Shown here piece after piece: positions 1 to 64,000 of a stretch of 64,000 nucleotides of DNA. Every line of letters begins with the position of its first letter. The first letter of the stretch is position 1. The notes beneath the pieces were generated by a model, which had not been told where the DNA came from, did not search any database, and saw nothing but the letters and a program-made list of their open reading frames with translations. Source of the stretch: Heterotrichella gracilis (Eukaryota > Sar > Xanthophyceae > Tribonematales > Xanthonemataceae). The stretch is from assembly GCA_032358255.1 (NCBI GenBank), contig JAULBX010027052.1:62001-126000 (forward strand). Reading direction: 5' to 3'. The translations under genes were made by a program, and so were the position numbers.

Positions 1-2784
1 ATGCAATGGCTGTATTTCTGGTCAGAAAGGTTCAAAACCAATGCTTGTGTGGTTGTCGCTGGGCGAATTGCGCGGGTGTGGAATGCAGGGCAATTGCAAT
101 CTGGCTGTTCAACTGCGCCATGTTTCTGGGGATACAGGCATCCAATGGCATCCCATTCACGATGATCAGGTGATTAATAAGGCATCCTGTACCTTTGGTT
201 GCACTTGGCAACACCCTTGCACGTACTTTGTAATGATCCTCGCGGCCGTGCCTTTTGGTAATTTACATTTGGTTGCGAAATGTAATGCGTGGCATATATG
301 TTTTGCAGCCCTTCCCTGGCATGGATGGATGGGTACCGGGGCGTGCTGCGCTGGCACATCATCTACAACCTGGCAATGCTGAGGATGATCAGCTTCAGCC
401 TAGACATGCATGCAGCCAGGATCAAGCAGGCTCAGGCCAGCAAAAACACCGGTGCCAATGGCAGGAAGGTGAGAACGCTTTGAGTACCCAACATGCCTCC
501 AGGGAGAACCCATATCCCAAGTCATTACCTTATGGCGTGCTGGCTCATAAAACCTTGTCATGCATGCATTGCCCACTGGTGACCATGTATTCTACAGGTG
601 ACCGATGCAGGAGCTTCTGCCTGGGGCATGTGGATGTATGCAGCCTATGTGCTGTACCCGCCACTGTACATATCGGGGCCCACCATCACATTCAACAGCT
701 TTGCAGCACAGGTGCAGGCTGGGAGGAGCGTACCGTGGAAACAGGTATGCAGCAGAACACCAACTCTGTGCCTGCGCTGGTGCACCCAGCATTGGCAAGG
801 CTTGCTGTTGGTTGTGGGATGCCATTAATTTTGTACTTGCCTAGCTCATGCGCATGCTTGGTCTGGAAACCTTGCAGGTGTGGGTCGCTGCATCAAACAC
901 GTGCACTTGTGACATCACTATCTGGCAGTACCACTTGTCGTTAAAGTGTGGCAACAGGGAGCTGACACCATCCCTGCGGTAGGTTGCTGACTAAATAAAA
1001 CACTCCTGCATGCGTGCGCTAGGTGAGATGCATCCACCAAGCCCAACGGATTGGCCATACAATATTTACTGTTCTCTCCTTGCATCATGCAGGTGCTGCT
1101 GTATGGCGCCAGGTGGGCCGCTGCTCTGCTGCTCTTGGAGGCCATGACACACACCCTGTACTTCAACGCGCTGGCCACCCGAGGGGCCTGGCGGGGCCTG
1201 CCGGTGGCGCAGGTGGCCATGACTGGCTTCTGGGTGCTCATCTTCATGTGGCTCAAGGTAGGGTAGGAACCTTTGTGGTACACAGGTAGTGCCGGTACTA
1301 ATCTGCAAGGGTTGGGACCACCGGCATAACTAAATGAATGAATAAGTAAGGGACAGGCTATTTACTTATTATTTTTTGGTGCGTTAGCTGCAGTTGGCTG
1401 TAGGTGTGGCAGTGGTGTTTGATTTAGGTTGTGTTAGTGGGGGTACCTTTCTACAGCTCCGCCATGCAGGAATTGCACTGCCGTCAGGGAAATTCACCCA
1501 ACCTTCCCGTCCAATTGCATCATAGCTTATTACCATACCCAGCATGATAGCCATTGCTCTTACTTACTTGTGCCACAGCACCCTTCTGCCCATGCACGGC
1601 CGGAGAACTCACATCAGGATGTTTATAAGCAATGCAGTTCTTGGTGATTTGGCGGTTTGCACGCCTGTGGGCGCTGGTGGATGGGATCGACCCGCCTGAA
1701 AACATGCGCCGCTGTGTGTGTACCAACTACGACATTGAGGTGGGATGGCCCGACAACCTGCATTTTGTCCACAACATGATGTACCCTGGTTCTACATCCT
1801 TCACATGTCATAAATTGCAGCCCTTTGCATGCATCCCTGTCCTAGTTTGTGCAAGGTTCTGGTGAATTGCAGCCCACCACATGCGTCCATTCCCACGCTA
1901 ACGGGCATGACATGGCCTGTGTAGGGCTTTTGGAAGAATTGGCATGCCTCCTACAACCTGTGGCTGGTGAAGTACATGTACATACCCATGGGAGGGTCCA
2001 CCTGGCGCATGCTCAATATCTGGCCAATATTCACATTTGTGGCAGTCTGGTGAGTTTGAAGGGATGGGGCATTGAGCAGCGAACGTGCATTGCTGGCGCA
2101 TGTGTGTGATGCAGTCATGTTTGACGCGCTGTCTGTGCTGCAGGCATGATCTAGAGCTGCGCCTTTTGTGGTGGGCGTGGTTGACGTGCTTCTGCTTTGT
2201 TCCAGAACTGGTACGCTTACATCTAGGCAAAATGTGGTCAAATCACAGCACTGTGGTGTATATACCCTCAAGTACACATACTGGCGCATGGCGTGTCCAG
2301 CACATAAGCAATTGTATGTTTGCCGGCAGGCCTAGCTGACACCTAGCTTGGATCATCTGATGCAGGTTTGCAAAGCAGCTGTGATGCATCAGCGGTCGCA
2401 GCAGCTGAGACAGCGATGGTACTTCAATCAACTGTGCGCTCTGGGGGCGTCGCTCAATATCACATTCCTGATGGCAGTCAACCTGGTATGCATGCAAGGG
2501 CCTGCACGCAGTAGTCAACGTCACACACGCAAGCAGTATCCAGGCTATGATTTTGACGCATTTAGGGCAGTTCACTTTGCTGCAAACAATGTGTGACACG
2601 GCATGGTGTGTTTCTGCAGGTGGGTTTCGTATTGGGAGCAGATGGCATCGGCCCCTTTGTGTTTGAGGTGCTTCACCACCCAAGATTCATTGTTGCCATG
2701 CTGGCGGTGTTTTACTGCGCGGCACAGCTAATGTTTGCATTACAAAGAATGGGGGACAAGCGGAAAGACGCAAGTGTGCAGTGA
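1..2784 (+). CDS. GUP1: GUP1/HHAT-like membrane-bound O-acyltransferase (3' part)
   Basis: Eight exons fit (309-468, 598-744, 1093-1257, 1638-1739, 1925-2049, 2144-2210, 2366-2485, 2620-2784), all with GT-AG introns. Exon 309 begins in mid-codon, so the N-terminus lies left of the window; 1-308 reads as intron. Family signatures are LRMISFSLD, YPPLYISGPTITFNSF, LVDGIDPPENM, GFWKNWHASYNLWLVKYMY followed by IPMGG, and AVWHD, which carries the likely active-site His. Several long hydrophobic helices are visible and the tail is short and basic. The motif set matches the glycerol-uptake/Hedgehog-acyltransferase branch of MBOAT rather than DGAT1 or LPCAT. In yeast GUP1 acts in the ER on GPI-anchor lipid remodelling; that role here is inferred. 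Stop at 2782-2784. Family assignment is firm, substrate is not. Confidence 0.9.
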
Positions 2785-3280
2785 GGAGCGCCCTCTTCTA
2801 GATGCAATGGTATTCAATGTTAAATTGGTCCCCAGGTAAAGGGCTCTGGCACCATGCCATGTGTCTGTCTGAGAGAGTTTCTGAACCCGATGCCTATACA
2901 CCGTGCATATATGTGTGTGTCGTGTGCCTGCTGGCCTGGTGGCTAGGGTAATAAGCAGCACACAACTTGCACTCGTGAGGCCTTCCAAGACAAAGTTTTA
3001 TGCAAATAAGGGTTTATTGGACCAAATTAGGGTTTTTTGGGCACCCTAAATTGCCCTACTCATGTGCAGCTACCGGACGTCTTCCATGAAGCTGCATTCC
3101 TGCAATTCTTTTCAGTCGAGTCCGCATGTTTGTGAAGCGCGGGCCCTTAATAACGAAACCCACTGCACGACAGGTTACTTACAACGTCTGTTTTCCGGTA
3201 CACTTCAGCTAGCTTGTACCCACGTTCCAGGTTTGAAACAACTATAACCTTGCCTTTGTGCCATCAGAAACTACAGCAAC
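2785..3280. other. Intergenic, MBOAT to LEA-1
   Basis: This stretch holds the MBOAT 3' flank and the LEA-1 upstream region. An AT-rich patch near 2990-3060 has two similar halves ending in a 'agggtttattgg' or 'agggttttttgg' phrase. I see no ORF with support and no clear core promoter. Confidence 0.5.
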
Positions 3281-6249
3281 ATGGCAGACGAGTCCGAGCA
3301 GCACGGTGGGGGCTTCCTGGGTGGCATCGTTGGCAACCTGAAAGAAGCGACTCAAAATGTGGCTCATGCCCTGGGCAACCTCGGAAACGACAATGACAAG
3401 GCGGTAAGGGATACACCTTGGTTACCTGCTTTGCCACCTATCGTGCATAAATATGTAAATATCTTTGCATACGTGAAAATTCTTTAGTATTTTTTGAGCA
3501 GCCATATCTTTAGGTTGCAAGTAAGGAGGGTGTGCCGTTGCCAGCTATTGTTAGCAGCACCTGTGTCTCAGTGCGCACTTTGACCCCAGCACATTTTGCT
3601 GACTTGTACCTCTGGTGTTTCTGTGCAGGAATCCGCCATGGATGCTGCCAAGGACAACATCTCTGATGCTGCTGACCAGGCCAAGGAAGCAGGCAGGCAG
3701 GGCAAAGAGCAGGCAGGCCAGGCAGTAGACCAGGCACGGGAGCGCGCCAAGGAAGAGGGGCAGGACATCAAGGGCCGCGCTCAGGTAAGCGCTGCTGTGT
3801 TAACTGCGGTGTTCTGCGAGGTTATACATATCTGGAACTGATACAGCATAGGTGGTATGGAGCAGCATATTGTGTGTTATTGTAGGGTTTAGGGTTTACT
3901 ATTGAGGGATGTCAACGACTGAGCCCCGCTGGTCCCTGTAACGAGGGGGAACAACTTGTGGTTGATGTCACCACGGGGTCTGCATTGCCATGCATAGTCA
4001 CATGGGCATTGCCTGGCCACATGTATGCATCTAAACCAGCTGGGGCTGCCAGATCACATTTGTGCATCTCATTGAGTTCACTGAAGAGCGTCATTTGTGG
4101 GGTCACTCTGCTAGTTTGGAATGGCAATTGTGCTAATGCTGTGCTTCTGGTGTTCAGGACAAGTCTGAGAAAACCCGCAGCCAGGCTGCATCAGCCGAAG
4201 AGACTGTGGAGGACAAAGCTGGCAAGGCAGGGGATGCTGCAAAGGACAAGGCGCAGGCAACCAAGCAGACTGTGGAGGACAAGGCTGGCAAGGCAGGCGA
4301 TGCTGCCAAGGACAAGGCGCAGGCAACCAAGCAGAAAGCGGGCGATGCTGCTGAGTCAGTGAAGGAGCAGGCTTCAAGTGCCGCCCAGGCTGGCAAGGAG
4401 AAAGCCTCCGATCTGGCGGATGCTGCCAAGGAGAAAAGTCAACAAGGGGCTGATGCTGTCAAGGTAATTGGCAATGAAAACAATGCATACAAAGTTTGCT
4501 TACATTGGCATCGTGAGTTGGTTGCATGCAGTAATGTCGTCACAAGCATGCAATCTGTATATGGTACCAACCACTTTTTGTTTGATACAAACTGTGCGTT
4601 TCAGAGTCCTGATACCTGCTCTTCGGAGTGCATGTACATTGCCGGCATGAACACTTTTTTCCAATCTTGCAGGATGCGGCCAAGGACACCGAGAAATCCT
4701 CCAAGGGCCTGTTTGGCCAGGTGAAGCAGAAGGTTGCAGAGGCAGCTGGCGCAGTGCAGCACCACGCAGCAGGCGCAGCGTCAGCTGTGCAACACAACCT
4801 CGGCTTTGGCGGGGACAAGAGTGAGGAGGCTGCCAGTGATGTGCAGCAGGACGCTTCCAAGGCAGGGGACAAGGTCGAGGATGCAGCCAAGGGTGTTGGT
4901 CAGAAGGTGTCAGATACAGTTGAGGCTGGCAAGGAGAAGGCCAAGGCTGGCAAAGACAAGGTAGAAGACGCAGCTCAATCAGCCAAGGAGAAGGTAGCAG
5001 ACACTGCTGAGGCTGGCAAGGAGAAGGCTCAGGCTGGGAAAGAGAAGGTTGCAGATGCAGCCCAGTCGGGCAAAGAGAAGGCTACAGACACCGCCCAATC
5101 AGCTAAGGAGACATCAACCAATGCTGCTGATGAGGCCAAGGTAATACACTGTGTGAGGAGAACATTGGGGCTTTGAAAGCTTAGAAGTGGACATGAATGG
5201 GCATTGGCTCTCGAAGTTGTGCATATGGATTGTGTGTTGAAACATTCAGTCCATGGTCTCGTGCAATCCTGCAAGAGACAGATTTGTAGCGTCTGCACTG
5301 TCACGTTGCAATGCAACCAATCTGTCTGTGCCTACAATGGAGATGAGAATGCTTGCATGCCATCCTTGTGATGTGACAAATCGTCACATCCGCCACTTCA
5401 CCTTTGACTACCTTCTTACCAATGCTTTTACCTTTTGTCCTGCAGGGAGCAGCCAAGGACACCGAGAAGCAGTCCAAGAATGTGTTTGGCCAGGTGAAGC
5501 AGAAGGTTGCAGAGGCAGCTGGCGCAGTGCAGCACCACGCAGCAGGCGCGGCCTCAGCAGTGAAGCACACTGTTGCTGGTGGTGAGGACAAGGTCGAGGA
5601 GGCTGCTGCTGATGTGCAGGACGAGAGTGGTGGCGATGAGGCTGAGGCGGGCGCTGTGGAGGGAGCGATTGGCCAGGTATATTGATGGGTACAGGTGTTA
5701 AAACCCATTTTTCTTTCGCAGGCGAAAAGTATTAGGTTGATTAATGTGCATTACAGCTATGCAGCATGAGTAGTACTTTCCCTGAACGTGCGGCGCTAGA
5801 CAAGAATTTGTGCTGATTTTGAAATTTAGCAGTGACTCTGTACTCATTTGCAGACTGTGTCCTGTCGCATGCCTGAATGCAGCCGCACGCTGTCTAAACT
5901 GCGTCGAATGTCGGATTGGGCATTGTTGATTCCCTGATATGAACATATAACCATTCCCCAGCTGCAAATAAAAGGGGCCTGTTAATTCAAGTGCATTCAG
6001 CAGTATTAATGCACTAGAAAAAATGCTACTGGCATGTGTATAAGCGAGGGTAGCAATGCTGTATCTGGACTGATGTCTTGCTGACGCCTGGCTTCCCTGA
6101 CCAACGATTCTGTGCGCCTGCAGGAGTTCCCTATCGACACCAGCAAGACCGGTCTGCACACCCCCGGTGACGATGGCAACCTCAGCTTTGCGGATGCGCT
6201 CAAGCAGAAGAAGAGCCAGGTGCTGGAGGAGTTGAAGCAACAGGAGTGA
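3281..6249 (+). CDS. LEA_4-like (group 3 late embryogenesis abundant) protein 1
   Basis: Six exons: 3281-3403, 3629-3784, 4158-4463, 4673-5140, 5446-5676, 6124-6249, giving 469 aa. Every exon is a multiple of three and all five introns are phase 0. The product is almost entirely Ala/Lys/Glu/Asp/Gln/Gly in 11-residue-like repeats such as AKDKAQATKQ, EAGKEKAKAGK and DAAQSAKEKV, with no Cys or Trp. This is typical of disordered group-3 LEA proteins that become amphipathic helices on drying or freezing. Exons 4 and 5 open with the same module (AAKDTEK, FGQVKQKVAEAAGAVQHH). The N-terminus has a short hydrophobic GGFLGGIVGNL stretch and the C-terminus a distinct PIDTSKTGLHTPGDDGNLSF segment. Chlorella hardening-induced LEA proteins (HIC type) are the nearest described relatives I can suggest. 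Location in the cell is not clear. Confidence 0.82.
4206..4337 (+). repeat. 66-bp tandem duplication in LEA-1 exon 3
   Basis: Two copies of a 22-codon unit (VEDKAGKAGDAAKDKAQATK plus QT or QK) lie at 4206-4271 and 4272-4337. They are nearly identical in DNA, which points to a recent in-frame duplication of two 11-residue LEA motifs. Confidence 0.85.
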
Positions 6250-7502
6250 AGCATGGCGCGCTTGTAGTTGTGCACACTGGACGGGTGATGCCTGGCAGTG
6301 GCAGTGTGGCATCATGGGGGGTGCTTAGTTGCAACCTTGGGTTGGCTTTTTTCTGCCAGATTCTGATCAGTTTGGGCTGGGCGGTGTGGGAGCAGATTGA
6401 TAAAAATCAGCTTGCGTGACAACTGTTAAGCAATGGAGTTTATCAGAGGCTTAGGCCTACACAGTGTCAACAAATCTGTTTAGGGTTAAATAGGTGGGAC
6501 GCCGTTAGCTAGACGATGCAAGTTGATTTTGAATTCTACCCTTTGTCTGTGTTTCCTAGCAGCAAGGGCCACTGTCCAACTACTGCTTATTTTAGAAGAG
6601 CACTGCAACGATAATGTGTGGGCTTGCTGGGCTCTTGTATGCTGCGCATCAGACCTATGCAGCTGCAGAGTATACTCGTCAACGGGAATGAATATACGCT
6701 TTGGGAGATGATTGGAAAGGGGTATAGTTGTGCGCCTGTGCAAAAATTGAAGTGGCAAGTCTTGCTCAGCCAGTCCGCCAAATAACGAGAGTAATAGTTG
6801 TGCTTCCAAATTGAGTGAACTATCTGCCCATGCCCTTGTCTATGTGTTTGTAACAAAAAAGAATACAGCAACAGTGTTTCGCTGTTTAAGGCGTTGGGAA
6901 AGCACATACATGCCTATACTGGGCAATTACTGTTACACATACCCAATCTCCCAAAACTGACATCACTGGGGTTGGCTAATTGCTTAGTGTCAAGCACACA
7001 AGCACACTAATACGACGGAGTGAGGAAGACAGTTCATAGTCACAGCTATATACCTAGCCGGGCTACAGCTCATCCGACGGCATGTGTGCTAAACTGGCGC
7101 ACAATGCATATGCATGCAGACAGGAATGTACCAGGAGGCACCGCACCATTAGCCAAAGCGCCAGCAAAGGGCGAGTGCTGCTTACAGCGCTGGGGGTTGG
7201 AACTTTCCCTGGCAACAACTTTTTTGGCAGCTGAAGTGTAGCTGCCCGCAGCTTCGGATAGGATATTAAATATGGCTCCCTTCATGGCAGCTCTACACCA
7301 GCTTCACCTGGTCGACTTTTAAGCACAACGCTGGCTGAGTCTGCCCCTAACCCCAGCCAACTTGCTGAACATCGCTCAAGTACTTAAACCCTCGTGTGCA
7401 AAACTTTTAAACTAACACGCCTTCTGTCGCCAACTCAAGCTATCTCTTACCCACCAACTATCGAATACCCCTCACCTTTTACCAAGCAAGCACCCCGACA
7501 AT
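6250..7502. other. Intergenic between the two LEA genes
   Basis: About 1.25 kb of lower-GC sequence with no supported ORF. It holds the LEA-1 3' flank and the LEA-2 promoter region. Open frames here are short and lack family resemblance. I cannot point to a specific regulatory site. Confidence 0.5.
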
Positions 7503-10500
7503 ATGTCTACCCCAGTCGAGCACACCCCCACCATCATGGAGCGCGTCAGCGACGGCCTCCAGAGCGTGAAGGAGTCCCTGGGCTTGGCCACTGGCGAGGA
7601 GCACACGGTGAGCATACTTTATCAACCGGCAGCAGTGTTTATTGACGAGCAGTACACCGAGTAGGGCAACGCATGCATGCATCTGTGCAGACTGCTGTAT
7701 TTGCAAGGCTTAGCTGCGAACGTTGTCCAAGTCATACGGGTATTCGCTAGTGGCAACTGGTAACGCCAACGCACATATCCTTGGCCTGTTTCGCCTGGCC
7801 GCATCCCGCGGCATGCCCTATATTTGGGTCGCTTCCCCCTGACCAACATATGCTCTCGAGTGCTCATACATATTCCTTGCTGTCTCCAGGCGGCTGCAGG
7901 TGACCACATCAAGGCAGCTGGCAGTGAGCTGCACGAGGCCGCCAAGGACAAGTCCGCTGGCGTGCAACAGAAGGCTGGCGAGAACGTTGACGCTGCTGGC
8001 CAGAAGTGGCAAGAGACTAAGGAGGCCGCAGGCGAGCGCGTGGACCAGGCCAGGGCCTACACCCAGGTGAGCAAAAGGAAGCTTATAACTTCAACGCCTG
8101 CCTGTGGCCGTTGCACGCACGCAGCTGTGCAGAAATTATATTTATATATGTCTTCCATAGCCTAGTTGTCACCTGCTGCCCACTGTGCACTGGTTGCAAC
8201 CATTGTCCACTGGTTGCAACCATTGTCCACCAGTCCCTGAAGTCCTTTTGGCACTATCTACACTTCCTGCAAAGTCTGACTTTTCCTACTCCACTCCCTG
8301 TAGGAGAAGAAGCAGCAGGTCGATGAGGCAGCTGCCAACACCTGGGACGCAACCAAGCAGAAGGCCAACGATGCCGGTGCCGTTGTTGGGGAGAAGTGGG
8401 ATGCCACCAAGCAAGCCGTGGGCAGTACCATGGCATCCACTGGGGATTACATCAACCCCGAGGTACCTACCTACCGCAAGTGAGCAACACAAGTGTGTCA
8501 CAGCTGGTGCCCTTTGTGTGAGGGTGTTGTCCTCGGCTAGTTGCTGGTTTTTGGCTTTTTCAGCGTGATTATGACATCAAATAACATAGTGGTGCCTCTT
8601 TTACAAGCCTTTTCCCTGTAGTAAGTGTGCGAGCTAAGCTGGTACAGTAAGCCTTGTATGATTTTGGGTGGTGTCTTTTATAGCGCTGCTAATACATGGT
8701 GTGGATATTAGTTTAAAACTATTCTGTATGTTATGCCTTGAGTGACATGTGGGCTGTGGACTTTGTTGCCCTGGTTTTCCTTTGTGTTGTCCCCACACGC
8801 CCACCTAATGTCCTTTTCCCCTCTGTAGTAGTACACTTGTGGGCCTTACATGGTCCTGACATGCTGAATAGGCCATCCAAACTCTGCTACCCTTCGAAGG
8901 GTTCTGTAAGCTCGAGAGATACATCGATCATGTTGGACAATCTCTTCAAAATCATACTGCCACATGCTGGGCACTAGCCCACTTCAAAAATATATGCCAC
9001 ATCAATATACTCAGCCAACAAACTGAGAAAGTGTGTGGCATTACTATCACTATCTCAATGCGCATGCTCTATCATTCTCTGTAAATCTCATTACCAGCAA
9101 AGTTGCATGTTAGCAGGCTGTGCGCACGTGAAATAAAATCCAATTCCAAATGAAAATGTGTCATCATTTTTTCTCCTGCTGCAGGTGAACACTGGAAGGT
9201 CACATGGTTCAATTGCAAAGGGAGCAACACACGACAGGACTGGGGAATACAACCAGGTGAGAGTTGGGAAATCAACAAGTTGTCAGGCTGGGTCAACCCA
9301 GCTGGTAATGCACACACACTTGTTGCTAGCATTCAGTTGTCCATGCTATGCTGGTACTATGCCAGGGGATGAATTAAAGTGGAAAGTATACATGATTGGG
9401 GTGGATGGGTGACAAAGCCTGAGCAGGGAATGCATACAGCATGTCTGTCGCTTCACTCTGCCTGCATATCATTATCTTTCTTGAGAAAGCCGAGTATGGT
9501 ACCCAGGTTGGAAATCTGCACCATCGCAGAGGGCCTTTGAAACATAATTAATGCAACCGTACCACACCGGATTTTGGGCATTCTAACAAGCTGGGGAGGA
9601 CTGGAAACAGCGTGCTACAGCCTGTAGCATTTACTGTAGTGCCATTGTTGTCCCCTTTTCAGATAGGAGATTTATCAGGCAATTCCATACAGCAGCGCAA
9701 GGGTGCGCATATATGCACAGAGTGTATGTCACCGTGCTTTGCAATCTGCAGCAAAACGCAACTGACGTGCATGTTGCAAGAGCATAAAATCCCTAATTTC
9801 ATGCTGTAATGCTCTTTGTTGCACCAGGCGCGTCAGGACACCCGCGCCACTCTGGAGCACGGCAGTGAGGCAGCTCGGGGTAAGGCCCAGGAGACCAAGG
9901 AGTGGGCCTCTGATAAGGTGGAAGGTGCAAAAGATTCCGCTCAGTCCACCTGGGACGGTGCCAAGCAGAAGGTGCAGGAGGGTGCTGATGCAGTGGCCGA
10001 CACATGGGAGGAGACCAAGAAGGTGAGGGCCATTCCCAGGCAGTTGATGTCTAGTTGCTGGTAGGCGGCTGAGTAGCAGGGTAGGCACCTGCATGGAGGG
10101 CGATTGTGATATTTATTCTATGAGATATTGTATAGATGGAATGTGGGATATGGCCATGCTGCTTCAAAAGCTGCTGCATTGCACGCTAGAATTGGCTGGT
10201 GAAGATATGTGGGTGGCTGCACGGAAGCACGTGCCTACCAGTGTGTATCTGCCAATGTTATTTTGATGTTGATGGGTTGTTGCAGCATGCACACCATCAT
10301 GCTGTTGCTGCTTTTTGCACACGATCGCACTGTCTTGCTTCGGCAAATGACCGCCATGGCGTGCGCCACCCTCGCCTTGCTCTACCGCTCATCAATTTTG
10401 TTCAAACCACATCCCCCTCACTCCCATTACACCCATCCCGCAAGCCCCCTCTCTTACCCCCCTTGCTCACCTGCACAGGATGTGAGTGAGAGTGTGGATG

Positions 10501-10676
10501 CTGCCCGCAACAAGGTGAAGGACTTCAACACCCCCGCACGCGATGCCACCTATGGCAGCCAGGAGGAGCGGCTGGCGGCAGAAACTCAGCGGGCGCGTGC
10601 CGATGAGACAGCAGACCTGGCCCTGCGCATGTCGCAGCAGGCGGCTGATGAGCACTTGTCGCAGCAGGCGGCCTAA
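7503..10676 (+). CDS. LEA_4-like protein 2
   Basis: Six exons: 7503-7607, 7890-8066, 8304-8462, 9185-9256, 9828-10022, 10479-10676, giving 301 aa. All introns are phase 0, as in LEA-1. Repeats centre on a Trp-containing core: QKWQETKEAAG, TWDATKQKAND, KWDATKQAVGS, TWDGAKQKVQEG, TWEETKK. Exon 4 (VNTGRSHGSIAKGATHDR...) is Gly-rich and unlike the rest. The C-terminal exon is acidic and Gln/Ala-rich, ending in SQQAA. I see no membrane segment or clear targeting peptide, so a soluble disordered stress protein is likely. Orientation and intron phase match LEA-1, which suggests an old tandem duplication followed by exon shuffling. The 72-nt exon 4 is the least certain exon; without it the frame still holds. 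Confidence 0.8.
8188..8227. repeat. 20-bp tandem repeat in LEA-2 intron 2
   Basis: The unit cactggttgcaaccattgtc occurs twice in direct succession. Each copy contains the short palindrome ggttgcaacc. Confidence 0.9.
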
Positions 10677-12001
10677 AAATGTGGGCCTGGTTACTGTTTA
10701 GGGTTTAAGGTTTTCTTTAGGGTTTATACTGGTGACAGGGCAGTACGTGCGCTGTTGATGGTTGGGTAGTTTTCTTTGTGTGGAATGTATGAAGCATATG
10801 TATGATTGACCTCCTGTACAGTATGATGCAAGGACCTTGAAATTTACCGGTTGAACCACTGCTGAATGGGTGGTAGGCGTGGTTTGTAACACTAACATAG
10901 CAGCTTGACACATTCAAATGGCCAGTGGATTACCAGGCCTGTGCCAGTGTGGTATGTGCTATTGCGCTGGTTACCACTGCATACGTGCGCACCAGCAGTA
11001 CAGCCAGATTATTAGGCAGTCTCCTCCCTTGTGCCAACCAACACTGATTTCTAATTGCCTGACAGCAATTATCTGTGCACATTCAAGGCTTACATTTGAG
11101 ATGCAGACAAGTATGATGTGTTGTTTCTGCCTCGATACAAACGCCACTGGGTTGCGTTGACGGCAGTTGGAACGAAATGGGGTATGACCTGGCCACAATC
11201 ATTGTAGATCGACGGTAAGCCATCGCCCCTTGCCGCTGTGGCCAAATGGCTAGCAATAGTGGCCAGAAAATGTGTGTTGTGGAGGATTGTGATATCTCAC
11301 CTTCTGTATATCACCGCTGTCTACAGAAATTGCTAGTTGTGCAAAATGCATGCAAAATGTTGCAGGTATTCATATTGTCTCCCGCCAAATTGGAGGGCTG
11401 CGCTAAATGACCCGGTTTGAACTTAGATGTTTACTCGTTGGTATTATAAGACGAGTGTAACACTCAGTGTTGATACCCAGTGGATATAAGCTATTGCCGT
11501 GTGTATTTACCGGCAAAAAAGCGTGTAACGTGGGTTGTATAACGTACAACGTGGCATGCATGCAAGGCACCCACCGTACAAGTGGACCCACCTCACGAAG
11601 GTAATTTTGCACAAGAAGGCTGCATGCACTAGTTATACTTGCGTGCCATTGTAGTTTGTTAGAATCACGGTGCTACCTCTGTGTTTGATTGGCTATCAGG
11701 CTGGTGTTTACCACAACTATGTGGCCACCTGGCAAATGCATGCAAAGGGGTATCTAGACAGTTGAGAGCGCCTAGACTATCAGATGTCAGGAGGTCTTCT
11801 ACATACCATCCTGAACATTTGATAGCCGTTTATCTGGTGCAGTGGACATTTCGTTAACAGGAGCCCGTGTGGGCAATCAGATCAACGCCTTGACGTTGAC
11901 ATTGTTGATCACTACAATTGCTTACTGGCACTCCGCTGGGACAACCTCTCGTTGTCACATCTGCTATCAATTGGTTGCAGAGCGCTAGCATCCAGCATCA
12001 G
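10677..12001. other. Intergenic, LEA-2 to xylanase
   Basis: About 1.3 kb without a supported gene. A TTTAGGG-like tract at about 10698-10726 follows the LEA-2 stop. A possible chlorophyte TGTAA polyadenylation signal lies near 10886. A copy of the dispersed 'tacagccagatta' repeat lies near 10997. Several GCATGCA palindromes are present (about 11555, 11738). Confidence 0.5.
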
Positions 12002-15000
12002 ATGGGTACCCACTGGTGGGCTGTGGGGGTATTTGGCGCCCTGTGCTTTGGAGTGATTTCTGCACTTGGACAGCTGTCGTTGGACTTTGAGCAGGGCTTG
12101 AATGGCTGGGAGATGAACTCTGCAGGGGGCACGTATCAGGACAGAGATGCCGCGGCAGCCTACAGGTAAGCCTGGGTATCCTTGGCTGCAGTCATGCCTC
12201 ACCTAGTAGCCACGCTAAACCCTACCCGCTATACACAGTCATGCCGGAACTAGTCGCCACCCTAAACCCTAAACCACCTCATGTATCACCTGAGCACAAA
12301 CCCTGAGCTAACGCGGGGACTATTCATTGCAGTGGACAGTACGGTGGCAGTTTCAACACACCCAAGCTACCCACCAACCCATGGGACGTGCAGCTGTTGT
12401 CCCCTTACTTCTACGCGTCAAGCGCAACAGCCTACTACCTGACACTGTGGGTGAAGTCCAGCAAGGGCTGCACACTAAACCTGGATGTCATCGGCACCCC
12501 TGACACGCAATACCAGTGGTATGGGGGCATCCAATTCCAGTCACAAAAGCAGTGGCAGCAGGTGAAGCTCCAAGGGTTCATACCCTCTCAGGCCGCTACC
12601 GTCCGGTATGCGGTTAGCCTTGGTCGCTGCAAGGGCAAGATATATGTGGACGAGGTGACAAGCCGCTCAGTCGGCCTCGACACAACCAAACTGACGTCCG
12701 GCGTCGATGCCCGGATCAAGCAGTACCGCAGGGGGGACTTCTCAGTGAGCTTCAAAACCAAGAGTGGCGCCCTCCTGAAGAGCGCCAGCCTGCTGAAGGT
12801 CATCCTCACCCGGCACAACTATCCCTTTGGGACCGCCTTCAATCCCGAGGCGGTTGTGGAGAAAAGCCCCGCTGACCTGCCGTGGTACCAGCAGACAGCT
12901 GGCACATTCTTCAACGCCATGGTCATGGAGAATGCATACAAGTGGCCGGTATATGAACCCACCTCGGGGGACACAGCAGCTGGCGAGGCCCTGCTCACGT
13001 CCCTCTACCTCCCACAGAGCAAGAAGTACAAGCTGGGGACCACGCGTGCGCATGCCCTGGAGTGGCAGATTCAGAAGTACGGGTTTGACAAGTTCTGGGC
13101 CAGGCAGAAGGGGTGTGCGTACTATGTGCAGGTGCGGGAAGTCATCCCTATTGGTGCCATGGTGGCACTCTGGCTGACAACCCTTCAGGCCCTTGAACTG
13201 GTCTTACAATGCCTGTGTTCACATGCCGTTAGCACAACCCCCATTGCCATGTGTGCAAACCTGGTAGCCATTGCCATGCAGTCTCCAGTGGGCCAGAAAA
13301 CCTAAACCCTAAAGGTACCGCAACCCTAAACCCTAAACCCTAAAGGTAGCCAATTGCGTATTGCGTGCAGAGCCTGGAGTGGCGCATCAACCCTAAACCC
13401 TAAAGGTACCGCAACTCTAAACCCTAAACCCTAAAGGTAGCCGATTGCGTACGGCGTGCAGAGCCTGGAGAGGCGCACCAACCCTAAACCCTACAGGTAC
13501 CCTACACCTGAACCCTAAACCCTAAAGGTGGCCGATTGCGTACTGCGCGCAGAGCGTGGAGAGGCGCACCAACCCTAAACCCTACAGGTACCCTGCATCT
13601 AAACACTATACCCTAAAGTAGCCGATTGTGCCCTGCGTGCAGAGCCTGGAGAGGCGCATCAACCCTAAATCCTAAAGGTACCCTAAAACCAAACCCTAAA
13701 CCCTAAGGTAGCCGATTCTGCCCTGCGTGCAGAGTCTGGAGAGACGCATCAAGCGCGACGTGGCCAGGTACAAGGGCCAGTTCCGCCAAATCGACGTGTG
13801 GAACGAGGTCATCCACGAGTCATATCTCCTAGACAAGTGTCAGCTGTGGAACACAACCTTCATCGACGCGTTCCGCTGGGCCCATGAGGCGGACCCCTCC
13901 GCCATGCTGTGCCTGAATGACTACAACCTGCTTGAGGGCCTGGCTGCAGACAGGATGGTGGAGCTGGTCGGCATGGTGAAGCAGGCGGGGGCGCCCATCC
14001 ACTGCATCGGCGTGCAGGCCCACCTTCGTGGCCTGAATGCGGTCACTCCACAGGTAAGGATGGAGATGTTGTATGTATGCCCATGCCGCCCATACAAACA
14101 CACGCTGTATACACAGCCAGAAACCATCTGTCCATTTTGTTATTACTGGAATGATTGGTATATTACCATGATGTGCTATAACCTCCTGGCATGAAGTGAG
14201 CAGGGGTGCAAAAGTGCATTTTCCATAGCCAGGCACTGACTGGTTTGGTTACTCGCTGAGCAGCGCAGATCACTTTGCATCTTATTACACTTCACAAAAT
14301 GGGGGTGGTGGGGGATTAACAATATTCCTGCGCATTTGCCTTCATTTCCCCACCCCCGCGCACAGGCCATGCTGTACCGCCTCCAGCGCCTGGCCTCCAC
14401 TGGTCTACCGCTGTACATCACTGAGTTTGATGTTTTCACTGATTGGAACAGCATCTACACGGAGGGGACTAACAAGCTGACCGACGCGCAGCAAGCCCAG
14501 GAGATGGTCAAGTATGTGCGGTGGTGGTTCTCCGTCCCTGAGGTAAGGCACTGGTTCGTTGAACATTGAATGAGTTATTATTCCTTGAATATTATATTTT
14601 ATTCGGTATCTATACTCAATGAGTTGGGTTAATTGCATTTACCCAAGCAGTGGTTTGACAAGGCTCGCTCTTGAAGTGGGGTGAGATACAAACAAACAAA
14701 CAAACAAACAAAAGGCGTTCCAAGCCGTCATCGGCTTATTGCCCTGTGTGCCCTTTAAAGGTTCGATACAATAAGGCTATGTAACCGGAATGCACTGTGA
14801 CAGTGGCTTGCCAGTGACCTGCTTACCGTGTCTACAATGGTATGGCATGTGGCGCCGCCACAAGTTGCTTGGATTGGATGTCTTTGTTGTGGTTCTAATT
14901 ATGGCATGGTAGCCCGCCCATCGCCCACCACCCCCAATCCCTAAACCCTGAACCCTAAACCCTACATGGCATGGTAGCCTGCCCATGTCGCCCACCACCC

Positions 15001-15736
15001 CCAATCCCAGTGCACCACACTCTTGCCTGATGGCCTGTCACTTCATGCCCACATTTGCCTGACGGCATGTACGGCATTGGATGCAAGACTGCCCTCATGG
15101 TCCCTGCAGGTCAAGGGTGTCTGGCTGTGGGGCTTCTGGGACAAAACCCACTGGATCAAAAACGGTGGGATCTTTAGCTCCAACAAGAGCGTCAAGCCTG
15201 CTGGCACAGCGCTGGCCAACCTGTGGAAGAAGCAGTACACCACGTAAGTCACGTGCAGTGACATTGGTTCATTGGCATGTGGCCTGTGTGGGCGATTCTC
15301 AAGCTGATGGCACATCATAGCAACCCAGTACATTCATGTGGTGGTGCAGTTGTTGACGATGATTTCCAGTGCCCATGTTGCAACAGCATGGACATTGACG
15401 CGCGTACACAACACATGGCTATTCGTGCTCAGTACAATTACCACGTGCAGGACGGGGTGTGTGCAGTGTAAATATATGCATATTGCTGGCATTTCCCAAT
15501 AAATGGCACCCATGAAGACCTGGCAGGAAGCAGCCATATTGAGTAATGCGTTATGCATTTGCAGGGTGAAGGAGGCTACATCGGAGGAGCGCCGGACTGG
15601 CAAGTTGGCCTTCAAGGGGTACTATGGGCAGTACAAGTGGGTGGTAACCGCGAAGGGCAAGGTGTACCGGGGGGCATTCGAGGTCCCAGCGCTGAAGGGG
15701 AAGAAGCAATCGGTGACTATCACTGTTCCTGTGTGA
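12002..15736 (+). CDS. GH10 endo-1,4-beta-xylanase with N-terminal carbohydrate-binding domain
   Basis: Six exons: 12002-12165, 12333-13131, 13733-14053, 14366-14542, 15110-15243, 15565-15736, giving 588 aa. The chosen ATG starts a classic signal peptide (THWWAVGVFGALCFGVISALG), implying secretion. Residues about 27-195 form a CBM22/CBM4_9-like beta-sandwich (LDFEQGLNGWE, TAYYLTLWVKSS, GKIYVDEV). The GH10 barrel follows. The acid/base Glu is about E346 in IDVWNEVIHES and the nucleophile about E448 in LPLYITEFDVF. VWLWGFWDKTHW closes the fold. The 102-residue spacing of the two glutamates is normal for GH10. A small C-terminal beta domain (FKGYYGQYKW...) matches plant xylanases. It would cut xylan or mixed beta-1,4-linked wall polymers. 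Intron 2 holds a striking array of exon-start copies, described separately. Confidence 0.93.
12191..12270. repeat. 47-bp-period duplication with CCCTAAA in xylanase intron 1
   Basis: Copies at 12191-12223 and 12238-12270 share gtcatgcc, ctagt and gccac, and each ends in a CTAAACCCT phrase. Confidence 0.8.
13298..13752 (+). repeat. Telomere-type array with four copies of the exon 3 start, xylanase intron 2
   Basis: Units of about 90 bp, each made of CCCTAAA runs, then gtagccgatt, then a gcgtgcag acceptor, then about 20 bp matching the start of exon 3. The first base after each AG is 13371, 13462, 13554 and 13643. The functional acceptor gives 13733. Spacings are 91, 92, 89 and 90 bp. Confidence 0.95.
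14689..14713. repeat. (AAAC)n microsatellite in xylanase intron 4
   Basis: Five or more AAAC units in a row. Confidence 0.95.
14901..15007. repeat. Direct repeat flanking a CCCTAAA tract, xylanase intron 4
   Basis: Near-identical copies of about 41 bp lie at 14901-14941 and 14966-15007 (both begin atggcatggtagcc and end accacccccaatccc). They enclose a telomere-type tract at 14942-14965. Confidence 0.92.
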
Positions 15737-17087
15737 TGGGGTGGCGATCGTGCGCTTATTTCAATCAACTGGTGCATCGGTCCAAGTTGGGATTGTATTT
15801 GGCATGCGACAAAGTACATTTTGCAAGAATCCGTTCAGGCACGGTGGCTGAATCCAAATCCATTGCTCTGAATGAAGTTGCTGGTTCGTGTGGTACTGGA
15901 TGCTACGTGGCACATATAGGCATGCAGGCAAATCCAGCACACCATGGGACGTTTTACTAGGGCATAGCATTGTAGTACTTCCATTGTTTGTATGGCATAC
16001 TAATATGCACAGCAGTAAAGTTGTATCTAGCTTGCCAGATCTAGCAATAACTCCTTCCGTTCCTGGCATTGCGATTTTCATGCACATGCTACAGCTACAG
16101 CATGCCTTTCCAAAGGCTTTTCAGTACTGAACAGTCCAATTGCCTCAGCAATTCAAGCCAGGCCAGTCAGTGTATCCTAGGCCATTCAGCAGCCCCAGTC
16201 ATTCACACCCCAAATCTGACTCCTGTCAGAAGTGTTCACCACAACAGCACCCTCAGATTGCAATCCTTTCTGGAAATAATTTGGGTTAATCAGTGGTTAA
16301 AACGCTTCATGATTTGTGCAGCAAAATGTGTGCAAGGCTTAGTCCAATGGTGGGGGTTGGTTTTCCCCGTCATCCTGCAGCTTTTACCATGCCACAGCAT
16401 GTTGCCCTCCCAGGAGTGTATCGTCTGACCGAGTGTTCCGTGGTGTGTGTGTGTTTGCTATGCCGCCTCACTCACGCCATTGGTATTGTTTTTCTTGTTA
16501 CACCATTCTTTCGTTAGGTTCATTTTAAGCGCGCCAAATTGGCCCTATTTATTTGAACTCCCTCGGAGATGCGTGAACGTTCTCTGGTTTTCCGTGGGCT
16601 ATGAGTCTGCTATGCCGCCATTATTTGAGCCTCAGCTATTGGTGTGGTAATACTATTTTCTCTTGCTAGAATGGATCTTTCTAATGTTGTAAATTGGCTA
16701 ATTTCAAAGCATGTTAATGAAAAACCCTAGCCTAGGGCTTAGGGTCCATGTAAGCTTATATTTCACCCCCTTGCACTGCGCAGTCACCCAGTGCAGCCTT
16801 GCACAAAGGGCTTGAACCACCCCCTATCGTTGCAACACAATAGCGAACTCGTCGGCATATGCCCTTGTTTTATTTGCAAAGGCCTGCCAGGAACTACCTG
16901 TGCCACTTCACCAGCATGCCGTGCCCCCGGTACTGCCAGTGATCAGACCTACCACACAGGAAACTCGAAATGCGTCGTATGCGGTTCCGTTAAGGCGCGC
17001 CAGTATATGCGAGCCTAACAGGGGTTGTTCGCATTTTCTGAAGCACTGTTGATCCGGAGAATGCGGCCAACGCTCCACTGATAAGCC
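15737..17087. other. Intergenic, xylanase to GPAT-like gene
   Basis: About 1.35 kb with no supported gene. It holds the xylanase 3' flank and the upstream region of the acyltransferase gene. A possible TGTAA signal lies near 16689. Confidence 0.5.
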
Positions 17088-20000
17088 ATGGCTGGCAGAC
17101 GGCCGCAGCCCACAGCACTGCCACTCTCCCAGTGGGCCCTGAACTTCGCAAGCTCGGTGGGCGTGCCTGCGGGCTTCTCGCTGCTTGCCAGCACGCCAGT
17201 CTACTTTTGCCCGCACTGGCGTTACACTCCCGCCTGGAGCGCAGCCTCAGAGCTCCTTTCCTCGTCCACAAGGCAGGCCCATTTGGTACCGCTCTATGCT
17301 CTGGGCTTCAAAGCGGTGTGGTTCTGCGTGGCCAGCCCGTACGATGTGGGGGAGCCAGTCCCGGGGAGGGAGATCGTGCGCCACATGCTCCGTAACCTGG
17401 ACTACACCTCGCTGCTCCCTGCGCTTTTAGAAAGCTCTGACGAGGAGGAGACCACCGCCCAGCAGCTCACCACTGAAAAAGCGCGCGCCAAGCTCCAAAA
17501 GTCAGCAGCCCAGGTGGCCAAACAGGTCGCAGCTGACCAGAAGTCGTGGGCGTTACGTGTCTTTGGGACCATCCTGTTCCAGCCCTTCAAATGGCTGTTT
17601 GGGTCGGAGGTGTACGTGGACCAGGCCAGCCTGCACAAGATCCGGGAGCTGTCCAAAACCCACACGCTGGTCTACATCCCCACGCACAAGAGCCACGTGG
17701 ACTACCTGATGCTCAGCTACGTGCTGTTTACCTACAATATGCAGTGCCCACACATTGCAGCAGGTGCGCAAAGCGCCCTGGGCGATCTCACCCTGCATAT
17801 GCATGCATATGACATACGCATAGGTCACTTGGGCCAAAAGCATGTGTGCCCGTTCCAGTACATCCTACTATCAAGACATGAATTGGTGCCAACTCAAATG
17901 TTGGTGAAAGTGCATTTTCTCTACCTGGTATCTAGATCGGAAATGGATCTGAGTTCACTTCACCCCTGCTTTGAGATCTGAAGTGGGTCTGACCCTACTT
18001 TTCACCGCTGTGGTGCAGGTGCCAACCTGGCGCTGCCGATCGTCGGGGAGTTCCTGCGCAGGTGCGGGGCCTTTTTCATCCGCCGCAGCAACAAGGGCGC
18101 GGTGGACAGTGAGGTGTACCGCCAAGTGCTGGCAGGTGAACCACCACAACCCTTACCTAGGGTACCACCGCACCCACACCAACCAACCAATTCACCCGTT
18201 CCTACAAAGAGGATTCACGCACCCGCACTGACCAACTTCTAAGCAAGTGATTCCCAATTCGCACGCTGACCACGGCCCTCCCGCACTGCACCTCTTTATC
18301 CCTCCACCAGCGCCACAACCCACCCTCACAATTAAATAACCTATGGCCTCTATTTTCCCCACCATGCATCTTGCCGTCCACACGTCCTCATTCCACAGAC
18401 ATACTGGTGAAGAAATCCCGCCGCAGTTCCTTGAAACCCACCCTTCCCTTCTCGTTGCCGTGGTTCTATCACTAAGCAACAGTACCACCATCACATGAGG
18501 CGCTCTCCCCACAACCCACAGCACCTACCCTTGCCACACCGCCCCTGCCACCCCACCCACCCAAGCGTGGATTTACCTTAAACCCTTAACCTGCAGGCTA
18601 TGTCTCGTCTCTCCTGGTCAACGGCCAGCCCCTGGAGTTCTTCATAGAGGGTGGGCGCTCCCGCGATGGCCGCATCTGCACCCCCCGCCTGGGCCTGCTG
18701 TCCTATGTGGTGGATACAGTGCTGGATGAGTCATGCAGCAAGGTGGGTGGGGCGGCGTGGGGGTGGGTGAAGTTGGCGGCAAGGACTGGTGGGGTTGGCG
18801 CGGTGGGCGGGGGCGCTTGCGTGCTTGCTGCTTGCGTGCTTGCTGCTTGCGGCTTGGCCACGTCGTCGGGTGGGCTTGGTCCCTGGGATATGCGCATGCA
18901 CATGCCCATCCCCATGCCCCTGTCAATGGTTGCTCGCCCATCCCCAATCATGAGCATGACCATCCCCGCGTCGCATCCTTCAAAGGTGCTTGCCATCCTC
19001 AATGATCATGACCATCCCCATCCCCATCCCCATCCCCATGCACGTCCCATGACCACCACCATGCCAATTCCCATGCCCATCTCCATCCCCGTGCCCATCC
19101 CCAGGGTGTGCTTGCCATCCCCATGACCATCAGCTATGACACCCCTTGTGAGGAGGACAGCATGATGAGGGAGCTGGCGGGGATGCCAAAGGTGCGCTAG
19201 GGTAACTGGAGGCACCATTAGGGTTTCTGGGGGGGACACCATTAGGGTTTCTGGAGAGCTGGCGGGGATGCCAAAGGTGCGCTTTGCTAGGGTGACTGGG
19301 GGCACCATTAGGGATTCAGGAGGGCTGACGGGGATGCTAAAGGTGGGCTAGGTGACTAGAAGCACCATGAGGGTTTCTGGGGGCACCACTAGGGTTTTGC
19401 ACAGCTGGCAGGGATGCCAATGGTGCGCTGCGCTAGGGTGTCTGGGGGCGTTTTGCTAGGGTATCCAGGCTCATTGCTAGGGTTCCTGCATGCATGCCCG
19501 CAACGCCCACAGGCGTTTCAGCTGTGCAAGGAAATGCGCAGGACCTGAAAAGAAACCCACAGCCAGCTCAAAGCAGCCGTGCCCGCAAGGACTCCACCTG
19601 ATGCAAAGGCTAGCGCCATGTTGCAATGTGCAGCGGGCGAGCCACGCAGTGGGGGTGGCTGTGGTTCCGCTCGCAACCCTATGATGGTGACCTGTGCTCC
19701 CATAGAGGCAATCTTCTTACCATGCCATGGGACGGTGGTTGCGCAGGTGAAGGAGAGCCTGTGGTCCCTTGCGGGCGCTGTGTGGAAGCTGGTGATGGGC
19801 AGCTTGGTGGGGGGGCGCAGGGCGCCTGGGGTGGGCGGGCGTTGCGGGCAGGCGATCATGTCCTTTGGGGAGCCGCTGTCTGTCAAGCGATTCCTAAAGG
19901 TGTGCTTAGGGCTTGTGTGGTGGTAGAGATGCAGGGGTCGGGGTGGTGTGGTCCCGGGGATGTGAAAGGGTGGGTGTCTGGGGATGGGAAGGGTGGATGT

Positions 20001-23000
20001 TTGGGATTGCAGGCGGTGCTGCCAGGTGCATATGTCCTTTTGGGAGCCGCTGTCGGTCAAGCGATTCCTCAAGGTGGGTGGTGTGCTTGCGCGGTCAGAC
20101 AGCTTCGAGGTTCAAAAGCTGTACGAGTTGTTGGTTGGCAGTGTTTGATTGGCAGTGTTTGGTTTCTATGCTCTCACCCTACCAGCTAGCCAGCGAGGAG
20201 TACTCCCTGAGCAGGGCGGCTTGCAAAACGCAGTCACGCATTGCAGAAAGGAATCAAGAGGATAAATGCGAATGGATTCAATATTTACATTGGGCAAAAT
20301 CCACCTGTGTTAAAACCCCTTGCCCAGGAGCGAGCCAAGCACAAGAAGAAGCGTGGCAAGCGCAGCAGCAGCACGCAGTCAGGGGGCCTGGACGACGTGG
20401 AGGAGATTGTAGCTAGCATAGAGGGGAGGGCGCCCGCCATGCACCCCGCCACACCCCCACCCAGCGAGGTCTCTGCCGCGGCGGTGGACAGGCTGAGTGA
20501 GGCCTTCCCCAAGGTGGGAAATAATCACCACCTTTATCACCCTTACCCTCAACTACCCTGGGGATCACTTCAAAAAGGGTGGTATTATCTGACTTGATTC
20601 TGATTACGCTGTGTGAGGCCTTCTTCAAGGTGGGTATTGGGGGTTTGGTGAGGGAGGGGGAGGGGGCGGAATGGGTGGTGGCGTCACATTTATGGTAGCG
20701 TCACGAATGACCACTCCACTGCCGTCTTAATCAACACCCTCATGAGACAAGCAGCAAAAAATAATCTTTGTTTTTAGGGCGGCGAGGCCCGCAGGCACGC
20801 GGTGGAGGCCATTGCTGACAAGGTCACCTCACGCATGCGCAAGTGCAACGTGCTGCCCGCAACCACCATCCTGGTGGCGGCAGCTGCAGCGGCAGCCAGC
20901 CTGCCACCTTTGGAGCCACGTGGCGGCGCCAGCAGGGGGCTGGCCAATGGGCATGCGCCAGGCGGGCAGGGCGAGGTTTCGCATGGCGAGGGGGAGGTTC
21001 CGCATGGCCAGGGGGAGGTTTCGAGTGGGGGTGACGTGGCTGGGCTGTGCGAGCGGGTGGTGTGGCTGGAGGGGGAGCTGGGCAGGAGGGGGGTGAAGTT
21101 TGTGAGCGTGGCGGAGCGGGAGGACAGGTGCGGGGGTGGCGATGGTGGTGGTGGGGTGGTGGGGACAGCAAAGGGGAGGTGTTTGTGAGCACGTTCGCCA
21201 GCGCCCAGCACCTCACCCTGACCACAGCGGCTCTTAACTGTCAACAAAGCTGCATCTCTCGTCCTCCCGGGTTCCCGCTGCCCTGTTGCAATCCCAGTTT
21301 TCAACGCACGAAAACAACCAACCACATCGCGCCCCCTGCCCTCCCCAGGACATTCCAGGAGGCGGTGCGCGACCTGGCGGGCATCGTCCCGCACTGCCTG
21401 CCGCACCTGGCGCCCATCGGGCGGCGGCGGCAGGCACCCGAGGAGGGCTACAAGCTGCGCCTGCACCGCCTGTACCGCCTCAACCAGCTGATGCCTGCCT
21501 TTGGGGGGGAGGGGCTGGTGGCGGCGGCCATGATCGGGGCGGGGGGCCTGGAGGAGGTGGGTGTGGGGTGTGGGGTGACAGGGGGTGAACGCATTGCAGG
21601 GTGACGGGGCTGCACTGCAGTACACGCCCCATCGCGTAAAACACTGTTCCATTGCTTGGCACTCCACTGCGTCGCGTTGCATTACAGTCAACCATCCCAG
21701 TATTATTTTACGTCACATGGACACCTCGTGACAATATCTTAATAGTGGCACACAAAACAAAAAGCCATTACATTGGCTTAATGGATATGCTGCTTCCCCT
21801 GCAGTGCTGCCAGGTGGCGCAACACGAGGTGGTCCAATCCGCCCTGTGGCTCAGGACCCTGCTGGCAGCGGAGTTGGACACCGCCATTGGCCCACATGGG
21901 GTCATGACTGCGGAGGCGGTGCAGGGGGTGGTGGAGGTGATGGTGGAGGGGGGAGCGCTGGTGCGGCGGGTGGTGAAGGGGGGGAAGAAGGGGAGGCAGG
22001 AGGGGGGGGAGGGCGAGCGCGTGGTGCTGTCGCTGGCCGCCTCAGGTGGGGATTGGGTTGGGGATTGAGTGGGATTTGACATTTGATGTGTGGGGATGCG
22101 TTGATCACATGGGTGACCATCCATGAATACTTCCTGTTCTTGCACACAGCCATTGCAATGCACAGCAACCTGTGGTTCGGCCTGCCTGCGCTCGCACACC
22201 AGCACCACACCAGGCATCCCCGAACGAAACAGCCAGTGCCCTGGAGATGTGGCACTGTGTAGCGTTTAGGGTTTAGGGTTCCACCAAACCACGCCAGAAG
22301 GCGACAACGCACCAGGCCCACTGACACAGCCCCTAACGATGCTTGTGACCCCTGCTTTCCCACAGGCAGTGGTCGCCAAGCCGCCCTGTTCAGCGCCCTC
22401 CTGCTTGCTCCCGCCCTCACAACCTACGCGGAGGCGCTGCGACGAGCCGCGGACCTGCTGGCGGCCCAGCCCTCATGTGCGGCGCCCGCCAACCAGGTGT
22501 GCTTCTTGGGGCTCATAGTGGTTGCCGTCTGCCTCTGATAATTTCATGTCCCTGGTCACTTGCCTATGGTCTTTTACCTGGGGAGGCCCCTGGGGTTGCC
22601 ACCCTCCCCAAGTCCCTTCAAACTCCTTATTATCCCTCGCTTCCTTCTAGGGCGTCCTAGATGGGCTCCTCTGTTTCATGTTGCATTCTCGTCGAGGCGT
22701 TGAGGGCTCGTCTGCTCCTGCGTGTGGTTCCACCTCTTGTCATTGTGGCGGTAGCGAGGTCTAGGTTGAATCGCTTCCGCCACAGCATATTCGGCATTGC
22801 TGGTTCCAGTGCTAATCGTGGAAGATTTGTGAGTGTTGACCTCGCTCACCTATCTGCTATTTCCTGCTCAGGTGCTGGGGACGGTGCAGAAGGGGCTGCT
22901 GCAAGGTGGCGGGAGTGGTGGTGCTGGCGGGGATCAGGGACCGGTCCCCTCCATGATGCTCCTGCAGGGTGCGCTCAAGGGATTCAAGGCGCTGGGCGTG

Positions 23001-23732
23001 CTGGTGGAGCAGGGGGCGGCTGCTGAGCCAAACGGTGGGTGGTGCTCGGCAGCGGGTTGTGCACAACAGTATTGCATGGCATGTGAGACGTACCCACCCA
23101 CTTTTGTCTCGGAGTCTATTGTGAACTTGATGGCGCTCAAAGACACACAGGAAGTCGCTTCCAGCTTGGAAAGCCTTTTTGTCTGTGTATCTGTATCGCA
23201 CGGCATGTGGACACTCTCTGGGGCTGGCTGCATTGTTTGCAGTGGGTAAGGTTGCCACAGACCATAGTGCCTTGCTTTTCCCAGAGCCCAGATTAGCAGT
23301 CTGATTAGCTGATCAGTGCAGCTCCGTTTTGGCCGGTAGTGGAGAGAAATTCCAAATTTAACCCTAAAGTTAACCCCAATTTTGCTTGCTGCAGGCACCC
23401 GCCCCAGCCTGCCCTTCCTGCCCTCAGTGGAATCCTCAAACTGCCTGGAGGTGGTGGAGACCCAGGGACTGATTCCAAACGGCAAATCCCGGTCCCCGTC
23501 CCCGCCGAAGGCCAGCAGCCCACTGCCCAATGGCACATCTCCCCGCCCAAATGCCAATGGGGTGGCCCTGCCTGGCGGCGGCGCCAACGGGGGAAAGCGG
23601 GGGGCGGCCATGGGGGGTTTGCAGGGGGCGGGGGCGCAGGTGGTGATGCTTGGGGAGGATTACCGGACAGGGGATGCGCTGGGCGCGCTTGTGTCCCGGA
23701 TACAGGCGTGCGCCCTCCCGGGTACCTGCTGA
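17088..23732 (+). CDS. PlsB/GPAT-like glycerol-3-phosphate (or DHAP) acyltransferase
   Basis: Twelve exons: 17088-17763, 18019-18135, 18597-18742, 19105-19191, 19747-19899, 20328-20513, 20778-21127, 21349-21556, 21805-22045, 22366-22496, 22872-23034, 23395-23732, giving about 931 aa. All four acyltransferase blocks are present: HKSHVD (HX4D, about H200/D205), GAFFIRR (about 242-248), FFIEGGRSR (about 279-287) and IPMTISYD (about 318-325). FGEPLSVKRFL follows. The helical C-terminal half resembles the PlsB/GPAM C-domain. The enzyme would put the first acyl chain on glycerol-3-phosphate or DHAP. The short plastid GPAT family lacks this layout. A basic KKKRGKRSSS loop and Gly/Pro-rich inserts (exons 7, 9, 11, 12) look algal-specific. 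The last about 110 residues are low-complexity and the 3' end is the least certain part. Three introns carry exon-edge copies. Confidence 0.9.
18896..19100. repeat. CATCCCC/CATGCCC minisatellite in GPAT-like intron 3
   Basis: Imperfect 6-bp units (catccc, catgcc, gaccat) run almost to the acceptor at 19104. The tract gives open frames rich in HPHP or MPIP that are not coding. Confidence 0.85.
19171..19429 (+). repeat. Exon 4 end plus donor repeated three times, GPAT-like intron 4
   Basis: The functional exon end and donor (19171-19198) recur at 19256-19283 (identical over 28 bp), 19322-19349 and 19402-19429. TTAGGG-containing spacers of the type 'accattagggtttctgg' separate them. Confidence 0.95.
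20032..20076 (+). repeat. Copy of exon 5 end plus donor, GPAT-like intron 5
   Basis: 42 bp matching 19858-19899, still in an open frame (MSFWEPLSVKRFLK against MSFGEPLSVKRFLK in the gene) and still followed by a GTGGGT donor. Confidence 0.93.
20607..20634 (+). repeat. Copy of exon 6 end plus donor, GPAT-like intron 6
   Basis: Matches 20491-20518 at most positions, including the gaggccttc core and AAG|GTGGG donor. Spacing is 116 bp. Confidence 0.85.
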
Positions 23733-26030
23733 GGCACACACGGGGATGCAAATGATGATGAGCGGGGATGCTGAAATTCCGCCCACGCAGCCACCTTGCC
23801 CTCTGCGCATGGCCAGTATTGGCGATGCGGGTGTTGGGCGGCAGGGTGTGGCCGGTGGTGGTGGTTGGCCCTGCTGCTGGTCGGATACCCTCCTGGAGGG
23901 TCAGGATGGGGGTGCGGGGGTACACGACACAGCAGGTTCTGGGGGATCCGAAAGCGCTGCTTCACACATTTATCCCTGGTTCTTACCCCTTCAGAGCAAT
24001 GGTTGGGTGCTGGGGCAGAGCGGCGTGCTGAGGGGCGTGTGGGGTGCGCAGCGGCGGGGAGTGGATGCAGTGCAGTGGGTGGGGAGTGGGCGCTGCCTGC
24101 GGCCATCTTGATGGGGTGCGGCAGGCAGAGTTGAGCGAAAGAGTTGGAGGGGTGCGCCTCAGAAAATTTTAGATGATTGATTTGTAGAGGTTCCCATAGC
24201 GGAGCCGGCGCCATCAATCAGGGTTGTGGGTCATCTCTTGTATTGCCTTGCTGCCATGTCCTGGCTGGGCAGGCGCACTCTGCAGTGCATATTGAACATG
24301 ACATGCCGTTTGAAATGCTATATGTAGGTATCTAGCCTTGTTCCAATTCTTTTTCTCAGGCGCAGAGAGTGGCAGTCAGCAGTTTACAAAGGTCAGGGAT
24401 TTTACGTATGCTTTTGTACAAGGGGTGTTACAACATTTCAGCCGAAACCGCAATGGTGAAGCGGCAATTTTTACATAATGCCATCCATTTAATGTGGTCC
24501 TAGTTTGAACCTGCGTTTTCAGATGTGTTATGTTAAAACCTGCTCCCATTATCGGTGCAAAGTTTGCCAACGAGGGTGGGCCAATTTGGTCCATTATGTG
24601 ATACTGTTGCATAAGCAGAAAGGCAATGCGCATTGTGTAGCTGGGGGATAGTGTATGCAAACTGAATGCATGCAATTTCAACGCGTTACGCTCAACAGCA
24701 TTAATGATGTACTAGTTTGTGAGTTCTGCATAGTGTTTTCAAACAGTGACCTAGTCGTAAAAACCAGGTATCAGACGCCATCAATTGCACGCCACGTTTG
24801 AAAATTTTGAATGAATTTGTAGCCCACATCGTATGAACGTACTTTTAAGTAGTACAGCTGTATAGCACACCGGAGGCAATTGGAGGAGGGGGTGGTTTAA
24901 GTTACAACTGTTTGCAACCAGAAGCTTTCTTTCAGAACAGTTACTGCGTCAAGCTTGTAGTGCCACTCAGTGTGTGGTTTAACGCATGCCAGTGGCATGA
25001 TTGTGCATGGATCTCTGACAGGCATCATGTACTGTAGGTGGAGTCAGTAAAGTACTTTAAATACTATGCACTCATAACGGTAACCGTTACTGTCTGCATG
25101 GGGTATTGTTACAATGCCCCAGCTGGAGGGGTTGTTGCGCTGTTCAGTGTAAATTGACCTGCCAGTGGTCCACTGCTTGCGACTACCGTAGCAGGAACAC
25201 CTTGACCGCTGAACGCATTTCGTCGGGCCCTGCTGGGGTTCAGCCTGACCCGTTAAGAATGGCTCCCAGGAGTGACAGATTGAATATAACAGAGAAAATA
25301 CACAAAAACTGCAATGAAATGCCATTGGCACGCCTAGTCAAAGTGTCAGGGTATCTCAATAAATGTCATACCATGCATCACATCGCACCACCATGATCGC
25401 CGCCGTATTATTGAGTCATGCACGCAGCAAGCGACACTGCACCAAAATCATTATCTTGAAAATCATGGACACATCATCTGTCTTAGCCTAATAGGATTCC
25501 ATCCCATACATCTGTCAACAGCCAAAGCAAATCCAACCAACCCAGTGCTGCTCCATAAATCCTGCCCAAACCAAGGACTCTTTGCAGGTTCTTGTGATTC
25601 ACGAGGTCACAAAACTCATGGATGGCACATGCACCCTTTCTGCTCCAACCAACTCGCTGGCTGATTGGTGAACATGGCCACCCAATACAATCAGTATGTG
25701 CTGCCGCGCTGTACATAAATAGACCATCAAATTGCAGCTGCCGAGGTCACTGCAAAACCCGTCCCGGGCATAAAATACACCATCCTGCTTTTCAACCCCT
25801 GCCGCACACCATGCCGCACAGCCACCTCCCCCGCTCCCATATTGAGGGGTTTGAATGTTCAAAATGCGCAAGCATTAGATGGTGCCAATCCTAAACCCTA
25901 AAACACCTTACAATTCCCTCCCCCTGTCCCACCAAGTCATAACGTCCCTTTCCCCTTTGCCCAACCGCATGCACCTTGCAAATTCCAAACCCCAATACAG
26001 ACCCCAGAACCAATAGCACAAATGAGCCCT
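23733..26030. other. Intergenic between convergent GPAT-like and E2 genes
   Basis: About 2.3 kb. The first 400 bp are GC-rich and could be 3' UTR or a missed last exon of the GPAT-like gene. The rest is lower in GC with no supported ORF. A short CCTAAACCCTAAA tract lies at about 25891-25903. Confidence 0.45.
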
Positions 26031-28096
26031 TCACAGCTCATCGTACAGTTCCTCCCCTGCGCCCCCCCCCACCGCTTTGAACACCTTGCGCGCCACCAGC
26101 AGCGTAATGGACAGGGACAACCCCACAGCCAGGGCAGACAGGGCCCAGTCAGCCCATGTCTGGGGCGCGGGTGTCGATGACCTGCGGGTCGGGTGGGGTG
26201 TGGGGGGGGTAAAAAGGTCGCCCACGAGGCGATATGCCAATTGTTGTGATGATACAGGTGGGTGCTATTGACCCAAAAATGAACGGTGTGGGTGTGCAGG
26301 AGGGTGAGGCTCACACCCAACACGCTTTGGCCGCACAACTCCCCTGCGCAATTTCCTCAGCGCATCCCACCAAGTTTGCACACACATCCACCCAGTCACC
26401 CACCTGGGCATAGGCACCACCGGTGCGCTCCTGGCGTTGCTCCCCTCCTGGGTACCCAGCTCAGTCACCATCAGGCGCGCAGCAGCGGGCTGACCCCCCA
26501 TGGGCCCAGCACCAGCACCACCCGCACCACCCCCGCCGCCGCCGCCCTGGCCCGCCCCCGTGGGCATGAGGGTGTGGTCAAGGGGGGAGGTTGCAATGGG
26601 CATAGCGGGGGGGTCGGCGGCGGGTGGGGGGCTGGTGGCGGCGGGTGGTGGTGGTGGGGTGGTGGGTGCTGTGGCTGCCGGTTGTGGGGTGGCGTCTTGC
26701 TCTGGATTGGCTGGGGGTGCCTTGGAGGGGCTCGCCTCCTGTTGCACCCACACATTAGGGTTTAGAGTCTCCTATTCTCGCGAAATGCAAGTAATCAATT
26801 TACTCATTCTTACGAAATGGCAGCCGTGCTTGGATTCTCACCATTTAGGCTTTAATATTCAAGGGCACAGTCGCCACACCTGTTAGGGGTTGCAGCCTCA
26901 CCACGTAGGGTTCAGGGTTAAGGATTTGGAGCCTCACCGGCACAGCCGCCAGCATCTGCTGGTGTAGGTCGTCCGACACCTTTTGGCGCTGCGCGTTGCC
27001 AAACGAGGGGGCGGCCAGCCTCGACTTTGCAGCCAAGATGACGCGGTCCTCCTTAGGGTAATCCTGCAGGGGCGAGAAACCCTAGTAAAGTATGGGCTAT
27101 GGCCTTGAACCCTGCGCCAAATAGGTTGAAGCACCGCTTGCCACCATTTCAGGCGCTGCCAAAGCAAGTGTGCGTCAGTGGTCTGCGCCAGAGATTAAGC
27201 AGTAATACCATTCCGCGTTAACTTCTGTACTAAATTGGCATATAAAAATACCTGTCATTTTACTGCACACACTAGAGCAATCTACTGGGATTTGGGACCA
27301 AATATAGGATTTATTTTGGGGGGGAATGCAAGGCGACGCACCAGGGCACCCAGTGCTCCGCTGCCTGGCGTGGGCATGAAGGCAATGAGCGCAGTGAGCG
27401 CTGTGCGTACACTCCACGAGGGCTGCCATTGCTCGGGGTGGTGCTGGGAGATGGACAGGCAGATCTTCACGCCCGTCTCAAAGCGGCCGTTTGGGGACAG
27501 CATGATGAAGGACGGGGGCTTGAAGGGGTACTCGGATGGGAGCAAAATCCGGCCATGGAATATCCCCCCCTGTGGTGCGGCACGGACCTTGCTGAGTGGC
27601 AGTGTGATGGGGTGTGTGTCTGCTGGGTGGTTCTGCTCTCCTTAGCAGCAGAGAGGGGGGGGGATATGGAGAAAGCTGGGCAAGTGGACAACCTACCTCA
27701 AACTCAGTGTCTGGAGGGCCGCGTATCACAAAGTGCCACTCAAAGATGTTGTCCTGCACACGGATAGCAGGGTTGGTACTAGCAGAGGCGTTGTTACAAG
27801 TATCCTTCAACTTGAAGTTCAAGTGGCCAGTGCAGGTAGGGGCCACTTGGGCCAACCCAATGTCACTCACCTCAATAGGCTGAGCAAGAACCTCTGAGGA
27901 GGAATTCGTTTGGAGCTCTTTGTATTCCTACAACAACGGAAGGTTGTGTTATGGGGTTGGCGAGCAACGAGTGGGTGTTGAGCACAGATCGCCTGAGAAA
28001 GCCCAACCAGTGCGCCAGCTGGAACCACCACCCCACCTGCAGGATGCGCTTCACTGCAGGACTCCTCAGGTTATACTTGGTGCCACCACCCTCCAT
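26031..28096 (-). CDS. UBE2J1: Tail-anchored ubiquitin-conjugating enzyme E2 J (UBC6/UBC32 type)
   Basis: Seven exons on the minus strand: 28096-28037, 27927-27871, 27753-27697, 27569-27342, 27063-26938, 26738-26404, 26181-26031, giving 337 aa. The UBC fold is complete: NLRSPAVKRILQEYKELQ, NIFEWHFVIRGPPDTEFEGG, PSEYPFKPPSFIMLSPNGRF and catalytic Cys95 in VKICLSISQHHPEQWQPSWS. Then come AFMPTPGSGALGALDY and an ILAAKS segment, diagnostic of the J1 group. A long Pro/Gly/Ala-rich linker (exon 6) leads to a C-terminal membrane helix at about 300-318, so the protein is tail-anchored in the ER with its active site in the cytosol. Relatives serve ER-associated degradation with RING ligases. It shares a 1.1-kb upstream region with the divergent eIF2B beta gene. 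The linker length is unusual but in frame. Confidence 0.92.
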
Positions 28097-29181
28097 GGTG
28101 CCTCAAAATTGGAGCACACTGCAGAGTCCTGCTTGTGGGGCGGCTTTAACGTTCCTACACGTCCGTTGGTGCCCGCAGAAATGCAGTCTGTAACCTATGC
28201 ACGTCTCGGCACCCCTGGATGGAGCGTGCAAGGCAAAGCCTGCGGGGTTCTGTGCACAAGCACGAAGAGTGAAAGGCTGGGCTGAATTGAGTATCAACGC
28301 AGGCTTGCAAGCCCGGCAGATCAACACGGAGAGCTTACGTGAAACTAAGCACTGCTGACGCTGGGCCACAACATGCCAGGAGGGATGTTCTGGGCAAAAT
28401 GGCACGGAAATTTGAACGACACTCACCAAGCGCAAAACGAACCACTGCCAGCGTACTGCCAATACGGTAGTGGGGAAATATCAGCAAACGATGCTCAGTG
28501 TTAGCGTGTCAAAGGTGAGATAGTGGGCGGGAAAACGTGGATATCTACAGCAGCAAGAAGCGAACGTCACCAGCAAAGAAAGAGTAGGGCCCCCTGTCCT
28601 TCGAAACTGCTCGGATCAACGTCAACGTTTGGCTTTGCTAGTAAAATCGAGTGCACCCTTTATGGTTTCGGTCCGCGGACGGGCACAACCCAACAAATAC
28701 CTTCTTTAAAAATTCAATTTGTTTTGTTTTTTGATAATAATTTCTGAAAATCATCCCAATTTCCACCGCTTGGTAGAGCGATGCAGGGTGAGCACCTTGA
28801 TAAGGTAGCTGCTTGCACTTGCACGGTCCAACTAACCCCGTTTAACCCCCGTTGCAGTCGCTGTCTTACTGGGCATCCAAACCTGCCATCCTTTGCTTCC
28901 AACTGTGCTGCAATCCATGTTACAGCTGTATGGGAGCATACAGTTGGTGGTGACCTACAGCCTCCTTTGCTTGCCAAAGACAACCGCATAACGGTGCCAA
29001 CATACCACTCCTGTTGGCGATATCTGCTCCCCTTGGCTTCGTGTCCTTTCCTTAGCGCGTTGTGCCTGGCATGGACTGGTCCTGAGCTATGCCGCACACA
29101 ACCGTGCTTCACTCGTGAAACCCACGTATCAAGGTCAGCCCTAGGCTTGGCCATCGTGGCAGTAGTGAGGGTTTTGCCGCC
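28097..29181. promoter_or_regulatory. Shared upstream region of divergent E2 J and eIF2B beta genes
   Basis: About 1.1 kb between two start codons that point away from each other. It should hold both promoters. No TATA box or initiator is convincing. An A/T-rich patch lies at about 28700-28745. Confidence 0.5.
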
Positions 29182-31915
29182 ATGTCGCTGCAAGATATCG
29201 TGGAGAACTTTTGCGCGCAGCTGCGGCGCAGGCAGGTGGTGGGGTCGCTGCAAGCGGCCAAGCGCAGCGCCGAGATCATACGGCTGCTTGTCACCAGCCA
29301 ACGGCATGCGGACGCGCACGCGCTGCTGGACGATGTCACAAAGCTGGGGGTAAAGATGGAGGCTTCAAAGCCGCTGGGTACGTCTCTTGGGTTGATTGTT
29401 CGCTGCATATGCATGCATTGCATGCATGTCAATGCCCAGTAGGGTTCCAGTAGCAGAGAAGGGCCAGCGTCCCTTGCCATGCTACAGTACGTAGAGGATA
29501 ATTAGGTGCAAAGCTCCTCTTATAAGTATGCGCGCAGTTGATATTGTGCATGGTGGGTACATGTTCCATGCTGACAGCACACCCTGTGCCAAACACCCCC
29601 CCACATACGAGTCCACCCCAGGCTTGGGCACATCAACTGATTGTGCCATTATTGTGCGCACAATCAGTTGATGTGCCATTATTGTGCGCACGCCATCCTC
29701 GGTTGCGCAGTAAAACCTACTCAAGGCCCTGTACGTGGCTTTGTACTGTACCTGTTCTGAGCGTGCCCAGTCACCCCTCCACTGGTGACTGGTTGTACCG
29801 CCACCACCGGCCCTGCGCAGAGTCGTCCCTTGGGGGGAGTGGGAATGTCAGCTGCACATGTACCAAATCCATACACCCTGAACCCCTGGCCTAGTGTAGG
29901 TGCCCTTCTATCAGCAACACCACCCACACCAGCATTGCACCACATCACTCAACCCTAAACCCGCACGGTTAGACCCACCACCGCCGCACCACTGAACCCC
30001 ACATCCCGCGCCCCGTGCAGAGCTGTCTATCGGCAACGTCACCCGCAGGGTGCTCCACTTCATCCGGGAGGAGCTCCAGGCCGAGACAGCAGAGCTGCAG
30101 GAGCTCGCCCCCTCTCCCGCTCAGCCCCACAGCCAGCAGCCGGCAGATATCAGCCCTAAGGGTTTGCTGTCCAAGGCGTTCAGGACCAACGCGCTGGCCA
30201 CGCGCGCTGTGTCCCTGCACAACCTGCTTGACCAGGCGGCCTTTGACCAGGAGGTGGCGGCCCTGAAGGTGGGGTGTACGGTTTAGGGTTTAGGGAGGCA
30301 GTCTTGGGCTACATGGTTACAAGGGAAAATAGTTCACGGAGGGGCATGCCCCTGCTTTTGCTCATATTTCTTCCTCTACCGACAACGCTTGTGTAAGGAC
30401 TGTTCGTGTAATTGCGTTTTATATACAGTAAGCTCTCCTCTATCTATACATCACTGTTTGCGCAATTGCCATGTGTACATTTCTAAATAAAATTTCATGA
30501 CAAGGCTTCGAGCAATGGCTTATAGCAATCATCGTTCATGTGGCCTTTCTGAAGGTGGCCCCTCCCGAAGTGGATCTGGATGTAGCCAAGAAGAAGCGGC
30601 CCATTTGGAAGAGGAAGCCGAATGTCATCGAGCAAATCAATGAGCTCATTGACGAGCTGGATGAGATTGGCAACAACATCGCCTTGCAGGCTGCGGAGTA
30701 CATCCACGCCAGTGAGATCATCCTCACGATGGGCCACTCCAACACGCTTCTTCAATTTCTGAAGGTCAGTCCTTTTTCCCTCTAATTTCTGGGATCATTA
30801 ATCCCATTAAGCGTCAATGGATAAGTATTGTTTATGTGCGCATATTGCTAATAGCTAGTAACATACCTGTTGCAAGGGTTGTACATGACCGCATTACACT
30901 GACGAAAGATTCTTGATTGGTGATGGCAACTGAGGCACAATCTTATTGTGTTGCCAGCATCACATGCAAATGGCCCCCCTCAAAGCCGCCTGTCTCCCTT
31001 TAGGAGGCCAGCAAGAAGCGCGAGTTCCAGGCGGTTGTGGCGGAGGGCGCACCGCTGTTTAAAGGCCACGAGATGGCACGGGGCCTGGCCGAGAGCGGCG
31101 TGCAGACCACCGCCATCACCGACTCGGCGGTCTTCGCCATGATGGCGCGCGTGAACAAGGTGCTCATCGGCGCACACGCGCTCCTGGCCAACGGCGGGGC
31201 GCTGGCGCCATGTGGCACCCACATGGTGGCGCTGGCTGCCAAGCACCACTCCACCCCCTTTGTCATGCTGGTGGGGTTGCACAAGCTGTCGCCACTGTTC
31301 CCGCACGACCCGCGTGTCACCTTCAACGACTTCTTGAGCCCCGCCAATGTTCTGGATTATGACGCGGTGGCGGAGGCGTGTGGGGAGGAGGGGGACCCCG
31401 CCACCGAGGACACCTATGTGCAGGTGAGGGGGCCAGCCGCTTGTGTGGTGTGCGTAAAGGCCCCGCATGGGGACACTACTGCATGGAGACAGGCGCTAAT
31501 GTACTGGCAGCTTTTTGCAAGTTCGCGAGGATGGCGGGGTCATCGGATATGGTGTTGGCACCTGCCTTGAATTGCCACATGGGCGCCATGCCTCATTTGC
31601 AACTCAGAGTGCTCCACAAGGCCTGCTGCGCTTAACATGCCATGCACCATTTGCGTATCTATGAGCCACTGGCAAGCCCCACCTCCCCAAATCCGCAAAT
31701 CCTTCCTTTCCCCCACCTACCCCCACCGACCCCACCTCCCGCAGGCCATCAACCCCGCCTTTGACTACATCCCGCCGGAGCTGATCAGCCTGTATGTGAC
31801 GGACACCGGCAGCTACACACCCTCCTACGTGTACCGCCTACTAACCGAGTACTACTCTCCCGAAGACTATGTGCTGGACAAGGAGGAGAAGGTGCAAAAA
31901 AAGGGGGCTCAATGA
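29182..31915 (+). CDS. EIF2B2: Translation initiation factor eIF2B subunit beta
   Basis: Five exons: 29182-29377, 30021-30268, 30555-30764, 31004-31423, 31745-31915, giving 414 aa. The N-terminal helical part (IVENFCAQLRRRQVVGS) and the Rossmann-like C-terminal domain of the eIF2B alpha/beta/delta family are both present. Signatures include SEIILTMGHSNTLLQFLK, FQAVVAEGAPLFKGHEMA, TTAITDSAVFAMMARVNKVL, GAHALLANGG, GTHMVALAAKHHSTPFVML and the closing AFDYIPPELISLYVTDTG with PSYVYRLLTEYY. The protein belongs to the regulatory core of the GTP exchange factor that recycles eIF2 and senses its phosphorylation. Start ATG at 29182 sits in a gccgcc context. The tail is basic. Family and subunit calls are secure. 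Confidence 0.95.
29628..29690. repeat. 18-bp inverted repeat with direct repeat, eIF2B beta intron 1
   Basis: Perfect arms at 29628-29645 and 29659-29676 with a 13-nt loop form a hairpin. The phrase gtgccattattgtgcgca is also directly repeated at 29643-29660 and 29673-29690. Confidence 0.93.
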
Positions 31916-33349
31916 CCACAGGTTAACTTGAAGTTTCAAGAAATGGGTGCCCAATGACTGGGGGTTGGACTCTGAGCTGCATAACAAGGCGGTGCTTCGA
32001 CAAGCAACGGCTGATCGTGGCTGGTGGGTGGGGGATAGCAAGGGGTTTCTAGGTATTTAAAGCTGCCAAATCTTGATTGGACGGGGGGCAGTAGCTGCTT
32101 GTGGGGGCGCCACGTGGCTGGGGATGGCGTGGCATTGGGTGGTGTGGTGTGGGAGGAAGTGGGGAGGGGTAGGGTGTTGAATTGATTATGGCATTCCTGT
32201 TTATTGCCAGGACGAAGGATAGAGGGCAATGATGAGAGTGTGCAGGCTGGTTAGCCAATGGACTATTGGTTGCGGCACAGTGGCCATTGTACCTACACAC
32301 CTAGCACTGTACCTACAGTGTAGCAGGATACACTTTGAATATCTCCCCAGGTCTGGTAATATGCCAGCCGCCTTGCCAGCATGTACCCACGCTTTGCGCT
32401 GTGGACGCGCTTAGCTGGTGCTGCTCGCTGCGGCACACAGAGTGCTGCAATGGCCAACTGTAACCATTTCGCTACTTTCACTTTTGGTGCCTGACCAGTT
32501 GGAACACACACTGTGTAGTGTACCTGACTTGTCGCCTGTGGACGTTCCCTTCCATTCTTTCCTTGAAGCTAGCTGTCAATGGCTGATCAACTTGCTGGCG
32601 GTGCCAATCGTTGGGAATGATTCCCAATGGGTTCACCGGCAAACATGGCATGGCGGGCACACTCTGTAAAATGGTTTGTGGTGAAGCAAACAAAGCTTCA
32701 GTTGCTTCTGTTGCGAATCTTGCCGGTGGCAGCAGGGATATGGGCGACTGATCTTCAGTGCGAATTCAAGAAGTCTTCCCTACAAAACCCTTGCCAAGGG
32801 CCAGGTTGGACTCCCAAGTTGGAGAGGTAAGGGTTGTTGGAAACTTTCGCAAGTTAGGATCGTTAAACGCATCGGTGCAAACAAAGGTTGTTTTGCAGTC
32901 CCACAAACCTCTCGCACTCCTTGTCGGGGTTGAAGTTACTGGGTATATATATGTATAGACTTGCATAGTACCAGTCTTAAGCCAAGATCCAACCGAGATA
33001 CCTTCCAGTAGTCAGCTGACACGGTAAGCAACTTTGCTGGTGGTTGGTTGGCCTAGCCATGCTGTGCGAGACACTGGTTGACTGCCACTTCTGCACCTGT
33101 CGTCGCCCGGGATGACATCTGAAGCAGGGCCTGTAACAGCAACTCAAGCAATGGACACGTTGCCAACAGGCGTCTAGTTCACCCTAGTCCTGTTAGCCTA
33201 GGTTCAATAATTCACTTCTCTGATATGCAATTGAGACGGTGACAACCCTGATCTGTTGTCATGCATGCATAAAAACGTTCAATGCATGCATAAAGCACTT
33301 CTCGTTCCTGCAGACACCTAGTCCAGCCATCGACTTTCAAACAGCCACA
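31916..33349. other. Intergenic, eIF2B beta to LRR kinase
   Basis: About 1.4 kb without a supported gene. Just upstream of the kinase start, the phrase aatgcatgcataaa and a near copy lie at about 33260-33295. I see no other structured element. Confidence 0.5.
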
Positions 33350-36300
33350 ATGGTCTCACAGCCTATAGAAACGCCAGTGGATCGCTCTGTCGGGGAAGCA
33401 GAGGCGCTTCTGGCCTCACTGTCACCAGCTCAGCTGCAGTGTGTCAGCGACCCACTAGTGGTTGAGGCACTCGCGACCTTAACAGCAATTGGCAACGAAA
33501 AGTTCCAAAGGTTTGCACTGCAGATCCAACAGCTCAACTTCCAGAAACAGGCCACTGTCACCTTTGCGCCCACGATCTCAGCCTTGACATGCCTAAGAAA
33601 GCTGGCAATCGTGGAGTGCGGCGTCACTGAGGTCCCTCCAGGCTTGGGCAGCCTCACAGCACTCACCCAACTCAGCCTGTCGCGAAACAGCATAGCAAGT
33701 ATACCTGGAGAGCTCCTCAGCAGCTTGACACAGCTGGTTGACCTGGACATGGGCTTCAACCAGCTCACAGTGGTGCCGACAGAAATAGGTATGTGCGTAG
33801 CGCCAGTCTCCCAAACATCTGTCACACTGACAAAAGTTAGCTACTTATATGAATTCCAGCAATATAGCCAGATTAGCAGGCAGTCTTGCACTTGCGGCGC
33901 CAAAGCTGGATAGTGACAGTACAAGACACCCCAGCAGCTGCCAAAGTTGATGCTAGTCAGTATTCACATGTGTTCCAGCACTACAGCCAGGTCAGCAGCT
34001 GAATTGCACCATCTATCTATGTTTCAGGTGACCTGCAGGCCCTGCAGTTCCTCAACCTGATGTCGAACCAGCTGACTCAGCTCCCAGACGAGATCGGGCG
34101 CCTGTCCAAGCTGTACCGCCTGGGCTTGAAGAGCAACCGGCTGGAGTACCTGCCACCCACCTTCGGTGGGCTCCAGGGCCTGGTTGAGCTGTTCATTACA
34201 GACAACGCGCTCAAGACCTTCCCTGCCTCAATCGGCAAGTGCACCTCCCTTGTGAAGCTCCAGGTGTGTGCGGGGACCAGACAGGTTGCATATAGACCAA
34301 GAAGTTATTGGCTGCTGTTGCTGTGAAATTTGTGGAGGGGGCACACTCCCTATGAAAAATTGCCTGCATGCCATTTATCAGCCATGTGCTGCAGCTGCAA
34401 GGCCCTTCAATCAGCCCGCTATGGTGGTCGATTGAGTACCATGCTCTACTAGTGCGCCAGTATCTACATGCAGTGCCGGTGTGGGCACTCATCTAGCCTT
34501 GCTACAACTGCCTCGGCTTCCACCTTATGCCAGCACCCCTGACCACCATCTCCATGCCTGGATGTGCATGCAGCGGGGCGCACCCATTACTGTGTGCATG
34601 TATTCATGAGCATTGTTGCCTGTCCATTGCATGCAGTTGATCATGTGCAATCAGATCACAGTCCGCCTAGCACAAGGGGCGCCATGCAGTTCTGCGCTTG
34701 CACTACATGCACCATACCTGATCGTGCTTCGAGTTGATTCAGAGGCCAGTAATGCAATGTTGATCACGCATCCTCTGAGCCCACACCATGAACGAGCGGG
34801 GTTGGGGCGCAGTATTCCTTAACCCTCGCCCCACGCTCGACAGGCCTCGTTCAATGCCCTGGAGAGCCTCCCAGCAGAGATGGGATCTCTGCCCAGGCTG
34901 GAGTTCCTGCGGGTCGCCGTCAACAACCTGGATGCAATCCCAGACGAATTTGCGGGGTTGGACAAGCTGGCGTGGCTGTCCCTGGGAGGCAACCCCATGT
35001 GCAGGCCAGCACAACCTCCTAGAACCGACATCCAAATGGTAAATTGTAGCTTGTTGCATCATGCAATTAACATGTGTTACAGATGATCTGTGATGGTACA
35101 CGGCAGGCTTGCGGCATCTGATGCAGACTGTGTATTCTGGTCTAGTGCTGCAATGCAGGGCTGCACCGGTTGTCTGCATGGTCACTTTTGTACAACATGT
35201 AAATGTTATGGATGGCTACCCAAGGATTGGTGGCGCCACCAACCATGGGCGTCCCTGCTAGGCTTCAGCAGGACCACCCGCATGTGTGGCTGAACAGCTG
35301 GCCCAAACCCACTTACCTACTAACATGCCTCCCAGCGGTACAGCCAGATTAGCTGGCCCATACACCGGACTCCATGCATACAGGTGTGTTGCCCAAATGT
35401 CCATATTTCGATATCCTTTTGTATTCCAGGTGGCCAGTGGCGATGTGGAGAAAGGGGAGATTCTGGGCGATGGAGCCTCAGGTTAGTTAATTAGTTAAGT
35501 ACATCTTCAAGGTATGCAACTGCAAGTATTGCAGGCCTTTCTGGCCGAGCACCAACCCATGCCATACCGTTGAGCCTCCACCCAATCCAAAGTACCGAAC
35601 CCGTTGCCACAAACACTTGTCTCAGAATCCTAAACCCCTCTCTGTAGGCGAGGTCTCCGCCGGCACCCTCGCCGGCGCCCCTGTGGCCATGAAGGTGTTC
35701 AAGGCAGACGTGAGCCCAGACGGGCACAAGCGGGATGAGATTGCAGTCACGCTGTTTGTTGACCACCCCAACCTCACCAAGGTGGACACCAGGCTAAACC
35801 CTAAACCCTAAGATGCAAAAGTCATGGTATTGCCTTTTTTTAATTCAGTTTTCTCTGCCACCCCCTTGGGGACCGTCCCAACCTCACCACGGTGAGGACG
35901 AGCCCAGAAAAGCGCCTGAGAAACCCTGAAATCAACCCCTGAACCCTACCTAGGGCATGGAGCATGGACGTCTGTGAGGTTGTTGTTGGTCCTTGCTGGC
36001 CAACACCAAGACCAGGGTGACTCCAAAACCAAAACATACTTAACGCAATTGAGCTGACTGGCTGCTGTGTGGTTTGCAGGTCGTTGGCATCATCGAGGAG
36101 CCGCATGCCCTGCTGCTGCAGAGGGTGTATGGCGCGTCAATGGCGGACAAGCCCAACTTTGCATCCCTGCTGCGCTGCACATGGGCGCCGGATACTGCCT
36201 TCAGTGTGGGCTACGTGTTGAGTGTGGCAACGGGTGAGTGCATGTGGGAGGGCATGCCGCATGTGTGTACATTTAGTTGATAATTGCATCCATTCCAGCA

Positions 36301-37102
36301 AGTGGGTGGATGGAGGTGGGTGGGTGGGTGGATGCAAGTGGGGTTGCGGGTGCATGGTTGCGGGCAATGGTTGGGTGGCAGTGTGGGGTGGGCTGGGGCG
36401 TGGGGTGACTGCAAGTTTTCCGGCTGGTGAAGCGCCATACTTGAGTGCATCCAATTCTTGCCGCCTCAACAAACCACCGCATACATCACGTGGTTCGATT
36501 GCACCATGTGTGTTGCCTGCAGGAGTGGCCAGTGCATTGGAGTACCTCCATGCCAATGGCATCTGCCACGGGGACGTGTATGCACACAACATCATGGCGG
36601 ACAAACAGGGCATCGCAACTCTGTGCGATTACGGTGCGTGCTGGCCCTAAAACCCTAATGACTGTGGTCAGGCCTGCTGACCCTAAACCCTAAAACCCTA
36701 AACGAGTATGGTTTAGCCTGCTGGCCAATAGCACACGATCACCAACTCTAAACCCTTCCCAAAACCTACCTTTCCACCCCACCCATGAAAGGGATGAAAC
36801 CAATCAACACTTGGTTGCAAGAAGGGGGAGGTACTGACTTCTATACATTCCCCCTTCCAGGCGCCTCCTTCTACTACCACCCCAGCCCAGTACCCTACGA
36901 GGCACACGAGGTGCGCGCCTTTGGCCTCTTCCTCACAGACATGGTGGCGCGCATGGAGGAGGGAGGGGTGGAGGGGGAGAGGGGTGTGGGGCCTGTGGCG
37001 CGCCAGCTGAGGGAGCTGGTGCGTGACTGCTGCGAGACGCAGGCAGGGGCCAGGCCAGGGTTTGCGGCTGTGGTGGAGGTGCTGCAGGGGCTTAGAATTT
37101 AG
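33350..37102 (+). CDS. Leucine-rich-repeat protein kinase, cytosolic type
   Basis: Eight exons: 33350-33788, 34028-34263, 34844-35038, 35430-35481, 35648-35781, 36080-36233, 36523-36633, 36861-37102, giving 520 aa. Residues about 85-290 hold roughly eight plant-SDS22-like LRRs (LTALTQLSLSRNSIASIPGE, FLNLMSNQLTQLPDEIGRL and so on). The kinase domain follows: glycine loop LGDGASG (about 302-308), VAMK lysine about K323, catalytic loop CHGDVYAHN (D421) in place of HRD, and CDYG (D439) in place of DFG. The activation segment and C-lobe are short (TQAGARPGFAAVVEVLQGL). No signal peptide or membrane helix is seen, so it is intracellular. The HGD-YAHN type occurs in a small LRR-kinase group shared by plants, algae and some bacteria. 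It is probably active because Lys and both Asp remain. Role unknown. Confidence 0.87.
35761..35900 (+). repeat. Exon 5 end and donor copied around a CCCTAAA tract, LRR kinase intron 5
   Basis: The segment at 35761-35790, spanning the donor at 35781, recurs at 35871-35900 (cccaacctcacca core). CCCTAAA repeats at about 35793-35812 lie between them. Confidence 0.92.
36640..36725. repeat. Telomere-type repeats in LRR kinase intron 7
   Basis: Runs of CCCTAAA, some CCCTAAAA, interleave with three copies of a 'gcctgctgrcc'-like phrase. Confidence 0.8.
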
Positions 37103-37567
37103 GGTTTTGGCTTTGCTCTGTGTGGGCGCCTGCGTGTCTTACAATAATTGCCGGTATTCCATACTGCTACAGGTTAACGATTCGGTTCAGTCACTGTGGT
37201 ACAAGTGTATGCACGGGGATGAAGCTCGCCAGTTGCCACTCAGACAATATTTATAAGTTGAACTCGTAATCCGATTGAGCATATTGATTCAATTGTTACA
37301 AAAAGCAAAGGAATGGAACAGTTTGGGGATCCAGGGCACACCTGAAGCCTTACATAGAGTTCAGAACCTCAATTAATGAGCATGCCACAATATGAGGTAG
37401 CAACTGACCTCAGAGGACTTGCATGGCTAAAAATTGCCCTGGAGTCGAGGTCCTCCGCGTCACAGTGCAGCACGCAACTGTTAAGCAATAAAAAATCAAT
37501 CATCCGACGATGGTGGGGGGTGACCACACCCTGCCATGCCAATCCCCCTACTATCCTAATGCGCTCC
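37103..37567. other. Intergenic between convergent LRR kinase and MGAT4-like genes
   Basis: 465 bp holding both 3' flanks. No ORF is supported. Confidence 0.5.
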
Positions 37568-40500
37568 TCAGTACCCAAACTCCTGCCTGTCAGTTGTTTC
37601 CCCCTTGACAGAACTGTGCAGCGATTGCAGCTTGCTGGCCATGGCGGTGATCGTGTCTAATCTGTCCTTAATTGCCTCCACACCCGAGTTGTCAAGCACA
37701 GCCTCCCCATTGCCCCCCTCGTGCCCCCCCCCCACCTTGGCCCCCTCCCCCCACCGGTGGCTTAACCCTAGCCACCCGTGCGACGCCGCTTTCCCCTCCC
37801 CTGCCCCCACCCCCACCTTCCCCCCCTGCGCCTGCTGGGTATGCTGAGGCCTCACTATCCCCCCCGGTTTTCCATCCCCGCCGGCCGCCCCCCCAAAATG
37901 CACCGCATATCCCAGCCATTTCTCCCCAAAATCAGCCCCGTGCGGGCACGGCGACACATCCGAATGGCCGCATCGCTTCAGATTGAATTTCTCCTGGGGT
38001 CCCAGGGACCACACATCCGACATGTCCTCGTAGCACCCAGGGAATTTGGGCCGGTCCACCCGCACCGAGAAGGTTGACACAGTGCCGATATGGTCAAACA
38101 GGTTGTACCTGAAAACAAACAGTAAATACATACATGGAATGAATCCATCAATAGATATCAAACGTAAACAGATGAACACCTGTCATTATGGGTCACGTTG
38201 TGCACACATGTGAGGTGGAAAAAATGAAGTAAATTTTGCAGTCTGTTGAGAGGTGCATAATCAGGTGCACAATGCAGGAAGCGGGGCTCGAAGGAAAGGG
38301 CATCGCCCTGTACTGTGCTGTATGTACTGTACTGTACCTGTAGACCACCATTGGGCGTCGCCGGTTGAGGATGCGTGCCGATGGCCTGCGCCCGCCAAAC
38401 CACTCCACCCACAGCAGGTCAGGTGGGAGCCGCGCGGTGTAATTCCTGCGAGCCGAGGGTATGAAGGGTGAAGACGGGATGGGTGGAGATGGGGGTGTGT
38501 GACTCGCATGCAGCTTGAAATGTGATGACATGAGGAGGAAGAAATGCACGCATTTTCAAGGTGTTTGAGTGAACTGGATTTGCAGTGTATAAGCAGCTGA
38601 AGTATATGACACATGGGAAACCACAAGAAAATGCTTAATGATGCTGAAGAACATACCAGCACACCAGCGTCACATTACACCCGAATCCAACCAAAATCCG
38701 ACACACTGAACCAGATTGATGCGCCCCCACCCACACACATCAAATTACACACGATGCCCGTGCGGCAGGCATGGTCGGTCACGTGCGCCCCACCCCGCTC
38801 CCACCCCACCACCCCCACTCACATGAGGTAGCCCGCTAGGTGCGGGAGGTCAGCCGAGTGCACCACCACCCCATTCATGCCGTAGCTGGCCCGCAGCGCC
38901 ACCCACTTCTGCAGGCTCTCAAGGCTGTTGGCCTTGCGGATGAGGTAGGACAGCGCGCGCAGCGCATGGGGGCACACCAGGAAATCGTCCTCCATGAAAA
39001 GGTAGTAGGTGGAGAGCGGGTGGGCGGCGGTGAGGAGTGCGGCCAGGTCGCAGGTCTGCTGCCGCACCTCCCTGGGATGGGTGGGGGGTGGGGATGAGGA
39101 TGGTAACCGTGGGGATGGGTATGGGGATGGGATGGTAGTCATGGGGACGGGGATGGTAGCCGTGGAGATGGAATAAGGGAAGCCTAGCTTGAGACATGCA
39201 GGTATGCTGGCAGCTGCAGGAACAGTTTCAAAACAGCGCAACCGCATGAAAGCGCAGCCAAACGCATTGATGGCCACCTCACATACCCTGTCTCACCTGC
39301 CCGGCCTGTTTGATGGGTTGTGCAGGTCATCGGGCTCTGGCAGGTTGGGTGCGGGGTCTTTCATGGTCCCGGGGTTGTCAATTAGCTGGAGGTACAGCTG
39401 AAAAAAAGAGGGGGGGGGGGGAATGGGGTTGGAATCAGGAAGACAGGTGTGCGGGGATGACAGAAGGGGAGGGGATGGCAGATGGAGGTGACTGGGGACC
39501 AGTCAGGAAGGGAGACAAGGGGGGTACATTCCACCAGAAAACAAGAAATTAGTCTGACGCCGAACCTTTACCAAGTCGGGCAAAAGTCCAATCACACATC
39601 TACATTTTATATTCAAATACATTCCCATTGTGCCTGCAACTGTTGCGTTCCTACTTACCTGGGATTTGAGGGCAAATGTGTCGCCCGGTTGGGGACTGGC
39701 CACCCTCTTCCTCAGTGACTCGAAAACCGAGTGGTTCCCTGGCCGGTTGTTCATCACTATCACCTTCACCTGGGGGATGGGACAGGGATGGGGCTGGGAT
39801 TGGAGATTCTTGGGACACAAGTGGGGTGCACTTGGCGCCCCTAGGATGTGGCTGGTGAAGCTCCTAGGGTATGTGGCGCTTGGAGCATACCCTAGGGGCT
39901 CCACCAGGCCCCTTGTGCAAGTGAAGACATTGCACAGGCGTCATGGCAAAAGTGCCCTTCATATCACTATTCCATGTGCCAGCGCACGTCAACTGATGCT
40001 GTTTGTGAACACACACTACACAAAAATGCCGCGTATGTATGCATGTGCGAAGTGCATGGACGATACTTAGGTTGCAGACCATTTCCCCCATGTGATACAT
40101 TGTCACCCCCATCCAGTCACCCGACTTGCAAAACCCTCTTCAAGACCCCAAACAAGGGTTGGGAATTAGGGTTTTCATCGCTCACACCTTTCCATACATA
40201 AGGTCCGTAGGGTCAAGAGGCAGCTCCTGCATGAGGGACTCTAGGGTGGACGTGAGGTAATCATTGCCGTTCTGGCGGGGCGCGGTGGGGATCCCCACAG
40301 CCAGCCAATACGGAGGACCTGCGACCATTAATATAGCCAAGGTTGGTAAATTTGTGCTTTATTTGTTACTTTATGATCATGAATTGATCACCAAGCCATT
40401 GCTTGCGCACATGACCCACTGTTTGGCCTGGATTAGCTACTGCCTATGAGAATCACCCAACCAATTACACAATGGTGATTCACTGATAACACCGAAATTA

Positions 40501-41608
40501 GCAAGTCGTTTCCCACCTGGTCCACTGTTTGGCCTGGCTTGGCTACTGAGGAATGCCGCCATGTCAGCACTGGCATTCATCTTCCCACCCACGCCTCCCG
40601 CCGCCAACGCTGCTGCCAATGCGTCACTACCCACGCCACCCACGTGCGCCCCTTGTAACACAGCCCCCTTGCCATCGTGCGCCTGGCTGCCTCCCGAATT
40701 TGCCAAATGTGCCGCCGCTTGGGCACCCGCTCTGTACCCTGCTGTTTTTGATTTGGCGCTAAACCCCCTGGAGGCTGACTTGTGAGCTAGGAGGGCTTTG
40801 GCGGTGGGGGGTGGTGGGGAGTGGGGAGTGGTGGTGGGGTGGGTGGAGCCCACTGACTTGAGGAGGGTGCTGACACTGGTGAGGGTGTCTGAGGTGGCCT
40901 GGTAGATGTGTGGGGGGAGGGGGGCGGGGTGAGGAGGGGGATCGCTGAGGAGCGGAAGGGAGGGCAGGAAGGAGGGGTGTGTGAAATCAGATTTAGGGTT
41001 TAGGGTTTGCAGTGGAAAGCGGCTGCAGTGCACGTTTGCTGCGTTGTCCAGCATGCGTGCGCACGTGCGCGCGGGTGGTAGATTACTGATGGGAGGGGAG
41101 GATGTGTCCATGGTGATGGTGGTGGAGGTACCAGGAGGGGGATTGGGGTGCTCAGTGTGGTGGAGGGTGGGTGGGTGGGGTAGCCACAGCATACCTTGAC
41201 ATCCTTCCCCAGCGCCGACACCAGCTCCTCAGTGCGCAGGATCCTGTCGTTGAACTCTGCATCCCTGCACCCACGCAGCGTGATCACCAACAAGGAATGA
41301 TGCCCGACTAGGATTGATGCACAGCAATGTCAAGCCTGTCACGCACTGAAAATCCAGCAGAGAACCTTGGGGTTCAAATTACGGGACATATGCAGTGCAA
41401 CAAGAAGACAAAATCCGTTGTAATACCTTTGAAAGTCGACGTATTCTGGTAGCCTGGGCGTTGAGCCCATCACCAGCAGCAGCAACAGCACAAAGTTGGC
41501 TAGGATGCTGATAGTGAGGAGCCTGTCTCGACCCAGCCATCCCACAGCTGAGTCCAGTAAGTTCAGATGGCCCCGCGACCCGGACCTCGGGTAGGGCGGA
41601 GCCATCAT
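37568..41608 (-). CDS. MGAT4-like N-acetylglucosaminyltransferase (GnT-IV family)
   Basis: Nine exons on the minus strand: 41608-41427, 41264-41195, 40898-40517, 40318-40188, 39769-39659, 39397-39297, 39071-38823, 38445-38338, 38108-37568, giving 624 aa. A short cytosolic tail and one membrane helix (about 30-48, LLTISILANFVLLLLLVMG) give a type II Golgi layout. A low-complexity stem follows (exon 3). The catalytic part shows WLAVGIPTAPRQN with YLTSTLESLM, VKVIVMNNRPGNHSVFESL, YYLFMEDDFLVCPHALRALS (acidic EDD at about 353-355), WVALRASYGMNGVVVHSADL and YNLFDHIGTVSTFS. This order matches MGAT4 (alpha-1,3-mannosyl-glycoprotein beta-1,4-GlcNAc transferase). Donor, acceptor and actual activity in an alga are inferred. 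The last about 130 residues are Gly-rich. It is divergent from NSUN6. Confidence 0.82.
39080..39175. repeat. GGGGATGG minisatellite in MGAT4-like intron 6
   Basis: Imperfect ggggatgg and ggtagtcat units abut the exon at 39071. The composition resembles the CATCCCC tract in the GPAT-like gene on the other strand. Confidence 0.85.
39854..39905. repeat. 20-bp imperfect inverted repeat, MGAT4-like intron 4
   Basis: Arms at 39854-39873 and 39886-39905 match at 18 of 20 positions around a 12-nt loop. The core is ctagggtatg. Confidence 0.9.
40415..40548 (-). repeat. Exon 3 end copied in MGAT4-like intron 3
   Basis: The exon 3 end at 40521-40548 recurs at 40415-40442 with about 25 of 28 positions alike (cactgtttggcctgg core). 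The copied donor site has decayed. Confidence 0.85.
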
Positions 41609-42321
41609 GGGCTACTTGTGATGCATGCACATATGCATGCACATGCCATGCTGAGATGTTAGCTGTGTGGGGAGGTTCTCGCGGTCTGTAGTTGTGTAGC
41701 TGAGCGGGTAGAGATGCAACCTAAGCGCTTGTGCCAAATTGGTATCACAGCTGCTCTCAAGCGCGGGGATCGAAGAACGGGATTGCCTCGCCATGCACTC
41801 TTGGATGGCACGACTGTGGCGTTAGCGATGAGAGGTCTCGCAACACGACAGGCAAACCCAGATCAACATACGGGTACTAGATGTTGCTTCTAACCTGTAC
41901 GTCTGGCAGACCAGGCAGCCAGCAAGAACAGATTGGCAGATGCCAATGTTTGCATGCATGCAACTGGGCTCCTATGTACATATGTGTGTGTGCTGCAGCA
42001 GCAGTTTTCGGTCAAGTGACTTCTGGACAGCATTACCAGTTAAACTATGCTAAGTATCCAGCATTGGAAAGCTCCTGATTGCGAACATTTTGGGGCAAAA
42101 TTAAGTGGGTGCCTATGCCCTGGCAGCTCGAGTCAAGCTACCCAAGGAGCAAAAGCACCTGAGACTGAGAAGGATAGAGGCTTTGAACAATATACCTGGC
42201 CGCAGACTATTTACTTGACATCCTTCTCTGTCGTTGCCTAGTAACCCAATTTGTGACCCACTCAATGGTGGGCGACATGCCGCCAGTCTGCATGCATCCC
42301 AGGTGACCGGTCAGTGTGTGA
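41609..42321. promoter_or_regulatory. Shared upstream region of MGAT4-like and NSUN6 genes
   Basis: About 0.7 kb between divergent start codons. GCATGCA palindromes cluster at 41620-41650 and 41950-41965. No core promoter element is clear. Confidence 0.5.
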
Positions 42322-45300
42322 ATGACAGCCAGCAAAGCGCTAGCAGCAGGCGCAATGGCTACCAGACGGTACGCCCCCCGCATCGAATGGGACCCTCAAG
42401 TGCAGCAGTACTTCGAGGCCGCGTTTGGAGCGGAAACGTTCCGGGCCATCTCGGAAGCTCTCTGTGTTCCACCACTCACAACGTGCCTGAGAGTGAACAC
42501 ACTCAGCACTACTGCCGAGGTGCGTGCATATGAAGCTCTAACCATCCCTATGGCATGTAGAGAACTGCTGGTCTCCGTTAACTCTTGCCATACAAATATG
42601 CATGCATTGGCATGCCACGAAGAGTTTTGCGAGTGGTAGACATACGATACTGTGGATAGACTCAATGACCACAAGTGGTCCCAATACATGTGACGTAGCA
42701 TATAGTAAGGTCTAGGCATGGTTCTCGAGCAGCCCACAACTGGTGGGTGCACCCCACCGAACCACACCTGGTGAATATAAGTGGTTCAAGAAGTGCACAC
42801 ATTACACCATATCTGTATTCTGTGCTGACAAGCCATTGGCTGGCATTTTCAGGACGTAGCCAGGCAGTTGCCGGCACTGCTGCCACCACACCACGCCTCA
42901 CCCACGGCCCCCACCAAGCCACCCTTCGTCCCCAGCCTGCCTCCCAACGTGGTGCTGGTCCCCGGGTCCGGTCCCCACACAGTTGACTACCGCCCAGCTG
43001 GGGATAGGGAGGTGGTGATCAGCCGCAAGGCAGGAGAGGCGGTCCTGCGGGGCGCAAACGTGTTTGTGCCAGGTGGGCAAACCCCAACGACTAAACCCTA
43101 AAGACTAAACCCCAAACCCCCCTATGGCAGTGTGGCTGTTTCATTGGCTGCGGAGCCACCTAGCTTTTGCCAATTCCTTATTGGTTTACATGAATAAACG
43201 TCAAATAAATGTTTTCCTCTGCGCAGGCGTGCTAGCCTGCTCACAGTCCATCGCTCCCGGTGACATCGTGGCTGTGTCAGTGGCTGTGGAGCCGCCAGGT
43301 CAGCAGTGGTCGGGGTTCACAAGGGGGACGGTGCTGGGGTCGGCGCACAGCGACGCCCTAGCAACCCTTGACAGAGGCAACCTGTACATCGGTAAGGGCA
43401 CAAAGCGGAACCCTAAGAAAACCCTAGAGGCACGGTGCACAGCAAAATCGGGGATGCCAGCATTCACTTGACCATCATGCCACTGCATGTGATTGGCAAG
43501 GGACCAAACCACAGAAATGACATCATTGAGGCGTCCATCAAATGGCCATGCATGTGGGCATCCATGGGATTTTCATGTGTTGGCCATGTGACTATTGCCC
43601 TGTGGTGGGTGCAGGGGTGGGGCGAGCCGAGATGGGGCGCGTGGAGATATTCCAGGGCATGCGCGGGGTGGCGGTAACCATGGTGGAGCGGGTGTACCAC
43701 ACACCCCCATGCAGCGGTACGAAACCCTAAACCCTAAACCCTAACCCTATGTGTGGGGTGGTGGTGGTGGCCATAATGGAGCGCATATAGCACACGCCCA
43801 TGCAGCAGTACCTGTTGAGTTTGGTACCTTAAGCAAAACCCTGATTGTTTGTGAACGTGGTAATCCAGCTTCGTTGGAAATTCAGTAACCGCACCATGCA
43901 CGACATCCCCGCCCATTCCAGGTGTCCTGGAGGGAGCAGTCATGCTCCAGAACCTTCCCAGCGTGGTTGCTGCCCACGTCCTGAACCCTACACCAGGGTC
44001 AAGGGTTTTGGACATGTGTGCGGCGCCAGGGGGGAAAACGACGGCCCTGGCAATCATCATGGGGGACCATGGGGGGGTCATCGCACTGGATCGGTCGCAC
44101 GCCAAGGTGCGTGATATGTGTAATTGCAATCAAATGGATATCAAACGATGGTGGCCCTTGTGCATCGCAGCTGTGTTTGAAAGGGCCTGCCGCTACTGGT
44201 GATACAAGAACAACACAGGTATTTAAGCACGTTATCCAATTAATTGCCTGATGGCTGCTCTAAGGTTGAGGACATCAGGGCCATGGCGAGGGAGTTTGGG
44301 CTGAAGAGCATACAGGCATACAAGATGGATGCGCGCAAGTGCGTGGTGGAGGGCAGTGGAGTGGCGCAGGCTGACGTGGCACCAGGTGAGGATTGCCTTG
44401 AGCATGGTGTCCTGTGTACATGTGTGCAAAGGTACAATTGCGTGTAACGGGCTGGCGCCTGTTGGTGGTTCCATGCGGTGATGCCTGCGCATTAGTGGTT
44501 GACTTCTGATCTCAGTGATAGAACGCGCTTGCATGCTACCACTGTCAACTAGTATTCACGTATGCAACCTGCATATGCCGTGAGCACTCCTCTTCGCAGC
44601 ATGCCCTAAAGCATGCACTGGCGGTTTATGCACATGTTGCTGCAATTTCATGCAGACGCCACCACCACCACCACCACCGCCGCCGTCTTCGCCCCCGCCA
44701 CCACCACCACCACCTCCAACACCCGCGACCAAGACCGCAGCCAGCGCAAGGCCGCCGCTCGCGCCACCCGCGGTCACCCGCCCGCCACCCCCCACCCCCC
44801 ACCCTCCGCCCCCCACCTCGCCGGTTTCCTCCCCTCCTCCTTTGATTTCGTGCTGTGCGACGCCCCTTGCTCCACCCTGGGACTGCGCCCCCGCCTCACC
44901 CACGCACACACCCTGGGCGAGCTGAGGGCCACTGCGGTGTACCAGCGCAAGCTGCTTGATGCTGCGGTGGCTATGGTCAAGCCAGGGGGGGTGCTGGTGT
45001 ACTCAACCTGCACCTTCAACCCAGGTGGGGGCGGTGGGGAGCGGCATAGCATTAGTTTGTTAGTTGCATGCATTTGAGCGACACATCCCAGTCTGGAGAG
45101 TAGCAGTCTCGCACATGCGGAGCCCAGCAGTTCTATCCTGGCATTGCTTATACTATCTGAGGTCCTGCTGGATCAGGTTAGCGTGTGTGGCCCTTAGGCA
45201 GCACATGCTATAGATGTTATACTTTTGTTCTTCTTTTGTGTAGTGTAATGGGTATGTATTACGCCCTACGTGCCTGTGTGACATCCACCGTAGCAACAGA

Positions 45301-45793
45301 TGTTGTATAAATTATTAAATGTGATATGTTATCCCCTTATTTCCTACCTGTGTCCATGTGACATGCCACCGAAGCAACACACTGTGGATGTGCTGCCTTT
45401 GCAGGGGAGAATGAAGCAAATGTGGCCTACCTGCTCCACAAGCACCCGTGCATGCATCTGGTGCAGCAGGCGCCCCGCCTGGGCAAACCCGGCCTGCCCC
45501 GACCAAGTTTGGCAGCGCCACATGGCGATCATGCAATACCAAATGGGGATCATGCGACGACGCACACCGATCATGCGGGACTGAATGGCGCCCATCTGGC
45601 GGCGCATGCCGATCATCATGATGCGACACTGCATGCCGAGGATGCGGCGGTGCATTGCGAGTTCTCTGGGCCCTGGCTGAGCGAGGATGAGTGTGAGCTG
45701 GTGCAGCGGTTTGACCCTCACGACGGCCTGGACACCATAGGCTTCTTCATCGCAAAGTTCGAGAAGCGCGTGGACGGTGAGGAAGAGCAATGA
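42322..45793 (+). CDS. NSUN6: NSUN6-like tRNA cytosine-C5 methyltransferase with PUA domain
   Basis: Eight exons: 42322-42519, 42853-43072, 43227-43391, 43615-43716, 43922-44106, 44265-44385, 44656-45024, 45405-45793, giving 582 aa. The N-terminal part (LCVPPLTTCLRVNTL) is followed by a PUA domain (about 110-215: EVVISRKAGEAVLRGANVFVPG, GDIVAVSVAVE), the layout that sets NSUN6 apart from other NOL1/NOP2/Sun enzymes. SAM motif I is SRVLDMCAAPGGKTT, motif IV is CDAPCS (about C402) and the catalytic motif VI is STCTFNP (about C449). NSUN6 methylates C72 in tRNA acceptor stems and some mRNAs. Two algal inserts stand out: a Thr/Pro-rich stretch before motif IV (exon 7) and a His/Asp/Ala-rich repeat (GDHAIPNGDHATTHTDHAG) in exon 8. 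An in-frame ATG at 42355 is an alternative start. Confidence 0.93.
43661..43812 (+). repeat. Exon 4 end copied across a CCCTAAA tract, NSUN6 intron 4
   Basis: About 60 bp at 43661-43720, ending at the donor, recurs at 43751-43810 with a 2-nt gap. The copy still has GT after catgcagca. The tract at about 43722-43748 is (CCCTAAA)n. Confidence 0.9.
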
Positions 45794-46370
45794 CAGCCTT
45801 ATCTCCACTGCCGCTCGGTCGGTCAATGTGCTTTTCAGCTGCCGGCAAATTAGTCCATGGCGGTTTGGTTTACAATATGTATACATTTATTTTCTCCAGC
45901 CAGTTTCCGTTTCACGGATTTAACTCATCCTCATCTGCAATTTCAAATATCTCGAAGATGGTCAATGAAGACCCCATCTGAACATCTCAGTGACTGGCCA
46001 CCTCGTTCCACATGTTTGGCCAGTGATATGCAACATGCACTGCCGGTGGCAGAGGTCGTACGGCACTTGCCCACGCACACTGTAACAACAGTTGCAGCAT
46101 GGTGCATACGCAAATTCACACCTTGCTTGCAACGCAGTAAGCACTGCATCATGTTGCACATGCATGCATGCAAGCGGATTTCCAAACTTGGGTGTGAGAA
46201 GGCACCTTCAGGGTGCAACGACACCCACCTTGGTTACCTGCAGGAGAAGTTCAATCATGCAAGAAGGTATATCACATCCACGTTGCACATTGCTCACAGC
46301 CCTTTTCATGCATTCATGTTCTGTCGTGGCCTTGCCTTGCTTCCACTATGGCCTTGACTTGCTTCCACTA
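45794..46370. other. 3' flank of NSUN6
   Basis: No supported ORF. A possible TGTAA signal lies near 46080. Confidence 0.45.
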
Positions 46371-49028
46371 TGGTTGCCAACAAGAGGAAGAGGAAGAACA
46401 GAACGCCGACCAACAGAGGCAGCATAAGCAGTGCATTATGCCTTTTTGGGCGTTGGCAAGCATAGCGTGGAACACTAGTGCAGGGGGTTTGTCATAACTT
46501 GAGAGTTTGAACTGTTAATGCATGCATGCACAATTTGAACGTTTTGTTTTTATGTGGGAACTTGCTGCCAAAAAAGTGAAGGAATGGGAGGTGCAACAAG
46601 AGCTCGCGACCACATCTGAACCGGAGTCGAAACAAAAGAAGCCGTTTGTTTTCCTTTTCGTGTGGAGCAATACTGTATTTCACCTGGAAGTGTCTTGTGC
46701 TTTTTGACCAGGCTTGTTTATCTTTCGTTTGCGCAAGGTTACGGCTTCCCTGCCCAAGTTGCAGTGCCTTGATGAAGTGTACTTTAGCCACCATGCGCCA
46801 CTGGGCAGCCGAACTCGAGGTGTGCAACTGGTGTACAACCGAGAAGCTACCCACACTTAGCTTGCCCAGGGCAGCGGAGGCAGCTGCAATGCTGGAGTGG
46901 CGCTGTCTCGAAGACTAGTGCATCCACTGGGCGCTCCAGGGTTGTCAAGGTCAGTGCAACCCAAAGCCTTGGTTGTTGAACTTGGTATATACGCTCCATT
47001 GAATATATGACTTGGGTTCTGACCAGTGAGCTAGCAGCGCTAGTCAACCCCTTGCGACCCCTGCCCACAGTATACACGCTCCATTGAATGTCCACCTACG
47101 CCTGTTGTCTGTCTCCCTGTTTCGAGAGAGAAAACACTGCAAGGCTGCGCACTGTGAGTGTCACTTTGCGTAGCGCTGGGGTTAGCACCTGCCTGAAACA
47201 CCTGCTTGGAACATGTCAAGGGTGGCACCCGCCTGTCCATGGAACTGGCAGTGCCGTTGTTGACACAACACCGTCTCCTGACACACCTATTTCAGTTGTT
47301 GTTGTTGTCTCACAACCTGTCGCCTGACACCACTCTTCCTCACCCTTGAAGGCGCTGGCTCCTCGAGGTGCCTCTGTGGAACGCAGAGGCAGCCGCAAAA
47401 GGTTTGAGCGTGGACGCGTGCAACCTGCTGACGCTGGAAAGGGTTTTGGGCTGGTACCCTCCAATTCGGAGCTGGACGCTTCTCACTTGAACACGGGCAA
47501 TGATGGTCTGTACCGAGGTGATGTTCCCCAGCCAGGTGTGGGAGGCAGCGAGCAGCCACCTTGTCCTGCGGGGACGCCTGTGCCAGAGCAGCCGTGCACT
47601 AGCACAGAGGTGCCAAGGCCACTAGGTAAGCTACTGGGCCAGCAATTTTTAGGGTCAGTCAGCCATGTCTTTCAAGGTTGCTTGCTCAACTTTCAGCGGT
47701 GCACCAACTGGCCCAAAGCGCCTCTTTAGGCAAAGTACTTATACCAGCATGTCAATTGGTTCATGTGGGCTTTGCTGGGTGCTTGGAAACTGCTTGCTAC
47801 TAGTCCAGCCTTGTCTGCCTTGTCATCCGCTGAGGTGCGCCCCTCCCTTGCAGCTGGCTCATAATTAAACCCTGCGCCCATAGGTCCACCCTCATGCAAT
47901 CTCAACTCCCTGGCGCCTTATCCGGATGCCCACCTGGCTTGGCCACCAAAGGAAGGTTAAACAGACAGAAGCTATTCTGCAGACAAGCTGACAGACGTCG
48001 ACCCCAGCATAGACCGTCCAGGATCATCTGTACATAACACAGCTTTGTTGAGATTGCTGATGCTTGGCAGTGCAATTGTGAGGGCAGAGGCCAAGGGGTG
48101 GCAGTCGCCAGGATCCAAAACCCTGATGAGGTTTCTCAAGGTGATGTTCATCTGACTTGTGGCATTTAAAATCTGTGGAGCATCTTGCAGGCTGTTTTAA
48201 TGTCACAATGTGTTGTACATAGGCTAGAGATTTCCATAATAACTGGCTTAGAGATCTTTGCTGGGTTTCCAAAATTGTACATTTTCCTGTTCAAAACCTT
48301 TTGGCCAAATGTGGGCAAATTCAAATAGCTGACAGACTTAGCATTAGCAGATTATCAGCTAGGGCATGTATGGCGCATGTCAGATGACAGGCTGCATAAC
48401 TGTATGTTGTTTGGTAGTGTGCTAGCAAGGCAAACGTTTTAGACGTTCTAGAGGAAGGTCCAGGCCCAAATGGGCCGACCAAGTTACGAGGGACCTGAAG
48501 GCGCGTCGGATCCAGGAATGGTACAAGCAATGTCAGGACAGAGCTGCCTGTTAAAAGGCTGACTTGCTAATCTTGCTTTTGAGCGGGAATCATGTACATA
48601 TTATTATCATCAAAGCGTTGTTATGCCTAAAGGCAGGCATTCGAGGCATCATCGTTAAAATCTAAATGCAGGTGTGCTTCTGTCTAGGCGTCAGCGCAGG
48701 AGCTGGATGCTATGGCTCTGGGGCCAACTGGATAAAAGCAGATTGGGTTGTGAAGGTGCACAGCTCGAAGCACAACAGCAGGGGCACCGCGCGGTGCTTT
48801 GATCGGCACCATGGGTGCTGGGAGCCCTGGCAGGTGCTGAGCTCCTACCACCGCATGCTGCGCAACTGCGTTGCTTGCCAGGTATCGATCAAAGAAGAGA
48901 ATGGAGAGTTTGACCCTGTAGCCAGCTGGCCATTTGCGCAGACTCCTGCAGGGGTCTGCCAGCTTGTGGAGGGTGTTTTGGCGGAAAGGCGTAAGGAAAA
49001 AGAAGATGCCGAAGCTGGTGGCCAGTAA
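46371..49028 (+). CDS. Candidate uncharacterised spliced gene, exon structure unresolved
   Basis: I do not recognise a family here. Coding-like open segments lie at about 46371-46460 (basic, KRKRKNRTPTNRG), 46524-46650 (ELAAKKVKEWEVQQELATTS), 47352-47625 (VERRGSRKRFERGR, then Pro/Gly-rich) and 48430-48552 (KRFRRSRGRSRPKWADQVTR, then LKARRIQEWYKQC and a stop). A terminal open stretch at about 48690-49028 has a Cys/His cluster (CFDRHHGC, YHRMLRNCVAC) and an acidic/basic end (AERRKEKEDAEAGG, stop 49026-49028). GC and codon use resemble neighbouring exons more than introns. They may be exons of one gene or remains of more than one; the 48.55-kb stop argues against one simple chain. Confidence 0.3.
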
Positions 49029-50658
49029 GGTATTGCCACACCTTCTTGCTCTCTGCATGGTGCGCAGCTTAACCTGTGCACTGCTTGGCCTCTGCGTTGC
49101 ACTGTCTCTGATGCCTGTCTACTGTGGATGGGCAGCCACCTTCAAGGCTCAAACAGTGTTCACATGGTGCACACCATCCTGCAAGCACGACCCATGGTTT
49201 TGCTTGACCATAATTGCTTGACAGAGTCGACCCTAGGCTAGGGTTTAGCACCTACCTTGTGTGCATGTACGCCCATCACTCCCAAATCAGCCTTTTGCAG
49301 TGGTCACCCATGATAATTTTTTGATGTATGGCACTCATGTCCTGCAGGCTCCTTTAGCCAAAGCCAGCTAGCCGGCCAGGTGCTTGGCCGCTGCATGCGC
49401 AGTATCTGGCACCCCAGCTTGGCTTTCAGGTGCCTGTGACAAGACATGTGAGCAGGGGCCAGTCTGAGAGGAGCTGATGACTTGTAGGATGTAAGGTGCT
49501 GTGTGCATCGCCGCATATATAGCTAGCAGTCTGAGAGGAGGCCTCATGAGAGAGTGGCGCACCTGCCAGGTAAACAGATGCGCGGCTGGATGTTGGTGCG
49601 AAGGGTGTCTTCGGCCTTTGGTGGGGGTAGGAGGAAGGGCCATGGGAGAACTGTTGCGTGCAAGGACAAACGAGGGGATAGGGATTGAAGATAGGGTATC
49701 ATACATATATTCGGAATGTGGAAGGGCTAATGCTAGTCTAGTGATAGGCTTACTAATTTCTTGCGCATCTTCTATGTCTCAATACGAATGCTTGGACTTT
49801 GAAAACTCGAGTACATAGAAGAAAGAAAGACAAAAAACGCCCCCACAGTGTGTCACATGGCGGCACATTATGTCGTAATGACACCGCAAGCCAGCAGTGT
49901 TGGGAAACACAGACAATTCTGGCAGTAGACCCAATGGCATTGTGATGCATTTGAAGTCTCAATACCACAGGCTGTGAGCCTGCCAGCCCACATGATTTGG
50001 GAGCAGGTTGCTAGACCAGTTTCTATACCAGGTTGAGTTATATATATCTGCACACACAGTAACATTTGATTGGCACTGCAAAACTCTGCTTTCTGTCAGT
50101 GACACATGAATGGCGCCATGTGGGGCACTGGTGGTTTGGCCAAAGGGCTAGTGCCCAGGCCTGGCCTGTGGCAAGTTAACAGTCGAGCTATTGAAGCATA
50201 TCAAGAGGTGCAGGCATGTTACAAGGAAGGATGCTAGGCAACACACCTAGCTGCTACTGTGCTGCTACAGTGCAGCACAAGTAACAGGATTGAATCGAAT
50301 TTCGGCCCAGCGAGGGCTAGCTGTCGATGCCTAGCCTAGACATCACAACGCACCCATGGCATGTGCATGCACACGCCAAAATTGCCATCATATGCAGAGA
50401 ACGTGGGCTGGGCATCCCTTGGGAATCGACCTTTGAAGACGGCTTTTATCTACAGCTTTGCAGGATTTGTTGCAAAGTACCTGCAAACAATTCTCTCGGG
50501 AAAAACACACCAATGACAGGCTCAAAATGTTCGTGCCAAACAGGTTGCTCCAGCTGAACCCTAAAACAGTAAATCTTAACAATAAACACTCTGAAACCCC
50601 CTAACCATCAGTTTTGTTGCAACCACCTTGCGGTTCCCCCCCTTCCCCTCCCTCCCCT
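49029..50658. other. Intergenic, 3' side of SYP61
   Basis: About 1.6 kb with no supported gene. A TATA-rich ATATATAT run lies at about 50039-50048. No repeat longer than a few units is evident. Confidence 0.45.
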
Positions 50659-52998
50659 TCACGAGAATGTAATGACTATGAGAATGACCAGCAGCACCAT
50701 GAGGAAGCACAGAATGGCCAGCTGCCCCCGCAGGCCCGCCTTCTGAAGCACGTGCGCCATCTTGCGCTGCGCAGCCGCCAGGCGCGAGTGCGTGGTGTCG
50801 ATGTCCTCCTCTAGCTCATCAAGCAGAACAGCCTGCGGGGTGGGGGGTGGGGTGTGGGGATAAGGGTGAGGGCGAGGTTTTAATTGGGGTTGAGGGTGAG
50901 GTGCGGGGTGTGGGATGAGGATGAAGGCAAAGGGTGAGGTAGTGTGTGTGTGGTGTTGATGTCCTCCTCTAGCTCATCACGCAGAACAGTCTGGGGGTAG
51001 GGGTGAGGTGGGTGTGGGGGGTGATGGTGGCGTTGTGTGTGTGTGGTGTCAACAGACTTCCGCCGATGCATGGTCACCCTACCCCCACCGCCTCCACGGC
51101 CTTGCCCATGAGTCCAGCTCCTCGTGATTTTGTGTGCCCATCTGCCCTAAGACACACCATCACCACCCCACCACCACCACCATCACCACCACCAGACCAA
51201 CAGCAGTGCATAATCCAACCACCGACAACACCACACCCGCCATCCATGCATTGTCATCCCACCCCCACCCCAACCCATCTCCACCCCCAACCCCACCGCC
51301 TTGCCTGTGACTCCAGCTCCCCATGTATTTGAATGCCCATCTGCCCTATCCGCTGCACCTGCTGCCCTAAGTGGTCAAGATCCTGGTCCTGCTGCCTGCA
51401 AGGGGGAAAGGGGGACGGGGGTTGGGGAGAGGGGAGAGGGGAATGCCTGGAGTAAGGTGGCGACGAGGAGCGGAGCAGCGGTGGGGCACCATGCAGGAGT
51501 GGAATGGCCTTAGGCGCCGTTGCTGCTGAATTGGGGTCTACAAACATTCCCAAAACCCTGACCATGGCTCGCAAACTCTCCCCAACCTCCTCAGGCGCCA
51601 CCTATCATCTCCAACACCACAACCGCCATCCACCACTGCACCCAGCCACCCATCGAATGAGCAGCTGCTGGGAATTATGGGCGCCACCCACTGATACATC
51701 CCCACCACCACCACCACCACCACCGCCCACCAACCCCCGATGCCCCACATCCCGCATCAGATTAGGAGCTGCTGGTGCTCCTCGGCGCCAAGTATCCACC
51801 ACCACCACCCACCATCATCCCCCGCAACCCACCGATTCAGCAGCTGCTGGTGCCCCTCAGTGCCACCTATCATCCCCACCACCACCACCCACCACCACCG
51901 CCGCCCCCCACCACCCACCGAATGAGCAGCTGCTGGTGCTCCTCGGTGCCATCTATCATTCGGTCATTGTCCCGCTGCGCTGCCGTGGCGCCCCCCCCAC
52001 CCCCCCGACCAGGCGACGCCCGAGACACACCCAAAGGGGCTGGGGTGGCGCGCGCTGCAGCCTGCAAGCCCTGGATGATGGTGTCAACCTGCAGGTAGGG
52101 TGGGAGGAGGGTGGAGGTAGGAGGGGTGGATGGTGGTGGTGGTGCTTTTGGACCTGGAAAAGCTCCCCAAATGAGTTGCATATGATTTGACCAGTCAACT
52201 GTGATGTGGTCTGTTGCGGTGGGCTGCAATGTACCACTTGGTGTTATTGTGTGGCGTGGTGTTGTGCCTCACCTGCTGGCGCGTGGCGTTGACCCACCGC
52301 CGCCGGTCACTAAGCTCCGCCCCCGACAGGTTGAAGCGCGTGGGATTGCGCTCAGCCACCTCCACAGCCTTGTCCATCTCCTCAACCTGCAGGGGAGGCG
52401 CAGGTGAGGTGGAGGTGGGGAGGGGAAGTGGGGTTTGGGGTGGTACATGGCTTCGGCTACCTCGACCAAGGCTCTATGTGTAACTCTCGTTGGGCCTTCA
52501 GAGTGCACTGGGTAGATCCTCAGGTGATGTACCCTGTATGGTGGGGTGAAGTGCAACTGGACACATGGGTTGCAGCAGTGGGGAGGTGTGGAGCTCAGCA
52601 CATGTGGGTCCAGCTTGCAGCATTTCAAGTGCCTTGATAGGCTGTGACTTACAACCTTTTTGAAGCTGCGTACCTGCCATAGGAGGCTTCTGCTTTCATC
52701 CTCTACCTCTGCTTGTAATCGCTTTCGTTGGCTGTCCTTCCTGCCGCTGGTTTGGAAGTTGTTGAATTTGAATTGAAGCTTGTCCAGCTGCACAAAACAG
52801 TGAAACCCAAGTCACGATCAAGCAACGTCCTCCTTAAACCGTGTCTCTAAACCTTGTAAACACAGGCAGGGCTGTACAAGAGAAGTGCAAGCTGCAAACT
52901 GAGTTGAGTACAGTCACAACCCACGAGATGCGAAGGCTTACCGAGTCTTGGATGTCATCTTTGACGAGGTAGAAGGGATCCTGGCTTCCTGATCCCAT
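50659..52998 (-). CDS. SYP61: Syntaxin-6/SYP61-type Qc-SNARE
   Basis: Six exons on the minus strand: 52998-52942, 52787-52674, 52386-52273, 52088-51919, 51395-51305, 50832-50659, giving 239 aa, normal for the family. The start MGSGSQDPFYLVKDDIQDS matches the SYP61 N-terminus. The syntaxin-6 N-domain runs to about residue 95 (VEEMDKAVEVAERNPTRF, RRRWVNATRQQ). The Qc-SNARE helix spans exons 4-6 (HQQLLIRQQDQDLDHLGQQV, QRIGQMG, LDELEEDIDTTHSRL). A C-terminal membrane helix ends the protein (AILCFLMVLLVILIVITF). It acts in fusion at the trans-Golgi network and endosomes with other Q- and R-SNAREs. Exon 4 carries a Gly-rich linker. Intron 5 uses a GC donor (CAG|GCAAGG). Introns 4 and 5 are filled with copies of the adjoining exon edges. 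Confidence 0.94.
50786..50996 (-). repeat. Exon 6 start copied in SYP61 intron 5
   Basis: The functional exon 6 start with acceptor (50786-50840) recurs at about 50943-50996. The match includes gatgtcctcctctagctcat or its one-base variant and a still usable AG. Confidence 0.93.
51099..51351 (-). repeat. Exon 5 end copied in SYP61 intron 5
   Basis: The exon 5 end and GC donor (from about 51298) recur at 51099-51151. Shared phrases are ccttgcc, tccagctcc and gcccatctgccct. The copied donor is also GCAAGG. Confidence 0.88.
51584..51960 (-). repeat. Three to four copies of exon 4 end, SYP61 intron 4
   Basis: The functional segment at 51919-51960 recurs at about 51825-51875, 51751-51797 and 51646-51690, with a shorter piece at about 51584-51612. 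The common core is agcagctgctggtgc. Spacers are CACCACC-rich. Confidence 0.92.
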
Positions 52999-54533
52999 GG
53001 CGGGCAGAATTTTCCCACTGGTAGGTTGCCCACTCCGCAGTACTCGTTGAGTTTAGTGTGTGTTAGCCAACAGTAGAGCAATCCCTAGCTCAAAGAGAAT
53101 TCTACTGCCGATTTGCTGCCATGGACATTCCAATAGCGAGTAACGAACCAGTTTGAGCGTGGCTTATTCTTTATTTAGTGCGTCCTAGAGAGCCCCAGCA
53201 CACCTAACGGCACAGTTGCCCCAGAATGGCATTCCCAGATCTTGGGTGACATGTGCATGCAGCCAATAGGCTGACCAACCGGTACGACGAACCGTAATGG
53301 GACAGGTTGCAGTCAAAGCATTGCTATATTTGATACAAGGCCATCTCAGATGGCACCTGTTTGCTTGTCAACCCACCTCGAAATGTAATTGTTTTTTGAA
53401 GAAAATAAAAATAAAATACAGACTTTATTCAATTGGGAAGTCCAACGTCAAAAAGGATCAGTTGGCTCCCGGTCCAAGCTTGGTGAGATTGACACCGCTA
53501 CAAGATGTTCTGTATCTACCCTTGCAGTCAGCTGCAGTTGACGTGCCTTATGAAATGAACACTACCGCAGCATGCAGCAGGTTAGGCCAGTTGGGGCCAT
53601 GTTGGCAAAAACCTGTGAGCCCATACGCGCCCACCTGCAGGCAGGATCTGATCTTCAAGTGAGTTTCTCAGACTCAAAAGATCACAACATAACATGGACA
53701 GAATACAGCCACTCAACATCAAGGTGGCGACTACGATGACAATTTATACAGCATTACACAGGACCACCGATTGATACCTTGTGCGGCCCGGCCCGGAGTG
53801 TGGCACTCAACTGCCAGGAACACAACCCTTAGGATGGACCACTAGGGGTGGCCTGCAGCTTTGCTCAAAGCTGCCAGAAGTTTGCAACCTGATATTATAT
53901 AAGGGTAGCTAGGGTAAAAGAAGGTCATAATTAAGGATGTGAACGATATTATTCCTGCAACTGCAGTGCAAGCCGGGGCTGTGACATCGTGGGCTCATGA
54001 TGGCATGAAAAAGGCAGCAATTGTTTCAGCTGGCTGGTGTGGAGTGCGCGCCATGCGCGTATATTGGCTGTGATGGTATGGAGCAGGTCAAAAATGTGAG
54101 CAGGCATGCTCATCGCTGTCAAACGGTGGGTACCATGCCGTATGCTGTCAATGCAAGCTGCTCAGACTTTAATGTGCTTCACGATACGCATCCACCTCGA
54201 GGCTGTGCTGAAAAAGAGGCTGTTGCAAGGGTTTGTGGTGGTGCGCGCTGATTACCCCTTTCGGGTTTCTGTAGCTGGGCATGTCAGTGCACTGCAAAAC
54301 ACGTAAAATAAAACTCTCACTGGCCTTCGTGGTACTGGTCACAAAAGGAATTGCTGGCAAAACGAGCCATGGCCAACGATAGAAACTTCAAGCTGGAAAT
54401 GGCTGCCATATACTGCCATCACTGTGCACGCACTGATACATGATGCGACCCCGCAACCCAATCTCCCCCCCCCAGCCCTCCATCGGCCCCCTAACCCCCA
54501 CCATTTATGCGCAGGCTGAGAATGAGCATGGCT
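52999..54533. other. Intergenic between SYP61 and its paralogue
   Basis: About 1.5 kb upstream of SYP61 and downstream of the coiled-coil gene. No supported ORF and no SNARE-like exon remnant. An A-rich patch lies at about 53395-53420. Confidence 0.5.
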
Positions 54534-57500
54534 TCATCCCCAGAGCGACGAGAAGCCTGTCTTCTTGCTCTGCTTGAGCGTCTCATTCATTTCGTGGCGC
54601 GCGGTCTCGTACTCGTTTGACAGCTGCGCATAGTCGGTCTTGTACTTCACCAGGTCCTGGTCGGGGAACGGGGAGGGGCACATACGATATGAGCAACCTT
54701 TATGGGGGAGAACACTTGGGTGAAGTTTAGAGTTTTGGATCCTCCTACAGTTTTTACTTTGAATCTTTCATATTAATTCATTTGGGGCGCAAATTGTTCT
54801 CTGCATGCCTCCCCGGGTGCATAAACAGGCACGTTGATACACTTCCTCGCGTCACTGCCCATGACGCCACCACCACCCGCCTTTCCCTCATTTCCCCCCA
54901 GCACCCACCTGCATGAGCCGCACATTCTCCTCCCTCAGGCTCTCGCACTCCACCTGCACCGGCAGCGGCGCCCCGTTGCTGCTGCTGCGCATGGAGTAGC
55001 CAAGCTGACGCTCACGCTCAGCCAGCTCGCCAGCTGTCTCCTGCAGCTGCTGCTCCATAAGAACTTTCTCAAGCCGCATCTTCTCGCTGCACAGAATATT
55101 ACTATCATAATTACCATGACTTTTCTTATTTTAGATGCATTCCAGCACAAAGCCAGATCGGCAACCAGCAAAGGAAACATAAATACATAAGGTATTATAA
55201 ACCACCCATTTTTCATCTACTGCTGCCCCTCCACCAGCATGCCATGTGCCATGTTTACATTTGGGGGTGCCACATGCACATCCATCAAACAGCCACTATC
55301 GCTACCACGCCCCAGGGCAACGGGTGCCGACCCCACACGTACCGCCTGCTCTCGCTCTCCTGCAGGCTCCTCTCCAGCTTGAGGCAGTTGTTCTGAGCGG
55401 CCAGCAGCGCGTCGTGCAGCTCCTGGGTCTCCTCCTCGTGCGCATACTCAGCCGCGTGCAGCTGCTCCTTCAGGTGGGCGGCCTGGGGATGCGGAGGGGT
55501 AGTGAGGTGCGGCTCATGCGGTGCAGCATATATGAGTAGGTATTTAGCCATTGCCAGCTGGATGAGAGGCGAAAGTGGTATGCATGGTGCCCGACTATGC
55601 ACCTGCATATGGCGCCAATTGCCTACCCCACTTCTGGCCTCTTCAAACGTCAGCATTACATTCTATTCACAGCAAAATGTTAATGTTCTAGTTTATTTGA
55701 CTACTTGCAATTTGGCAGGAAAGCCAGACACAGCAAATAATAATCAAAAGGTATACAGGATTTCTTTCTCTGTAAAATGCACTTGAAATTTCTGTTGCGG
55801 TGCCACTTGCCTGTGCCTCCTTTGCCTCCACCGCAAGCTTAATTGCCCTCTCCAGCGTGGTTTCGTCTGTGTTCTGCTTGTACACAGCCAGCTGAGCCTC
55901 AGCCTGATGGCGCTCAGCTGCCATCTGCGCAAGCTGGGACCGCAGAGAGGACACCTCGCACTGGAGCTGGCGCATCTCGCCCTGCGGGGTAGAGTCCAGG
56001 ATCAGGGTTTAACAGGGTTTTAAGTGCGCAGGAAGGAAACCTCGCACTGGAGCTGGCGCATCTCGCCATGCGGGCTAGGTCCAGGGTAAGGGTCTACACA
56101 AGACCCAGCACGTGTATCGCGAGAACCGGAATGCATCTGCATGACGCCAGCCCTTGCAGGCCTCGTGGAATGCCTACACTACCTCCGCCAGATGATGGCG
56201 AGCTTGCTCCATGACAGTGGCGCGCACGGCCCGTGCAACACAATTCCCCCTCGCCTGCACCTCGCCCCAACTCCCCATCCCCCATCCCCACCTCTGACAG
56301 CACCGCCATCTGCGCATCCATGTCTGACAGCTGCTTGCGCAGGCTGGCGTTCTCAACCTGAAGCAGCTCGGAGGAGCGCGGCTGGCCCCCCACGGGGTCA
56401 GGCGTGATCTCGCCCCCATCGCCCGCCGCCCCTGCCTCCAACCGCGCAACCTGGTGACGGCAGCAAAAGGGCTGGGTACACGTGGGGTTGCCAGACGACA
56501 CATATGTACTGATACAATACACTTTATTTCAGAGGATGCAGGTAAGCCCAGAGCCACAAGGGTTGACATGATCCAGCAGGACCTCAGACCGCACAAGACC
56601 AACGAATGGCGTACATACAGTATCAAACTGCTTGGCGCTGCATATGCAAGGCTGCCTACAACATTCTGACACCATACATTATACAGAAAATGCCACCCAC
56701 CTCCTCCTGGTACTGCCCCGCCTGCTCTTCCAGCTGCTCTATGTATGTGGCCAGCTCAGCCTTGTCAGCATGCGCGTCAGCAAGCTGCTGCGATAGCGAC
56801 TCGGCACGGCGCGCAAGCGCATCCGCGTAGTGCGCGTCGGCAGGGTGGGGTGCGCTGGGCCCGGCCTGGAGGGGGTGGGAGGTTGAGGGGTTAAGAAGTC
56901 TGGATGTGCGATGGGGGCTTAAGGGCAGGGCTGTGATTGGGCTGGCTCACAACAAGCAGTTGGCAGTGGGGAGTGCATGGCAAAAACCCTGGGAGTGGGA
57001 GGCGGCAGGCATGTGAGCCCCAACCCCACTGCCATGACGAGTGCGCTCCAGTTAAATTGCAGCTCAGTGTCATGTGATATGCAGTGCGAGGGTGGACCAG
57101 CATGGCACGCTGCTTATAGGCTAACAAATATGTGAGTGGATAGAAGCAGTGCAGCTAGCCCCCATGCAATAACTTGATGGACCAGCATGGCGAAGTGCAA
57201 CTATGCTAGCCCGCTGCCAGGGGTGGATGGACCAGCATGAACCCTCCTCATACGCACTAAATGCAGCAGGTGGATGGACCACCAAGGTGCAGCAACCATC
57301 CCCGCAAGTGCGTACGTTGGATCCATCCCCCGAGGACGCCTCTAGCTGCGCCCGCAGCTGCTCATTGTCCTTTTTGAGCTGCTGCACCGCCTGCTGCAGT
57401 TCCCGATTCTCGTCCGAAATCAGCTGCTTCTCAGACCGAAGCTGCGAGAGCTCCACCTGTGCAATTACAGGCACATCTGTGTGTGTCCCCCAATAGGGTT

Positions 57501-58858
57501 TTACCCTTCCCTCACAATTTCCCTGAACTATGCGACGGGATAAAATTTGGAGCACGAAAGTGCGGTAAGCGGCACGACTGGTTGGCCACCATCTGCCACA
57601 CTGGAAACAGTGTCAGTTAAGCCTTGGCTCTAGGACTGGGGTGAGGCATACCCAGACAAGCTAACCTGGCTTCAAAGCTGGAAAGGAAATATTTATAATA
57701 CTTACTTACTTACCCTTCCCTCACATTCAGCATAAGTGGCAGCAGCTTGCGAAAAACAGGATGGCAAGGCAAGTGGCCAGTGCGGGTGGCTGTTTCCAAG
57801 CTGCATCCCAACCGAACACGCGTGATACTGGAAGTGGGCGGGCAGCCATGCTCACCTGTAGCTCTGCTAACAGGGCCTCATGGCTCGTGCTCTCACCACC
57901 TTCTGTGTCTGGGTGCATGCGCGGGGTGCTGGTCTGGTCGGGTGTGCCCACCTCTGGACTGCAGGCATCATCCTCCACCACCTCCTCCTGTTGCTGGCCT
58001 TCCAAGCTGGCAATGATGCCGTTCACCTGTGCGGTCGGTGCATGCCACGCTCAGCAAGTGGTGGATGGAGCGGAGGTGGGAACTACTCTGGTGGAGCAAT
58101 AGCTGATGCATGTATCGGTGGCTGTGGCTCGGTGGGTCCGAGACAAGGCTGCAACTATCTGTAATAATGCTACTGCAGAGAGTGACTGACATAGTGCGCT
58201 GGATGCGTGGCATTCAGCCAGCCTTGGCCAGTCTGAGCTTACCTTTTGGTGTGTGTCTTTGACCCATCCCCGCTGCTCAGCCAAGGCAGATGGTGACTGG
58301 GCTGCAGGGTCTTCCTCTGCAGCTTCCAGCGTCTTGTCTATGGACTCAACCTGCCAATTGAGACAAAAGGATTGTCACAACCTTTGGGTCCCCGCCATAC
58401 AAAGACGAACGTAGACAACGAATATGACACTAGGCAGTTGGGTACTGGAGGTTCTCAGTGACCAGAGCTGGCCTCTGCTACGAGCAGCACCCCACCCAGC
58501 CGTTGACGGTCCCAATGCATTCACACTGTGACCAGCCGTGTTCCACTGGCAAGGCGTTTACCTGTGCCAAGAGGGTTCTCGCTTCCTCAACTATGGTACT
58601 TTGCGTGGCGTCATGCTGCTTCCTGTCCTCGCTGCTGGTATGCAATGCACCGCATTTACTGAACAGCTGGTCCAACTGCAAAAAACATCCAGTATTGGGA
58701 CACACGGTGAGACCAGTGCCATACGGGCGTCAGTGCAGGCAACCATGATGGTCAGCACACGACAAGACAACAGGTTGCTACTGCCTATGCACCAACGTGG
58801 TTGGCCTCACCGAAATTTGAATCTCGTCCCTTGTGAAGCTGTCACTCAACGAACCCAT
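54534..58858 (-). CDS. Syntaxin-6 N-domain/coiled-coil chimeric protein
   Basis: Eleven exons on the minus strand: 58858-58811, 58675-58562, 58350-58243, 58026-57856, 57456-57316, 56865-56701, 56450-56292, 55981-55811, 55482-55343, 55086-54909, 54656-54534, giving 505 aa. Exons 1-3 and the start of exon 4 parallel SYP61: MGSLSDSFTRDEIQIS, LDQLFSKC...ARTLLAQ (38 codons in both), VESIDKTLEAAEEDP...RGWVKDTHQK and VNGIIASLEG (VDTIIQGLQA in SYP61), with the same phase-0 introns. From about residue 150 the SNARE helix and membrane anchor are replaced by long heptad-rich coiled coil (VELSQLRSEKQLISDENREL, LLQVENASLRKQLSDMDAQM, MRLEKVLMEQQLQETAGELA), ending KTGFSSLWG. The result looks like a soluble golgin-like tether. 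Intron 8 (55483-55810) has a GC donor. Function is inferred only. Confidence 0.83.
55953..56086 (-). repeat. Exon 8 start copied across a TTTAGGG-like tract, coiled-coil gene intron 7
   Basis: 55953-56000 spans the exon 8 start and acceptor. It recurs at about 56039-56086 with all but a few bases alike (cgcactggagctggcgcatc core). The spacer contains cagggtttaacagggtttt. The copied acceptor AG is lost. Confidence 0.94.
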
Positions 58859-59637
58859 GTGGGGACCAAGCGCCAGGAGCTGGCTTCACACTGCAAGCAC
58901 TGCGGTTGGCTCAGCAGATGCTGAAACCCGCACTAAGGCAGATTTACGACGCGCAATCAGGCATACCAGCCACGGAATAGCTGCTCCTGGTGCAGTCCTA
59001 AGCCAGGATACCGTGCACTCTTCTGAGTGGTGACAGAAATAGTGCGGAGAGGTAGCTCTTCCCGATGCCCACGTTGACCCTACAGGCTGGTGGCTGCGCG
59101 ACAACGCTGAGCAAGATACGGCACAGGAATGGCAGAGTGGGTCGACGGCAAAGTGGTGCATGTCTTCTGCAGATCGACAGTCTTCGCTCGTCAACTTTGC
59201 TGCAAAAATAGGGCGCAATAAAGTGGGCAAAAAGTAATTTAAGTAATAATCCGAATAATTATTTAAATTAACAGTTTCACCTCGTTTGCTCTGCACTTAA
59301 TGCATCTCCCTTGACAGGCAGCGGAGGAGGGCAGCAGCCACTGATTGTCGTGACGGGCCACGATGGCGAGCTGCAAAACCGGCTTTTGTTTACCAATCAG
59401 CAATACATTAACCTCTCCCAGTTTGCAGCTATTTGCTGCTGCCACTAGACCCATAGGCGGCTGCTGAAAGGCCCCGCCGCATGTCCACCCGCACTGCCTG
59501 ACACCACCACACACACACACCCACTCCTGAAGAGCTGAGCCCGCATCAGCCACCGTGCAGCGGTGGTTGCCGTTGGCGTTGACCTCACGGTCTAACTCTC
59601 CTGGTGGTGTTACCAGGCACGGAGCCACTTGGGCGCC
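58859..59637. promoter_or_regulatory. Shared upstream region of coiled-coil gene and TIM44
   Basis: About 0.78 kb between divergent starts. An AT-rich block (about 59215-59280) and an (AC)n run at about 59508-59520 are visible. No defined promoter motif. Confidence 0.5.
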
Positions 59638-62600
59638 ATGCTATCCAGGATCCCCCGTCTCTCCAAGGTACCACACACCATCCTGGCAAGTGCACACACC
59701 TGTGACTGGTTTGATGTGAACAGTGTAGAGCTGAACGATGATGGGTTGCTTTGCTCGCAGACCCTGCGGCTCAATGGGTTGGCACAGCAGTCCAGGAGCA
59801 GCAGCATCTTCAAGGAGTTTGTGGACAAGGTCAAGACTGAGGTGGAGAGGTGAGGCACGCATGGCCCACCCACCACATAAGTCAGTCAGTTACATGCTGT
59901 GCAGCACTGCAGCCAGACTAGCAGCCAGGCTTGCACAGTCATGCGCCCATTAATCCCGGCATTGTATTTCCATATTGTGGACAAGGTCAAGAGTGAGAGG
60001 CATGCACTGCACAGCCACCACCCATTACAAATGCCAAATCCCTTGCTTAGGGCAGTTGTATGTCTCATCCTGCGTCACACAACCCTCCTTTCACACGCAT
60101 CAGGTGCACTAGATTCTGCACCCGCTGCCTCTGCGGGGCTGGATCAGATGCACTGTACCTGGTTTGAAGTCCGACGTTTGTGCTCTGTGTGTTGTGCAGC
60201 AATGCAGAAATCAAGCAGTCGGTGGATGCATTGAAAGAAAAGGCCAACTCGCTAAAAGAAAGGTGAGCCATGCCCAACGTTATCAATGCCACCTTTTCCT
60301 TGCATCCCAACTGTGCCTATGGCCATGCTCAGCTGCGCACCCCACCCACCACCACCACCACACCCACCACCACCATCCACGCAGGACCAAGGCCGCCAGT
60401 GCAGAGGTGCAGCGCGCCGCCAGCGCCGCCCAGAGCGCCACTGCCAGTGTGACGCAGCAGGCGGCGCAGGCGGGGTCCTTTGTGCAAGAGAAGGTGGCGC
60501 GCGCCTCCGTGGGGGTGCAGGAGATGGTGCGCGCACGCCCACACACACGCACGCACATGCGCATGGATATATATTAATGCACAGGCGGACACACAAGGCC
60601 ATGCATACATGCCAGTGTATGTGCATGATAGGCATTGTATTTGTGGGCGAATTCTGCACCGGTGGTGATGCAGCAGGTGGCGCAGGCGGGGTCCTACATG
60701 ATCAGTAAATGACACACGCCTCTGATGGTGCATGGCAAAGGGTCCCACTGTCGGTGAATGGACAGGAGGATATGTGCACATATATATCATGCATGCGGTC
60801 ATGGACATGGGCAGCATGTGCGAGAGGTGGTGCGCGGCTGCCAGACATGGGCATGGGCATGCACGCACATGCAGCCAAAGCATATGTGCATTTAGGCTCT
60901 ATATGCGCCTGGCGTGGTCATGTGCATATGTGGCCAAGCCCCACCTTCAAACCCTGCACATCTCACATGAAAGAGGTCTGAATCCTGCAATGTGTAAAAA
61001 CTGTGCAGGTGAAGGAGAGCTTGAAGGGCAGCACAGCCCAAGCGCCACTTGGCGACGCAACCCCTGCGCAGGGACAGGCGGAGGTGGGGGCGGGGGCGGA
61101 GGGGGTTGCGGCGAGCAGCAGCGGGGTTCATTCAGGGGAGGAGCAGGGGCAAGGGGCACAGGGGCCAGCCGCAGTCGCAGGCGCAGCAGGGGAAGAGAGT
61201 AGCGAACCACAACAAGAGGGGACCAGCTCAGGTGCGTTGCAGTCTCTCATCTCATTCAATTGCTGGGCCGGACACCCGTCCTGTACTTTTTCTTCTATTT
61301 CTGATCCAAAATCATGTGAATCTCCCGCCATGCTCGTTGAGCAAAGATGCGGAAACAGCCAGCGCACGCACCGCAGCTCCCATCCTGCCCCACGCCCCAA
61401 GTCTTGTGCCGCCCCTGTACACACACCCAACATTCGCCACCCCACAACCCAATAACCTCCCTCCCCTCACCTCACAGGCCCCGAGTCTTCTGCCTCCCCT
61501 GGACAGAAACCCCCTCTCTCCGCCCGCGCCAAGCACTTACTGGGCACCGTGTGGCGGGAGGTGGCGGCTGCGGTGCTGCCCGAAAAGCGCGCCGAGTCGG
61601 CCACGAGGATGCGGGAGGATGTGGGGGTGGCGCCGCCGTCGGGCGCCGGTGACGGCGGGTCGGCGCTTGCTGTTGTCAAGGTGGTGGAGAGCGCGTGGCA
61701 GAAGCAGTGGCGGGAAGCCTCGGAGAAGGTGAGGGGCATTGCGGGGATGCTTTTTGGGATGGGCGGGGCGAGGGGAAGTGGGATTTTGTTGGGTTGGGGG
61801 ATGATGATGGCCCTGGCGGCTCGCTTGATGTGGTGGATGTAAATGGGGTGCATGCGGGATGTGTTTGGCTCTAGGGTTGTGTGGGGTCTCGCGTTGGTGC
61901 ATGCATACCTCTGCGGTCATGTGCCACATGCATGCATCCACACAATGCCTACATGCATGTCCCAACTCACACCGCACACTGCACCAGCACCTGCGCTCAT
62001 GCATGCCCTCAACCTCCCTCCCCCCTCCTTCTCAGCTGGGAACGCACCCCTTCTTCCGGCGACTGCGCGGGCTGGGGAATACTCGCGTGGTGCGCAAGGG
62101 GAGGGAGATGGCCGAGGATGTGCGGGATAGGTGGGAGACCATGGACTCGCCGCTGGTGCACAAGATACAGGTGGTTGTGGGATGGAGGATGCAGTGTCAA
62201 CCATTTGGTATGCGCCGGTGCACGTGGGTGGCGGTGATGATGCAGACTCCCCTTGAACCCCCATCCATCCTTACACAATCAAGTAAATCGACCCAAAAAA
62301 ATCAACAGGCATGTTCTGCCGAGCGCTCTATCCACAGGCCCCTTGTAACCCCCCCTCCCCCCTACAGGACATGACCGACTCCATGTTCGCTGAAAGCGAG
62401 GCCGCGTCCGCCATGCGCGAGGTGCGCGCGCGCGACCCCACCTTTGACATCCTGCGCTTCCTGGCCAGTGTGAAGCATGACGTGCCGCTGGTCATCGCCG
62501 CATACCTGCGGGGGCAGGCGGACGTGCTGAAGCAGCACTGCTCGCCCGACATGGTTGAGCGGCTGGTGGCCATCACTGCGGTGCAGCAAGCGGAGGTGGG

Positions 62601-63487
62601 TGGGTGGGTGTGGTGGGTGGTGGTGGTGGTGGTGGTGGGTAGGGGGTTGGTGATTATTGCAGTGTATCAGGCGGAGGTGCGTGTTAAGGGTGGGTGGTGG
62701 TGGTGGTTCTGACTCCATGGTGGTGGTGGCTGGTGGTTGGAGCAACACCTGTGTGTAATGCCTTGGTGCTGCCAGGGTTTCCCCTCTACCCTATTGAACT
62801 ATAATATCAAATAACCATCCCCCGTCACACACACGCACCATGAGCCCTGAATCCCCCTTACCTTTAGACCCTACGGCTGATGTTGTTACCCTTGTGCAGG
62901 GTTTGTTCCCTGACGCCACCATGCTCGACATCTCTGACGTTGAGCTGGTTGACGTCAAGTTCTACGAGGGCGAGCCCCTGATGCTGGTGCAGTTCAACTG
63001 CCAGCAGATAGACTGCGCAAGAGACAAGTGAGTGGCAGGGGGCTGGGATGCTAGGAATCGGGGGTGATTCTTGGGGTCATATGGGATATGATCATGTGCC
63101 AGATGGCGGTACCAGCCCACCTTTGACCCTGCATGCTCCCGTCGGTCTACCTCTCTTATTACAGTCGTATGGGATGTGGTAAGAGACGGCAACAACCAAC
63201 TGCATGGTCTGCATGGCTCGTCGCCTTACCTCTACTGCCGCTAAACCACCACCCACCCCCACCCATGCGTTGTCCTTTACCCCCTTCACGCATCACCAAC
63301 CCCCCACCACCACCGCAGATTCGGCAATGTGGTGGAGGGGGGTCCCGATGAGGTGCGGCGGGTGTACTACGCATGGGCGCTTCAGCAGGACAGGGCCAGT
63401 GGGGCGGTGGGTGCGGATGGCAAGCTGATCGCCCCCCGCTGGCAAATCAGGGAGATGGTGGTCAGGGGGATGCACAACCTGCTGTGA
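59638..63487 (+). CDS. TIM44: TIM44, matrix-side subunit of the mitochondrial import motor
   Basis: Ten exons: 59638-59667, 59761-59849, 60200-60262, 60385-60526, 61009-61231, 61478-61728, 62036-62170, 62368-62595, 62900-63027, 63319-63487, giving 485 aa. The N-terminus (MLSRIPRLSK, then TLRLNGLAQQSRSSS) is an Arg/Ser-rich matrix presequence, followed by the IFKEFVDKVKTEVERSNAEI helical region that contacts mtHsp70 and TIM23. The C-terminal Tim44-like domain is clear: FFRRLRGLGNTRVVRKGREM, RARDPTFDILRFLASVKHDV, GQADVLKQHCSPDMVERL, LFPDATMLDISDVELVDVKF, VRRVYYAWALQQD and WQIREMVVRG. A 75-residue Gly/Ala/Glu-rich insert (exon 5) is unusual. The first intron is 93 nt and open in frame, so a longer N-terminus is possible. 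Introns 2, 4 and 8 carry exon copies. Confidence 0.94.
59818..60000 (+). repeat. Exon 2 end copied in TIM44 intron 2
   Basis: The exon end and donor at 59818-59849 recur at 59973-60000 with a short gap (ttgtggacaaggtcaaga core). A copy of the dispersed 'agccagactagcag' element lies between them. Confidence 0.88.
60664..60696 (+). repeat. Copy of an exon 4 segment in TIM44 intron 4
   Basis: 33 bp matching 60449-60481 at about 30 positions (gcgcaggcggggtcct core). A weaker copy of the exon 4 end and donor lies at about 60819-60840. Confidence 0.88.
62650..62681 (+). repeat. Copy of exon 8 end plus donor, TIM44 intron 8
   Basis: Resembles 62569-62600 at about 70% of positions, ending in GCGGAG|GTGCG, a usable donor. 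GGTGGGTGGT runs surround it. Confidence 0.75.
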
Positions 63488-64000
63488 GGAGGGGAGGAAA
63501 AAACCTTGGTTGGGGTATTGCATTCCCTGGGTTGGGAGAGCAGGGCAGATGGGAAACCCTAGGGGGAAACCTTTGGTTGATGTTACAGTAGTACTCAGCC
63601 CGGGACTGGGGTAGTACTGAAAGAAATCCAGGTGCTGGGGTGGGTGCGATGGCCCTGTGACCTACCTGGTGTGGTGTCTTGAGTCTGAGAGATGGGGGGA
63701 GAGGGCATTGCGCTTGGTGGGTGGGTCCAAGGGAAGGGGCCTTGCGCGTGTGTGGGGACAACATAAGGGCGTGGGTGGACGAGGATGGTGGGTTCTGGCA
63801 GCCGTCTGATTGACTGTGCTGGCCCAGAAACGCACCCTAACATTCATTTTTGCTTGCCGATCATTTGGGCTGACGCTACAAAGACTTGGCCATGCTTCTT
63901 GTGAATGACTATATGAGTTGTTTCAGTATTACAGCACTGCGCTATCACCATCATGGGGCTATCACGCGTGTCATTGACAAGGCTTGCCAATGGCTCTCAG
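63488..64000. other. 3' flank of TIM44
   Basis: About 0.5 kb with no supported gene. It continues beyond the window. Confidence 0.5.

Follow-up and report, generated by a model that had tools for sequence, protein, structure and literature searches.

Why should introns in a 64,000-nucleotide stretch of the Heterotrichella gracilis genome (hereafter, the window) contain pieces of the exons that border them? A sequence-only reading had reported exon-edge copies in at least a dozen introns of nine genes, in unrelated genes and on both strands. A self-trained gene model with predicted exon edges bears out this description: 13 of the 88 window introns tested contain a duplicate of an exon edge that borders them (alignment score ≥28), and these introns come from 8 genes on both strands. 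The features are as follows.

13280..13752, plus strand: GH10 gene, array of five 91-bp units; every unit contains telomeric tracts and repeats the first part of the exon beginning at 13733 (exon-start copies in intron 13132-13732).
14901..15008, plus strand: GH10 gene, intron only, a copy of about 40 bp, a CCCTAAA-type tract and the copy again.
18986..19009, plus strand: GPAT-like gene, weak copy (score 31) of the start of the exon at 19105.
19171..19449, plus strand: GPAT-like gene, end of exon 19105-19191 with donor and copies at 19256-19283 (exact, 28/28), 19322-19349 and 19402-19429, with TTAGGG-like words between.
19835..20095, plus strand: GPAT-like gene, end of exon 19747-19899 with donor; copy at 20009-20095.
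20608..20634, plus strand: GPAT-like gene, copy of the end of exon 20328-20513 with donor.
35761..35894, plus strand: LRR-kinase gene, end of exon 35648-35781, tract 35799-35811, copy 35871-35894.
40408..40548, minus strand: MGAT4-like gene, end of exon 40517-40898; copy 40408-40440.
43132..43160, plus strand: NSUN-type gene, copy of the interior of the next exon (43268-43296), with telomere-like words upstream in the same intron.
43667..43811, plus strand: NSUN-type gene, exon end 43667-43716, tract 43725-43737, copy 43760-43811.
50788..51003, minus strand: syntaxin-6-type gene, start of exon 50659-50832; copy 50961-51003.
51589..51959, minus strand: syntaxin-6-type gene, end of exon 51919-52088; several copies in intron 51396-51918, e.g., 51819-51862.
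55941..56096, minus strand: golgin-like gene, start of exon 55811-55981; copy 56027-56096, degenerate telomere words between.
59819..59997, plus strand: TIM44 gene, exon end near 59849; copy 59975-59997.
60449..60695, plus strand: TIM44 gene, exon segment 60449-60479; intronic copy 60665-60695.
61391..61421, plus strand: TIM44 gene, copy of the start of exon 61478-61728.
62658..62696, plus strand: TIM44 gene, weak copy (score 30) of the end of exon 62368-62595.

All exon edges are gene-predictor output, and two junctions were compared with relatives: the GH10 domain is continuous across the exon junction in the 13280..13752 region, and the NSUN-type junction at 43667..43811 was checked against Ostreobium. 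Within copy 20009-20095 of the GPAT-like gene, 20047-20073 is predicted as a small in-frame exon. The TIM44 open reading frame was obtained and may run through a first intron.

Exon-edge duplication is real and extends outside the window. The test set comprised 316 of 398 predicted introns, with flanking exons of at least 24 nt and intron lengths of 80-1200 nt; a hit meant that the intron contained a copy, scoring at least 28, of either the end of the preceding exon or the start of the following one. Copies of 5' junctions were found in the same intron in 23/316 cases, against only 4/6320 for introns of other loci, and copies of 3' junctions in 16/316 against 6/6320. Beyond the window, 24/228 tested introns likewise duplicate an exon edge of their own, and such copies turn up at 7 of the 20 loci sampled elsewhere (L010, L013, L015, L016, L018, L019, and L022). 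The splice dinucleotide lies inside 34/39 junction copies; GT is kept in 18/22 and AG in 10/12. Local duplication clusters touch 74 of 400 predicted introns, and 27/400 contain a telomeric tract.

Exon edges had been singled out as special targets, which these data do not support. Probes from intron interiors are also duplicated (38/834 versus 23/316 and 16/316 for the two junctions), and tracts show an even distribution over the length of introns (32 introns, KS p 0.46). Junction targeting is therefore unconvincing, and exon-edge copies look like the survivors of a general local duplication in genes. In pairs with at most one exonic copy, one copy reaches into an exon in 36/55; including pairs with both copies exonic, 51/70 reach an exon, compared with 32.8/70 under a shift null. 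This excess may be a detection effect, because a copy constrained by selection is easier to recognize. Spacing, described as mostly 65-120 bp, fits that description only in part: it falls in that range in 32 of 71 clusters, with a median of 123 bp (range 63-379). At least 11/71 clusters are tandem and lack a spacer.

The telomeric tracts provide the second line of evidence. The alga's own telomere repeat, long arrays of which open six contigs, occurs at interstitial sites far above chance: (CCCTAAA)3 has 834 exact matches genome-wide versus 0 for the reversed motif, and 45 tracts of at least 13 nt were found in 264 kb, against 0 or 1 for each of the other 19 circular orders of the same letters. 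The same sequence flanks the tract on both sides at 36/84 sampled sites versus 68/1200 intronic control positions, which substantiates the proposed link to telomere-type repeats; 48/84 sites have no flanking duplication at the threshold used. Flank matches were seen at 25/60 loci and then, with the same threshold, at 11/24 in a second, later-fetched set, whereas controls gave 25/900 positions in 20 ten-kilobase loci and 6/1680 mismatched pairs (1/900). At 15 of the 36 duplicated sites both copies, here 19-77 bp long, lie within 8 bp of the tract (control, 12/1200); L043, L046, L047, and L077 are plain copy-tract-copy examples. In 13/25 loci (15 with the masked model), one of the copies and a predicted exon overlap. 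TTAGGG or CCCTAA occurs in 15/56 spacers between local duplicates, compared with 121/1337 intron chunks.

Tract clusters in the contiguous sample are intronic in 33 of 34 cases and intergenic in 1, with 7.2 intergenic expected (p 0.005), and the plain gene model places 58/60 loci in introns. Once the tracts were masked and the model was trained anew, counts became 48 intron, 6 intergenic, and 6 exon versus 448, 150, and 202 in the control (p 0.02); confinement thus weakened in these short fetched loci but held steady in the contiguous sample. A strand bias relative to genes was rejected: it is 29 to 14 per tract but vanishes by cluster (19 to 13) and by independent locus (30 to 28; 24 to 24 masked). 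Mixed organisms do not account for differences among loci, since composition fails to separate loci with and without duplications, L011 and L021 aside. These two are low-GC contigs on which no genes of the alga are predicted; they were excluded from the controls of the tract-location, final flank-duplication, and along-intron tests and kept in one flank-match control. The composition of L028 is somewhat atypical.

We favor, with moderate confidence, the view that repair of DNA breaks within genes left the copies behind as scars, with telomeric DNA added or captured. The copy-tract-copy layout, its excess over controls, its intronic position, and its overlap with exon edges are observed; breaks, fill-in, and telomerase action we infer, as follows. 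The two strands of a gene would be cut tens of bases apart, and fill-in of the overhangs would double the stretch between the cuts. In some events a 3' end would be extended by telomerase, or telomeric DNA captured, before end joining, to yield copy-(TTTAGGG)n-copy, or copy-copy where no tract was added. Repeated events or recombination between copies could generate arrays like the one of 5 x 91 bp in the GH10 gene. Duplications disrupting an exon would be lost, whereas those taking in a splice site could still be removed by splicing, so that exon edges with their splice sites would stay visible in introns. The bias of tracts toward introns and genes counts against this view because breaks alone leave it unexplained. 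So do the 48/84 tract sites lacking a flanking duplication and the 41/56 spacers lacking a telomere word. Signs of telomerase priming (nucleotides in register with the tract), judged by eye and uncounted at 15 loci, gave nothing clear, and comparison of the sampled loci with each other yielded no empty site, i.e., one with neither tract nor second copy.

The main rival, a possibility we hold to be real yet clearly the less probable, is duplication around older tracts. Tracts of any origin would offer weak points or short homologies at which slippage, unequal recombination, or template switching duplicates the neighboring sequence into minisatellite-like arrays. Telomeric words just outside the copies in 8/15 flush loci fit such a history, as do the resemblance of L073 and the 91-bp array to unit-plus-tract repeats and the 21/36 pairs that are not flush with the tract. 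However, the 12 bp outside the copies is free of telomeric words in 7/15 flush loci, and a duplication that arose later, its ends placed at random, would seldom be expected to halt at the tract's two edges.

It is unlikely that replication or repair simply produced ordinary small tandem duplications, with no telomerase and with the telomere association as a by-product of shared fragile places. In favor of this reading are the spacerless tandem clusters and the 41/56 spacers of local duplications that have no telomere word. The excess of tracts between copies over intronic controls runs against it.

An introner-like or other mobile element inserting in introns is highly improbable, and the earlier exclusion of both introners and transposons holds as far as tested. 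Direct repeats do flank a mostly intronic insert, but the inserts have nothing in common except the telomere repeat. The golgin-like exon-edge region 55930-56100 is single-locus, with no other match in the genome, and the 8 cross-matches among sampled sequences are mostly dispersed repeat or overlap. A 50-70-bp stretch of spacer 59842-59974 recurs at 6 other places, and 33830-34030 has matches at 39 or more; some pairs near 33850-35357 stem from dispersed repeats, and none of the 13 exon-edge introns is located there. Introners, as portrayed in the available part of PMC9860276, likewise change introns by insertion, some with target duplications, but they share family sequence, create new introns, and in some cases leave duplications of 3-9 bp, shorter than the flush copies. 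Tandem genomic duplication and break repair, as routes of intron gain (PMC3296678, available part), also duplicate gene segments and leave direct repeats at introns, yet they make introns, while here existing ones are lengthened on one side. The upstream exon end is not repeated in register at the intron 3' end (score ≥11 in 2/313 versus 21/8407); this test rejects intron gain by duplication and likewise gives no sign of the in-register similarity of 5' and 3' junctions that a new intron made by an introner would have. An assembly or sequencing artefact, despite the low-GC contigs in the assembly, is scarcely credible because copies within clusters diverge by 3-33%, and neither the tract association nor the two junction checks would be expected from misassembly.

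That no described element does this was too strong a claim. Among the titles and abstracts listed by literature searches, none dealt with exon-edge duplication around telomere repeats. The available parts of PMC2246262 and PMC7215372 describe interstitial telomeric insertions in primates, rodents, and horse, likewise short tracts inside chromosomes, as double-strand-break repair. Target duplication is minor there, at 6/130 rodent and 4/25 primate loci (PMC2246262) and at 3/66 horse loci plus 2 complex ones, ascribed to staggered breaks (PMC7215372); in the alga, such break-site modification is seen at 36/84 sites (15 flush on both sides), a count made without empty sites for comparison. In human, 31% of interstitial telomeric sequences are intronic, which fits chance (PMC7215372), and exons are reported to lack them (PMC2246262, PMC7215372), whereas the alga's tracts cluster in introns and the copies include splice sites. 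We read the alga's sites as interstitial telomeric insertions, yet with duplication far more frequent, intronic, and copying splice sites. CST-guided Pol alpha-primase fill-in at 3' overhangs also produces small tandem duplications, a doubling by staggered-end fill-in that would explain tract-free copies; its description in the available part of PMC8355091 includes no telomeric tract, and the alga's overhang type and enzymes are not readable from sequence. Plant telo boxes are short AAACCCTA motifs similarly dispersed through the genome, but in Arabidopsis and rice they concentrate in 5' UTRs without being raised in introns overall, and the available part of that account mentions no flanking duplication (PMC3022908).

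The original proposal of a local duplication tied to telomere-type repeats, adding intron sequence and possible decoy splice sites, is supported. More speculatively, and rather doubtfully, an ongoing gene-confined process might engage the telomere-end machinery, telomerase and fill-in, in mending staggered breaks linked to transcription, doubling tens of bases at a time, steadily lengthening introns, multiplying splice sites genome-wide, and feeding alternative splicing without a transposon. Intron growth and spare splice sites are usually attributed to transposons or point mutation. In this alga duplication of gene pieces seems to have enlarged a measurable fraction of introns, given the 74/400 introns touched and the 15/56 spacers with telomere words, and the scars look as though they lengthen introns and leave spare splice sites. 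If confirmed, the process, which is directly testable in cultured algae, would link telomere maintenance, break repair, and gene structure.

Exon edges in this genome recur within the introns that adjoin them. Each junction probe (30 nt of exon plus 15 nt of intron) was aligned to the remainder of the same intron and to the introns of other loci, and a score of at least 28 was taken as a copy. Copies were found in the own intron for 23/316 5′ junctions and 16/316 3′ junctions, versus 4/6320 and 6/6320, respectively, in the introns of other loci, which bears out the copying into adjoining introns described by the sequence-only reading. That reading had counted at least a dozen introns in nine genes on both strands. 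Both strands are indeed represented among the 13 of 88 window introns with a copy of their own exon edge (elsewhere 24/228), but these introns are spread over eight genes. All exon edges are predictions made without RNA by a purpose-written gene finder, whose 264-kb training set joined the window with 20 fixed-position stretches of ten kilobases each; these 200 kb outside the window formed the comparison sample. It predicted 398 introns, 392 with a GT donor, with a median length of about 270 bp. The 68.5-Mb assembly has 903 contigs, and the window lies on contig 454 (219,133 bp); the proteins of the window find their nearest matches in green algae. The genes named in the window are:

GH10 xylanase gene, recognised
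glycerol-3-phosphate acyltransferase-like (GPAT-like) gene, recognised
LRR-kinase gene, recognised
MGAT4-like glycosyltransferase gene, slightly below the Pfam cut-off
syntaxin-6-type SNARE gene, recognised
TIM44 gene, recognised
ubiquitin-conjugating enzyme gene, recognised
eIF2B-beta gene, model with 56% protein identity to Myrmecia bisecta and 60% to an environmental protein
NSUN-type methyltransferase gene, 49% protein identity to an Ostreobium relative across 98% of its own length
golgin-like coiled-coil protein gene, named by eye

Relatives were used to check two duplicated junctions. Of the five copies in the GH10 gene, only the last continues into the domain, whose alignment with a solved xylanase runs across the junction. 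Where the NSUN-type gene has its duplicated exon end, the spliced protein aligns gap-free at that junction with the Ostreobium relative. At these two junctions the copies are extra, not coding.

The proposed link to telomere-type repeats was also upheld. We take (TTTAGGG)n as the telomere repeat of this genome; arrays of at least 8 repeats start no more than 140 bp into contigs 70, 140, 609, 712, 717, and 770. Interstitial tracts of at least 13 nt number 45 in the 264 kb, against 0 or 1 for any one of the 19 alternative circular arrangements of these letters, and genome-wide (CCCTAAA)3 has 834 exact matches (overlaps counted), the reversed motif none. Tract sites were taken in listing order, and the 150 bp on each side were compared, with a score of at least 35 defining a match. 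For contigs 2-45 the listing gave 62 distinct sites, and 60 of them made up the first set, which omits two (on contigs 2 and 7); flanks matched each other at 25/60, versus 1/900 mismatched locus pairs and 25/900 random positions in the 20 ten-kilobase loci. A second set of 24 further listed sites (contigs 46-58), fetched later, gave 11/24 at the same threshold. Together, flanks are duplicated at 36/84 tracts, compared with 68/1200 intronic control positions and 6/1680 mismatched pairs; the other 48 sites show no duplication at this score. At 15 of these 36 sites, both copies (19-77 bp long) end 8 bp or less from the tract (control, 12/1200). The plainest loci (L043, L046, L047, and L077) consist of a 25-34-bp stretch, a tract, and that stretch repeated, and at locus L051, 77 bp of exon end and donor are repeated around the tract. 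A copy overlaps a predicted exon in 13/25 duplicated first-set loci, or 15/25 with a model trained on tract-masked sequence.

The copy-tract-copy anatomy is far more frequent than in controls, and other local copies have no tract (41 of 56 spacers lack a telomere word). Staggered breaks with filled-in overhangs would double a stretch, and telomerase, or captured telomeric DNA, would supply the tract. CST is active at telomeres as well, and this role may combine with its part in fill-in. CST and Pol alpha-primase fill-in produces small tandem duplications at 3′ overhangs (PMC8355091). Among mammalian telomeric insertions, the loci reported show duplication at 6/130 in rodents and 4/25 in primates (PMC2246262), and at 3/66 in horse, where the study attributes it to staggered breaks (PMC7215372). 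In the main rival account, the tracts are older than the local duplication. It finds partial support in the telomeric words that occur outside the copies at 8 of 15 flush loci (absent from the outer 12 bp at the other 7) and in five 91-bp units of a GH10 intron, each with tracts and an exon-start copy. Insertion during break repair and tract-first duplication may both be true, one after the other.

Tracts favour genes. Of the 45 in the contiguous sample, 43 are intronic, 2 intergenic, and none exonic. As clusters, 32 are intronic and 2 intergenic (8.8 expected; p 0.005), or 33 and 1 (7.2 expected; p 0.005) with the tract-masked model. For the 60 fetched loci, the unmasked model places 58 in introns; the masked model shows a weaker bias (48 intron, 6 intergenic, 6 exon; p 0.02). 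Transcription-linked breaks, a candidate cause, would produce this bias. Preferences in orientation relative to the gene and in position along the intron were looked for, and none was found. At loci L031, L043, and L071, the tract directly follows a GGTGAG-type sequence resembling a splice donor.

Other repeats were noted. A dispersed repeat of about 70 bp at 33830-33902, with parts in loci L008, L029, and L088, has at least 39 other genome matches at 81-91% identity, from the scoring of 40 among 349 candidates. A contig start lies no more than 20 bp from about 11 of the matches listed, as if the assembly had broken at the repeat. A segment of a TIM44 intron (59874-59947) matches 6 other places in the genome (81-85% identity). 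Two adjoining 30-bp units in an eIF2B-beta intron (29625-29684) have first parts resembling each other's reverse complements, and in-frame-sized tandem repeats (66 and 87 bp) lie at 4201-4335 and 4902-5094, in exons predicted for a repetitive, charged protein. Two sampled loci, L011 (contig 1, 894 kb) and L021 (contig 100), have about 35% GC, long open frames, and no gene by the algal model; one encodes an FAD-binding domain, and by eye we take both contigs to come from a bacterium associated with the alga.

Duplication is not confined to exon edges; intron-interior probes are duplicated too (38/834). Self-comparison of the 264 kb, filtered for score and complexity, left 98 local pairs that fall into 71 separate clusters. 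Offsets are 63-379 bp (median, 123); the median copy length is 57 bp, with 25-129 bp spanning the 10th to 90th percentile, and identity ranges from 67 to 97% (median, 85%). The clusters are unevenly distributed: loci L013, L022, L015, and L016 hold 12, 10, 6, and 6, and 8 of 18 gene-bearing ten-kilobase stretches (L009, L012, L018, L020, and L025-L028) hold none. With the masked model, the 70 clusters outside the two low-GC loci divide into 52 that touch exons and 18 confined to introns, with none intergenic. Pairs with one copy extending into an exon number 36 among the 55 with at most one exonic copy, or 51/70 including 15 both-exonic pairs, versus 32.8 (SD 4.0) of 70 under a shift null, an excess to be read with caution because a copy constrained by selection remains recognisable longer. 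No sign of new introns arising by local duplication was seen among the predicted introns. Copies spanning a splice dinucleotide retain it in 28/34 cases, near the rate predicted by general identity; they are therefore possible decoy sites, with no sign of selection. A small in-frame exon predicted in the GPAT-like gene (20047-20073) is itself part of a copy, and it is a candidate for alternative splicing. Read most simply, these results reflect a general process that duplicates DNA within genes and whose splice-compatible products survive.
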